A stretch of 64,000 nucleotides of DNA, from assembly GCA_902728285.1 (NCBI GenBank), contig CACVBU010000463.1:620001-684000 (forward strand). The letters run 5' to 3'. Each line of letters starts with the position of its first letter. The first letter of the stretch is position 1. The position numbers and the translations under genes were made by a program. Under the pieces are notes generated by a model. That model was not told the origin of the DNA. It saw nothing but the letters and a program-made list of their open reading frames with translations, and searched no databases. This DNA is from Clytia hemisphaerica (taxonomy: Eukaryota > Cnidaria > Hydrozoa > Leptothecata > Clytiidae). This document shows, in pieces, positions 1 through 64,000 of the stretch.

Positions 1-61
1 CTAACAAAAACAAACATCCAGAAAAATTTTCCCACCATATTCTAATGTTTGTTTTACCCAT

Positions 62-1959
62 TTAGATCAGAAGAGAATGATTTGAAACTTGATGGCTCGT
101 ATGTGTTGAAGCTCAATTTAGATGAAGTCAATGCAGTTTGTTAACGAGAACAAGCAAATTTTTGAACCTGATGGTCATCTTGTTGATTTAGTACTTCAAA
201 ACTATCGCAATGACCTTATGCATAATCAAGATGCCTTTGCTCAACAAGAAAATGATGAAGTACAAGACCTAATGAGCAACTCATCAGACAGTGAAAATGA
301 TGATGAAAGTCATGATATTGAACAAAATTTTGCACCATTTACTCAAACAGTTCATAGCTTGCAAACTGATGACCAAATCAATACCCATATAAGATCTTTA
401 AATTCTAAGCAAAGAGATATTTTTGATATAGTACTAAATTGGGGAAAAATGTATGTGCAAAATTCCAAGTCCAATAATCCTGTACTACTAGAACCATTGA
501 GAATATTTTTAACAGGTGGTGCGGGCGTAGGAAAATCTCACTTAATTAAATGTATTTACAATTGTTTGTCAAAAGTCCTAGCATATAAAAGTGTGATGAG
601 CTAGAAAAGCCACGTATTATTAAATTGGCCCCAACTGGTATAGCAGCTATCAATATATCTGGCACCACAGTACACACAGGATTGAGTATTCCAGTTGGAA
701 AATTCAGAAATATGGCTGACAAACAAAGGACTGCCATTAGAAATAAATTACATCACGTAAAGTTGATAATAATTGATGAAATATCTATGATTTCGTCGCA
801 ACAGCTTTTGAACATCCATACAAGATTATGTGAAATTTTTGGTGTAAATGACAACACACCATTTGCAGGGAAAAGTATCATTGTTTGTGGAGACCTCTTT
901 CAATTACCTCCAATTTTTCAAAGTCCAGTATTTTCAACTGAGGGACCTATTATTGGTGCATTCAAATTATGGCACCTATTCAAACTAGCTGAATTAGATG
1001 AGATTATGCGTCAAAAGGATGACTCTGACTTCATTGATCTCTTGAACAATGTAAGAGTAGGTGAATTGAATAGTAATGATGAAAGTATGATTAAATCTAG
1101 ACTGATAACACGAGAACACCCTGATTATCCAATAGAATCATTGCATTTGTTTGCAGAAAATGCTTCAGTCCATCTTCACAATATTCAAAGATTAGATACT
1201 CTGCCCTCGGAAACAATAAATGTAGAAGCTATGGACGTTTATCCAAGGGATTTTACTGAATCTCAAATCACCAAGGTTAAAAACCTGCCACTTAACGATA
1301 CAGGTGGCTTATCAGTTCTATTTGATTTGAAAATATGTGCAAGAGTAATGCTAATTAGTAATATTGATATAGAGGATAGGTTGATCAATGGTCAACTTGG
1401 AACCGTCACTGAGGTAAAATTCAGAAACAATAAAGTAGAGCTAATTTATGTTAAACTAGACGATAAGACGGCTGGAATAAAAGCTCAAAGTAAAGACCAA
1501 TATGCTAAGGCCACTGAAACTGTTCCCATTGAAAAGAGTGAGGTAAATTTTCCCTTTGACAAAAAAAACCCATACACTTCACCTATCATTTCTCGGACAC
1601 AATTTCCTCTTAAGCTAGCTTATGCTTGTACAGTGCACAAAGTTCAAGGATTGACTTTGGATTCAGTAGTCGTTAGTTTTGACCTTGCAAGGCAAAGAAA
1701 GTTCAATGCTGGTCAAATGTATGTTGCAATGAGCAGAGTGAAAAATTTAAATGGTTTGTACTTTACTGGTCAATATCGACGTAGTGCTTTTGTCTGTAGT
1801 GATAAAGTTAGTGAAGAATACACACGATTGCGTCAGAACAAAGTTGAAAGAGTTGCAGATATTATGAGGTGCAGTTCTAATTTAAATGTTTGCCTATTGA
1901 ATGTAAGATCTTTAAAACGACATGCATTTGATATTCAAAAGGACAGATTTTTTGTATGA
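62..1959 (+). pseudogene. Helentron Pif1-type DNA helicase domain, frameshifted
   Basis: The helicase would unwind DNA during rolling-circle transposition. The first open segment (122-604) ends with Walker A (GGAGVGKSHLI), preceded by a variable acidic stretch. The frame then shifts by one base just before a TAG at 602-604. The second segment (625-1959) carries a Walker B motif (IIIDEISMIS), the GDLFQLPP motif, and the late Pif1/RecD-like motifs ACTVHKVQGLTLDSV and QMYVAMSRVKNLNGLYFTG. Additional homologous sequence in frame 1 lies upstream at 61-120, so the 5' end is shifted as well. About 600 codons are recognisable. The motifs are intact but the frame is not, so no full-length protein can be made. 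Confidence 0.88.
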
Positions 1960-2527
1960 AAATGATTTGTTATGTCTGACAGAGACACAGATGAGTTATG
2001 AGCATTCTGAGGAAGACAAACAAAGTATTCATGAAAAACTTCCTTATTATATTCTTAGTCATAATATTGACCAGCATAAATTCAACAGTGTTACTGTCTG
2101 TCATTCTCCTTCTTTTATTGACATTGATGAGTATGATCATTCATCATGCTTTTCTCTTGTAAAATTTAGAAAAGCTGAATTTACTGAAAAGGGATTTTGT
2201 GTTTTGGTTCTCTATAAAAGTTCAAGAATTCAACGTGATGTGTTCTGTTACAATCTTGCTCAATTTATTGAAAGATACACAATTGATATCATTTTAGGAG
2301 ACTTCAACATGGACGGCTTTGAAATGGAGCATGATCAATTGTTGGCTGACATTCTCCAAGATTATGATTTAGTTCCGAACTTTCCAACACATATCGATGG
2401 GAAAATGCTTGATCAAATTTGGACACATAAGGAATTGGTGCACGAGTATGGTATTGAAGTTATTCGTAAATGTGTGAACTTATCCGATCATGATGGAATC
2501 AAATTATCGCTGACTTTGCTAGCTTAG
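1922..2527 (+). pseudogene. Helentron C-terminal EEP (APE-like) endonuclease domain
   Basis: This segment continues the helicase polypeptide after a frameshift near 1945. The upstream frame carries NVRSL and the downstream frame carries LLCLTETQMS, which together are the opening of an APE-like nuclease domain. Further motifs are ILGDFNMDG (catalytic Asp and Asn) and LSDHDGIKLSL (catalytic Asp-His) near the C-terminus. The roughly 200-residue length fits a domain and not a free enzyme. In Helentrons this domain is fused behind the helicase; its role in transposition is not established. A LINE endonuclease is the alternative, but no reverse transcriptase follows. Confidence 0.85.
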
Positions 2528-2530
2528 AAT

Positions 2531-5500
2531 ACCCGTCAGAGGCGATTCCCGGCGGGACGAGGGGGGGGGGGGTTGGAAACTGGGGTGGTGGATGATCTCA
2601 ACTTTCTGATGATTAGTTTTGAGTGGTCAAAAGATACATTTGCTTATGTTGTCATAGGTGCTTCTTTATGAACAGTTTGAATTGATCAAAGGAAATTTTT
2701 TGTGATAGACTGAGTAAACCAGGAATACTCTTTAAAGCAATGATGTTATCGAAAATCTGTTAATATGATATCAGTACATGTTTGATTCTGGATAAAATTA
2801 ACTTTGTAATTAAGGATTGAAGCTTAACTCTCTGTTGGAAATATGCAATTAAAGGTCATCCCACCACCCCGTCCATTCTTATGTAAGTTTTCTGACGTTT
2901 AAAGACTATTCTTAAAAGACATTTCTGCATTAACCAAAAGGAGGGCTCTGTTGAGTTTGACATTTGCAGATGAAGTTGGGGAGGGTCTGAGAAATGGGTC
3001 AAATATGGTGTGAGTGTCTTTTATGGATGGTCTATGGTAGAAAAAATCTATAGACAAAGGACAATTAGTTTAAAGATGCCTTTCATTAATTCATTTTTGA
3101 TTACTATCTCGTCAGGAAACTTACATACCTATGGGTATGGCATTTAATGTATCATTTTATTTATTGTATTATTTATTCCTATTTTTTATATTATTTATTC
3201 CTATTTTTTATATTTATCATTTTTCTTCTGTTTTTCATAATTATTAGATTTTTTGAAATTATTTTATTCAGAACAAAGTAATATTTCTACCATTTTTTAA
3301 TAGGCTTTTGTTAATTGTTTTATTATTATTTTTCTTGTACTCTTTTTGTTATTCATTTGCCTACTCAAAAATCAAAAAGACTGTCACAGAGTTTAAAAAT
3401 AGACGATATGGAAAATATGGAATGAAAAAATATGGAAGTACATTGCAAGTGAATTGATTCATCTATATATGTATGCATTTTGGTTGATATTATAAGGATA
3501 ATTATTGAAACGTTGAATAGTGGTATAAGTGGATATATATTTCTATTTTGGAATTGATGTAATCGCTTATCCTAATGCAGCTTGAATTCATTGAATCTCA
3601 AAATATCCTAAATCGTCGTCATTTTCAGTCTTTATTAACAAAGAGTCGAATGGTTTCGAAAATTTTCATTACAATCACCAACATTCGATACAATCGCCAA
3701 CATCGATACTGCAAAATATGCGCTTAAAGTCATTGTACCATATCATCGTTTCATCCGATTTCCACAATATGCTGTATTTGCTCATTGGAAACATAAAATT
3801 TTATGATTTCATTCAGCATTTCTATAGCAAATCAACTGTCGCGCTCAGCCACCAACCGACCATTGATAATACAAAAATAACAATTCTTATCGCGATTTCC
3901 ATGATTCCACTGTGACTTCTTCGACGTACGTATCCTGACTTGACCCTCAATTTTCGAAATGTCTGGGTGATTTGTTCCTGTTGGATAAAAAAAACGTTTT
4001 GGTATGTACACTTTGTATGGTTTGATTACTCGAAATGTGACATTTATGTAAACGAAACACTGAAAACTAATTTTTATTATTTTGGAAGCCGGAAATCCAC
4101 CGGATGTGAAAAAAAAGCCAAATTTGCACAATACTTGTAAATTTGTAAATTGCTAGCTATTTTCTATGAGCTATGTACTATCGAACTTTTGGAATTACGA
4201 ATACTTGGAAATATAATTTTTAGATTCATGAAATCCAAACTCAAGCAAGTTTTTGCCCCTGTACCAACCTGTATTTCCCCTGTTCATTAAAAAACGAAAG
4301 CACATTTTCGGCCAGAATGAAAGAAAACTTTTCTACGAATTGCTTGGAATCTCGAATCTTGTCTTTTCAAGTTCAAAATATTGGATATTTTCGACCAGAA
4401 ATGATGTAAAATTTTACCTTGCCTTTCGTTCTAAACTCACTCAAAATAGGTTTATCTTATTAATTTTCCGCATTCCTCGTCAAGTTTTAATTGTGAGCCC
4501 ATTGTTCTCCAAGGATTTCAATGTTCTTTTCTTCTTCGTCTTATTTAAAGCGAAATTTTCGACTTCTAGTCGTCTTGTTTTCAGTTGGGACAAAATTGAA
4601 GTATAGTTTCTCACTGTATCGCCGATTATTCAAGTGGTAGAGGGTTCCACCGGGTCTGTGAGAAGGGGTGTATTAACATTATATAATACGTTGACCTTGT
4701 ACAGTACTCGAACTCGTCTAACCAAATCAATTTCTAAAGTATCAAATTTTTTAAAACTTTTGAATGATCAGAGGTGAACATTATCAAAATATTTTGGTCC
4801 AGCTTAATTGTACTTAGCTTCATAAAATGATGAAGATTTCCATCTACGGAAGCAGTCAAGAACATCAAAGTGTTTTTGAGTCACGTCGTACCAGTATATC
4901 CCCCGCTTGTACACATTATCGGGTGTATTCAGTTAGAAAACTAGGGACAGAGGTTTTATAAGAACATCCGACATTTTTAGTCTCTATAATGTTCTAAAAA
5001 TGTTCTTATATTTCAACCATTCTGTGAGCATTTTTGCGTTCGATTTTAAAAGGACTTTTAGTGTGTTAGAGTCTGTGAAGCCTGAACTTATTCTTATTAT
5101 TTCGGTCATCAAAGTCTTAAACCCTTATATAGGTTGTTCCTATAAAAATGTATAGCCTGATATGGCTGATATTATTAGTTGTGACAGCTAACTAAGACAA
5201 ATAACTAAGTTATACACTAGAATAGAGGGATGGCACACTCGAGAAAGTGGTATGTACAAATCCAGTCTGAACAGTTCTGGTAATCAAGCTCCGAAAAAAT
5301 CTGTCGTGGTTGTAAATTCATAGAATTTTAAAATTTGTATCAGTTAGAGTTAGATTTGTCATTTATATCACTTTTTGGTTTTTTGAAAAATATTAAATAT
5401 CTGACAGGTCTATTTTTTCAACTCAAGTACATCCCCGTCGGCATGCCCCGGACTTTCGACGTGCTCTTTTCAGAAGTGTCAATACTATCCTTCTTAAATC

Positions 5501-6115
5501 TACTCCAACGATCTAAAGACTTCTCAGAATAAACTCGAGGATTGGCACTAGTGACCGCAGTTATGAGCTCAAAACCACAAATGGGTGGAAATTGGGGGCA
5601 GGCAATTTAACACCTGCGTTGGCGTATAGTAGGATGCAACCTTTGGGATCTGCATAATATTCCGTTGGACGCAGCCACATTAGATTGGTTCGAAAAGTAG
5701 GTAAGATTTTGAATTTTTTTTGCTAGAGGACCCGCGACTTAGGCCCTGGCAAGAGTTTTTATGGCCAAAAAACTGACGTTGTAGGCAAAACTCCTAACCC
5801 TCAAAAGATGTTACGGTTCCTAAGAAACCGCTACTATCAAGGACACAATTTGTTTGTTTTTTATATTAAGGACTACTTTAGGGTCTTTAAGATCTCTTGA
5901 AATTTCGCACCTCTAGATTGTGCATAATTTTGGTACCAATTTAATAGTCTTTTTTTCAACCACAAATTTGTTAATGTTTTATTTAATCTCGTACGTAGAG
6001 CCATTTGCAATACTCTAATTTCATTTCACTGATGGACATGATACAATCGTGGAACCTTTTTGGAATTATTAAAAACGAACGGGATTTGTTATCATTTATA
6101 ATAAGTTTATCAATT
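2531..6115. other. Intergenic, no gene recognised; transposon debris
   Basis: No coding region could be supported. A direct duplication of an ATTTATTCCTATTTTTTAT-like unit lies at about 3165-3215. Sequence at 4225-4672 ends in CTGTGAGAAGGGGTGT, the terminus of the dispersed ACACCCC inverted-repeat family, and shares an internal stretch with 61800-61875. The open frames near 3718, 3940 and 4253 show no recognisable protein features. Confidence 0.5.
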
Positions 6116-9100
6116 TTAATCAGTGTTACTTCTATTCTCTCCAACCCTGCTGTCGTTTCGGTCAACATTAAGTTTCCTTGCAACAAAGAAATATTCCATA
6201 ATATTGATGCAGAGACCAATAGCAACTGTAAATCCAACAATCACCAACAGCCCTGAAAAATAAGTCCAATGAAACTGCTCGACTGGTGTGTAGTCATGAC
6301 AATAATTAAGAAACCACTTTTTCTTCAGGTAACTTTCTCCATCAACTGCATCTTGCAGATCGAGTAGGGTATCTGATATCATTTTACCAAATGTGTAATT
6401 TTTACGGAATGCAAAACTTAGACCATGTTTTCCAATGTATGATTCGGGTACCAGTTCCACTTTGGTATCACATCCACTCATTGTGGCAAGGTCCTGATTG
6501 ATTACTGGTAAAGAGCTCGTATCTGTTATCATCGCTTGGATTGTCCTGAAATTGCAAAAAGGTAGATATGAACGATACCGGAATGAAATGAACACGTGAT
6601 TAGGTTATTACAAGTTAGTTGACGGTTTGCTACCCGTGGATAGTATTTAAATTTTACGTCTATATACCCCCGTCTCAAAGAGCCGATGTAGGACCACTCC
6701 CACCGGAAACTTTGGTCAAAATATCGTCCCTAGTTGAAAATTATACTTCAATTTTTGTTCCAATTGACAATAACCAAATAAACAAATCTTAAAGAGTGTA
6801 ATATTTAATTTTTCCATTCTCACTAAATTCTTTGATTTGAAAACAATGGTATTGGAATATCAATCCCCGTCGAGTTTCACTCCGTTATTCTTATTCCCAC
6901 CGGCTGAAGGGTATACTGGGTCTGTGAGAAGGGGAAGTTCATCTCGTGTTGATGGTCTAGATAAGCTTTTGTAGGTAAGTGAGATCTATACAGAGAACAG
7001 GCTAGCTATAAGCCATATAGATAGATAGATTTGAGCCGAATGCATTGGGGATGGGTCCTACCCAGGAAGGAGTAGGAATCACGGCACTGACAAACACTAA
7101 GATTTGACAGACGTGAGCCTGCTAAGCCATGGTGTATACCATGACACTCGAACGACACTGGGAGAGCGATGCTCACGCGAGACCGAACCTTATGAGTGTC
7201 ACGACACGTCACAATGTCTGTCTAATCTACCCACACTCTTGAATCAGAGTAATGGTACCCAATTTCCCTCAAATGACATAGGTTGACCCGGGTGAAGGTA
7301 TATTCACTAGCTAAGTGAATCGTAGAGACACGGTGGGTATCGAACTCGGACCTCCAGATACCGTAAACTTATCATATAAAACAAATAGAGGAAAATCTTT
7401 ATTCAGTAAATGTCAACTTCGACGAAACCTTACCCGTTTAACATTTTCTCAACACCTTCCATTTCACTTTTGACAAAGTATTTAGACATAAATGTATACA
7501 TTCTTCTAAAGCTTGCATCGGGGTGATACTTGAAAAAGGTTTCTATCGCATATCCTTGACCACCGACCATGGTAAAAATATAGTCTTCTGTAGGGTTTTG
7601 GAACTAAAAGAAGATTAAAAAGAGGATTAGTAGATATTGAGAGATTCTTTCCCATATCAGAAAAATCATTTAAGTAGAAAAAAGTAAGCCCTACAAGCGA
7701 CCGTAGTACAGTGGTAGAGCATCCGGCTACAATTCGCAAGGTTGTGGGTTCAACCCCCAGCCGGGTCATACCAAAGATTCCCAAAATGGTACTTGATGCC
7801 TCTCTGCTTGATGCTCAGCAACTAAGAGAAGGATCAAGGGTAAGTGGAGAAATCCAGGGAGAAAGAGTGGCGCCCTCCCCTACCTTCGGGTAGATAGCTA
7901 TCGAAAGAGGAGCCTTCGGGTCGCCTCCGACTGCGGTCGCAGACTTACTTACTAAGCCCTACATAACGAATTAAATGGCTAAATTGTGTCGGAAAAATTA
8001 AAAAAGTTCAAAACTAGAATCGCTAACTATCCAGTAATCGCTAATTATCCAGTAGCGTAGCCAAGAGGGTCGCAAAATTTGTGTAGGAGAGCAGATTTTT
8101 ATGACACTCTAATTTTCTATTCATGTTATTAAAAGATAATTACAATGTCATAAAAATCTGCTCTCCTACACAAATTTTGCGCCCCTCTTCGCTACGCTAC
8201 TGTTATCTGATCGTCTTTTTTTTTTGAGTTTGTTTGGAAATCTTTTTCCTGTCAATATCTTTCATCCAACATCAATTGAATCACCCAAGTGAAATCATGT
8301 CTTAATGCATGATTTTTACTTGGTAGTATAAATAAAAAATAAAGATGTTTAAGCCCCGAGTGCTAACTCTTTGATTTAATTTTACCTTCGTCTGATTCGT
8401 AATAAAGAAACTACAGTAACTCTGAAGAAGATGAGCATTATTGAACAAAGAATAATTTGATTACCTTTTCATCGTAAAATCCTTTAAAATTTTCGATCAC
8501 TACATGTCCAATAGAGTTCGCAGTGATTCTGGCAGTATAGATGGACATAATGATGGTCATTGCAGATGCATACCCAAGAGCAACAAGACGTCCTGACCAC
8601 ATTCGAGGATTCATACCGCCCATATCTCTTTGAAACATCAAACCAAAAACGTAAGCCATGATCTCAGGGAAAAATATTGTAGGTTTACGTCTCATATTTG
8701 CTGCACTTTTCTCAATTACAGATATGATGAATAATGTCAGCCCAGTTGTTACTAATAATGCTATTTCTAATGAAATGCTTAAGGGTTTGAGAAATTGCCA
8801 GTTTGGGAATTCTTTATTGTATTTGTCAACTCTGACAATGCCAAATGCTGACTCAATGAAATGATGAGAGAAATCAATCACTTCTGCTCGTTTCCTTAAA
8901 GCAGTAACAATATTTATGATGACGTCAGCTTTATTGTACGCAGCTTCTCCGATCATACCATTCCAGGTCCCATTCTCCTCAACCCCCCATTTACCATCTT
9001 CAGCCAAATATAAAGTATAATCGAAATTTAATCTATCTCGAATTTTCTCAAACATTTCTATATTGTAGCCGGTACAACAACCTTTCCGCCATTTTGTTGT

Positions 9101-11375
9101 TCCGTTAATTGATTTGACCGGTATGGAACATTCTTTAGCTTTTCCACATTCGTTTCTTTTATTTGGATATGGAGACGGAACTTCCAAAATGTACGGAGGG
9201 TACATGGCCGTTACTGCTCGCACCATTTGGAATCTATTCCGTTGAATATTTCCAGGGTTTAGAATCATTGTATCCATTCTTTCAGTCGAAATATTCTGAT
9301 ATGATATTCCCTCAAGTCTGGAATGTTGAAAAATATACTATACAATCAAGTCAACAGAGTCACTATGGCTCAAGCCATCGTTCAATAATAAAAAAACCAT
9401 ATTAACCCTATTCGGCCTAGGAGGGGTGGGGGGGGGGCTCTTTCTGTTCGGAGGTCAAACTATTGGTAATAGTTCCTGAAATGATAGAACTTTTGCCATG
9501 AAGTTTTCTGTAAATTCCTAACTTTTATTTAGCTTCAAAATAAAAATAAAATTGACACCTAAATATTTTCACACCTTGAGCATGATGACATTTCTGACAG
9601 TAAGGTGTCACAAAAATTGACACTTTTCTAATACAAATTTATTTTCATTGTCAAATATATCGTTTAAACCGTAATTTATTGAATATTTAGGATAAAATAA
9701 ACATTTTAAACTCAGGCAACTTATTTCTAAAGCCTTTGTTAGAATACAATAGCTATTCATAAAAACAAAGGAAATTTTCGGTTTTTGCTCACTTTGGGCA
9801 TGATGAGTGACGTCATCAAAAAAATTTTTTGTCAAAAGTTACCTTACGTGACAAGGATCTTGTGTGCCAAATTTCATCCAAAAATACCCACTAGATCAAA
9901 AGTTAAGGGGTGGTACAGGAAACCCCCCCTAGTTCTGAACCGCCCCTAAAAGACTAGGTTGAAAAGGGTTAAAAGTAAAGACAAATTAAAAATTGTTCTA
10001 CTTAACTTCAGTTCTTTAATTTCACAGATATTTATAAGTATATATTCTCAGAAGAATTGTAAAAAAATAAGCTGAATCCTAAAGTGGCATTTTTGTAGAC
10101 GTATTGTTTGGTGATTTTGATTTGAAATGTTCTAAAATAGATTTTGACAGTTGATATGAAAGCCCTGTCCTTTCTTACCTAAGTTTTCGAGATTCTTCGA
10201 ATCTTACGAGTAGCTTTTTCATCTGGTGTTCATTTAATTCTTTAAGTGATACCGATTTTATGATGTGAATTGGGAATTGACGCCTCAAATTGGAGAAGTT
10301 TTCTTTTGAAATTCCAGCAATATACACAGTAAAATCGTATATAGATTGTTGGGTTAGTTCTTTTAGGAATTCTGATGCCAGATCATAGTTTAGAAGTAGA
10401 GTAAGCTTTCTACGGAAAACCTTCCCCAAAAGTTGGAGGTAGAAACCATTTCTAGAATGAATCGCCAAGAAGATGCATTGTTCTGAGTTGTAAGGAATAA
10501 CATGAAAACCACTTTTTCCTTTACATTGACCATGTGTTAAGATCCCTGATTTCTCTTTCACTAGTTTTCGAAAGGTTTCATCAAGGTTACCCTCTATTCC
10601 AATTTCATTCTGAAAGAGAAAAGATACTAAATGAATTTTTAGGCCAGTATCTGTAAGTCTGCACTAGAGATTTCACTTTTCTAACATAGCCTCTACAATA
10701 TTCATCCTAAGAGGAAAGTCAAGTGAAGTTTATTGACAATGGCCTAACCTGACGTATAACTTTTGAAAACAATCAACGTCTACTGTACTCACCTAAGGGG
10801 GACGTACATATAGTACATACGCACTAAGGGGGAGGGGTAAATTTTAGTGCGTACGTAGTATGTGGAGCCCCTAAGGCCTATCCTAACGTTCATTTTTAGT
10901 TTTTTTGCATTTGGTTCATTTTCAAATTCCCTTAGATGTTTACCGTAAGGAAGTTTTTTTTTTTCACTTTATCACATGAGACTAGGCAGGGCTAAATAAG
11001 TAGCAACATAATACAGTTGTTTTGTATTTTCGGGATCTTTCTGCCTTTTTTCGGTATGAAGTTGGAAAAGGGGGAAACCTTACGGGAAATTTACAACTTA
11101 CAAAACCGTAAAAAACTGCCTAAATTTCCGAGTCCTGGTCTTTTTCCACTAAAAAATTGGCAGTGGAATCTTAGTGCGTAAGTTGAATCTTATGCAGGCC
11201 TATGCAAAACTTTTTTTTGTAAAAAATTAATTACCGATAAGTTGATTCTTTTCAAAATCATGGAAATGTCTTTACTGGTGGCTGTTTGATTTGTCAGGAT
11301 TTCGTTAAGACTATTACCATAAGCAAGGTAAAAGGTGAAATATACATGTAACACAATATCACGGTAGAAAAACAT
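6116..11375 (-). CDS. Ionotropic glutamate receptor, divergent NMDA-like, copy 1
   Basis: Five exons join in frame: 11375-11235, 10609-10179, 9317-8465, 7603-7434 and 6545-6116 (2025 nt, 674 residues). Every junction has GT/AG, with phases 0, 2, 0, 2. The product should be a ligand-gated cation-channel subunit of the plasma membrane. Exon 1 gives a hydrophobic signal peptide. Exon 2 gives a short N-terminal region (about 150 residues) in place of the usual ~350-residue amino-terminal domain. S1 follows (about 218-350), with NMDA-receptor-like Cys spacing, ENGTWNGM, and KRAEVIDF whose Arg (~334) corresponds to the amino-acid-binding Arg. M1 is at about 370-390, and the pore loop FQRDMGGMNPR has Gln at the Q/R/N site (~420). 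M3 reads SIYTARITANSI where SYTANLAAF is usual. S2 has an Asp at ~540 and a likely Cys pair (~557/614). M4 is at ~628-652. The ligand is unknown. Introns 3 and 4 hold SINEs. Confidence 0.93.
7016..7360 (-). mobile_element. tRNA-derived SINE, family 1, copy 1
   Basis: It lies in intron 4 of the first iGluR gene. On the minus strand the left end has a Pol III B-box-like GAGTTCGATACCC, followed by a body of about 280 bp and an (ATCT)n tail at 7016-7035. The same body, B box and tail occur at 38121-38466 on the plus strand. The A box side appears truncated or diverged. Two dispersed copies with the same tail support a SINE over an isolated tRNA pseudogene. Confidence 0.7.
7697..7955 (+). mobile_element. 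tRNA-Cys-like SINE (family 2), single copy in window
   Basis: It begins with a tRNA-like head at about 7697-7768. The head has a good A box (TAGTACAGTGGTAGAGC) and a B box (GGTTCAACCCC) at tRNA spacing. Folding by eye gives a weak anticodon stem and an ACA anticodon in a Cys-tRNA-like frame, so a functional tRNA is unlikely. A non-tRNA body follows to about 7955. It sits in intron 3 of the first iGluR. The extent of the body is uncertain because no second copy is present here. Confidence 0.6.
8050..8202. mobile_element. 153-bp foldback MITE, hAT-like ends
   Basis: Near-perfect inverted arms of about 55 bp start CAGTAGCGTAGCC and end with the complement, GGCTACGCTACTG in near form. A loop of about 40 bp separates them. 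The CAGTRGCGTAGC terminus resembles hAT-type ends. No clean 8-bp target duplication is visible. It lies inside intron 3 of the first iGluR. Part of an arm (GGAGAGNGCAGATTTTTA) recurs near 34520. Confidence 0.75.
9318..10178 (-). other. Intron 2 of iGluR copy 1
   Basis: The donor GTAAG lies next to 10179 and the acceptor TTCCAG next to 9317, a phase 2 intron. No repeat family was recognised, apart from a G-run near 9420. The equivalent intron in the second iGluR is 15.4 kb, so the size contrast is large. Confidence 0.8.
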
Positions 11376-12045
11376 CTTTGCTCAGACTATTCATAATAAA
11401 TGAATAACCAAAAATATTGACAAAAAATAATGAATTTCAGAAAAGTTCTTCTTTCGAAAAAAAAATTATTATTTCAAAATGGGTAATTTCTATAAAATAG
11501 CGTGAAAATTAAGTTTCCATTGAGACTGTAATAGTTGTAACAGCGCTGTATTAACTACATAAATAAGAAACTGATAAAAAACTATATTTTCTGCTAGTGT
11601 TAAAAAAATCATTCTCAAAAAATAATATTTTCAATCTGTAAGAAATTTTTTCTGAAACTATCATATGTAGTATAGTATGGAGACCAAGCCTAAGGTTCCA
11701 TACATCAGTACGCATTACTCTCAGTACGTTGGAGATATGGCGGATTTCATCAAATCTAAACGTGGATAGCAGAAATATATGGTCTCAAATGAGTTATACT
11801 CCAAATGGGCCTTACAAATTCACGCCTTTCACTAATATTAGGTTTTTTTGCGTTTTGGGCTCAAATAATTTACGTAACCGTGACTTTGAGAAAGATGTTA
11901 GCTCTTTTTATCTACGATGAGTCACTTTGATTCTCTGAGTACTTTATGACAGAAATAGAATTTCGAGTTGGATGGATTTTCAGTTTTGAAAATATTAAAT
12001 GTAAGAAATATGAATAAAAGATAATCAAAAGTAATCTACAGTTTG
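11376..12045. other. Intergenic between iGluR copy 1 and the Vps62-like gene
   Basis: Both neighbours are on the minus strand, so this stretch holds the upstream region of the iGluR and the 3' region of the Vps62-like gene. I see no clear promoter motif, coding exon or repeat terminus here. Confidence 0.4.
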
Positions 12046-13291
12046 TTAAATACTCAATCGTATTCCATTACCAAGAATACATTCACCAGAGACAGCTTCA
12101 TAAAATTCACAACCACGTTTTAAATTTCCCCATCTTCCTTTGTAATTAGCAAATGAAAAATCCCCAGTGTATTTTCGTTTCACTTGGGTGATTTGAAGAT
12201 TTTCCCATGTTTTCCATTCTTCACCATCGCTTGTTATATCAGAAAGCTCGTTATTGCCGAATAAACGGAAGTACACAACTTCACCGGCAGCTGAACGGAA
12301 ACCATGCGAGCCACGTGTTTTATATGCAATCGGGTGTGTACCGTGGAATTGAATCTTTTGTCCGGTTTGACGATTTACAAAGTCTTTACCATTGAAAAAA
12401 TAGACGGCCGGAATACCGTGGGAGATCAGATTGATAGCTGCTGGGATACGTCCAGTAGGATCGAAAAACAGATCCATATACTCCCAATCGCTGACGTGGT
12501 GTCCGAATTCTTTGTAATAACCTTCACATTTGGTTTCACGTGGACAGAAGCATTTACCTTGAATCAACTCGCATGGACAGTGGTCCCTTAAGATTCGTCC
12601 AATACAAACAGGTTTTCCACGATTATATGGAGAAAATACTGAATACCTGATTCGTAATCTTGTTGGATTGGTTTGATCGATAAAAACATAAAGAGGAACA
12701 TCTGATAAAGATTGTCCAAAGAAAAACTTCAAATCCCAGGTGCTTGGTGTTGGTATCTCCTCTTTGGTCTGTAGATAACAATTTTCGTCACATTGTGGAA
12801 GGTTACAAGAATCGAGTTGAGTTTTGATGATCTTTCCATCTCCAGACACAAGATTGACATTTTTGAGGAAAAAATCAACTGATGAGGGTTTCCATAATTC
12901 ACATTTATCCAACCTGATAAGTGGTGCCCATTTTCGCGCTAATGCTTCAAATTCTGAAAAGGAAGGGAATATTCGTGAAAAAGTAGGAAAGAAGGATTTT
13001 TACCTGATCATAACAAACAGAGATATGTCAATATTTTATCCACAACACCTCACAAACAAGTTTTATTTATGCTGCTATGTTTTTCCTACTTTTATCTACA
13101 TCCTCTGTATTCTAGGAATCGATTAGAGATTTCTCTCAAAAAACTGTATAATAGTACTTTTTGAATGTTAACTAGCTTTAGTCGGCAATTCGAATGAAAA
13201 AAGCCAAATCATTTTACTTACCACTTGCACGCCTGTTTCCCGCGTTTACAGAAGCAGAAAACCTGAGAATCATAAAGACAATTGTAAACAT
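12046..13291 (-). CDS. Secreted Vps62-domain (DUF946-like) protein
   Basis: Two exons, 13291-13222 and 12953-12046, join in phase 1 to give 326 codons including stop. The donor is GTGGTAAGT and the acceptor lies in a TTCCCTTCCTTTTCAG tract. Exon 1 encodes a short hydrophobic start (MFTIVFMILRFSASVNA) that looks like a signal peptide. The rest is one domain resembling the Vps62/DUF946 family: FEALARKWAPLIRL near the start, GHHVSDWEYMDLFF in the middle, then GTHPIAYKTRGSHGF. There are many Cys residues, including a CPCELIQGKCFCPRETKC cluster, consistent with disulfides outside the cell. Family members occur in fungi, plants and some animals, and the biochemical role is not settled. The name refers to a yeast sorting gene and should not be taken as function here. 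Confidence 0.85.
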
Positions 13292-14300
13292 CCTTCCTTG
13301 TTGTGCTGTAGTAAAACCACAAAATGTTCTTTGCACCGCAGCAAGTTTTTTAAGAATGATTTGCTACTAATTTATGGAGGACTTTTATTTTAATCAGGAG
13401 GGAAGAAAATTGCTGAATTCATTTCCTCTCGAATAACCTGTAAACAACATGTAATTAAGTTGCTGATTAAGTTGCTGATTACATTATTATTTTCTATAAA
13501 AGGATTACTAATATCAGAAACCTGGTCTAGCATCCAAGATATGCTCGAGCTCAATGGCCGGTCGGGAACTAGGTGTTATTCATCTCAAACTAAAACTTTT
13601 TGAAAAAATCGAAATTCATAGGAAAAATTCCCACCATAAGGGGGCCACTTGACTGCCTATTTTCTGTGAAAAAAGATGTGATTATTTTTGTCGTTCTATA
13701 GATGAGGATTTGAGTTTGACAAGCAGGAATATTTCAATATCCTGTTTTAATTCCCTTTTAATTGCATTGTTACATAATGAAACATTATCTGCTCATTACC
13801 AACCTGTTATTGACAATTATCAACAAAGTTTTTTATCTTGATTGTATTTGTTTTTCATTGATGCATATACGCACTGTAAAATTAGTTGCAAACCAAAACT
13901 TTTGAGCTGGATCCCACTACATTAGTGACAAAACTTAACATATTACAACTTGATGTTGCTGTTCCTCTTCACAAGCTTCATCGAGAACGAATTCTCTTCT
14001 TTTCATCATGCTCTGAGTCGATGTTTTCATACCATCATACTTACTGCTTGTTAATACACTTTTTTTATAAGAACAATTTAACTCAATTTCAAGGAATTTA
14101 GGGGTCAAAGGTAGTAAAAATTGGGTACAACGCCTAAAATACATCAAATAACCTTATAAATAAGCACAGGATAAGAGCAATTTGAGGCTCAAAGTGCCAA
14201 AAAAGTAAAAACAGCCGAGCCCAAGCAAAATTTTATTGTTTTTTATAAAAAAGTGCATCTTGAAACTGAATTTTACAGACCCTTAATGAGTTAATGAGAA
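13292..14300. other. Intergenic, nothing recognised
   Basis: No supported gene or repeat terminus was found. Short open frames on both strands around 13886-14147 overlap one another and have no recognisable features. Confidence 0.4.
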
Positions 14301-14309
14301 TCATAGGAA

Positions 14310-14546
14310 CATTTTCATTTGTTTCATCATCGATCTCGAATTGTTTCTTCGTCCACATCATCATTTGTTCCTTCGTCGTAATCATAATTTGTTTCTTCGT
14401 TTATATCTTTATGTGTTTCTTCCTTGATATTACCAATTGTTTCTTCGCTAATTTTTTCATTTGTTTCATCGTCCATATCATTTGTTTCATCGTCCACATC
14501 ATTTGTTTCTTCGTTGTAATCATCATTTGTTTCTTCGTCGATCTAG
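14310..14546 (-). repeat. Minisatellite of ~24-27 bp units, open on the minus strand as an acidic repeat
   Basis: About nine degenerate copies of a unit around ATTTGTTTCTTCGTC. Read on the minus strand they form one open frame rich in Glu, Asp, Thr and Asn (repeating DEETND-type motif). It is bounded by a TAG just upstream and a TGA at the end, with no start codon. The open frame could be a fragment of a coding repeat or a by-product of a unit length divisible by three. Confidence 0.7.
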
Positions 14547-14836
14547 AATTGTTTTCAGCTGGTCTTGAGAATTTTTCACACTAAGCAAGTGATCTTTTCA
14601 TCCACTCACTGTATTCAAGTCGTTGTCACCTTTCTCTTATCTCTATGTCAAAATATAAGAGCTTTTTGCAAAAATCACAAGGGCACTAAGAGTTGGATAA
14701 TATCGAGTATGACTTGACCAAGAAGCAACCTTTTAGACTGAACTTTTGCAAAAAAAATTACTCTCAGAGAAACACTAATTGAAAGATTCTGAAACATTTT
14801 CAATAAATAACCGAGCCTTACCTCCCGCACATATCT

Positions 14837-15059
14837 CAGTGCCGTAGGAAGCAATTTGATATTAGGGGGCATAAGTTCAGTGGAAAATTTTGAAGTCTAG
14901 AGCTCTAAATTGGCTAAAAACACACAAAGAAAACTAAAATGATTCGAACAAAGGCAAAATTAAAAGGTAAAATACTCCATTTTATGAAAAAATCACTCTT
15001 AAAAATTATTAGGGGGGGGCTAAGCACCCCCTAGCCCCCCCCCGGCAGCTACGGCACTG
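14837..15059. mobile_element. Small inverted-repeat element, CAGTGCCGTAG termini
   Basis: It starts CAGTGCCGTAGG and ends CTACGGCACTG, with a G/C-run hairpin (AGGGGGGGGCTAAGCACCCCCT) just inside the right end. The termini resemble hAT ends. No 8-bp target duplication was found. Confidence 0.6.
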
Positions 15060-15787
15060 ATTTTGCATTTATTTCTCCTAAGGGTCCTCTTCCACACTTA
15101 ATAGTGTTTTAGCCGAAGGACGGACTCGAATCTCAAGAATCTCATATTTATAGTATTGAAAGCCTCTCATTTTCCCCATGATTTTTATACAAACGCTAAA
15201 TTGGATGTAAAGTATACCGCTATTCGAAAAATGTAAAAACCGAAAACAAAGCAAAATGTTACGTTCAAACTGTCCGAAATGCGGCACAAGGCATCACTTT
15301 TGCTTGTCTGGGAAAGGTTAAGCATTCCGTAACCTTTGGCTTGAGACTCAGTTGTAATGTGCTTGCACCTTTAGTTTTTCACGGTATGCGCAATAGAATC
15401 TTTGAATTCAAGATAAAGCGAAACTGTGATGCTCACTTAAAACCACCTTATTAGGGACTAGGTGGTACCTCGAGTTGCACGCCGGTTAAGCTGCAGCTGA
15501 ACGCGCTAAAAGTTCTTTAGATGTTGAAGCACGATCAAATGAAAAAAAAGAAATGTCTTCAAAGTTTGACTCTAGCCCTCCCCCGGATGTCTTATCGTTT
15601 AACTATATTTGGACTATGTAGTGATCCCGTGATGCAATTTTTTGTTTAAGTCAAAAATTATCAGAAAGAGCATCGTTATTAAAATTAGGCCGTATCGGAG
15701 TCGCCTGAAATAACTCTGCAAGAAGATATTTTTCTCGCTTCGCTCACGTTATATACGCCGTCCAGTTCTCGATAATTTGAATTGTAT

Positions 15788-16010
15788 GTCATGGTATGGC
15801 AGAGGAGTAAAATGTAGAAATAACAATTCTTCAGGAAAAAGCAGGGAAGCCACAAAGAATAGTGCAACTCTTTGTTCTTATCAGATGATAAGACAATTGA
15901 AAAAATGTCATGGTATGGTAGAAAAATAAAATGTAGAAATGACAATTCTTCAGGAAAAAGCCACAAAGAATAATGCAACTCTTTGTTCTTATCAGATTAA
16001 AAAAAAAACA
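15788..16010. repeat. Tandem duplication, ~118-bp unit, two copies
   Basis: The unit begins ATGTCATGGTATGG, contains GTAGAAATNACAATTCTTC and ends near CTTTGTTCTTATCAGAT. Copy one lies at about 15788-15905 and copy two at about 15906-16005, the second with a short internal deletion. Mirrored open frames here are by-products of the duplication. Confidence 0.75.
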
Positions 16011-17715
16011 CATAAAAAGACAATTCTAAATTGCTTTTTTTTAACCTTGTCATAACTTTTCGAATTAAATACGTAAAATGACGTACACACTTTTTAACAG
16101 TAAGACAATACCAATTCGATTAATTATTTTAGGGCCCGATCGACCCTGAAATCCCAAAAATCGAAATGAAATAAAATTTATTTAGGTAGCACATTCTTTA
16201 TTTTCATTGCTTAACAGACTTTGGTAATTTTTCCAAGGTTTTGAGAATTTTAAGTTCAGTTTTTTTTTATTTTATCCATGAATTTTACCTTTTTGTGTCT
16301 TTTTATTTTCTATTTTGCATTTTGTTAAGATGTAGTAGTTTTTGCGGCATTTTTAGGAGATTTTTTAGGTGAAATTCTACTTTTATTTTTATTTTTGTTT
16401 TTTTCCTTTTGCTTTTTATCGCCCTTTGTCACGACAAACTTTTTGATTTTTATGTTTTGATTTACATTTGAAATGTTTATTTCTATTGAAGGAATTTGTT
16501 TTGGACTGACTTTGTAACAACAATGTGTATTATTTTTTTCATTTCGCGATATAATGATATGAATAATAATACGAATTCTAGACGAATTCAGACTCTATCC
16601 GATCTATCAATCAAAACAAACTTATCGAGAACAAAAACGAAAGTGACACACAGACATACAGAGCACGGCTATTAATATATAGAAGCTAAAACATTGTGAA
16701 GACAGTCTGACAGTCTACCTGGTAGTATATAGAGGACAATTTTAGAGAATGGAATAATCTGTTCTGTTTTGTCAAGCAATAGCAAAATAGGAAAATCATT
16801 AATTTGTTAAGGTTATTTTGTTTTTATTCACGAAAAAAAGTCATCTCAAAAATAAATTCACGCAAAAAGTAAACTTATTTAAAATAAACACACACTTTAA
16901 AAATCCTGGTAGTGCACTCAATAAAATCTCACGAAAAAACGTTATCTATTGGTTGAAAACCTCAAATTATTTGGCATTGTTTCCGATATTTGACAGGGAA
17001 CTGTCAACTTATAAAGGACCCCTTGGGCTTGAAACCCCTTAAAAATCATTACATCAGAATATTTATTGTCCTTGAAAGAAGACTCCAAACACCCAATTGT
17101 TCGCTAGTTGAAAGAAAATAGTTTGTTTTTGATGTAAACATTCAATAAGGAAAACTAAAAGTTTATTTTATCACTATAAATGGAGGCTACCGGGCCTGTT
17201 GAAAGCGTTGACGTTGACATACATACACTTTTGATGTTTGAGGTTGTAGAAAATATCATTAACTTATGTATGCACCGTTAAGCTTCGTTCTTGTGTTAAC
17301 TTTGAGATGTAACCATGGCGATCAAGTACTAAAATTGAATATTCAATAGTTTACCTGCATTCAGAGGGGGGGGGGGTTTCATGGTTGGCGGTAGACAGGA
17401 ACCCATCTGCGTATTTTTTTTAAATCTGATGAATACTTGACGGGTCAGAGCTGTGAGTCCGATTTTGGCCTCAAAAAAATTACAGTGGGAAATTCGAATT
17501 TAGCGCTGTCCTCACTAACTAAAATAAAAACCAAATTTCGGAAGTTGCGCTTTCTTTAAGAAAGTGTGACCAGTGAAACAATAACAGGATTTGATTGGCT
17601 GTGTTTTCAACCGTTATTAGGATATGGGAAATTCAAACTGTCAGCCCATACCATGCTATATATTTCGCCATCAGTATATAGAATAAGACATCATAGCATG
17701 GATCTCCAGGCTAGG

Positions 17716-18020
17716 TTGGCGGAGGAGCGGAATCGGCCCTTTTTTCGGACGGAGTGGCGGAATTTGGCGAAAATTTAGACGGAATTACGGAAATTGGGTT
17801 CTCTGACGGAGACGGAAAATTAGACAATTTTAGTGCGGAAAAACGGAATTTAGCAAAAGAATTTGCGGAATTTCAGAATTGGTAAAAGATATTCAAAATT
17901 TCCGGAATTTTCGACAAAAATATTGAATTTCAAAGGAATTTTCGGTGACGGAATTTTGGTTCAATTTAAGATGGTTTGACGGAAATTGGAGAAAAAATTG
18001 GCGGAATTGCGGAATCAGGT
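17716..18020. repeat. Degenerate array of GGCGGAATT/GACGGAAATT motifs
   Basis: More than a dozen short variants of (G)ACGGAATT and GCGGAATTTGG recur at irregular 12-25 bp spacing. This looks like an old decayed satellite. No coding frame is maintained. Confidence 0.6.
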
Positions 18021-18904
18021 AACCCTGAAACCCCTCCCTTCAGATTGTGGTCGTTTTCTGCCCACCACGCTGAAGCTCTATAGGGGTGGGTGAAAACATA
18101 ACAATCTGAAGAGTATACTATCGGCTATCGTAAGGACTGTGTTCGTCTAAAAGGACTGGGAATGACAACAAAGTTGCTTGCGTATGATTGTGTTTGAAAA
18201 TAGAGTGCCGTATCAGGAAAATATAGTTCTTGACTTTCTAGCATACAACAAGATTCTTCTGTAGAATTTTCCGCGAGAGGACTATTTTCCTCAGATGGTT
18301 AATTTTCAAGCGCCTTCAGAGGTTTACTGTGAGCGTAAAAAAATTATGACCAACTTTTATCAGGTTATATTTTTCTGGTTCGGATTTTAATTTTAAAGGC
18401 TGGTCAGATGATAACTAATTTGTGGAGTATGATACTCTGATCCTACAAAGGAGGGAGAATCATCAAAAGATTCAGTCTTTAACTGTAATAAATTATAGGA
18501 AATTTGCATGTTATAGATTGAAGTCTCAGAAAAAGGTATGCATATATTGGGCGGGTGGGGTACTTTTGCCACACCTAAGAAATTCAAAACTCGCTCCAAA
18601 AATTTATTTTCCAAGGTAGTAAATTTTTTGTTTTTAGTTCCCGCAATAACCTATAACATCGGCCAAAGAAATGTGTAAATGCTTAAATTTCGTAATTTTT
18701 CGAAATCTGATTTGTTAATTCTTTCTTTATAAGAGCCAGCAGTATTTTTTAAGCTCCGCTCATCTTACTGTTTGGGTAAAGTTTTGATATTTCGTTGCTT
18801 TGAAATTATGTCATTCCTTATCTTTCTTAATTTGTTCTAAGCTTTTGGCTAGTGTTCTTATTTTTGGTGTTTTAAATATTGACTTCCAAGCCCGAAGGGC
18901 TAGA

Positions 18905-18957
18905 CTCCTGGATGGGAAATGAAACCAATTATTTCCCATCCAGAACGCCCGCGTGTG
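18905..18957. repeat. Short hairpin (CTGGATGGGAAAT inverted repeat)
   Basis: CTGGATGGGAAAT and ATTTCCCATCCAG pair across a loop of about 10-13 bases. It is isolated and no gene is adjacent, so a terminator role is not suggested. Confidence 0.6.
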
Positions 18958-20268
18958 GTTTTTAAGCAAATGCTGGATTGAAAGTAAAATATATCGCTAG
19001 ATTTAAAAAAAATGCAGTCCTCAAAAACAAAGGAAACGATAGATAAAATTCGTTACTGTCATCATTGCGGCGCGTTCTAGGCGCGTCGAAGGGTTTAAAC
19101 CTTATTCTCTCATAAAGCTGTTCTAACAAGAAAAAGTGTATAAACGCAGGTATTACCAAATAAAACATGTCTTAATTTTACGCTATTAAATACAAATATT
19201 TTGAAGATACCAGTGGATACCCCTTAAAACCACATACCATTTAAAACCTACAAAGTTGGGTTTTGGGCTCTTTTGACCACCAAACTTAATTTAATATTGT
19301 ATAATTCACTTTTTTACAATCTCTAATATAGACTTTCATAAAATACCTAATTTAAAGAATAATGATTAGATTATTGCAAAGTGTTGTAAAATTCGAAGTT
19401 ATTGAAATTTTATCAAAAATTCCTTCAAAAAATCAAGTTGTTTGGACCTAGAGATTTCACAAATGAATTTAAGGTCATAAAGCCCTCAATGTTCTATTTT
19501 ATATAGCCCATTTATGGTAGTGGCCAATAAATAAAAAATGTCAAAACATGGCCATATTACATACCAAAATGTCACTAATTTGATGCAGATTTAGAAAAAC
19601 ATTAGTAACATACGTCAAAAATGCAGTGAATAAAAGTTTTGACCATTTGAAGCCGTTTTTTGACAAAAAGACAGGCACAATTGCATCATGGGCATGAAAT
19701 CCTGAAAAATACAAATATTGTTTTTGGAATGGATTCCTAGCAAGTATTTGATCAATATAGAATTTTAATCCTTTTTTTCTCCCTGGTTTACGTCTATACC
19801 AAATCTTTTAATGAACCTGGCGTCATAAATCCAAAACGGTGTCTCTTTGACTCTCCTTGTTCGGTGGATATAGTAGACAGCTATCCTGTCATTTTAGTGT
19901 TAAATTCTTAGCCGACAAAGGGCAAGAAAAAAAAATAAACCCCAATATACTGGGTTTCTTTCAACTCGTGGAATAAACTCTAAACTGTAAACACAGTTCA
20001 CAGTCAAACATCAAATTGACCAATAATGTCTGGGATCATTTTTATTGCATAACCTTGTTAAATGGTCACCTCTGGTTAGCTTGAAAATTATATTCATTGC
20101 AAATTTTCCCGATGTCATTTATAACGATGTAAATCATTGTAGCAGGACATCGTTTAGAATGTTGATTTTGAATGAGGAAGATCAGTTCTATACTGATGTC
20201 TAATTTAAATAATCATATAATTTTTTTTCTAGAGCAATAATTGAAAAAGTATTAATTAACTTGGCATC

Positions 20269-23200
20269 ATGAAATTCGTATGGCTTTCAATATTAACTTT
20301 CGCCGTATTGGCATTGATTACCGAGGTTCAAATGAAAACAATTGAATATGTAAGAAAAATATGACTTTCACCATATCTTTCGAGGCAACCAAATCCGTAA
20401 ATTTGCGTTTTATTACTTGTGCATTTCTAAAGGAAAATCTCCTTTTAACTAATAGCATTTTGGCAAGATTGAGGTTGAATGCCCAACGGCATTGCTCAAG
20501 TCATCCTCAGCGAATCAGGATCTGGAAAAAAATTAGCCGTCTTCGCTGCAGTAAATGCAGATGCATAATCTCAATATTGCTTTTACTTTTACATACAGCA
20601 CCTGACCCCGAGAATGTAAGTGAAATTTGAACCAGACCTGAAAGATGTAGATTTGCATTTTTAAAAACATGGAATGTTTTCAACGAAATTTTAAACCCCC
20701 AAAATCCTTTCCCAGGGGTTAGTTTTACTTACTTTTATTTTTTTGGTCCTTTAAGTTGACTCCCATTTTCGTTATAATCCCCAGGATGGAGGTTTGGTTT
20801 TATGGCTTTGAATCTAGTAATAGTAAAATATTTTTTCAATTGGATTAATTAAACAGCAAATTTTAGAAGCATTTTGTGCCAAAACAATATTCTAAAGAGC
20901 ATTTATTACTCTGAAAATTGGATTTTTTCGCTTTTTAACCCCCATATTTTTTAGGTTGAAAATTTGGTGTTAAAATTTGAATAATGTAACAACACCCCTG
21001 CCTCACAGTCCCGGTGGAGCTTTTTCCCACAGAGGGGACAAAGATTTCTACTAAAGTCCTTATGGGGATAGAGATTCTATTGTTCTGTTCCAAACTTAGG
21101 CTGGTGTCCCAGCGGGACTGGAACACGTCGTAAAAGCTCAAAATGTCAACATTAATCATCACTCATGTAGTACTTTCATGTATATGAAAGTACAACAAAC
21201 AAGTTTTATATAGTTTGACAGACTTTTTATGTCGGGTTTTGAAAGGCCCCCAAATTGTAGGTCAACTAACCCCAAAAGGTAGGTCAAACATTTTCGTCAA
21301 AATATCTAACTTAGAACAATAAATATTGAAATGGACTAATTTCCCTATTTTCTTTGTTCATTAGGAGTAAGGAAATACCCTATCATCATAACTTAATTCC
21401 AGTAGATTTCAATTTAGAGAGGATTTATTTTTAAAATCTCTCAATTCGGGTAGTATCCAATCAACTTCGATTCAGATATTTGTTGGAAAAAATTAATTCA
21501 AGTTAAAAATTTATGTCTAAAAATGAAATAAATAAAAAGTAATATGTAACAGTATGCTCTGAAACAATTTTTTATGAAGTTGAACTATCGTTAGGGCTAC
21601 AATGCTAAAAAATGAGAAACCTACATTCTCGGGGTTTGCTACATTCTCGGGGTCAGATACTGTACAGTTTGAGCACACGAACTCTGCTTCTCTATACAGC
21701 GTGTCCCGAAAAAAAAGTATCGAGCTCGAACATGATTCAGAGTACACAGTACAGGGTGTCCCGAAAGAAAGTATCGAGTTGTACTTTATCAAAGTTTCTC
21801 TCCGTGTCATATTAATTGTCATGAGACATCTTTTATGAATGACTTTTACAAAAAACAATTCTCAATAACTTTAACGTAATGAATATTGTAAAGAAAGTTA
21901 ATTCTTTTTAATCCTAATGACTGTTGTAAAAACAATTATTGTGTTGGTATATATTTTCTAACATTTTTGTTAAACAACCTTCTACAAGGTGTCCCGAAAA
22001 AAGTATCGAGTTCGAACATGATTCTGAGCAGAAGGTTGTTGCGTGTGTTTAACAAAATGTAACGTATCATTTTTTAAATTCTCTTAATTTTAGTGCCATG
22101 CTACTTACAACGATGATTGTGCGAATTCTAAAAGGAAATCAAAAAGATGCCAGATGTTTATAACGGCTTGTGTAAGTTATTCATCAATTCTTATAGCTTT
22201 TTGTTGATTTTGTAGCACCAATATCAGTTGCACTACTTTAGGTGTCAATGCAATTTACTTCTCATCCCATATATTGTAACTAGGGTATCTGTTTTTCGGA
22301 GAGAGGTAAATAGGCAAAAATGAATCGGAGTTTGGAGGTCTGGTACGCACATACTCAGCACTTAAAGCCTTACCAGGATCTGATTTAGAATTCAGAATGG
22401 CCCAACTGGCACACAACGTTGTTTCAACGTTTATCTAATACCGTGAAAAGCACAGCTCAAAATCATATATTTACGCTGTGCCGACGAATCGAGATTCTAT
22501 TCATCGCGCAATCAGCGAAGACAAAAGTAACCATGACGACCATCCAAGATCTTGGATGAGCGTCATAGTCGATATTTTTATTCCCGTCGTTGAAAACACA
22601 AGTTACAAAAAGTCATCAATGCTTTGTAAAAAGAGTCAGTGATAGAGAATCATAACATAAAGTCTGTCTATTATTTCGATTCAATTAAAGTGACATTTCC
22701 ATAATTAAAAGTTTAATAATTACTGTTATACATTTGGGGATCATGTAAAAGATTTCTTTCGAAATAAACTCATTTCAACTACACTTGAAGGTTTCTGGGG
22801 AATTCGTAAATAGTAAACTGCATACTGATACAGTCTGCTAGACATTAATATGGTAATCGCACGTTGAGTTATTTTTTCTCATTTGGCGCCCCTTCAAAGA
22901 GAGCAATTAATCGTTAATTGCATCCTGTAGAGAGCAATTAATCGTTAATCACACTCTTCAATGACGGGCCAATGTTTACAAAATAGATTTTAATGTTTTT
23001 TCTTACATTTTTACTATCGAACGTTTTAATTGCATTCGAAATTAATTTTATGAGAAAAAAATCTATAAGCAACAATAGAAGAAAAACATAAAGAGAAGAG
23101 AAAAATATAAAACTTTCAGTGTAATTTACTTTCCTGACGGGGAAAAAGCAGTGAAACCGATTGTGCGATTAGCTCGTAATCACATGATAACTCGTACAAT

Positions 23201-25533
23201 TCGAAAATTGCACTCGTGATTTTTTTGTTTCGAATTTTCCTCGTCCTTTCGGACTCGGAAAATTAATAACAAAAAAATCACTCGTGCAATTAATCTCGAA
23301 TTGCACTCGTTATCATGTGATTACATATACTAATATTTGCTCTTCATCTTTGATTTTTTCTACAGTGACTAGATTGACACATGCGCGATAAAATTTCTAT
23401 TATTTGTCTTCAGAGGTTACTACTTTCTTTGAAAACTTAACCTCTGATACTCAGGGTATTTATCTAACGTTCACAACGTCCATTTAACGTTATTTAAGCA
23501 TTAAAACAACGTTGTGTGCCAGCTGGGTGGACTACCGATATCATTATCGTCCCTGGCATATACTCTTGGAAAGAGAAGAAGGTGGCTCTGTGAGGTTTGA
23601 ATAAGGAATCCTACAATGGTATACGAAGAGTAGATTACTTTACCAGTCTAAGTGAGCCCACTGGGCTACCTATTACGTATAAGGTGACTAATATATAACA
23701 TATCCAGTGGCACATATCCCGGGGAGGCAATCATAAGGTCCGACGCACGGCATGTTCTTCCTCTAAGGGTAGGATTTTTGAGACCCTCGAAATGCACTGT
23801 AAAGGTGTACTTTTCATGAAGTGCACAACAAGGGTCTTCTTTTAGCTGGATACACTGTAAGGGTGCGTTTGGGGACTGCTGAATTGCAAGTAGAAATCGG
23901 ATGTATTTTTACAGTTTTAGCTCGCATCCATTTTGATTTGTTTTTAATATCTTGACGGTATCTCAGGGGCATCTCAGGCTCAGTTTCAGGTGGCTTCCGC
24001 AAAAAAAGATATGAAATCAAACTACACTGTAAGGAGGTCTGTTTTTTAATAAATTTTTAGTTCGAAGTACGATCGATACTTTGAAGATCTGTAGCAAAAA
24101 GAGCTCCATGCCCATCTATTCGTGCTTTAGCATCACGGGAGGGGGCACTCGATTTTGAAAACAACCGTACGTTCGGCCAAAAATAAGGTCTCTAAAATCG
24201 GACCCTTACAAAGCAAGAAAAAAATTGGCTGAAAATTGACCCTTATAGTGCAATTTTTCGAAATTTTATGCCCTTTTCAGGGCAAAATTTTTGGAAATTT
24301 CTCAAATTTTACCTAAAAATTTGGTATTTTTTCAAATTTTACACCCCTACAGTGCACTTTTTCCCACTTTCTCACAAATCAACCCTTACAGTGCACTTTC
24401 CGAAGTCCAAAAAACCTACCCTTAAGAGCCGCACGTCCGGTAGGTCACTTACCTGGAGTGCCCTCCCCCCCCGGGTTTAGCATAGTTCAAGCTACCCATA
24501 AGGTGCACCGAAAAGCCTTGGTCTTACCACCTCGTTTGACTTGCTTTTTTCTAATTGCTCTTTTATGTTTCTGTTGGACGTACATCGATAAACATGATTT
24601 TTTATTGTCCAAATTTGAGGTTTCCTGCACTCAAAATGGAGAGACATCAACCCAAGAGTGATGTATTTCCATGAAAATTAGCCTTTCGACACTTGAATTG
24701 AGTTAACTATATATGAACTTTTCTGTTCATGAATAAGTCTAATGGCTTATCAAAAACTTGAGTCGACTGTCAGACGCACCTGTCGGTTTTGGTTTATCGA
24801 ATCCTGGAATGAGGGAAAAGTGTTACCTTTCAAAATATATATTTTCTGAAAGATGTTTTTGAGTAGTTTCGGTGCTATCAAGTTTTCCGCTATTGAAGCT
24901 TAAATATTTGTTAGACGTAGTACGCGTAAAATCCGTTAGAAAAAAAAAGTTTTTTTCCATAAAAATTCAAGATTAGGTAAAATACTAACTTTAGCGTTTT
25001 CTTTGGTAAATATGAACAAAATTCGATTTTAGGAAGGCTGAACTGAGGATCTGGTTGCTGCTAAAACACGCCAAAGTCAAGAAAAACGTGATTTCAAAGT
25101 GTGTAATTTATTAAAAAACAGGCCCAAGGGTCAGAAACGTTCGGTAAAAAGCACTTTAAGGGTACCTCTTCACTGCTCAAGGGCTGCACTGTAAGGATGC
25201 CATTTTGAAAGCCAAGTTTTTGACAGCACATGCCGTTGTTTAAAAATCGAGTGCCCCCCCCGGCCACATATCCCTTTCAGTCTAAGGTAACGCTAGATTA
25301 TTTCTTGTTCTTTTTCTTTGTTTTAGTGCAATAATTACATGGAACAGTGCTGGAAAAAACATAAGAAATCAAAATCAAGTGATTTTCTTCAACTCTTATT
25401 TGATGACGTCACAGATTTGAAATGCGATCGTAATAAATGTATGCAAGTAATAAAGACAAGAGAACGTGATATGGAGAAACAAGAAAAAAATGTTCTCCCG
25501 GAGAACCTACTAAATCAACAAAATTTGCTGTAA
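20269..25533 (+). CDS. Small secreted cysteine-rich protein A
   Basis: Three exons, 20269-20349, 22094-22171 and 25327-25533, join in phase 0 throughout to give 121 residues. Exon 1 is a signal peptide (MKFVWLSILTFAVLALI) plus a short linker ending in Tyr. Exon 2 starts and ends with Cys codons and reads C-x7-C-x9-C-x6-C. Exon 3 starts with Cys (CNNYMEQC, C-x6-C), carries two more Cys, then a Lys/Glu-rich tail with no Cys. Splice sites are strong (GTAAGT donors, long pyrimidine tracts). The layout matches protein B at 34.1-36.2 kb, which supports both models. I do not recognise the family; a disulfide-stabilised extracellular peptide is likely from the signal peptide and Cys content. Exon 1 is short, and a further small exon in intron 1 or 2 cannot be excluded. 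Confidence 0.6.
20602..21656. mobile_element. TIR element with CTGACCCCGAGAATGTA ends, in intron 1 of protein A
   Basis: The left end CTGACCCCGAGAATGTA at 20602 is matched by ACATTCTCGGGGTCAG ending at 21656. A second ACATTCTCGGGGT copy sits just inside the right end. The interior includes a left-end fragment of the ACACCCCTG family at about 20992-21125. No coding region was found. Flanking duplications were not clear. Confidence 0.55.
20992..21125. mobile_element. Partial ACACCCCTG-family MITE
   Basis: It begins ACACCCCTGCCTCACAG followed by CCCGGTGGAGC and the GGGGATAGA-type interior seen in the full copies at 50.9, 54.1 and 55.4 kb. The right terminus is missing or degenerate. Confidence 0.6.
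21700..22040 (+). repeat. Three GTGTCCCGAAAAAAGTATCGAG repeats
   Basis: Near-identical blocks begin at about 21702, 21757 and 21990, two followed by CGAACATGATTC. All are on the same strand. GGTGTCCCGAAA-type sequences often form the ends of DNA transposons, so these may be terminal fragments stacked by repeated insertion. The third copy is bracketed by inverted TTGTTAAACAACCTTCT-like arms. Confidence 0.5.
22439..23458. mobile_element. Inner element with 9-bp target duplication
   Basis: It is bounded by the exact 9-bp repeat TTTATCTAA at 22430-22438 and 23459-23467. The ends TACCGTGA and TCAGGGTA are near-complements. A 9-bp duplication fits Mutator-like elements. A second, diverged copy without the internal insertion lies at 26379-26914. 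No transposase frame was seen, so it is non-autonomous. Confidence 0.75.
22858..23330. mobile_element. Innermost insertion with TAAT duplication and foldback half
   Basis: It is present in the first copy of the inner element and absent at the same point of the second copy (near 26785), which acts as an empty site. TAAT flanks it at 22854-22857 and 23331-23334. The right half is a long hairpin (about 23175-23330) with arms containing GTAATCACATGATAAC and its complement. The left part has a duplicated AGAGCAATTAATCGTTAAT. Confidence 0.75.
23715..25262. mobile_element. Overlapping foldback elements with CCCGGGGGG ends and CCCTTACAGTGCA repeats
   Basis: CCCTTACAGTGCA and its complement recur at least seven times (for example near 23810, 23850, 24025, 24245, 24345, 24385 and 25182). 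Inverted CCCGGGG-type ends lie near 23715 and 24476. A second pair, GGGGGCACTCGATTTT and its complement, lies near 24145 and 25255. The right-end sequence CCCTTAAGAGCCGCAC resembles that of the element at 36271-36555. It sits in intron 2 of protein A. Exact boundaries are uncertain. Confidence 0.5.
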
Positions 25534-26378
25534 ATAGTTTTGGAACCAATACAAAAACTAAATGCGCGAAGACGTACCGTTAAAAAAACAGGGAAAAAAA
25601 CAGACATTGACGCAATTTCAACGTTTTCTTAGATAAGAGTTTGATAAACATGTCCTAAGTACATGTACTTCTTATATGGTGACGTTTTTGAAGATAAGTT
25701 TCATGTAAAACGGTCACGTCTGATTAGAGCTACGTACTACTTGGCTAGAAGGCTACATGAATAAAATTTATCCACCAATTATATCTTTGTAGTTGTAGGT
25801 ATAATAAGTTATTTTTAATGCATTGTATATTTTCAATCCAAAATTATTCTAAAATGACCACCGATCAATATTTTTTCATCAAAGTTTTCGAAACTATTGG
25901 TTTCGAAACCTACCGGCAAGGCGGTAGTTAGAAGTGTGCTCTCAAAACCAAAAAAACTAACCACAGTTATTTCAAAGGAAGACGCCTTTTGTGCGGTGTG
26001 ATTCAAACATTGAGCTTAAGGCTATTAAATTCAAAAATTTCTATATTGAATTTTTGAGCTTAAGCAAATTTAAGACAACAATGGGTTACCATGTTGCCGT
26101 TGTTTAACTAAAGTGACATACGCGCCGCGCCTATATATGGTAGATCACTAACCTAGAATGGGCCCTTCGCAAATGAGTTTAAGTCACCAAAGATAGTCCC
26201 TGCTGGTATGGTTGGCTTTTGGTAGCAATATTCAATAGAAAATTATTCACCAAACAAAAACAAATTTATACTCAACAATCTCATTTTTACATTCAAGAAG
26301 AAAAATATTATTCAAGAAAATGAAATAAGGTCAAGAAAATGAAATGAGGTCAAGTCGCAGAGTGGACAGATCTTTATG

Positions 26379-26914
26379 TGCCGTGAAAAACACAGGCCAA
26401 AATCATATATTGACCTGTGCCGACCAATCGAGATTCTATTCAGCGCGCAATCAACGCAGAGAAAAGTAACCATGATGACCATCCGAGATCTTGGATGAAG
26501 TTCAGAGTTGATATTTTTATTCCCGTCGTTGAAAACACAACTTAAAAATGTCATCAATGCTTTTTAAAAAGAGTCGGTGATAGAGAATCATAACATAAAG
26601 ATCTGCCTATTATTTCCATTCCATTGAAGTAACATTACTATAATTAATAGTTCAGTAATTACTGTTATACAGTAATGTAAAAGATTTCTTTCGAAAGAAA
26701 CTCATTTCAATTACACTTGGAGGTTTCTGGGGAATTTGTAAATAGTAAACTGCATACTGATACATTCTGCTAGACATTAATATGGTAATATTTGCTCTTC
26801 ACCTTTGATTCTTTCTACAGTGATTAGATTGACACATGCGCGATAAAATTTCTATTATTGGTCTTCAGAGGTTGATTAAATTCTTTAAAAACTCAACCTC
26901 TGATACTCAGGGTA
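26379..26914. mobile_element. Second copy of the 9-bp-duplication element (empty for the inner insertion)
   Basis: It runs from TGCCGTGAAAAACACAG to TACTCAGGGTA and aligns with 22439-23458 except for a single 473-bp gap at the insertion. No flanking duplication is visible, so this copy is older or was moved by other means. Confidence 0.7.
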
Positions 26915-27431
26915 AGGATTAGCCACTAAATCCTACCAAATTTGTACGGCCTTGAGCGGCCCGTGTGGTTTTTGTACAAATTTTTTTACATCTTTTTTGA
27001 CATTGAATTTTTTTTTTCTGCAACCTGTTTACCGGGTTCAAAAAAAACAAAATATTTGCTAAAAGATGGTTTTTCCACCACAGCGCTTATTAAGGGAAGC
27101 TAACTGAAAAAAAAATCTTGAGTAGAGTAATGGAAAGAGTCGAGCGGGTGTTTTTCTTTATAAGCTGATACTGTTTGTTGTTAATTCGTAAGAAAACTAT
27201 TTTATAACTTTTTAAAGCATAAAGAACGCACCAGCCCTATTGTTACAATGGGACTGATGCGTTTTGATTGTCTACATTTCATCATTTTTGCCACTTTTCA
27301 GGGTGAAAATGGGAAGTTTTTTCCAATTTTTTGTTCCGACAGGTTTCCAAATTTTCCAAATATTCATATCTAACAGGGAATCACTTCACTGGCTGAAAAG
27401 ATCCTACCGGGTCTGTGAGAAGTGGGTGTTC

Positions 27432-28167
27432 CATTGGGAAGAAGAAAGATAAACTTAAATTTATTGTGTCATTTATTAAATTTGATGGATTATAGATCAA
27501 AAGATATACTCAATTGAATAAAAAAAGTAATTTTAGAAGGTGCTCAAAAACGTTGAAGATCGACCTATCAATTTTTTTGTTTTAAAATTGGCAATTGCAA
27601 TAGCCTTCACATAGTTGACAGCATTTTTTAGTAACTAAACACATAATTTTTGAAACTGAAGGCTCGAAAGAGTTTAAAATCTTCATCAAAATCATTTTGA
27701 TTTACTTTTACTAACATTTTCCTTAGATTTTTGGTTCTAGACTGGATAAAGTCTAGCTAGATTTACCTCAAAAACAATATTTGGTGTATTTTTATGAATT
27801 TTACCATATTTTTTAGCATTTTTCAACGAATACTCTTCCTTTTATTGGAATTCCTTTATACAACAAAAGGTCATCTAGGCAGCTAATTACTGTTTTTAAT
27901 GACTGAAGCGAAATTACTGTATCATGTATTATGCTTCTGTTTAATTTGATAAGTTAATTTTTAACGTTTTTGAGCATTTTCTGAAAGTAACTTTTTTATT
28001 CAATTGACAGATTGAACATAACTTTTGATCTAATGAACCAAATTTTATAAATGACCCATCTAAATTCAAATTTGTCTTTTCAATGAATAAGAATTGGTTA
28101 CTTTTAAATTTTTGAACCTCCAGAAAGTTCAATTTAAAGAGAGAAACTTTTTTGTGGCGCACCCGGT
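27432..28167. mobile_element. Foldback element, diverged copy of the 58219-59051 family
   Basis: The left part (GAAGAAAGATAAACTTAAAT) and the right part (AAAGTAACTTTTTTATTCAA, ending GTGGCGCACCCGGT) match the arms of the better-preserved copy at 58219-59051. The left terminus is replaced by an ACACCCC-family end. The interior is in inverted orientation relative to the other copy. Confidence 0.65.
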
Positions 28168-28381
28168 GAAATTTTCATTCTTGGATAATTTTTTTTATCT
28201 TATTGAACCAATTTTTAATCTCTTGAATATAAAAATGAGATTTTGGAATATAAATTTGTTTTTGTTGAATGAATATTTTTTTGTTGAATATTTCTACTAA
28301 AAACCAACAATACTCTGGGAGCTGGGAGAAGATTGGTTTATAAACTTATGTTTTAATTAATAAATTAACTTTTTTTCATTA

Positions 28382-28743
28382 CACGTTTTTTTTTTATTAG
28401 AACACCTAAAATTTGGCTGAGCCTGGATGTGCTTATTTTTTTTAGCAATTTTCAGCCTAAAATGTTCTTAAATGTGTTCTTAATTTTTCAGACTACTCTA
28501 AATCGACAAAATGATACAAAATAAAGAGCACTTAAATTTGGCAAAATTTGGACAATATTTGACTCTTGATTTTTGAAGATCCACCCCTAAATTCGGTTAA
28601 AACTGCTTAAAAAGAGGAAAAAATTGTAGTTTCTTGTCATTTTTTCCAAACTGAGGCTGCGCATGTTCTTAAGATGTTCTTAATTTTTCGACGAATTTCA
28701 GCCTATGTTCTTATAAACTAGGTTCTAATAAAAAAAAAACGTG
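28382..28743. mobile_element. TA-flanked MITE, CACGTTTTTTTTATTAGAAC ends, copy 1
   Basis: The termini CACGTTTTTT and AAAAAACGTG are flanked by TA (28380-28381 and 28744-28745), as for Tc1/mariner-type non-autonomous elements. A second copy in the same orientation is at 51422-51760. Confidence 0.8.
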
Positions 28744-28745
28744 TA

Positions 28746-29000
28746 TTTAAAAAAACTTCTTGCGAAAGGATAAGTAGACTGATCAATGGTACTAAAATTT
28801 ATTAAATGTTTAATTATTTTTACATAAGTGTTTTCCCGTTTCCTATCAGACACATATTTCATATCAGGACATTTGTTATATTGTGCTGATATAAACAAAA
28901 GACTGTTGTGATCATAATTTCTTCTCGTATTTTCTATTCCTATTTCTGACCAGTCTTGCTCCACATCAATCCAATGTGAAAAAGGTTGAGTAATTTATGA
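28746..29000 (-). other. Orphan coding-like frame, unrecognised
   Basis: An uninterrupted minus-strand frame of about 85 codons holds charged and mixed residues (for example DVEQDWSEIGIENTRRNYDH), unlike the Phe/Ile/Lys runs of most frames in this AT-rich window. It has no clear start and runs at its 3' end into a MITE at 28743. It may be a remnant of an exon. Confidence is low. Confidence 0.2.
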
Positions 29001-29162
29001 GTAAGCAAACAATATCAATCTTATTAGAAAAAAATCCCTTTAACACTAAAAACACATAAATTTTTTCTACAGCTATACAGTAAGATCATTTTCTTGGCTT
29101 GAAATTTTTCGTCAGATATGGTGTGTCCAAACCAAAGGAGTTAACATTTTACAGTAAGGGAG

Positions 29163-29315
29163 ATGTCACTGAAGAAAAAGAAATCCTTTTTAGACAATGA
29201 AAATATCGACCGGGTAGCAAGATCACTATATATTACAAATAGTATGTCATATCTATATAACAATAGCCGTACGCCTCTGAAGCCTTTTCAGCAGCGTTTT
29301 TGTTTTCGCTCTCAG
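29163..29315 (+). CDS. Possible orphan exon with perfect donor
   Basis: ATG opens 51 codons (MSLKKKKSFLDNENIDRVAR at the start) ending exactly at a CAG followed by GTAAGT, a consensus donor. An upstream TTTTACAG could instead make it an internal exon. No downstream partner exon was recognised. A TA-flanked MITE begins only 57 bp after the donor, as at exon 4 of the second iGluR, where a copy of the same MITE sits next to a real exon. Confidence 0.25.
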
Positions 29316-29372
29316 GTAAGTTATGCCATGTCTCAAAAAGATAAAAGTTACCATAATTTTTGAAGACCATTA

Positions 29373-29705
29373 CACACTTTTTTTATAAGAATATACTTTA
29401 TAAGAATGTCCATGATGAAAATGGCCAAACAATTAAGAGTAATGCTAAGAATATCACCTTCATGAAATTTGACTACTGTACTCATGCTCATTTTCAATTA
29501 TAAGTCACCAATCACCCCAAGGCTCACTTCTTTCACAAAAATGCCATTTTATGCTTGAGACGCATGTACTAAATGTCAAATCTAGTCTGAATTACGATCA
29601 TAGCCTAAGAATGCTGTAAGAATATTTTAGGATGATTTTCCCAAAAAAGTTAAGAATATCCATGATGAAATGGATTTACACCATTCTTATGAAAAATAAA
29701 AAGTG
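29373..29705. mobile_element. TA-flanked MITE, CACACTTTTTTTATAAGAAT ends, copy 1
   Basis: The ends are inverted repeats flanked by TA (29371-29372 and 29706-29707). The interior matches the copy at 57669-58008 in reverse orientation (for example GTCCATGATGAAAATGGCC). Mariner-type non-autonomous element. Confidence 0.8.
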
Positions 29706-30432
29706 TAGCCGGCAGAAAATGAGCAAACCAATGATTTAATACGAAGGATATCATGATACCATGATGAAGTTTCCCTGTAGGGGTGTTACCTATTACGCCC
29801 TCATTTTCGTGAAAAACCGCAAAAACCTTTTTAAAATAAGTCCAGTTTGGCTAAAGGTAGAAACATGAAACTTTTTGTTTTTTTGTGCGTTTTTTTTCGC
29901 GAAAATGAGAGTGTAAACAATTAGGTGACACCCCTACAGGAAAACTTCATCAGGGTATCCACTTTTTACTTTCCAGGGTTTGAAAAATAAAAAAAATCTT
30001 ATTTATTGAACAAAAATTTTGACTGTGCTCACCCCAATATTATCTTTCAATTAGACTGGAGTCGTTTATAATGCGTGTAATACTAATAATACCAAAACTA
30101 ATAATAATACGAAATTTAGTTTGTATAAACGACTGGAAGAATACGGTGTTCCAGCCTTATAGATACCCCGGCTAGCTACGCAGAAACTTGCGTAGCGAGA
30201 AAACAATTTATCAAGCAACAACAAACTCTCAAAACGAAATCAACTCAAATGAAGAACTTTCAATACACAAATCCACTCACATTTTTTTCTCAAGAATTAT
30301 TTTGAGCGGGAAAAAATTATAATTGCAATATTGACACTTTACTTTTGTTTGGAGTTAGTGCACAAAGGTTTCTAGACGACTAAAATTGTTCCCTTCATTA
30401 CTTTTTGTTTTATTTCTAATATGTATGAATTA

Positions 30433-31435
30433 AAGTCTGTCCAGATATAATTGGCAGTGGAAACAAGAATGCCTGTAACTTTTGATAGTCAAATATAATT
30501 ATGGAATTTTTTTTTGCTTGTTTCAGAGAATCAAAAGCGCTATATTTGAATGTATTTTTGGTTGAAAAATTAGCGATTTTTAGCGGTTAAATTTGCGATT
30601 GTAAAAATTAAGCTTTTCTTCTACTTATGCTATAACGTTCATTTTTACACCAGTGGTAGTTCAACCTTAGGTTAAGAAGTTTGTCAAATTTCAAGGCGAA
30701 CAGAAAAGTCCTTCGGAAGATATGGGACCCGAAATACTCCTTGGGAGCACTTTTCTGTGAAATATCAAATCTCCAACTTATTACTAAAAACGGGGGTTAT
30801 GTTATCTTTTTTGAACAGTGCAATTAAAAGTTGGAAAGTGTTAAGTGTTGGTGCATTGGTATTATTGGTATCATTTATTTCGAAACGAAGTGAAATCACA
30901 GTATAATTGTTTTTATTGAAAATATAAGTATGAACTTATATTGCCTTTGTTATTTTTAAGTCATTAAAGAACTTTGCTAATTCCCAAAACACTAAACACA
31001 GTTTGGCTATGAGGTCATTAAAGAGATCGTAAAATGTGTTATGATCGAAAAACTGTTTTATCATATCACTACCCCCGTTTTTAGTAATATGTTGGAGATT
31101 TGATATTTCACAGAAAAGTGCTACCAAGGGGTATTTCGGGTCCCATATCTTCCGAAGGACTTTTTTGTTTGCCTTTAAATTTAACAAACTTCTTAACCTA
31201 AGGTTGAACTACCACTGGTGTAAAAATTAACGTTATAGCATAAGTAGAAAAAAAGCTCAATTTTTGTAATCACAAATTTAACCGCTAAAAATCGCGAATT
31301 TTTCAACCAAAAATACATTCAAATATAGCGCTTTTGATTCTCTGAAACAAGCAAAATAAAATTCCATAATTATATTTGACTATCAAAAGTTACAGGCATT
31401 CTTGTTTCCACTGCCAATTATATCTGGACAGACTT
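30433..31435. mobile_element. 1-kb foldback element, AAGTCTGTCCAGATA ends, copy 1
   Basis: Inverted arms of roughly 370 bp flank a centre of about 280 bp, with TA on both sides. A copy at 36825-37828 is nearly identical, differing in a few small indels (such as AAAAACTG versus AAAAAAACTG). No transposase frame. High identity means recent movement. Confidence 0.85.
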
Positions 31436-32218
31436 TAGTCGTCTAGCTTGCTAGACTATCTTTCAATTGAAAAATCCCATACTATTAATACCCCAGTGAA
31501 AACGGAGGTGGAAATTCTCGCTCCAGAGAGATTTTGAGACCTCGAAATCAGACCCAGTCGAAACTTTACGATTGCTATAATATTTGTTTTAAAAACCCAC
31601 CGGGTCATCGAGACAAGGGTGTAGTGTATTGATTAGCATGAACTTGTACTTGAGACGGCGAACCGAATTAAAGACCGGTGAATATTAATTTATATTGTTC
31701 CTTAGACCAGCGAAATTCGCCTTTGTCGGGCCTAAGTAAGAATTCTAGTCTACTAGATTAGAATACGAGTATACAAGACTAAAAGTAAAATTTGTTCAAA
31801 TTTGAACAATGTTTTATATTCAAAACACAAATATATACAATAATAAAGTGATACCATGTTTAGCTAATATGAAATTAAAAGATCTAAATTACCCATATCA
31901 ATCGACCATCTTTGCTAATATTTTATTTTTTATAAAGCATTTTATGTACTGATTTTAAATATTTTACTTACACAGCTTGACAAATATAATGACAGGTGAA
32001 TAATGTTAAACTAGGCTTATCAGAAGAAAGAAGGCTTTGTATTTTATACTATTTTGGTTTGTCCTTGGAAGTGATAAGATAGCAGCGGGGTGGCAGCCAA
32101 AATCCCAACTTTTGAAAAATGCACTGGGCGAAATAAGAGATTTCCAATCCTGGAAATTTTTACTGGGAACATGACTATTGCGACTTAAGTTTTATGGCAA
32201 TTTTAAATCTGATTTTTG

Positions 32219-32508
32219 TACTCTCGGGTACCTAATAGCCGGGGGGTTGGAATAAGCGGGGGGATTGGAAAAAATCTCAAAACTTAATAAGCGGGGGGGG
32301 GGGGGGGTTGGAATAAAAATGTCCTGGGTGGAAAATTTTTGAAAAGAAGGCTAATACAGCAGAATTAGGACAAAAGAGGGGAACTTTCAAAAACATTTTC
32401 CCAAAAATTAATAAGCGGGGGGGGGGTTGGAATAAGAATGTCCTGGGTGGAAAATTTTCGAAAAACTAATTAGCGGGGGGGGGGACGGCTATTAGGTACC
32501 CGAGAGTA
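32219..32508. mobile_element. MITE with TACTCTCGGGTACCTAATAG ends and G-run sub-repeats
   Basis: The termini are perfect inverted repeats of at least 22 bp. The interior holds three to four AATAAGCGGGGGGGG..TTGGAATAA units with GTCCTGGGTGGAAAATTTT between them. Confidence 0.8.
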
Positions 32509-32889
32509 AATGATCAATGGGCCCCAATTGGAGTACCCTACCTTTTAGGAACAGCCATTTGAAGGGGAGTCATTTTGCTTTAAAAATTGTGCGGACAGCA
32601 GGTGTGAAAAAGGTAAAAGAATTTTAAGTATAATATAAGTACTTCAGGGATTGTTGACTCTATGTTCAAATGCGTGACAAAATATTTTTGGTTTTGAGAT
32701 TTGTTTAATATTTTGATAGCGGTGCCTGAGAGAGTCTCTTGAAAGACAAATACCTGATTTATTCATTCTTGCTGGCTTGAAATAATGCAGATTGTTATTG
32801 CCCTTCCTATAAAATTTTGACAAATGTAAATGATCAAGAAAAGATAGTCAAGTTTCATTTTACAGACCAGAATATGTTAAATTGACAAG

Positions 32890-33389
32890 AGCAGCCGCCG
32901 GCAGATTTTTTTGAAATATCTGTTCTTTTTTTCCAGGAGAGTAAATTTAATGGATAAATCTAGGAGAGACTTTCCTCAAAAAACCTAGGTAAAATCCAGG
33001 GGTCGCCTTTACAACATCTGTTCTTAAAATCCAGGAGCACATTTTAAGGAAAAACACATACAATTTTCCAGCGGGCAATCTGTTCAAAGAATCCAGGAGC
33101 TAAATTGTGAAAAACACAACCAGATGCCACATTTTTTTCCAGGGAGCTTCATAATTTTCTTAAAAGGTCTCATTTTCTAGGAGCATTATAACTTTCTTAA
33201 AGAATAGCTGTTATATTTTTCCAGGAGCATAATATTTCTAGAGAACAGATATACATTTTCCAGGAGTCCCATTTTTTCCCAGAACAGATGATATAATCCA
33301 GGAGAGCCCAGGATACAGAACAGATAGTTTTTTCCAGGAGAAAGGGACTTAAAGAACAGATATTTCATAATTTCTAGCCGGTGGCTGCT
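32890..33389. mobile_element. 500-bp foldback element with CCAGGAG/AACAGATAT sub-repeats
   Basis: Left AGCAGCCGCCGGC and right GCCGGTGGCTGCT form the ends, with about 35 bp of imperfect inverted repeat including GAAATATCTGTTC. The interior is a run of TTTCCAGGAG and AGAACAGATAT motifs at 35-45 bp spacing, about ten of each. Confidence 0.7.
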
Positions 33390-34117
33390 ATCTTGAATTG
33401 ATTCAAAAATATTCTTTGTGTCTTTCTCCAAGAACTTTAAAGACCAGCTAGTGAAATTTGCGTGTGTTGTAAAGTGTATCTAGTGCATTATATATCTAAA
33501 AATTATGAAAATCACTCACATATCTTCACCCAATAATGAACAAGTCTGTGAACAGATTGCCCAAAAGATTTAGCGTCGTAGGCAAAAAAATCGTCTCCAA
33601 GCCCAAAATATCAAATGTATAATTTTTATTAAATAAAAAAAGGGAACAAGTGTTCCAAATTTCAGCCAAATTAAAAACCAGTGACCATTTTTGAAATCTC
33701 AGGGGTAACCGAAGCTTTAGTCTGGTTTTTGCAAAAAACTTTTAGGCCGCCCCTAAAGCTCAAACTTTTTGAAGAATGAAAAATCACCCCAGGCCCTAGT
33801 AAAGCATTAATCTTAAAATTTTATTGAAATGTTTTTTAAACTACGTCATAAGTAATGAGAAATGTTTGTTAGAAGGTATCGATTCACGTCGACAATTTTG
33901 TCACACTTTCCAAATTTAGTAAGAAGGTTATGGTAGGTTTAGTATTTTACATGACACCTATATCTATCAGATTATCCTCTTGATGGAAACGTTGGTACCA
34001 TAAAAAAACTTATATTATATAACTCCCTTTCCTTTGTCGCAATTTTACGGTATACCTGGGTAAAAAAATATTTATTATAATTTGACGCTTATCGCACACA
34101 GGCTAGATATCAACAAA

Positions 34118-36213
34118 ATGAAGAGCTTGATAATTTTATCTTTGGTTGCTTGCTTTTGTATGAAGATCAATGCAGATCAAGGTAATGACGTCATTTTCGT
34201 TCTACGCTCGACTAGTTCTTGCAGGTACAGCAAAATTTATTTAGTCAGATTCATGGCGTTCTAAATCTAGATCACATGTCAATGTTCTATTTCTCTGACC
34301 ACCAATGCTAAATCTAGATTTACAACGCCATGGTCAGATTTAATCTAACAGTTTGATTTAACATCCATTCGGATGTTTAAAATGTAGTAGTATGAGTAAA
34401 GGGTCCAACCGGATCTGGACTCAACCTTTATGGATAAAACTCCGAATAGAAATGTATGTGGTTAAAAAATATATATATATATCGACTATTATAGCCGCAG
34501 GGGTGAAGAACAATCTACGTAGGAGAGAGCAGATTTTTACGACTAAGCACTTACTGTACCTATTGGTAATATAAAAACATAATTCACAGAACCGCTATCT
34601 ACTTCAAATACACCTTTTCGACCGTAGCCGCCAATTGCCGCGCGGGCATTTTTTACCACCCTAAACCAATCCTTTTTTTGCACTTTTTTCTATTGTCTTC
34701 AGGCGCGAAAAAAAGACTGGGACGGTTTTAGGGTGGTAAAAAATGCCCACGCGGCAATTAGCGGCTACGGTCGAAAAGGTGTATTCTATCAAAAGTTAAA
34801 GCATTTTTTGTCTCCACTGGCAAATTATATTGAGACAGACTTTAAATCCAGTATTGTAGGGGTAACGAAAAAAGATCGATAAGACAATAGCAATTATGAA
34901 GTTTTTCCATAACCATAACTTTCGGTTTTCAGGTATTTTAGATGACTACATGGAAGATGGCTCTGGGTTACCAATGACAACTATCCAACCTGAGAAGTCA
35001 ACAAAGCGACCCACAAGACAACCAACATTACCCCCTTACAAAAACTACGTATTATGATTTTATGGGCCCCTTTTGATTTATATTTACAATGAATTATACA
35101 TTTAATTGCCCTTAAATTTGCACCAAATTTGAAACGATGGAGTGAATCTTGTTTTTTTGGAGTACATTTTCCAAAACAAGCGTTATATCTCATAGGATAA
35201 TTTGCTATTTCTATTTCTTGCTAAAACCCTAAAGTAGCCCAATTACGCATCAGAGAGGAATTGTAGACGGTCTTTGTCCTGCCGCATTCCTGCTTGAGTT
35301 CAGCTACCCTTTTGCGTAAGCCTTAAAATACTTCGATTGAATCATCCACCAATCCCCGGAAATGAGGACTTGTTGGCTTGCTAGTCCTTCCACTGCCTAA
35401 TCTGTGATGGTTGGGCGAAACCATCCGATCCCAAACCTTCCAGATGCTATAAATTCTCCCGATCTTTAGATTTAGATCTTTTTAGCGTGTTAGAAGAAAA
35501 TTATTTATTTAGTAAAATGTAATGTTCAAATTTCAAATTCGTTTAGCAGGGACTCCACCACAAAGGTTCAGCTTGATTTCACTGTCCGAAAGCATAAATT
35601 TATGATGCTTTTCTCATTGTTTCTTTCAGTGTAAGAAGAGTTATGACAAGTGTATGAAAAAATGGTATTGCCCTTTGCTTTGCAGTTGTAAAACCGAAAG
35701 AAATATTTGCGTAAGTTTGTTTCACTGCATATCCTGCCTGGTAAAAATAGATGCTTGCCTATTCAACATTCTGTCCATTCTTTCCATTCTCAGTTTATAT
35801 ATTTTTGGATTCTTCTGGCTAAGGTTGACCTTTGTGAAACAAAAGGTTTTTACTTTTGGATTTTTTGGAGCCATAACTATAAAGGGAAATTTCTGCAAAA
35901 GGAAATTTGAGATTTTAGCAGTTATTTAACCCCTTAACCTATCTACCCTACCTCTAACTAACTTTTAAATTATTTCAAGCTTGTTTATGGATTATGCTGA
36001 TTGCAGCACTATATTTCCGAGCAAGATTACCTCCAAAAGTTTTTAAATCACTCTGTTGTAAGCGAGAATTTATGTCCAATATTCTCGATAATGGTTCAAT
36101 ATTGTTTTTCAATTTTACAGTGTGAACGAGAGTTCAACCGATGTGCAAGATATGTTGATATGGGGCGTTACCGACAATGTCTTTATCGTTATGTAAACCT
36201 TTGTAAAATTTAA
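34118..36213 (+). CDS. Small secreted cysteine-rich protein B
   Basis: Four exons, 34118-34181, 34933-35048, 35630-35710 and 36121-36213, join in phases 1, 0, 0 to give 117 residues. Exon 1 is a signal peptide (MKSLIILSLVACFCMKINA). Exon 2 encodes an acidic then Thr/Pro/Lys-rich linker without Cys, ending in Tyr. Exon 3 begins and ends with Cys (C-x6-C-x5-C-x3-C-C-spaced cluster, six Cys). Exon 4 begins with Cys and reads C-x6-C-x11-C-x7-C before a short end. That gives ten Cys in the mature part, an even number suited to disulfides. The exon pattern, the Tyr-then-Cys junction and C-x6-C repeat match protein A 14 kb upstream, so the two are likely tandem paralogues. No family was recognised; extracellular function (matrix, immune or secreted effector) is a guess. 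Confidence 0.7.
34609..34783. mobile_element. 175-bp foldback MITE, TACACCTTTTCGACCGTAGC ends
   Basis: Near-perfect arms of about 70 bp (CGTAGCCGCCAATTGCCGCG and complement) flank a short loop. It lies in intron 1 of protein B. A damaged copy split by simple repeats is at about 59834-60913. Confidence 0.8.
34786..34842. mobile_element. Solo end of the AAGTCTGTCC foldback family
   Basis: The sequence ATCAAAAGTTA...CCACTGGCAAATTATAT..GACAGACTT is a diverged copy of the right terminus of the 1-kb element at 30433-31435. It directly abuts the 175-bp MITE. The other end is not seen nearby. Confidence 0.5.
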
Positions 36214-36270
36214 GAAAAATTCTTAAATGTAGAAAGATGTCAAATGATTCTAAATTGATGATATTAACTC

Positions 36271-36555
36271 CCGGGGGGAACTAGGGTTGCGAGCTGATGG
36301 GGGGGGTACCACCCGACTTTCGACCTTTGGACCCTTATCGGGACTAAAAGAAAAGAAAACAAACGAACATTTTGGGAATTTTACGACCCTTAGCGGGACA
36401 AATTTAACCAATTTTGACCAAATTTCGATCTTTCCGGGAGTAAAGAGTTGAATATTTTTCCGACCCTTAGCGGGGCTTTGAAAATCCAAAAAAGGTACCC
36501 TTAAGGGCGGCACATACCCTTCCCTCCATTTGCCTAAGTACCCCCCCCCCCGGGT
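36271..36555. mobile_element. 285-bp element with 8-bp target duplication (hAT-type)
   Basis: It is flanked on both sides by ATTAACTC (36263-36270 and 36556-36563). It starts CCGGGGGG and ends in a C-run then CGGGT. The interior repeats a CGACCCTTAGCGGGAC motif. The right-end sequence relates it to the elements at 23.7-25.3 kb. It lies 58 bp after the stop codon of protein B, so it may lie in or near its 3' UTR. Confidence 0.8.
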
Positions 36556-36824
36556 ATTAACTCTTTCAGTACTGCCAATAGCTAAATTTCCTTTATTTAT
36601 GAATGATCTTATTTAAGCTGCCGGTAATTTTGATTTGGGACCTAATTCAAAAAAGTGGCATGCTGAAAAGCTTTCCAACGAACCGAAACATGAACTTTTA
36701 AATTTGAAGTTGACGTACCGTGCCTTTAAAGGATCCTTAAATTTCAGCCTCCCCCCTGCACCGAATAAGTCAAACTCATAAACATTGTTTCGTTCAAAAA
36801 GGGATAGTGAACGTGGCAAAATTA

Positions 36825-37828
36825 AAGTCTGTCCAGATATAATTGGCAGTGGAAACAAGAATGCCTGTAACTTTTGATAGTCAAATATAATTATGGAATT
36901 TTTTTTTGCTTGTTTCAGAGAATCAAAAGCGCTATATTTGAATGTATTTTTGGTTGAAAAATTAGCGATTTTTAGCGGTTAAATTTGCGATTGTAAAAAT
37001 TAAGCTTTTCTTCTACTTATGCTATAACGTTCATTTTTACACCAGTGGTAGTTCAACCTTAGGTTAAGAAGTTTGTCAAATTTCAAGGCGAACAGAAAAG
37101 TCCTTCGGAAGATATGGGACCCGAAATACTCCTTGGGAGCACTTTTCTGTGAAATATCAAATCTCCAACTTATTACTAAAAACGGGGGTTATGTTATCTT
37201 TTTTGAACAGTGCAATTAAAAGTTGGAAAGTGTTAAGTGTTGGTGCATTGGTATTATTGGTATCATTTATTTCGAAACGAAGTGAAATCACAGTATAATT
37301 GTTTTTATTGAAAATATAAGTATGAACTTATATTGCCTTTGTTATTTTTAAGTCATTAAAGAACTTTGCTAATTCCCAAAACACTAAACACAGTTTGGCT
37401 ATGAGGTCATTAAAGAGATCGTAAAATGTGTTATGATCGAAAAAAACTGTTTTATCATATCACTACCCCCGTTTTTAGTAATATGTTGGAGATTGATATT
37501 TCACAGAAAAGTGCTACCAAGGGGTATTTCGGGTCCCATATCTTCCGAAGGACTTTTTTGTTTGCCTTTAAATTTAACAAACTTCTTAACCTAAGGTTGA
37601 ACTACCACTGGTGTAAAAATTAACGTTATAGCATAAGTAGAAAAAAAGCTCAATTTTTGTAATCACAAATTTAACCGCTAAAAATCGCGAATTTTTCAAC
37701 CAAAAATACATTCAAATATAGCGCTTTTGATTCTCTGAAACAAGCAAAATAAAATTCCATAATTATATTTGACTATCAAAAGTTACAGGCATTCTTGTTT
37801 CCACTGCCAATTATATCTGGACAGACTT
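36825..37828. mobile_element. 1-kb foldback element, AAGTCTGTCCAGATA ends, copy 2
   Basis: It is the near-identical partner of 30433-31435 in the same orientation, with TA at the left and TT/TTAA at the right flank. Confidence 0.85.
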
Positions 37829-38120
37829 TTTAAGTGCACAGCTCACAGCCGAAATGGTAGTGTAAATTATCAGTGGTTAGAGTTTAAAGCTGTTACCACC
37901 TCCGTCACTTCTAAAAATTTCTCCACACCTTTCAGCAACTAAGTTTTAAAATATTACCCCTGTGACCTTTCTAAGATTGTAGAATCGACTGTGCCTGTCC
38001 TAGTTAAGCCTGGAGATGTTCAGCTGATTGGAAATTGTGGTAAAGGTCATTTTTAATGCATTTTTTCGTCTGTACAGATATTTTTCCTGATTATGATTTG
38101 GAAAAAGTTTTAGAATTTAG

Positions 38121-38466
38121 ATAGCCTGGAAGGCCCGAGTTCGATATCCACCGTGTCTATACGATTCACTTGGCAAGTGAATATACCTTCGCCCGGATCA
38201 ACCCATGCCCATGAGGGGAATTTGGTACCATTACTCTGATACAAGAGTGTGGGTAGATTAGGCAGATATTGTGATCTGCTGTGGCACTCATAAGGTTCGG
38301 CCTTGCGTGAGCATCGCTCTCCCAGTGTCGTTGGAGTTTCATGGTATACGCCATGGCTTGGCAGCTTGCGTCTGTCAAGTCGCAGTGTCTGTCAGCGCCG
38401 TGATTCCTACTCCTTCGTGGGTAGGACCCATCCCGAATGTATTCGGAGGGCTCATATCTATCTATT
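38121..38466 (+). mobile_element. tRNA-derived SINE, family 1, copy 2
   Basis: Same body as 7016-7360. A GAGTTCGATATCC B-box lies near the left end, and the tail is ATCTATCTAT. The copies differ at many single sites, so they are not a recent pair. Confidence 0.7.
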
Positions 38467-38807
38467 TACAAGAAATGAAGTGTTGTATTTGAAAGAAAAC
38501 TTGTCTAGAAGAAGCTTATTAAGAAATTATCACATTCTGCTTGATCTAGCCAACAAATCTATATAAGTTACGTTTTTTATGAGACCAAAAACTCCTGGAT
38601 CTGAAATTTAAGGTCCTAACTAGTGATAGCTAAAATTTTCTAGACTAGATCTTTAAACTAGAGTCGCCTCCCAAAAGTTAATTTATCCCTTTTTCTCCTA
38701 AGGGAAAAAAGTCCCAAAGTTTATTATAAGCTTACATGTTTGAAATATTTTATAAAGATATTTTTGAACCTTCAATAGCTGTGAATTTAAAATACAAAAC
38801 AAGACTA

Positions 38808-39484
38808 AAGTCTATTCACGATAAGTGTGCACTCTTTTTTCATTTACTTATAACTTTTGAAGGAATTCTTCAATCTTTATAGATCTGGTATCATTGGAGA
38901 GATATTAGTTAGTGGAACAATTTGAAATAAAAAAATCTTTAAAATAATTCTAAAAATGAAGATGAAAATGAAGAAGAAAAAAATGAAGATCTTGTAGAAA
39001 AGTGCTATAACTTTCATTTTTACTGGGGAGATTCTTTGATCTTTGGAGGTCATGACTGTGAAGAAATTTCACTAAAATATTTATTCAATACAAAGTTATG
39101 ATACAAAGTTAATAAGTGATTGACCCCAAAAAACAGCAGAAAACAGAAGAAAACAGCGTTTTTAGACGTCAATTAGCTTATAACTTTGTTTGATATCTTT
39201 TGACTGAATGATTATTTTTGAGAAATTTTTTCACAGTGATGACGTTCGATAATCAAGGTTTCACTTCAGTGAAAATGATAGTTATAGCACTTTTCTACAA
39301 GATCTTCATTTTTTTCTTCTTCATTTTCATCTTCATTGTTAGAATTCTTTTGAAGATTTTTTTATTTCAAATTGTTCCACTCGCAAATATCTCTCCGACG
39401 ATACCAAATTTTTAAAGATTGAAGAATTCCTTCAAAAGTTATAGGTGAAAGAAAAAAGAGTGCACACTTATCGTGAATAGACTT
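38808..39484. mobile_element. Foldback element, AAGTCTATTCACGATAAG ends, copy 1
   Basis: It is flanked by TA on both sides (38806-38807 and 39485-39486). The arms include GTGTGCACTCTTTTTTC and ATGAAGATGAAAATGAAGAAG with complements. The second copy is at 42585-43260. The outer AAAGTCT bases are shared with the 1-kb family, hinting at one transposase source. Confidence 0.85.
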
Positions 39485-39744
39485 TAGATTTAATAACAGT
39501 TTTTTTGGAGTTGGTGTAATATAACTGCGTTTTTAATAAATAATTTTTTGATTCACTTTCGAAGTCTTATTCATCATTTCATATTTTGAAACATAATTTC
39601 AATTTATATTCATAGTAACTTTGTTCGTAAATCTTTAATATGAATTCATAATTTCTTCTCACAAAAAATAAACAATAATTTTAACAGAGACACTTTAATT
39701 CTTCATCCTTTTTTCATTTAAAATCTTCAAGAGTTTGATAGAAC

Positions 39745-42700
39745 ATGTTGTCTGAAAGGTTCTTCATAATTTCGGTAGAAATCTTCACAGTACTTATTTG
39801 CCTGGTTATTTCAAATATTTCTACAACGACGGATAACTTGAACTTTTATGTTACGACTGGTAATTCGTCTTCAAATGTTAATTCGGTCTGTCTCTCGGAG
39901 CCTTGGAAATGTAAACTCGATTATCACCTGATCCACAATGGAAACCAGGTAAGCATCAAATTTTAAGATTTAAGATTATAAGAGACCCGAGTAGACCCTT
40001 AAGTGTTGTAAGGGCGCATTGGAAAAATTAGTCGAAAAATTGTCCCCGCGGAAGCTCCATTTCGAAAAATCACAACAGTCATATTCACACAAAAAAGACG
40101 CTAGTTTTTAGTATCCCATCCCATCTTGATTTCTGAGCTTTAATTCATTTAAATAGCTGTTTTTTAAGCACAACTTTATAATTAGAAACTTTAAAATTAG
40201 GAATAAAAAAAAAACCGTCAAAATTTTCAAAATAAATTTAGCATATCTGATTTTGACGCGGCCAAATTTTGTTGGGGTCATACTTAGTGCGACGACGACT
40301 ATATGCCGGAGGACCATATAACTCTATGGTAATTTATAAAGGTAGGAAAAAATTACACCCTGTGGTATCACAGAGACGACTTTATTGCCCAATTGTTCAG
40401 ATTTTTGTTTTGTTTTTATTTAGTTGCTGGCAATTACTAACCAAGATATCCACAAAACATTATTTAATAAATCGACTCATACCAACACGAAAAGTTTCTT
40501 CGTTACCTATGGTGTATGTCATCATATTCGTGGCTTTTACATCATGAAGCTTTCTGGCTTCCTTGATATTTATTGCTCACCCCTATCCATAGAACCTTTC
40601 ATTACCAATGATATTATCAGCCATTTTAGCCACCTAGAAGATCTTCATATTCTCTTACATCCAGACTTGCTCACTGTTTTCTTGGATATAATGGATCAAG
40701 AAATTACTTTAAGAAATTTCTTTTTCTACATTGTGGCAATATCAGAGAAAGAAATGGAAACTTTAAAAATGCAATTTCCTCATTTGATGTTGGAGAGATC
40801 TGGTACTCGTGCAGCGGCTAATATGCTGAGTGATTTCATCGCAAGCGTGGAACAGAATCAAAGGTTCACAACTAAAAAGTAAGAAATCGAAAGATTATTT
40901 TCTCAGAATTGTTTAACTGTTTTTGCGGTTGAATTAACAGTAAAAAGAGATCCAAAAGAACCAATTGGTTACGCTCCTCCTCGAACAGAATTTTAGTCTC
41001 GCTTTAAAGAAGAAATTTTGGCGGGAGCTTAATTTGGCAGACAACGCGGGAAAGAATTAAATTGGGAGGAAACTTTATTTGGTGGATTGTAACCAAATTT
41101 TTTCCTTTAAGGTATTTCGAACGTCTCCGCTAACTGGTGTCTAAGCGTGTCAACCAGTTGTAAACTTACATTATTTTATTTATACCGAAACCTTTTTGCC
41201 CCACAGATGCGTTTGTTGCTTTACAGTAGCGAACTTGCTCGCCTGAAAAATATTCATGTCGTTGATCTTCCGATTATGAGCGGGCCGCCGCGGTTAAAAA
41301 ATGTGCACTTTTTATTATTATTATATCTCTTTTGTTTGCTACTGGTACCGATTTCCTAGCTATGTAAGGGTGACAGAGAGGGTAGTTTTCCTAGCTATCC
41401 ACGACGTTTGAAATTTGACTTATGACTTGCTCTGCTGGCTTCCATCAGTTCACTACTGTTCGTGAACAAACAGAAAAAGGTAAATATTCAAATATCTATG
41501 AAAATATCCCAAAAAATAACCAAGAGCCGTCTTCAGAAGGAATTTCTATGAAAATTAGAGAAATTCTAGTTGTTATCAGCGATCCAGTTTTCCTCAGAAA
41601 ATCTCCAATTGGTTTTATATCAAATTTACAGACCAGAATAAACTCGCGACAGAGACTTTTTAGAAATATGTGTTCTCATCTTCTAGGAGACCACATGCTA
41701 CGACTTTCAGTTTGCAAGGAAATACATTTTGCTAAGATATACTTGTAAGATCTGTATTTGCTTTTTTCACAAAAGATGTGTTCTGAAAGTTTACAGGGTT
41801 ATGAGGCAACAATGTTAAATCAATTTTGTCTTAATTATACCCCTTTGTCTATTCTGTATGGCGTGCCATATGTAGTTTTATCATTTTCAGGGAGATGGCA
41901 ATTTTTGCCATTTTATATTAACTTTTTTCGGGATGTTTCAACATCAATATTTTCTCGACATCTTGAAGTCTTTTGTCGTGACTTACTTATTTACTTACTT
42001 ACAAAATAAGGGGATAATATAAAGGGAGTTCCAATATAATATTGTGATACACTGTTTGATAATTTTGAACTTTATTTTGAATTCAGCCAACAGCGGTTAA
42101 ACAGTTCAAACAAACCACACCTTCATTATTATGTAAATATTTGATTTTTTTGGGGGGCATCCAAAGTAACGAGATCACAGGATCAGACTCTTTTTTGAGC
42201 GCGGTATTTCGGGATTCGCATGAAAATAAAAAGGGAATATAGGACTAGAGCTCTATGCCGATACCGGGATTCTACCCTTAAATCTAACGGTAAAATGGTA
42301 ATCAAGCAAATATTTCTCGGGATTTCGATATTTAGACATGTTAACGTTTTGTTCATCACAAAGTTTAGACGTGTAAACGTGGCCATAAAATACCTTAACA
42401 AAAAAACTAAAGTGTAGAGAAAACTATAACAAGACGACCTTGAAGTCGAAAATTTTGCCTAGAATTTGAACTGCATGGGAAAAACAAGAAGTAGAGATTG
42501 AGGCTAATGTGAAATCTACTTCACATCGAGCCTCGATGAAACAATTTTACAAGAACAACGAGGCTTAAAATCGCTAAAAAATTAAAGTCTATTCACGATA
42601 AGTGTGCACTCTTTTTTCTTTTACTTATAACTTTTGAAGGAATTCTTCAATCTTTTTAAATTTGGTATCATTGGAAAGATATTTGTGAGTGGAACAATTT

Positions 42701-45700
42701 GAAATAAAAAAAACCTTAAAAAGATCATAAAAATGAAGATGAAAATGAAGAAGAAAAAAATGAAGATCTTGTAGAAAGGTGCTATAACTTTCATTTTCAC
42801 TGGAGAGATTCCTTGATCTTAGGAGATCATCACTGTGAAAAAATTTCATTAAAATATTTATTCAATTAAAGTTTATAATACAAAGTTAAAAGTGATTGAC
42901 CCCAAAAAACAGCAAAAAACTGCAGAAAACAGCGTTTTTAGACGTCAATCAGCTTATAACTTTGTTTGATATCTTTTGACTGAATGATTATTTTTGAGAA
43001 TTTTTTTCACAGTAATGACGTTCGATGATTAAGGATTCACTTCAGTGAAAATGATAGCTATAGCACTTTTCTACAAGATCTTCATTTTTTTCTTCTTCAT
43101 TTTCATCTTCATTTTTATAATCTTTTTAAAGTTTTTTTTATTTCAAATTGTTCCACTCACTAATATCTTTCCAATGATGCCAAATTTATAAAGATTGAAG
43201 AATTCCTTCAAAAGTTATAAGTAAAAGAAAAAAGAGTGCACACTTATCGTGAATAGACTTTAAGACCGATTTAAGAACAATTGTTGTTTAATTTTTAAGA
43301 ACTCTTATAAAGTATATGCTCATAAAAGATAAATATGCTCATATGGCACGTCATCCCTTGTTTATTTTGTAAGAACTAATTACGGAAAGGTATATCACCG
43401 TCTATCCAAGAGTTAAAACAAGACTTAGAGTTAACGGGCATCATGGACAAAAGATGAAAACGTTTCAAGTGTCCTTTTTCAAGTCTCTGTTTTGATTGAG
43501 ACTATGTAGTTTCTTTAATATAACCAAAAGCAGTTTGTTTCCAAAAGGCTAACCTGTGATTATCACGGTACGAAAAAAAAACGGGATAAAATCAAATCAA
43601 GTGAAAATTGAGTTGGAAAGTAAAACTCAAAGAAGAAATTCAAACTGCTAATAATTACGTACTAACCCTAAAATAATATGAAGAAATTCAAATTATTATT
43701 AATTACATAGATACTACCCATAAAATAATATGATAAGAAATTCATATTGACCCAGCCAAAAGATAAAACGTATAGTACACCATTGTACTTCCTTTTTTGT
43801 TTTAGCTTCCATCCCAGGAAAAATTTACTGTATAAACGTTTAAAAAATTATCATTACATCAAAAGTCCACAGATTGTCAAACATCGATTATAATTCAGCA
43901 CTGGAATTTAAGTTAAGTATACGTTTGTTTTTTATACATCTTTCATCCATCAAAAAAATAATACCTTTAATTCGCTTGGAAAAATAATCAGGCTGTTTGT
44001 TCCAAGGTAATCGAACCATTTGTGTATCTGTAATTCAGTTGGTTTACGATATCGATGATGTCCATTGGTGACTGTTTGGTTGATTGTCTGCTCCAGATGT
44101 AAAGGGGTTTAGTGGAGTATTCATATCCAATTCTTGATCTCCCTGTTGCGTTGGGGAAGGCCCTTGACCATTCTTTGGCTTGGTTCCGTCGTCTGGTGTT
44201 ATAGTGAACGGCTTGTAAGACAGTGTTGACTTGATATTTTGTTTGCCAAAGCCAAAAGATGCGATCGACATTTGCCATGTGTAAGAAAAACAAAGGATCG
44301 AAAGCTGCCATTTCTTTTGCACCCAAATCGCCATGGGAACCAGCTACCAACTCTATTTGAAACTCTTTGGATGGCGGGCTATTCCCACCTAAGGTGTGAA
44401 GCATATTAATACTGGCTTGCTCAAGAGAGATCTGACCACCTGTTGCTGACACGATGTTTGAAAATTGATTGTAATTATCAATATCAAGGCATCTTTCGTA
44501 CATCTCTTTAATTGGTATGAGGGGATGGTGCAAATTATTCAGAGAGTGGACGATGTTTTGATTCAAGTAATCTTCTGGGTAACGGAGGAGCAGGTTGAGA
44601 TAATTATTTTGGAGTTGTGAATTGGTGGTATATTTGCTTGGATTTCGAGGATTCATAAGACCAGAGAATGGATATCGGCAGGTAGTGTATCCAGCTGCTT
44701 TTTGTATACTTCTGGTTTGCTTCATTTAATGGGATTGCATTTGGTAAAATATATCCCAAGAGAGGGTTGGGAATAGTGTTTCCAAAATCATCAATCTCAA
44801 CAAAATCGACAGTCAAAAGGCTTGGAAGACCGTCTTTTAACGATTCATCTGATGTTTCATCCCAGTAATGCAATGCTCCCTTGTCCTGATCACCGACTGG
44901 AGTATTGTTGACCAAAGCGTTTTCCAATCGCAAGAGATATGCACGGTACCAGGAGAGGAAAAGAACATTTTCATGCTGGCTGTCTCCTCGCCATACCTTT
45001 TTTGTCTGAGGTGCTGATGTTCTCGGCGATTTAAACGGTTGTCCATTAATTGATGCTATATTCCAATAGGTTTCCGGATCGTCAGGACTAAGATGATTTT
45101 TGATTTTATCAAACGCCTTCAAAAATGCGTATCGGGCTTGGGTATTCTCATCTTTTTCCAATTCTCGGATCGACATTCGATTTCTACAAACATAATTAAA
45201 GTTTAAATACCTACCTTATTGCACGAATATTACTAGGCAAGTATTAAACGGCTAACCTGTGATTATCACGGTACGAAAAAAAAACGGGATAAAATCAAAT
45301 CAAGTGAAAATTGAGTTGGAAAGTAAAACTCAAAGAAGAAATTCAAACTGCTAATAATTACGTACTAACCCTAAAATAATATGAAGAAATTCAAATTATT
45401 ATTAATTACATAGATACTACCCATAAAATAATATGATAAGAAATTCATATTGACCCAGCCAAAAGATAAAACGTATAGTACACCATTGTACTTCCTTTTT
45501 TGTTTTAGCTTCCATCCCAGGAAAAATTTACTGTATAAACGTTTAAAAAATTATCATTACATCAAAAGTCCACAGATTGTCAAACATCGATTATAATTCA
45601 GCACTGGAATTTAAGTTAAGTATACGTTTGTTTTTTATACATCTTTCATCCATCAAAAAAATAATACCTTTAATTCGCTTGGAAAAATAATCAGGCTGTT

Positions 45701-48700
45701 TGTTCCAAGGTAATCGAACCATTTGTGTATCCGTAATTCAGTTGGTTTACGATATCGATGATGTCATTGGTGACTGTTGGTTGATTGTCTGCTCCAGATG
45801 TAAAGGGGTTTAGTGGAGTATTCATATCCAATTCTTGATCTCCCTGTTGCGTTGGGGAAGGCCCTTGACCATTCTTTGGCTTGGTTCCGTCGTCTGGTGT
45901 TATAGTGAACGGCTGTAAGACAGTGTTGACTTGATATTTAGTTTGCCAAAGCCAAAAGATGCGATCGACATTTGCCATGTGTAAGAAAAACAAAGGATCG
46001 AAAGCTGCCATTTCTTTTGCACCCAAATCGCCATGGGAACCAGCTACCAACTCTATTTGAAACTCTTTGGATGGCGGGCTATTCCCACCTAAGGTGTGAA
46101 GCATATTAATACTGGCTTGCTCAAGAGAGATCTGACCACCTGTTGCTGACACGATGTTTGAAAATTGATTGTAATTATCAATATCAAGGCATCTTTCGTA
46201 CATCTCTTTAATTGGTATGAGGGGATGGTGCAAATTATTCAGAGAGTGGACGATGTTTTGATTCAAGTAATCTTCTGGGTAACGGAGGAGCAGGTTGAGA
46301 TAATTATTTTGGAGTTGTGAATTGGTGGTATATTTGCTTGGATTTCGAGGATTCATAAGACCAGAGAATGGATATCGGCAGGTAGTGTATCCAGCTGCTT
46401 TTGTATACTTCTGGTTTGCTTCATTTAATGGGATTGCATTTGGTAAAATATATCCCAAGAGAGGGTTGGGAATAGTGTTTCCAAAATCATCAATCTCAAC
46501 AAAATCGACAGTCAAAAGGCTTGGAAGACCGTCTTTTAACGATTCATCTGATGTTTCATCCCAGTAATGCAATGCTCCCTTGTCCTGATCACCGACTGGA
46601 GTATTGTTGACCAAAGCGTTTTCCAATCGCAAGAGATATGCACGGTACCAGGAGAGGAAAAGAACATTTTCATGCTGGCTGTCTCCTCGCCATACCTTTT
46701 TTGTCTGAGGTGCTGATGTTCTCGGCGATTTAAACGGTTGTCCATTAATTGATGCTATATTCCAATAGGTTTCCGGATCGTCAGGACTAAGATGATTTTT
46801 GATTTTATCAAACGCCTTCAAAAATGCGTATCGGGCTTGGGTATTCTCATCTTTTTCCAATTCTCGGATCGACATTCGATTTCTACAAACATAATTAAAG
46901 TTTAAATACCTACCTTATTGCACGAATATTACTAGGCAAGTATTAAACGGCCTTGAAATTAACACGAGTTTTATTTGCTTAAGTGCTTTGATCATAGTTG
47001 GAAAATTGATTTTAGTATCTGAACATGAAAGTTATGTTTTAGATTCTTTAACACTTTTAACAAAGAATTGCCTTTATAAATTGCTTTTTAATCAAATCCC
47101 TTAAGAGTAATTAAGAACGTAATTGCAAAAATGACGTTATGAACTTTAAAAAGACGTTAATAATATGTTGCATCACCTTCTTTTATGAAAAGTGCTAAGT
47201 TTTAATGGATAATTAACCTTTTTGTTTCGAAGTTTTTTCAAACTGTCCGCAAAGAATTGAACTATTTTAAATTTTGCGGAAAATTTTTCTAAAAAGATGT
47301 GTCAAAAGTTATGACTGTTTTTTTAAGCAAAATCCAGATGAAAAATTCATGAAAATCCACTATTTTGAAGATTTTGAGACAAAGAAGCATTTACAAAAAT
47401 TTTCCGCAAAATTTTTTATTGTTCGGTAAAAGATACACCATCTACTGCGAAAAAATTTTCAAAATGTTTTTTCTTCGCCGAAACTAAGCTCTTCAAAGTT
47501 GAAATACTCTTCCTCGCAAAAGTCTTCATTTTCTTCTTCATCAAATTTTTTCAATGCAATTTTTGAATTTTCAGATTCAGGAATAGTTTGTCTAACAGAA
47601 AATGTATAACATGCCATAGTTTTGTTGGTTACATCAGTCAGAAAACACATTTTAAACACGGCAATTATGAAAAATTCACTATGGTCAGAGCCCTTAATAT
47701 CAAGGACACCACGGTTGGTTTTGATTAAGGTGGTTTTTATTAACACGAAATTTTTCAATTCGTGTTAATAAAATGACTAATAATATTCGTGTAATAAGGT
47801 AGTTTAGAGCTTTCTTTCCTGGACTTGCTTTAATTTTCGGAAATTCCAATGGTCAAGTATTTTGGTAACAAAAAAACATCATAATTATCAAGGCTGTTCT
47901 TCATATAAATATAAAAGGCTATTCCCATTTTTTCGTAGCTCATATTAGTAATCAGACGCACATTGTCCATGCAAGAGTAAGGGAGTGGTCAGAAAGTATC
48001 TACTAGGGAGGGGTGGAGGATTCTATGGGGGGTTCCAAATATTTTTCGAGGGTTTAGGGGGGGGGTTCAATATTTTTTGAGGGTTTAGGGGGGGTTCCAA
48101 TTTTTTTGGGCAACTCAAGGGAAAATGTGGGAAGTCTAATTTCATAGTTTTACGTTTCAAGATTTAAAAAATTTTTCGGCCTCACGGCTGACAACTCATA
48201 ATTAATTTTATTGGATATATGCACATGTCATACTAGCATTATTTGGGCATCATAGCCTTGCCCTTTTGGTTTGTAGCATTGAGTTAGATGAGGGAAGTAG
48301 ATTTGTGGCTTTCACAGCTCATCAGAGTGGTTTGAAAAAGTACTTTTTAGAATGAAATTTGTCAAAACAAAGTGTCTTTTAGCTCAAATGGTGGGTAAAA
48401 ACATCGAAATTTTCTCCCGTCGGTGTAAACCATAGTTGCGCCTCCTTAGACTTTACTAATATCTTTTAAATTACATACACAGAGCTTTGACAGACCCTGG
48501 AAAACCTGAAAAATATAGGTTTACAGGGAAATTTCAAATTCAGAGAATTTTATTTTTTAGACTCCTTTTAACAACAGAATAGCTTGTATTTTAGGGTCTC
48601 GAGTACCTGATCTTCAAAATTTTCTCTCTTCGGGGCCAACCATGGTGGTCCCTCAGGATATCTTGAGTAATTGAGATGCCTCTGTAATGTATGATGAAAA

Positions 48701-51700
48701 ATGGCACTCGACATCTCACCATCAAGTTTCAAAATAGACTCAGGGAGATCGTGTATCAGGGAAAATAAGCCTTAATTTTCTCCCAAAACTTAGGGAGACT
48801 CAGAGAAAATAACTTGTTGATTCTTATTTTAACCCTGGACTATTCCTTTAGGAGATCACACTACCATTTTGATTGACGTTTACATCACGGGTTTTTTCTT
48901 TTGCTTACTTCGTAACCATGGAAATTGACGAAAAAAAACCCGTGGTGTAAACGTCAATCAAAACGGTAGATCTCCTAAAGAACTATACTCAACTTAACAG
49001 GGCTAAACTATCTCCCTTACCTAATTTTGACATAAAAAACTGTCACACAAACAAATAATACTCTTTGTACCGCATCTGTATGAATTATTTTTTTGCGTAA
49101 AAATTTTTCTAGTAGGGGGGGGGGGGTGCGAAAAATTTTCAAAATATCCTATACCCCCCCTAGTAGATACTTTCTGACCACTCCCTAAATAACATAAATA
49201 TCATAAATAAAGTAAATAACAATACCTTACGACTGGTTGTCAACAAGGTCACCCTGAATAATAAAAAATAAAGTACTTGTTAGCAAAGGGAGGCACTTAC
49301 ATCCAAACGTTTAAACTGACAGGGTCCACTTTTCAAACTCAAGCGGTACGTCCAGGTCGGCTGTCAACGTCGAGCTTGGTTACTAAAGGGTTAAAAATCT
49401 AGGTTTTCAGAAGTACAATTTCGAACAACGAAGTTAGGTTTTCCCCGTTTTTAAAATTTCGAAAATTTTCTAACCATCCTGTTTATTTTGAAACTAAGAG
49501 TACTGAATCCTATCTGAATATTCAATCTCAGAACGAGAGTAAAGTCTCCAATTTTTGATATAACTTCTTTAAAGCCAAGATCTAGTAATTTGAAATCCTG
49601 GGTTCTTCCACTACGTTTCAGTAGGCAACTGCCCCCCCATCAGTGGCTGATTTGGGGGCGCTGAAAGCAAGAGACACAGAAAGGCTTCTCTGGTTACTAA
49701 TTTAGGCGCCCCTTTACTTTTTCACACCTTAAGATTAGCAGTTTTTAGCCAAAAATATTTTAGGCAGCGAACAGGAAGATAGAGGTGATCGCAAACCATA
49801 GTATTAAACCTAAATATCTTCCAGCTGGCACACAACGTCGTTTCAACGTTTATCTAATGCTCATATGATACGTCCATATGACGTTAGATGAACGTTGAAA
49901 CGACGTTGTGTGCCAGCTGGGTTGGTAAAATTTGATAAATAATCTAACTTACATCAATGGGTATTTGCTCAACCAATAAATCTTGCAGGTTTCCTGATTC
50001 ATTCTTTCCTTCAATTGAAGCCATTTCTCTGTCTGCTACCTTCCCAGCCATTTTTGATTTTACAGTAACTTCCTTCCTTCTTTTATCACATTTATTGTAT
50101 TTGTCTGAAAGTAAATTTGTTCAAGCTTATACTTATACGGAATTCGCCCCCTTACAATAACAATTTAATCCAAAAATGACCACGCATCACATGAGGTAAT
50201 ACCTCAATTTCGTGGAAAAGTATTTACCATGAACAGATTTATTATTTCCATATGAAGTCAAATTCTTTTGTTTGTTCCAAAAATAACCATGCCATGCATC
50301 ATGATTCTCAGATTTCGTGGAAAAACATTTCAAAAAGTGCATGGGATGGGAATCAACATATGTTTCTATGTGGGACAAAGTTCTGAAAGTTCACTTCAAA
50401 AAATCATTTCTTGTAAATTACTTAACATAAGATTAGCTAGAATTATCTATTCCAATAGCGGCTAGGTATAAGTAATACGAAGCGATAAACGTGAGATACA
50501 CACTCTGGTACAGAGTATTTTTACCCCCACTGGCTGAAAAAATCCTACCGGATCTGTGAGAAAGGGGTGTAAAATACGCTAACAAAAGCTACATAGAAAT
50601 ATTTTAGAAATGCTCTTTAAAGCTGTTATTTGATCACTTCCTATTCTGTAAACTGTTTTCCGGATAACGTTACCCTTACACTTACCCTTTCTTTTATTTT
50701 TCTTTACTTCTGTCCCCTCCATTCAGCTGAGTGAAAATCGTCAAGGCTGATACTAAAAAACAGCACCAGTTAAAGTACTTGAAAGTAGACCACATCCATA
50801 GATTTTCCTAAATCCCTGAATGACTGAATACCACTGTCTCACTTTTTCTTTTCCATTGCTTCAATAAAATTTGATTTGCTTTATAACACACCCCTGTCTC
50901 ACAGCCCCGGTGGAACTTTTTCCTTAGTGGGGATAAAAATTCATATTGAAATCTCAATGTGGATGGAAATTTTATTGTTCCAAGGTTAAAAAATCCAGTG
51001 TGGATGGTTTTGGAGTGCAATTTTCAAACATTAGATCTCGAACGGGGATGAAATCAAAGTCAAATTCCCAGTGGGGCTGAAATTCCGGGGTAGTTTCCCA
51101 CCGGGGGTCAGTGACACAGAGGTGTTTTATGCATCTCTATCTTATGTATATTGTGATATTTTATAGCTTTACAAAAAGCAATAACTAAACAGTAAAGTAG
51201 CAATGAAAGAAAATACCTATATCTGTTTAAGTTATATATTCTGTTTTCTCACACCGCGTGCATTTTTCGAAAGACAAAATTTTACACTTCAAAAGCGTAA
51301 ATCTTCTTATAGTTTTTTTGACATCTTTTCGTCGATTTCCAGGTAAAAAACTTTATTTCAAATGTTTATTTGAAAGATAAAAGAAATATGTTAATATGAG
51401 TAAAGAGCCTTTTGTAAAGTACACGTTTTTTTTATTAGAACACCTAAAATTTGGCTGAGCCTGGATGTGCCTATTTTTTTTAGCAATTTTCAGCCTAAAA
51501 TGTTCTTAAATGCGTTCTTAATTTTTCAGACTACTCAAAATCGACGATATCATTTGCACTTAAAATTGGTAAAATTTGGACAATATTTGACTCTCGATTT
51601 TAGAAAATCCATGCCTAAGTTCGGTTAAAACTGCTTGAAAAGAGGAAAAATTGTAGTTTCTTGTCATCTTTTTCCAAACTGAAGCTGGGCATGTTCTTAC

Positions 51701-54700
51701 GATGTTTTTGAATTTCAGCCTCAATATTCTTATAAACTGGGTTCTAATAAAAAAAACGTGTACGCTTCGCTATTGATTTTCGACTTTACAATATTTGAAC
51801 AAAAATTTGTTGTTATACCTGTTTACGCAAGTAAACACAGTTCAGGACGTGCATTCGGAGGGACTGTTATCCTCCTTAACCGCAAGTTATTCACATCAAT
51901 AGACATCAACATTTCAGAGCATCATGTTACAATCATCAAAACTATGCTAAAAAAAACATTTCCCTAATCGTCACTGGGATCTACTTACCTTCCACAGGCT
52001 CTTAGAATTACACAGACAATTACAAAGTTCAACTAGCGACCATCCAAGGAATCCACACCAAATTCTCCCCATCGAGTGAATCAATCGTAATGGATGGACT
52101 TTCAATGCTACCCTGACATCCCGGATTCATAACGGTGTTCGCAAACTAATACACTCTATCACCCATTTGACAGAGTTTATCATCGGGAACGTTGACCGGA
52201 CGTTTCCCAGACGGACCTTTCCCCGACAGTCATTTCCCCGACTGACAATTCTCCGACGGACTTTTACCCGACCCTGACATTTCCCCGACTGACTTTTCCC
52301 CGAACGGACGTTTCCCCGACTATAACCGGACATTTCCCTTAACGGACGTTTCCCCGATAGACATACTTCATACCTGTTGACATCACCATGGACTTTGATC
52401 CCACGTATACATACCACAATCAGAGTATGTTAAATTCAACATATATCAACCACAAGATTTTCTAAACAACATGATCTCATCTTCAGTCATTCTTCCGGAA
52501 CCAACAAACACAAGTGATCATTTACCTGTAACTGCTTCAAATACCTTGTGCACTCGTTGATAACCTCGATTCAACTCCACCACCAACCATTACAAGAAGG
52601 GTACCTAATTATATGTGGAAAATGCACTTTTTTAGACAAATATCGAGAGAGCGAACTTTAAATTATTTTAACTCTTTTCTAATAATTAAGTTAAGTAAAT
52701 CGGTAAAATCACAACGATGACGAACGAAAATTTAACAGGCTAGTGAGTTTCAACCAATCAAATTTCGTATTCTCACTAGTCTATTACATTTTTCGTCCGT
52801 CGTCGTGATTAATCTGGTACGCTTAACCTCAGTAATACTTCAATTGACAAGGATCAACCTACAGGAACATCTTTAAAAGAATTCGCTTACGAAAGTTACG
52901 ACGAAATTGAGCAAAAACACCACAGAATTGAACCCACATTGTGTTGGAACAGCACCCAAACTAATAGTAGAAAACATTTACAAACCATGTTCAACGTATG
53001 GAAATCTCAAAACTTTCCAAGAAACGAGAAAAGCATTTCTTACAATCGATAAAAATTTGTTCGAAAACGATTTCGTCAGCTCGTTCGAAATGCCAAAAAT
53101 CCATCCTCTGTAGAATATTATATCAAGATCGACAAACTTAACAAAGTAAGACCCAAAGACTTATTGGAAAAACATAAAAGTTCACCGTTCATCTTCACAA
53201 AAACTTTTCACCATCAACGGGAAAACTCCCAAAACTGATATTAACTCCAAGCACTTCAACACCATTCTGAACACCCCTGGTATCGACTCAATCGATAATA
53301 ACACAAGTAATTCTCATCTTGCCGACATTTTTAACAATTTACCCTCAGGACGAGAATTTTTATATCACACATTCTGAAATGCAGAAAGCTATCAATCGCT
53401 TGAATGAGGAAAAGTCCCCGGACCCTTTCCACGTTTTGAGAGAGCATTATCTACACGCAATCAGTGTTGACTTCCTCAACTATCTTACAAAACTCATCAA
53501 TCACATTTTTACTGAAAAGCACATTCCATCATTACTTGGAAAGTCCATCATCATTCTTTTAGTGAAGTCGTATAATAAAACTTTAAAAGACCCCAATAAT
53601 TACAGAGGTATAAGTATAATGCCAATACTGACCAAGCCAATCAAAATAATTATACTGAACAAATGTCCTATTCTCGAAGCTTCTCATTCCTCTCAATTCG
53701 GCTTTACGAGCCAATCATCTCCAATCCATGCCGAGTTTTACTGCAAGTCACCATCAGATTCTACAACAGTAACAATTCACTATTATATATTTGCAGCTTG
53801 GATGTGTCTAAAGCATTTGACAGCTGTAACTGGAATCTCCTATTTGAGAAACTACTATCCAAAGAATCAATACCCACACCGATTGCAGGGATGAGATATC
53901 TCATGCTACACATCTAAGCAGTGAATCCATTGTTGTTTATGGTGGTATCCAATCCGACAGTTTTAAACTCTCTCAGAGGGTCAAACAAGGTTCTATCATC
54001 TCTCCCTACTTATTCAATCTTTATACCGAAGACTTACTATCGAAACTTATCAATCAGAAAACACCCCTGTCTCAGTGCCCCGGTGGAACCTTTTCCCACA
54101 GTGGGGATGAAAATTTCTATCGAAATCCCAATGGGGATAGAAAATCTATTGTTTCCAGCTCAAAAATTCCAGTGGGGATGGGATAGTTTTGGAGTCCAAT
54201 TTTTTCCATTCAATTTTCAATGGGGAATAGAATCATAGGCCAATTTCCCAGTGGGGTTGAAAATGTAGGGTATTTTTTCCACCGGGGACGATTTTTGGCC
54301 TATTTTTCCACCGCGGTGGGGAGTCCACCGGGTCTGTGACACAGGGGTGTCAGAAATATGGAGCCTCTCTCCCAAACGGCACCGTCACGTCAGTCATCGC
54401 TTTCGCAGACAATTTGATCTTGATAAGCTCAACTCTCTCTGGTTTGCAATCCTTAATAGAGATTTGTATTCGTTATGGTCACAAACACAACCTCAAATAT
54501 AAAACCACACAAAAACTCAGTATCTTACATCAGGAAAAAGTCTCCTCGCAGATCTTACAATCCAGCTCGATGGCAAAATTATTCATCCTCAGAAAAATTA
54601 AAACACCTAGTTTTTTTCGTCCAAGCATCCTTCAGCTGAAACACCATATCGACTACCGTGTTGCAGAGTATATGGTCCGTCGTCTCATCCTTGATCACAG

Positions 54701-57700
54701 GTGGAGTTCGCCACCTGCATCCTAACCAAATTGTAAACGTTTTTTAAGATTCTAGTGATAACTAAACTCCTTTATGGACTAGACCTGGTCACACTTACTA
54801 ACCACTACCGTGACTTAATAGGCAGACAAGCAAGATGTGCCTTGAAATCTCTACTTGGCGTTTCGTGATGTCTTTTGGATCAATGAAATCGCTAGAATCT
54901 AACCCTAGTCACGAATACGGTTGTTACTGACCATGTATATCCCTTATCCCACCTCGAGAAAATCATGTAACTAATAATATCCCACCTCCACGTGATGTCG
55001 TTTGACCAATGAAATCGCTAGAATCTTACTGATGCGGGATAATGCTTGTTATTTTTAAACCATAACGTAATGTAAATCACATGGAAGATAATAACACCTC
55101 TGTCTCTGTGCTCAAGTGCGGTTGGAATCTGAAATTCACTGAGGTACAAGATTTGATTTAAAATGTTGGTTGGGGTTGATTTTCACTGGAATCTAAGAAA
55201 AATTTTGACAACTTATTACTTAAGCTAGAGTACCTTTGGTTTACTGCTGGTCAGGATAAAATTTTTGCACTAAATGAGGAGCATGTATGAATTTGATAGA
55301 ATGAATCCGTTCGTACACTGTGACGGATATATGGATAAAGTAATAGTGTTTTCTTGCCAGTATTTGCGCGCAATTGAGAAAGCCTCTAGAATGTAGGTTT
55401 AAAGGAAACACTCCTGTCTCACAACACCGGTGAAATTTCGATTGAAATCTCAATGGGGATAAAAGTTGTTTCAAGGTTAAAAAATCCAGTGGGGATGATT
55501 TTGGAGTGCAATTTCTAAACAATGAATTTCGAATGGGGATATTTTCTCCACCGGGGACGAAATTTTTGCCAAACTTTCCAGTGGGGCTGTGACACAGGGG
55601 TGGAGGAAAGGGAGAAAGGGCACAGAATTGGGATAAAATAGTGACAAAGGAGTGGGAAAATTCTAATTTTCAACCCGCCCTCCCATTTGGCTAAAATCAC
55701 TCCTTTTGTTCTCAAATCTTGATAAGGCAATTATATGATTTATTTTACACACACAGCAATGTCACGGACCCGCAGGGTTAGCCAACTACATAATTTGGAT
55801 TAGATAAAGGCAATATATTGAAGTGGAACATTTTGATAGCAAGCGGAGTGAGCTAAAATCATTTTTAATGGGGCCATTTTTGTTTGGGGCCATTTCTGGG
55901 GCCATTTTTAAGGCCAATACCTCAAAGGAAGAAATTTTGGCGTGAATTTAAATTGGTGGATGGTCAAATAAGTTTTTTCAGTAGGAATTCGCTTTGGCGG
56001 ATAGCAGAACAATTTAAACTTGGCGAGAATTTAATTTGGTGGATGAGGGATATTTTTGGCCAAAAAATGCTATTAAATTGGATAAAACGTGCCTGAAATA
56101 ATACGCTTTTGTGGAATGACTACAATTATTTAAATTTGGCAGGAATTCAATTTAGCAGGTGGGGGGATTGTATTTGGTGGGAACATATATTGGCGGATTT
56201 ATGCCTATTTTCTTACTTATTTAAGGTATCTGTTATTAAGACATGAAAGTTCTAGTAAGTATCAATTTTATACGTTTTTAGGAACAGTCTTCACCAAAGA
56301 AGAACCGTTGACCGTCGAACTAACAGTCTACGTAAACTGGCTTTAAGTAAGCGGAAAAAACGTCTCATTCGAGTTGTTACCACGTGGTTTCCTCCTTATG
56401 TTGAAGAAATGACATCTGCCATATTCCCTAAATGTAGCCCTGGTCATCAATGCGACATACCAGTCCGTGATGATAACAACACCAAGACATTGTCCTGGAG
56501 AAAATCATGTTGCTCAGGGATGTCTGTCGAGATTTTTGAGACTTTGGCAAGGGAATTAGACTTTAAGTATACTTTGTATGCAGTTGAGGATGGAAAGTTT
56601 GGATCTGAAGAAAATGGTACTTGGAATGGTATGGTGGGCGATTTGGTTCGAGATAAAGCTGATATGGCAATTAATGTTCTCAGTATTGTCTCCAAGAGAG
56701 CCACTGTAGTTCATTTCACTAGCCACTACTTGGAGAGCTCTTTTGGGATTTTAAGAATCAAGCAGCCGGTCATTCCGTTTCCAAGTTGGGAATTTCTAAA
56801 GCCTTTGACTGTTGAATTGGAGCTGGTGATTTTATCATGTACTTTGGTGTCAATTCTGTTGATTATGATGTTGGAGAATGTTGGTTACTTAATGAAAGCA
56901 AATCAAAGGTTTTCATTTCGAGAAGTGATGACCTATGTCTTTGGATTAACATTTCAAAGAGACATGGGTGGTACAAATCCTCGAATGTGGTCAGGACGTC
57001 TTGCTGCTCTTGGTTATGCATCTGCAATGACCATCATCATGTCTATCTATACTGCCAGAATCACTGCGAATTCCATCGCTCAAAATGTTAATGATGATTT
57101 CAAAGGCTTCCAAGATGAGAGAGTAAGCAATAATTCATGTATCGTTGAAAATATAATTCCGAGTAGCGATCGGAGCTTGATAAATCAAAAAAGGAAAAAA
57201 AAAATAATTTCCCTTCTTGGAATGCGCCTTCAAATCAAAGTTCATAAAGTCAATAGATGATTGTTTTGTCTTAAAAATACGGAGTTATAGGATGGGCGAT
57301 GCTTCCACCAGTGTGATATCTTCCGAAATTTGAAGCTCAAAGTGTCATAAAAGCACGTGTACAACATGTGTACAGATTTAAAGACACAAAATAATTAAGC
57401 AAAAGATATTTCCCTAAATGACAATAGAACGGTTTCCTTTGAAGGATTAGCTTTGTGTCCATCGCACAGTGCGATAAATATGAAATCTTGTTATATCTAT
57501 ACACTATGCGATAGTGGCTATCGCACATCATCACGAGTTACTATTACCATCACTATTGCAGTGTAGTTCCCATTGCTATTTCTGCGGCTTTCTTATACTA
57601 TGATTATACACACTGTGATAGAACTACGTAACCACTGCTTCTTCCTTTTCTTCTAATCAAAATGAGTACACACTTTTTTTTATAAGAATGGTGTAAATCC

Positions 57701-60700
57701 ATTTGATCTTGGATATTCTTAATTTTTTGTGAAAATCATCCTAGAATATTCTTACAGCATATTCTTAGGTTAAGGTCCTAATTCAGACTAGATTTAACAT
57801 TTAGTACATACGTCTCAAGCATAAGATGGTATTTTTGTGAGCTTACTTGGGGGTAATTGACAATTTATAATTGAAAATGCTCTAAAAATAGCATTCTTAG
57901 CTCGAGTAGCAAAATCCCATGATGGTGATATTCTTAGCATATTCTTAATTTTTTGGCCATTTTCATCATGGACATTCTTATAAAGTGTATTCTTATAAAA
58001 AAAGCGTGTACTTCATCTATATAGTTTAGAAACCCAACATCAAAGTACAAGTTCTCAGTGGTTGGTGGACAAGGTTATTCACAAGAATTGTACTTTGAGA
58101 ACCACAATGATCCAGCCTTCAGGAGAATGCATGAATTTATGAAACCGTATTTTGTTGATGATGATGAAGTGGGTGTTCGAATGTTGATGGAAGGGTATGG
58201 AAATCATTTTAATTTTATACCGGGTCCGCCACAAAAAAGTTTCTCTCTTTAAAACTAATTTTCTTGAAATCTAAAAGTTTTAAAAGAACCATCCCTATTT
58301 CATTGGAAAGAAGAAAGATAAACTTAAATTTTGATGGGTCATTTATTGAACTCGATTCATTAGATCAAAAGTTATGCTCAATTGAATAAAAAAGTTACTT
58401 TCGGAAAATGCTCAAAAACGGTAAAAAATCGACCTATAGAATTAAACATAAGCATGATTTCATGATATATCAGTATTTTCGTTACAGTCATTAAAAATGA
58501 TAATTAGCTGTCTAAATGACCTTTAGTTATTTAAAGGAAGGTTGAATTTCAATGAAAGGAAGAAAATCCGTCGAAAAAGGCCAAATAATCTGGTAAAATT
58601 CCTAAAAATACATCAAATATGGGTTTTGAGGTAGATCCAGCCTTACATAGACTTTATCCAGTCTAGAACAAAAAATTTGAGGAAAATTTCGGTAAAACTA
58701 AATTAAATTGATTTTGATGAAGATTTTAAACCCTTTCGAGCCTTCAGTTTCAAAATTTATGTGTTTTGTTACTGAAAAATGCTCTTAATCATGTAAAGGC
58801 TAATGCAATTGCCAAATTTAAAGTAAAAATTTGATAGGTCGATTTTTACCGTTTTCGAGCACTTTCAGAAAGTAACTTTTTTATTCAATTGAGCATAACT
58901 TTTGATCTAATGAATCGAATTTAATAAATGACCCATCAAAATTTAAGTCTATCTTTCTTCTTTCCAATGATTTAGGAGTGGTTCTTCTAAAACTTTTAGA
59001 TTTCGAGAAAATTAGTCTCAAAGAGAGAAACTTTTTTGTGGCGCACCCGGTATTATACTTTTTCTAATGTATTCCTATCTTTGGAAAGGGTATAAAGGTG
59101 ATAAAAGCGCACAACTGTTGAGGCACCGTACTCGTCCTCAAAAAACAACCTTATATCTAATTACCATCCATAAATTCAAATTTTTTACTACTTTGAAAAA
59201 AAAAACCGGGAAAATTACCCTTAAAGTATCATCTGATAGATAATATTTCCATTTTGCAGTTTGATAACAATATCATATCTATTAAGTTAAAAAGCATTTG
59301 CCTCCACAGATTGTATCTCAAAAAATTCCTCATAGCAACTTGAGGAAGATGGTGAATAACCCAAAATTATTTCTATAGAAGGGCTATTGAGTAAATGAAT
59401 ATGAAGACCTTTACAATTTTTCTCCATGGGATAAAAATTTACAAAAATTTGATACTAATGACCAAATACACCCCAGTCTCCCGGTGGAACTTTCTCCCCC
59501 TATGGGGATAAAAATTTCTATCGAAATCTATTGTTCCCGAGCTTAAAATATCCTGTGGGAATGGTTTAGGACAGCAAATTTTTGAATTGAATTTCGAATA
59601 GGGATGAAATCAAAGTCCATTTCCCAGTGGGGATGAAATTACGAAGATTTGGCCAAATCTCTCAGTGGGGCTGGAGTCTCAGGGGGTCTGTGATACAGGG
59701 ATGTCCTAATGGGTTCTCTAAATTCTATCACCTATAGTTTAAAGATGATTCTACCGTGGTCACTGAGACAGGGACGCATTTCAGAAAACTGATGTCTTTT
59801 TCTGTTTCAGACATAAAATTATTCACATTATTTCAACCGTAGCTGCCAATTGCCGCGCAGGCACTTTTGTCCGTTCTATTCTTTTTTCACATCTAAAGAC
59901 CGTAGAAAAATGTGTAAAAAAAGATTGGATCGAGTATAGGGTGGTAAATTAAATAATAAAGTGGTATGTGCCTAACCGCGAGGGGTAAATTACTCGAAAA
60001 AATCTCGTACACTTCTTAGAAAAATCACAAAAAAATCACAAAAAAAATCAAAAATCACAAAAAAATCACAAAAAAATCAAAAAATCACAAAAAAATCACA
60101 AAAAAAAAAGCACAAAAAAGCAAAAAAAAATCACAAGAAAAATCAAAAAAATCAAAAAAAAAATCACAGAAAAAAATCAAAAATCACAAAAAAAAATCAC
60201 ATAAAAAAAGCAAAAAAATCAAAAAAATCACAGAAAAAAATCAAAAATCAAAAAAGAAAGCAAAAAAAAATCACAGAAAAAATCAAAAAAAAAAGAAAAT
60301 CACAAAAATCAAAAATCACAAAAAAACACAAAAAATCAAAAAATCACAAAAATCACAGCAAAAATCAAAAATCACAAAAAAAAAAAGCACAAAAAAATCA
60401 AAAAATCAAAAACAAAAAAATCACAAAAAAAATACAAAAAACAAAAAATCAAAAAATCAACAAAAAAAACAAAAAAATCAAAAATCACAAAAAATCAAAA
60501 AATCACAAAAAAATCACAAAAAAAAATCAAAAATACAAAAAAAAAAAAAATCAAAAAAAAATCACAAAAAAATCACAAAAAAAAATCAAAAAAAGCAAAA
60601 AAAATCACAAAAAATCAAAAATCACAAAAAAAAAATCACAAAAAAAAAATCAAAAAAATCACAAAAAAATCACAAAAAATCAAAAAATCAAAAATCACAA

Positions 60701-61526
60701 AAAAATCAAAATCACAAAAAGAAAAAATCAAAAAATCACAAAGAAATCACAAAAAAATCAAAAAATCACAAAAAAATCACAAAAAAATCAAAAAATCACA
60801 GAAAAAATCAAAAAATCACAAAAAAATCAAAAATCAAAAATCATTTCGTACGCTTTTTTCGAAGTGATTTACCCCTCGCCTAACCGCGCGACTATGGTCG
60901 AAAAGGTGTATTCACATTTATCATAATTTTGAAACTCGCTAGACCAATATCTTTTCAATCTTCCTTCTAGAAAATTTCAAGCCTATATTACAGAGCTTGG
61001 ATCATTTGAAGCTTACTTCCCACCAATGATGGCAAGAATTGGTTGCAGTCAAGAGATCGAATTTTATCCAAAAAGTGTTGGAAAACACGGCCTTGGTTTT
61101 GCATATCGTAAAGATTTCCCGTTCGGTAAAACAATATCAAATCTCATGGTTAAAATGAGGCAGCATGGAGATTTTGAAGATTTGAAGATTCGATGGTATA
61201 GTTCATCGCCATGTAATGGTATCAAACCGGTGGAGCAATTCAATTGGACCTATTTCTCTGGGATTATGGTCATTGTTGGGGTAATGATGGCTATAGGTAT
61301 ATGCATCAATCTCTTTGAGCATAGCTTTGTTTTCATTAGAAAACATTACTTGAAGCATAAAGAAGAATCGGACCTGAAACATTTTTCTGAAATGAACACG
61401 AATGGTTTGAAGCATCATCAAAATGGTGGAAATGATGAAGGTTTGGTCAAAGCCAACAGAAATTTAAGTTTGTTTTTGGAAGATCTTGAAACAAGAATAG
61501 CTGAGAAAAGAAATCGTCTAATTTAG
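39745..61526 (+). CDS. Ionotropic glutamate receptor, divergent NMDA-like, copy 2
   Basis: Five exons, 39745-39948, 40424-40878, 56282-57122, 58025-58194 and 60971-61526, join in phases 0, 2, 0, 2 (2226 nt, 741 residues). Phases and the 170-nt exon 4 are identical to copy 1. Exon 1 has a signal peptide. Exon 2 encodes a short N-terminal region resembling copy 1 (HPDLLTVFLDIM..YIVAISEKE). S1 has ENGTWNGMVGD and KRATVVHF (binding Arg ~359). M1 is followed by the pore loop FQRDMGGTNPR (Gln at the Q/R/N site ~445) and M3 SIYTARITANSI. S2 has Glu in ITELGS where copy 1 has Asp, and retains the Cys pair. M4 is followed by a longer, charged cytoplasmic tail than copy 1. Intron 2 is 15.4 kb and holds antisense tyrosinase-like genes and a LINE. 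The long intron leaves a small chance that exons 1-2 belong to another transcript. The open frames at 41422-42009 inside it are unexplained. Confidence 0.88.
41422..42009 (+). other. Unexplained open frames in intron 2 of iGluR copy 2
   Basis: Two consecutive plus-strand frames (108 and 83 codons) follow exon 2 by about 540 bp. The first has mixed residues and an internal AAAAAGGTAAAT possible donor. No domain or homology to either iGluR was recognised. It may be an alternative exon, a remnant, or chance. Confidence 0.15.
42585..43260. mobile_element. Foldback element, AAGTCTATTCACGATAAG ends, copy 2
   Basis: TA flanks at 42583-42584 and 43261-43262. It aligns over its whole length with 38808-39484 with scattered differences. 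It is inside intron 2 of iGluR copy 2. Confidence 0.85.
43988..45176 (-). pseudogene. Tyrosinase-like protein, frameshifted copy
   Basis: Same gene as 45691-46875 but with four single-base insertions: near 44703 (TTTTT versus TTTT), near 44212 (CGGCTTG versus CGGCTG), near 44070 and near 44055. The frame breaks after about residue 160, and the rest is spread over two other frames. It is either a freshly dead tandem copy or an assembly error, because all differences that break the frame are of the homopolymer type. Confidence 0.85.
45691..46875 (-). CDS. Tyrosinase-like protein with degenerate copper sites
   Basis: An intact 394-residue frame. The fold signature is clear: QHENVLFLSWYRAYLLRLEN (CuA region, residues 68-86) and AFDPLFFLHMANVDRIFWLW (CuB region, 291-310), with YWNIASINGQPF before CuA. 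In catalytic tyrosinases the six copper ligands are His. Here the HGQPF-type His is Asn44, the WHR His is Tyr77, the first CuB His position appears to be Val277, and the HH pair reads HM (299-300). Only two or three ligands remain (His68, His281, perhaps His299), so oxidase activity is doubtful. No signal peptide is encoded; a TTTGTAG acceptor immediately before the ATG suggests an upstream exon that I could not place. It is nested antisense in intron 2 of iGluR copy 2. Confidence 0.85.
   Translation of the reverse strand: MSIRELEKDENTQARYAFLKAFDKIKNHLSPDDPETYWNIASINGQPFKSPRTSAPQTKKVWRGDSQHENVLFLSWYRAYLLRLENALVNNTPVGDQDKGALHYWDETSDESLKDGLPSLLTVDFVEIDDFGNTIPNPLLGYILPNAIPLNEANQKYTKAAGYTTCRYPFSGLMNPRNPSKYTTNSQLQNNYLNLLLRYPEDYLNQNIVHSLNNLHHPLIPIKEMYERCLDIDNYNQFSNIVSATGGQISLEQASINMLHTLGGNSPPSKEFQIELVAGSHGDLGAKEMAAFDPLFFLHMANVDRIFWLWQTKYQVNTVLQPFTITPDDGTKPKNGQGPSPTQQGDQELDMNTPLNPFTSGADNQPTVTNDIIDIVNQLNYGYTNGSITLEQTA
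47459..50382 (-). CDS. Possible multi-exon gene of unknown function
   Basis: Two adjoining exons, 50382-50228 and 50104-49953, have strong acceptors (CTTTCAG) and donors (GTAAATAC and GTAAGT). They join in phase 1 to give about 100 hydrophilic residues (for example KYNKCDKRRKEVTVKSKM). A following exon could be the 23-nt segment 49253-49231, or a frame ending at the stop near 47459. That frame enters in phase 0 after an AAG acceptor near 47695 and encodes an acidic C-terminus (KKFDEEENEDFCEEEYFNFE). The chain is tentative, the start exon is missing, and no family was recognised. It lies antisense in intron 2 of iGluR copy 2. Confidence 0.3.
47980..49186. mobile_element. 1.2-kb TIR element, AGGGAGTGGTCAGAAAGTAT ends
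   Basis: Perfect terminal inverted repeats of about 28 bp (AGGGAGTGGTCAGAAAGTAT..CTACTAGGG), each followed by G/C runs. The interior has GGGGGGTTCCAATATTTTT-type sub-repeats near the left end and another hairpin element (48847-48979). No transposase frame. Confidence 0.8.
48847..48979. mobile_element. 133-bp foldback MITE nested in the 1.2-kb TIR element
   Basis: Arms TTTAGGAGATC..ACCATTTTGATTGACGTTTA and their complement, with about 35 bp of loop. It lies entirely inside 47980-49186. Confidence 0.8.
49821..49920. mobile_element. 100-bp near-perfect palindrome, CCAGCTGGCACACAACGT ends
   Basis: The two halves, CCAGCTGGCACACAACGTCG and complement, pair over about 40 bp each with a short loop. 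The same termini bound the element at 22401-23527. This appears to be the minimal member of that family. Confidence 0.85.
50888..51125. mobile_element. ACACCCCTGTCTCACAG MITE, copy
   Basis: Left ACACCCCTGTCTCACAGCCC and right GTGACACAGAGGTGT ends. The interior repeats CAGTGGGGATGAAAT-type units. Same family as 54061-54350, 55408-55602 and 59468-59704. Confidence 0.75.
51422..51760. mobile_element. TA-flanked MITE, CACGTTTTTTTTATTAGAAC ends, copy 2
   Basis: Flanked by TA at 51420-51421 and 51761-51762 and in the same orientation as 28382-28743. It directly abuts the 5' side of the LINE remnant. Confidence 0.8.
52185..52362. repeat. Short tandem array, CGGACGTTTCCCCGAC units
   Basis: About ten degenerate 16-20 bp units inside the endonuclease region of the LINE. 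They lie between coding segments that are otherwise recognisable on both sides, so the array was inserted or expanded after the LINE landed, or during decay. Confidence 0.75.
54061..54350. mobile_element. ACACCCCTGTCTC MITE inserted in the LINE, with 6-bp target duplication
   Basis: ACACCCCTGTCTCAG..ACACAGGGGTGT ends are flanked by CAGAAA at 54055-54060 and 54351-54356. Removing the element and one duplicate puts reverse transcriptase motifs B and C in the same frame, which confirms the insertion point. The interior is a series of CAGTGGGGATG-type units. Confidence 0.9.
54726..56281. other. End of intron 2 of iGluR copy 2
   Basis: It holds one ACACCCC-family MITE (55408-55602) and otherwise no recognised feature. 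The TTTTTAG acceptor of exon 3 closes it. Confidence 0.5.
55408..55602. mobile_element. ACACCCCTGTCTC MITE, shortened copy
   Basis: Left ACACTCCTGTCTCACA and right GACACAGGGGTG ends with the GGGGATGATTTTGGAG interior. It is shorter than the 290-bp copy by loss of an internal unit. Confidence 0.7.
57669..58008. mobile_element. TA-flanked MITE, CACACTTTTTTTATAAGAAT ends, copy 2
   Basis: TA at 57667-57668 and 58009-58010. It ends only 16 bp before exon 4 of iGluR copy 2, so the exon's branch point may lie within the element. Confidence 0.8.
58219..59051. mobile_element. 833-bp foldback element with ACCGGGT ends
   Basis: Left ACCGGGTCCGCCACAAAAAAG and right end CTTTTTTGTGGCGCACCCGGT. Arms extend about 200 bp (for example AAGATAAACTTAAATTTTGA and complement). 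It starts 25 bp after the donor of exon 4 of iGluR copy 2. A diverged relative is at about 27432-28167. Confidence 0.8.
59468..59704. mobile_element. ACACCCC-family MITE, diverged copy
   Basis: Left ACACCCCAGTCTCCCGG and right GTCTGTGATACAGGGATGT ends. Same GGGGATGAAAT interior as the other copies. It lies in intron 4 of iGluR copy 2. Confidence 0.65.
59834..60913. mobile_element. Foldback MITE (CGACCGTAGCCGCC family) split by a microsatellite
   Basis: The left remnant CAACCGTAGCTGCCAATTGCC and the right remnant CGACTATGGTCGAAAAGGTGTA match the ends of 34609-34783. They are now about 1 kb apart, separated by the A-rich array at 60005-60845, which itself sits between inverted GAGGGGTAAATTACTCG and CGAAGTGATTTACCCCTC. 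Confidence 0.65.
60005..60845. repeat. Long irregular (AAAAATCAC)n microsatellite
   Basis: About 840 bp of A-runs punctuated by TC, TCAC and GC, all on one strand, with almost no other sequence. It lies in intron 4 of iGluR copy 2, 125 bp before exon 5. Confidence 0.9.
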
Positions 61527-62964
61527 AGTGAGAGAGGTAATGCTATCATATCTTCGGGATAATGGATTCGAAAATGCAGACTTTTCACAACCTATTGTGC
61601 TTTTTATAATAACATCCCCTTCTCACAGACCAGTTAAGGTTGCGAGGAAATAAAGCAGACTGCAAGCTGACGTGGATTGATATTTCAATGTTTTTTTATG
61701 ACCGGGGAGCTGAGTTACATTATTGTTTTCAATCATAAAATTCAATCGCAATGAAAAAGAGCACCATATTTAGCAATGAGGATTTTTTTATTTAATTATT
61801 TTCAGCTGGGACAAAAATTGGAGTATAATTTTTCGGCGGGTACAATATTTTGGCCAATTTTTCCAGTGGGAGAACCTAGAACCACTTTTTAATTAATTTT
61901 ACTAATAGACGTGATACCATTGCCCTGGAAGACACTGCTGCTGCATATCCTCATCTGTACATATTTTGCACAAATTTAAATTCGCATAATTTAAATACTT
62001 ATTTTTAGAAATTTTCCATAGATAAAGTTATAGATTGTAGATTTTGTAGATTTTTAGAAAATTTCAAGTTGATCCATTATAACATTTAATTTTGATCATT
62101 TTGGGCTCGAAAAGAACACTGTACATTGTGCGTTGAAAATTTTATTTTCAATAATTTACCTCTAGACAGTGGTTTTACCCTGTGACATCGAAATTACCCC
62201 CTTCACATTTGAATCTTCCGCTACGGAATTACACCAGCCCCAGGCCCCAAATAGAAGACTCTTTTCAGAAAGAGCCTGTTCAATGCTAAATGGGATTGGT
62301 TCAAAGCCTTTTCTAGAGTTGTATAAGACCCCAGGTGGTTGAAACAACATTGACTTAATAAAATTCAAAATATTTTGATATGAAGAGCCATATGAATTGT
62401 CTCGTTAATGGAGTCATCAATCAGATCAAGGAGATAAGCTGTCGATTAATAAAGGAACTGGGAGTAATTGGCCCAGAGCTTTAGCGTAACTGGGCCTTTA
62501 AAGAGAGTCGTGTTCGTGTGTAACGCTGAGCAATTAGCCGCATTCCGTCATAAAGTAAAAAACCATCCAGGCTGTTTGGCTATAATGGAGAGGCTTGAAC
62601 AGATAAATAAAATAATAAGACTATCAGTTTGGTTTAGAACTTAGATTTTCGTTCAGACCGCAATGTTCGTTATTTATAATCAAATCAGTCTATGCCCAGG
62701 CTAGCTCTCAACAACCTGGTTGGATTTCTGCGAAACTTTCTTTTAAAATCTTATCGAGAAAGAAGAAGGATGCTTTTATACAATTTCTGTTTAATTTCTT
62801 TTTGTCATTCAACCGTGTTGTAGCAACATCTCTCCTGCTTCCAAGTGCCATGAACAATAAGGATTAATTTTTGAAAGGTATGTTGCTTTTTTTCTGGCCG
62901 TCAAAATAGATTTACCTCACTCGCAGACAAACATAAAAAGACTCAAAAAAGTGAGGTTATCTAT

Positions 62965-63055
62965 CATATTGATTTTATCGAACATATTGATTTTATCGAA
63001 CATATTGATTTTATCGATCATATTGATTTTATCGATCATATTGATTTTATCGATT
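62965..63055. repeat. Tandem repeat, 18-bp unit CATATTGATTTTATCGAA, five copies
   Basis: Five nearly perfect head-to-tail units with a GAA/GAT variant at the unit end. Confidence 0.9.
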
Positions 63056-63256
63056 CTTTTTAATGATCGAGCTCTATCCATTTACAATCGATTATCAATT
63101 TACAATCGATATACTTGCTTGAACTAATACTAGCTCGATAAATAATCAGCAAAGGATCAATACTCAAGACTTTTTTATGGCTGAATCCTCTATCAATCTC
63201 CTAGGCGGCAATCACAAATATCATCATTTCGCGTCCTCGTTGGATTAAAAAAGTGA

Positions 63257-63380
63257 GTCGGTCGGTTGGTTGGTCGGTCGGTCGGTCGGTCGGTCGGTCG
63301 GTCGGTCGGTCAGTCGGTCGGTCGGTCGGTCATTCAGTCGGTCGGTCGGTCGGTCGGTCATTTGGTCGGTCGGTCGGTAG
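63257..63380. repeat. (GGTC)n microsatellite
   Basis: About thirty GGTC units with occasional CAGTC, GGTT, CATT and TTGGTC interruptions. Confidence 0.95.
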
Positions 63381-64000
63381 TAAAAATTTTTGGGTTTTCT
63401 TAAAATTGGTCTGTGAGGGGGGTAAAAGGTAAAAGGGCGTTAACTGAGGCGGCAGGAGGCCCAATCGCATGTATGTTTTGCATGGTTTCAGATTATGAGA
63501 TTTAAACACCTTTGACACCTAATGGCACGTGTAATAATAAACAAAGTTAAAATGCTGCGAATGTGCTAGAAATCGCTCAAAAAAATCGGCAAAAATAAAA
63601 TTTTTGAGCAAAGGAAACGTCATCAAAACAAAAAGTCCGAACAATTTACCAACTCTCTGACTCAATTTTACTCAATTTTCAGGAGTCGGTCGGGCAACAC
63701 GAAACGAAGATATTTGTGATCCTGATGGTCGATAGGATTGATCACATAGGTCTGGTTCCTTCTTAAATGTAAATACTTTTTTAGATTACACTTTTTTAGA
63801 GGAGGCATTGGAAATTCCATGTTTTTCTCATTTTTCAGAAAATGTCTTAGAAATCCCAAGTTTTTCAAAAATCATTTTGACTTAAATTCTGTGTTGCCCC
63901 CCTTCCATTTACAGATTGGAATGGCAGGCATTTGCATACACTTTGGAACAGGGGCAGGGGTACCAAATTTTCGATATTTTCAGTGCACAAATACAATGTG

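Follow-up and report, generated by a model that had tools for sequence, protein, structure and literature searches.

Two GluN-like receptor genes with short N-terminal regions and a rewritten M3 motif within an expanded gene family

The 64,000-nucleotide window analyzed here (C325:620001-684000 of a 417-Mb genome in 951 contigs) carries two iGluR genes with a short N-terminal region and an M3 segment unlike that of known NMDA receptors. What are these genes? The reading we favor, with a little less than even confidence, is that both look intact and belong to an iGluR family specific to their lineage (28 M3s read), which is closest to GluN subunits, GluN3A first, and which has lost much of the amino-terminal domain and relaxed the M3 motif. 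For the family as a whole, the best reading is an expanded, GluN3-like, chemoreceptor-like group that may parallel the arthropod IRs. The preliminary description of the window mostly holds: the genes, the pore Gln, the M3 motif and the short N-termini stand, while the proposed loss of an S1 threonine does not.

Both genes comprise five exons with hand-read splice sites, frames that are open throughout, and the identical phase order 0, 2, 0, 2. Gene 1 lies on the minus strand and encodes 674 aa. Its first exon (11375-11235) holds the start codon and a weak putative signal peptide, with hydropathy below 1.6 in 15-residue windows, and ends at the phase 0 donor TCG/gtaatt; it is followed by a short N-terminal domain in phases 0/2 without a Pfam match (10609-10179), an exon containing S1, M1, the pore loop FQRDMGG and the M3 SIYTARITANSI (9317-8465), the start of S2 with the ligand loop GGQGYA (7603-7434), and the remaining S2 with Asp at GluN1 D732, M4, a short tail and the stop TAA (6545-6116). 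Gene 2, on the plus strand, encodes 741 aa in the same arrangement. The exon with its start codon and a strongly hydrophobic putative signal peptide (39745-39948) ends at the phase 0 donor CAG/gtaagc; the short N-terminal domain, also in phases 0/2 and without a Pfam match, follows at 40424-40878, then S1, M1, FQRDMGG and M3 SIYTARITANSI (56282-57122), the start of S2 with the loop GGQGYS (58025-58194), and the remaining S2 with Glu at D732, M4, a cytoplasmic tail and the stop TAG (60971-61526). The putative signal peptides were assessed by eye and hydropathy only. The first exons and the exons that open S2 are additions to the earlier reading of this span. Pfam Lig_chan-Glu_bd matches the two spliced proteins at E 2e-20 and 2.1e-23, which is not chance, and Lig_chan is matched in both; the spliced models and these matches together confirm two iGluR genes.

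Other features lie around and within the pair. Two tandem tyrosinase gene copies occupy window positions 43500-47500; they sit within the second intron of gene 2 and run antisense to it, with a spacing of ~1.70 kb and a reported 100% identity in four repeat blocks; the copy at 45691-46914 is open, the copy at 43988-45215 is a split reading frame, and the tandem is either a very recent duplication or an assembly artefact. A long A-rich tract built of tcacaaaaaaatcaaaaa-type repeats (60020-60880) lies directly 5' of the last exon of gene 2 and produces spurious Lys-rich reading frames. Upstream of gene 1, a 317-aa open frame on the minus strand (12046-12999) adjoins the gene and has a weak Vps62 match (PF06101, E 1.4e-05). 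A Helitron-like element at 122-2527 contains a PIF1-type helicase frame (Pfam PF05970) and then a frame judged endonuclease-like by eye.

The motif SYTANLAAF in M3 is regarded as essential for iGluR gating. The NMDA-type M3 (SYTANLAAF; STYTANLAAV in GluN3A) is absent from the window pair, and SIYTARITANSI is confirmed in both genes by the spliced models and by alignment. A search of the genome with the S1-M3 exon of gene 1 gave 36 matches from 38 candidates, five of them on contig C325 including both window genes. Three more loci, on C694 and on C325 at 458 kb and 463 kb, read S[I/V]YTARITANS. The motif is therefore present in five paralogs on two contigs, which rules out misassembly as its origin, a finding that the preliminary description had named as one that would count against it. 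Outside these five, the closest M3s are those of L045 (SIYTAMITAN) and L050 (SAYTAKICAS).

How far does the departure extend? SYTANLAAF is kept in none of the 28 related M3s read in the 417-Mb genome, and residue 654 is F in 0/28; the canonical GluN1 of the same genome (L001, with further exons in L051) retains the motif. Residue 650 is N in 10 of the 28 genes, R in five, V in five, L in two, S in two, and M, K, D or H in one each. The family pore loops read QRD, QRS or ARD, with QKGD in L040. The 28 M3s consist of 24 distinct stretches, L003, L052 and L054, each identical to another locus over that stretch, and L046, added by hand; the count excludes matches on C207, C355 and C827 near 575 kb as well as several weaker PF00060 matches. 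The pair thus departs from a motif that had been called almost invariant, but known receptors vary too, the closest solved relative, GluN3A, having STYTANLAAV. Likewise, the M3 Arg is present, but it is less striking than first supposed, given the wide variation at residue 650 among family members and the loss of SYTANLAAF from the family as a whole.

Searches against solved sequences place the family near GluN subunits. GluN3A is the best match of spliced gene 2 (residues 283-688, E 2.1e-42), and the best 60 of its 363 matches are all GluN (GluN3A, GluN2 or GluN1), none of them beginning before residue 262. For the S1-M3 exon of gene 1, the best 60 of 371 solved matches are all GluN as well. 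A tree was built from 19 of the 28 genes, excluding L003, L036, L039, L040 and L024 (partial or near-copy) and the short L052-L055; its scope is five GluN and GluA2 references and does not extend to Epsilon, Phi, Lambda, IR or NMDA-Cnidaria receptors. All 19 family rows fall on one side against rat GluN1, the genome's own GluN1, GluN2B, GluN3A and GluA2 (100/99), and genes 1 and 2 group with L045 and L050 at 99/98. The family joins GluN2B and GluN3A at 93/90, which is not decisive, and GluA2, the sole non-NMDA reference, is placed beside GluN1 (93/90), so that this small tree recovers no NMDA clade. We therefore call the family GluN-like on the grounds of its best matches and shared residues, and the tree does not fix its branch.

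Which residues are shared? Alignment of genes 1 and 2 to GluN1, GluN2B and GluA2, in GluN1 numbering, bears out the ENGTWNGM stretch, the S1 Arg and the S2 cysteine pair of the preliminary description, together with an S1 Cys-Cys. With GluN3A, GluN2B and GluN1 the pair shares the order S1-M1-pore-M3-S2-M4, the S1 Cys-Cys, R523 and a D732-type acid, and the spacing from the pore site to M3 is gap-free. Likeness to GluN3A extends to an Arg directly after the pore site in an F-x-R arrangement (FGRT, against FQRD in the pair) and to W-[S/T]-G-R after the pore (W-T-G-R against W-S-G-R); the GluN3A-like T-Y-T-A-N-L of M3 occurs in many family members and not in the window pair. Differences are equally clear: the pair lacks a full amino-terminal domain, has Gln at the pore site where GluN3A has Gly and GluN1 and GluN2 have Asn, reads SIYTARITAN in place of STYTANLAAV (GluN3A) or SYTANLAAF, and carries Tyr687 with a loop insertion.

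In S1, P516 is replaced by I in gene 1 and V in gene 2, T518 is T/S, and R523 is kept. Gene 1 keeps Thr at position 518 and gene 2 has Ser there, so the earlier claim that this threonine is lost is wrong, and the change is confined to the preceding residues. The Gln reported at the Q/R/N site is found in both genes (N616 to Q), where it is followed by Arg and Asp; the Asn typical of NMDA receptors (GluN1, GluN2; Gly in GluN3A) is absent. In M3, S646 is I, N650 is R, A652 is T, A653 is kept and F654 is N. In S2, S687 is Y after a two-residue insertion, S688 is A/S, V689 is I/Q and D732 is D/E. Two further NMDA-type features, the S1 Arg (R523) and the S2 acid (D732), are accordingly present as R/R and D/E in genes 1 and 2.

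The N-terminal region is short in both genes, with 190 and 219 residues preceding the S1 exon in the spliced models. The NMDA-type two-lobed amino-terminal domain is absent from the pair, and Pfam ANF_receptor gives no match in either spliced protein. The two regions resemble each other, as had been proposed (tblastn E about 1e-4, 24-29% identity). Could a full domain reside in exons that were overlooked? The preliminary description had named this possibility, and it is made unlikely by exon 1 of both genes and by the relatives L037 and L043, each with a single open frame that contains both a signal-like start and the lobe. Given complete five-exon frames with putative signal-peptide exons, missed exons probably do not account for the short N-terminus. 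Across 19 loci, each represented by one gene (for L034, the first of two), a region of one-lobe length always precedes S1.

A profile of 21 N-termini, window pair included, was searched against 177,635 solved sequences. The amino-terminal domains of iGluRs rank first, with a best E of 8e-5 at positions 129-258 of a GluN1 chain, a stretch that we take to be the lower lobe (R2) of the domain; the best 60 of 143 matches are 59 iGluRs and one taste receptor. When the window subclade (four members) is left out, the best E becomes 0.001, and 59 iGluRs stand among the best 60 of 130 matches. In single scans one of the 21 N-termini matches Pfam ANF_receptor (E 0.0021). From these profile matches, one amino-terminal lobe seems to have been retained in the family.

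The N-terminal exon of the window subclade stands apart. Its comparison with the family lobe by hhalign gave no detectable match (probability 0.7, E 0.085), and the A3 profile search returned four matches, all unrelated. Under the A4 profile, gene 2, gene 1, L050 and L045 scored no better than 263, 102, 374 and 22 of 500 shuffles, and all six left-out family members tested as controls (of 17) outscored all 200 shuffles. The sequence link between this exon and the family lobe failed in all three tests. The structure model of gene 2 exon 2 is of low confidence (pLDDT 52.7); its fold search gave nothing as good as E 0.001, no amino-terminal domain is among the fold matches listed, and we do not count the model as evidence. 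Shared exon place and phase are the sole link. In 9/19 loci the exon 2 frame could be read up to a donor, which is in phase 2 just as it is in genes 1 and 2; a search for the exon-end site located it in 18 of 20 genes (L042 a mis-hit, L040 none), a count that is biased by a pattern demanding a Val codon (GT). Because the N-terminus of the window subclade is unmatched to the family lobe, exon 2 would be either that lobe diverged past recognition or a replacement.

Has this family already been described? Ramos-Vicente et al. 2018 report an expanded cnidarian NMDA repertoire and an NMDA-Cnidaria class of nine proteins, with ligand specificity predictable for two of them (PMC6307864). Compared by its description in the available sections of that paper, this is the nearest described class, and the window family is probably akin to it. 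There is a substantial chance, short of even, that the pair simply belongs to NMDA-Cnidaria, or to a cnidarian NMDA2/3-like group, and represents a known expansion in which only the species is new; the family is NMDA-type (GluN-like), expanded and altered in its ligand residues, as the class is described. The same sections, however, call the iGluR domains well conserved in the unreported groups, assign a weaker M3 motif to Lambda and some Phi proteins, and mention neither M3 rewriting nor a halved amino-terminal domain (PMC6307864). Published cnidarian NMDAs moreover carry an acid four residues past the pore site, whereas in the window pair it lies two past. A search for GFP-family sequences, made for its bearing on the source lineage, gave no match, a negative that does not demonstrate absence. 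In the portions of the open-licence literature consulted, a halved amino-terminal domain was found in no NMDA-type family.

The M2-M3 block bears on how the motif came to be shared. Between genes 1 and 2, DNA identity is 89% over 46 M2-M3 codons, against 52% before the block (S1-M1) and 58% after M3, and 43 of the 46 residues are identical. Silent changes affect 10 of these 43 identical-residue codons, compared with 88 of 179 outside (Fisher P 0.002). Local gene conversion or constraint at the DNA level would explain this low silent divergence. The common TARITANS may thus stem from M2-M3 gene conversion among paralogs and not from repeated selection of Arg, a reading that we regard as plausible without quite favoring it, and which is compatible with our best explanation. 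The step in DNA identity and the deficit of silent changes point toward conversion, but selection at the codon or RNA level would give the same pattern and, as the other three paralogs are represented by M2-M3 stretches alone, conversion is testable on one gene pair.

IRs, which descend from the non-NMDA iGluR branch, are likewise described as having N-termini of only about 200 residues, ligand pockets that have diverged, and expanded gene families (PMC2924276, available sections). The window pair is like arthropod and other protostome IRs in all three respects, its 190 and 219 residues included. The best matches of its family are GluN subunits, unlike those expected of receptors from the non-NMDA side, and this speaks against IR membership; the tree leaves the branch open. 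A bolder version of the preferred reading, possible in our view but on balance unlikely, is that the family would be a second IR-like chemoreceptor family of ~30 genes, built from GluN3-like NMDA receptors and not from the AMPA/kainate side, which dropped one amino-terminal lobe and abandoned SYTANLAAF, with one subclade in which a new small N-terminal domain replaced the remaining lobe and Arg650/Thr652 became fixed.

How might such receptors work? The subunits would assemble into tetrameric cation channels that lack a complete layer of amino-terminal domains, and the assembly and allosteric control that this layer provides would be largely gone. The retained clamp of Arg523 and Asp/Glu732 would still hold an amino acid-like backbone. 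With Tyr687 and the two-residue loop insertion, the side-chain pocket may be either reshaped or filled, which makes a ligand other than plain glutamate or glycine probable. In M3, the basic residue at 650 and Thr652 would probably alter the stability of the gate, most likely raising ligand sensitivity; we are unsure of the direction of the effect on opening itself.

Human variants offer a partial guide. M3 is described in the available sections of PMC10973091 as virtually intolerant to variation in humans, and GluN1 N650K and A652T are among the changes listed in patients. With GluN2A, N650K shifts the glutamate EC50 from 3.5 to 0.46 uM and the glycine EC50 from 1.2 to 0.22 uM, and surface expression is much reduced; A652T differs little from wild type when paired with GluN2A and is flagged as changed with GluN2B; and Asn650 and Ala652 belong to the positions whose variants had a lower open probability in one assay, itself caveated (PMC10973091). 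As N650K lowers the EC50s but also surface expression and, in that assay, open probability, higher sensitivity is the better-supported half of the gating proposal. The surface loss, the lowered open probability and the near-wild-type A652T with GluN2A would argue against a simply loosened gate. That Arg650 acts like Lys650 of human GluN1 is an extrapolation.

By analogy with arthropod IRs, the likely role would be the sensing of external or non-synaptic chemical cues, and we advance a chemosensory function of the family as a proposal. The repurposed chemosensory-like branch suggested in the preliminary description fits the family size, local clusters, short N-termini, rewritten M3 and altered pocket, with function the part that stays proposed. 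Might the subunits instead be non-conducting or regulatory, joining other iGluRs to damp or modulate them and binding no amino acid themselves? A Tyr at the position equivalent to GluA2 653 is predicted to fill the pocket in amphioxus GluE7 (PMC6307864, available sections), gene 1 has Ala at GluN1 Ser688, an Arg adjoins the pore Gln, and human N650K lowers surface expression, all of which lend this alternative some weight. We nonetheless think it improbable, as a functional clamp and pore are suggested by the open frames, the 43/46 identical M2-M3 residues and the kept R523 and D/E732. That the pair represents decaying duplicates or an assembly error, as fast divergence in the rest of the protein and large introns containing repeats and other genes might hint, is very hard to reconcile with frames open over five exons and matching phases in both genes and with an M3 motif common to five paralogs on two contigs.

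Lacking SYTANLAAF in 28/28 M3s beside a canonical GluN1 in the same genome, the family is in effect a mutational scan of the iGluR gate performed by nature, and it also informs how much amino-terminal domain a receptor needs. If the sensory role is true, iGluR-derived chemoreceptors arose more than once.

A second iGluR-type set is present in the same genome. Nine of 30 translated PF00060 loci (L005, L008, L013, L016, L018, L020, L023, L028 and L029) combine an iGluR-type channel with the potassium-channel filter TVGYGD; their places include C75:2092615-2133475, C129:1749389-1754463, C250 and C628, and several of the genes are single open frames of about 440-530 aa. All three loci tested match Pfam Ion_trans_2 and Lig_chan without a match to the iGluR ligand domain. 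We take this set to be reminiscent of GluR0 and of rotifer AvGluR1.
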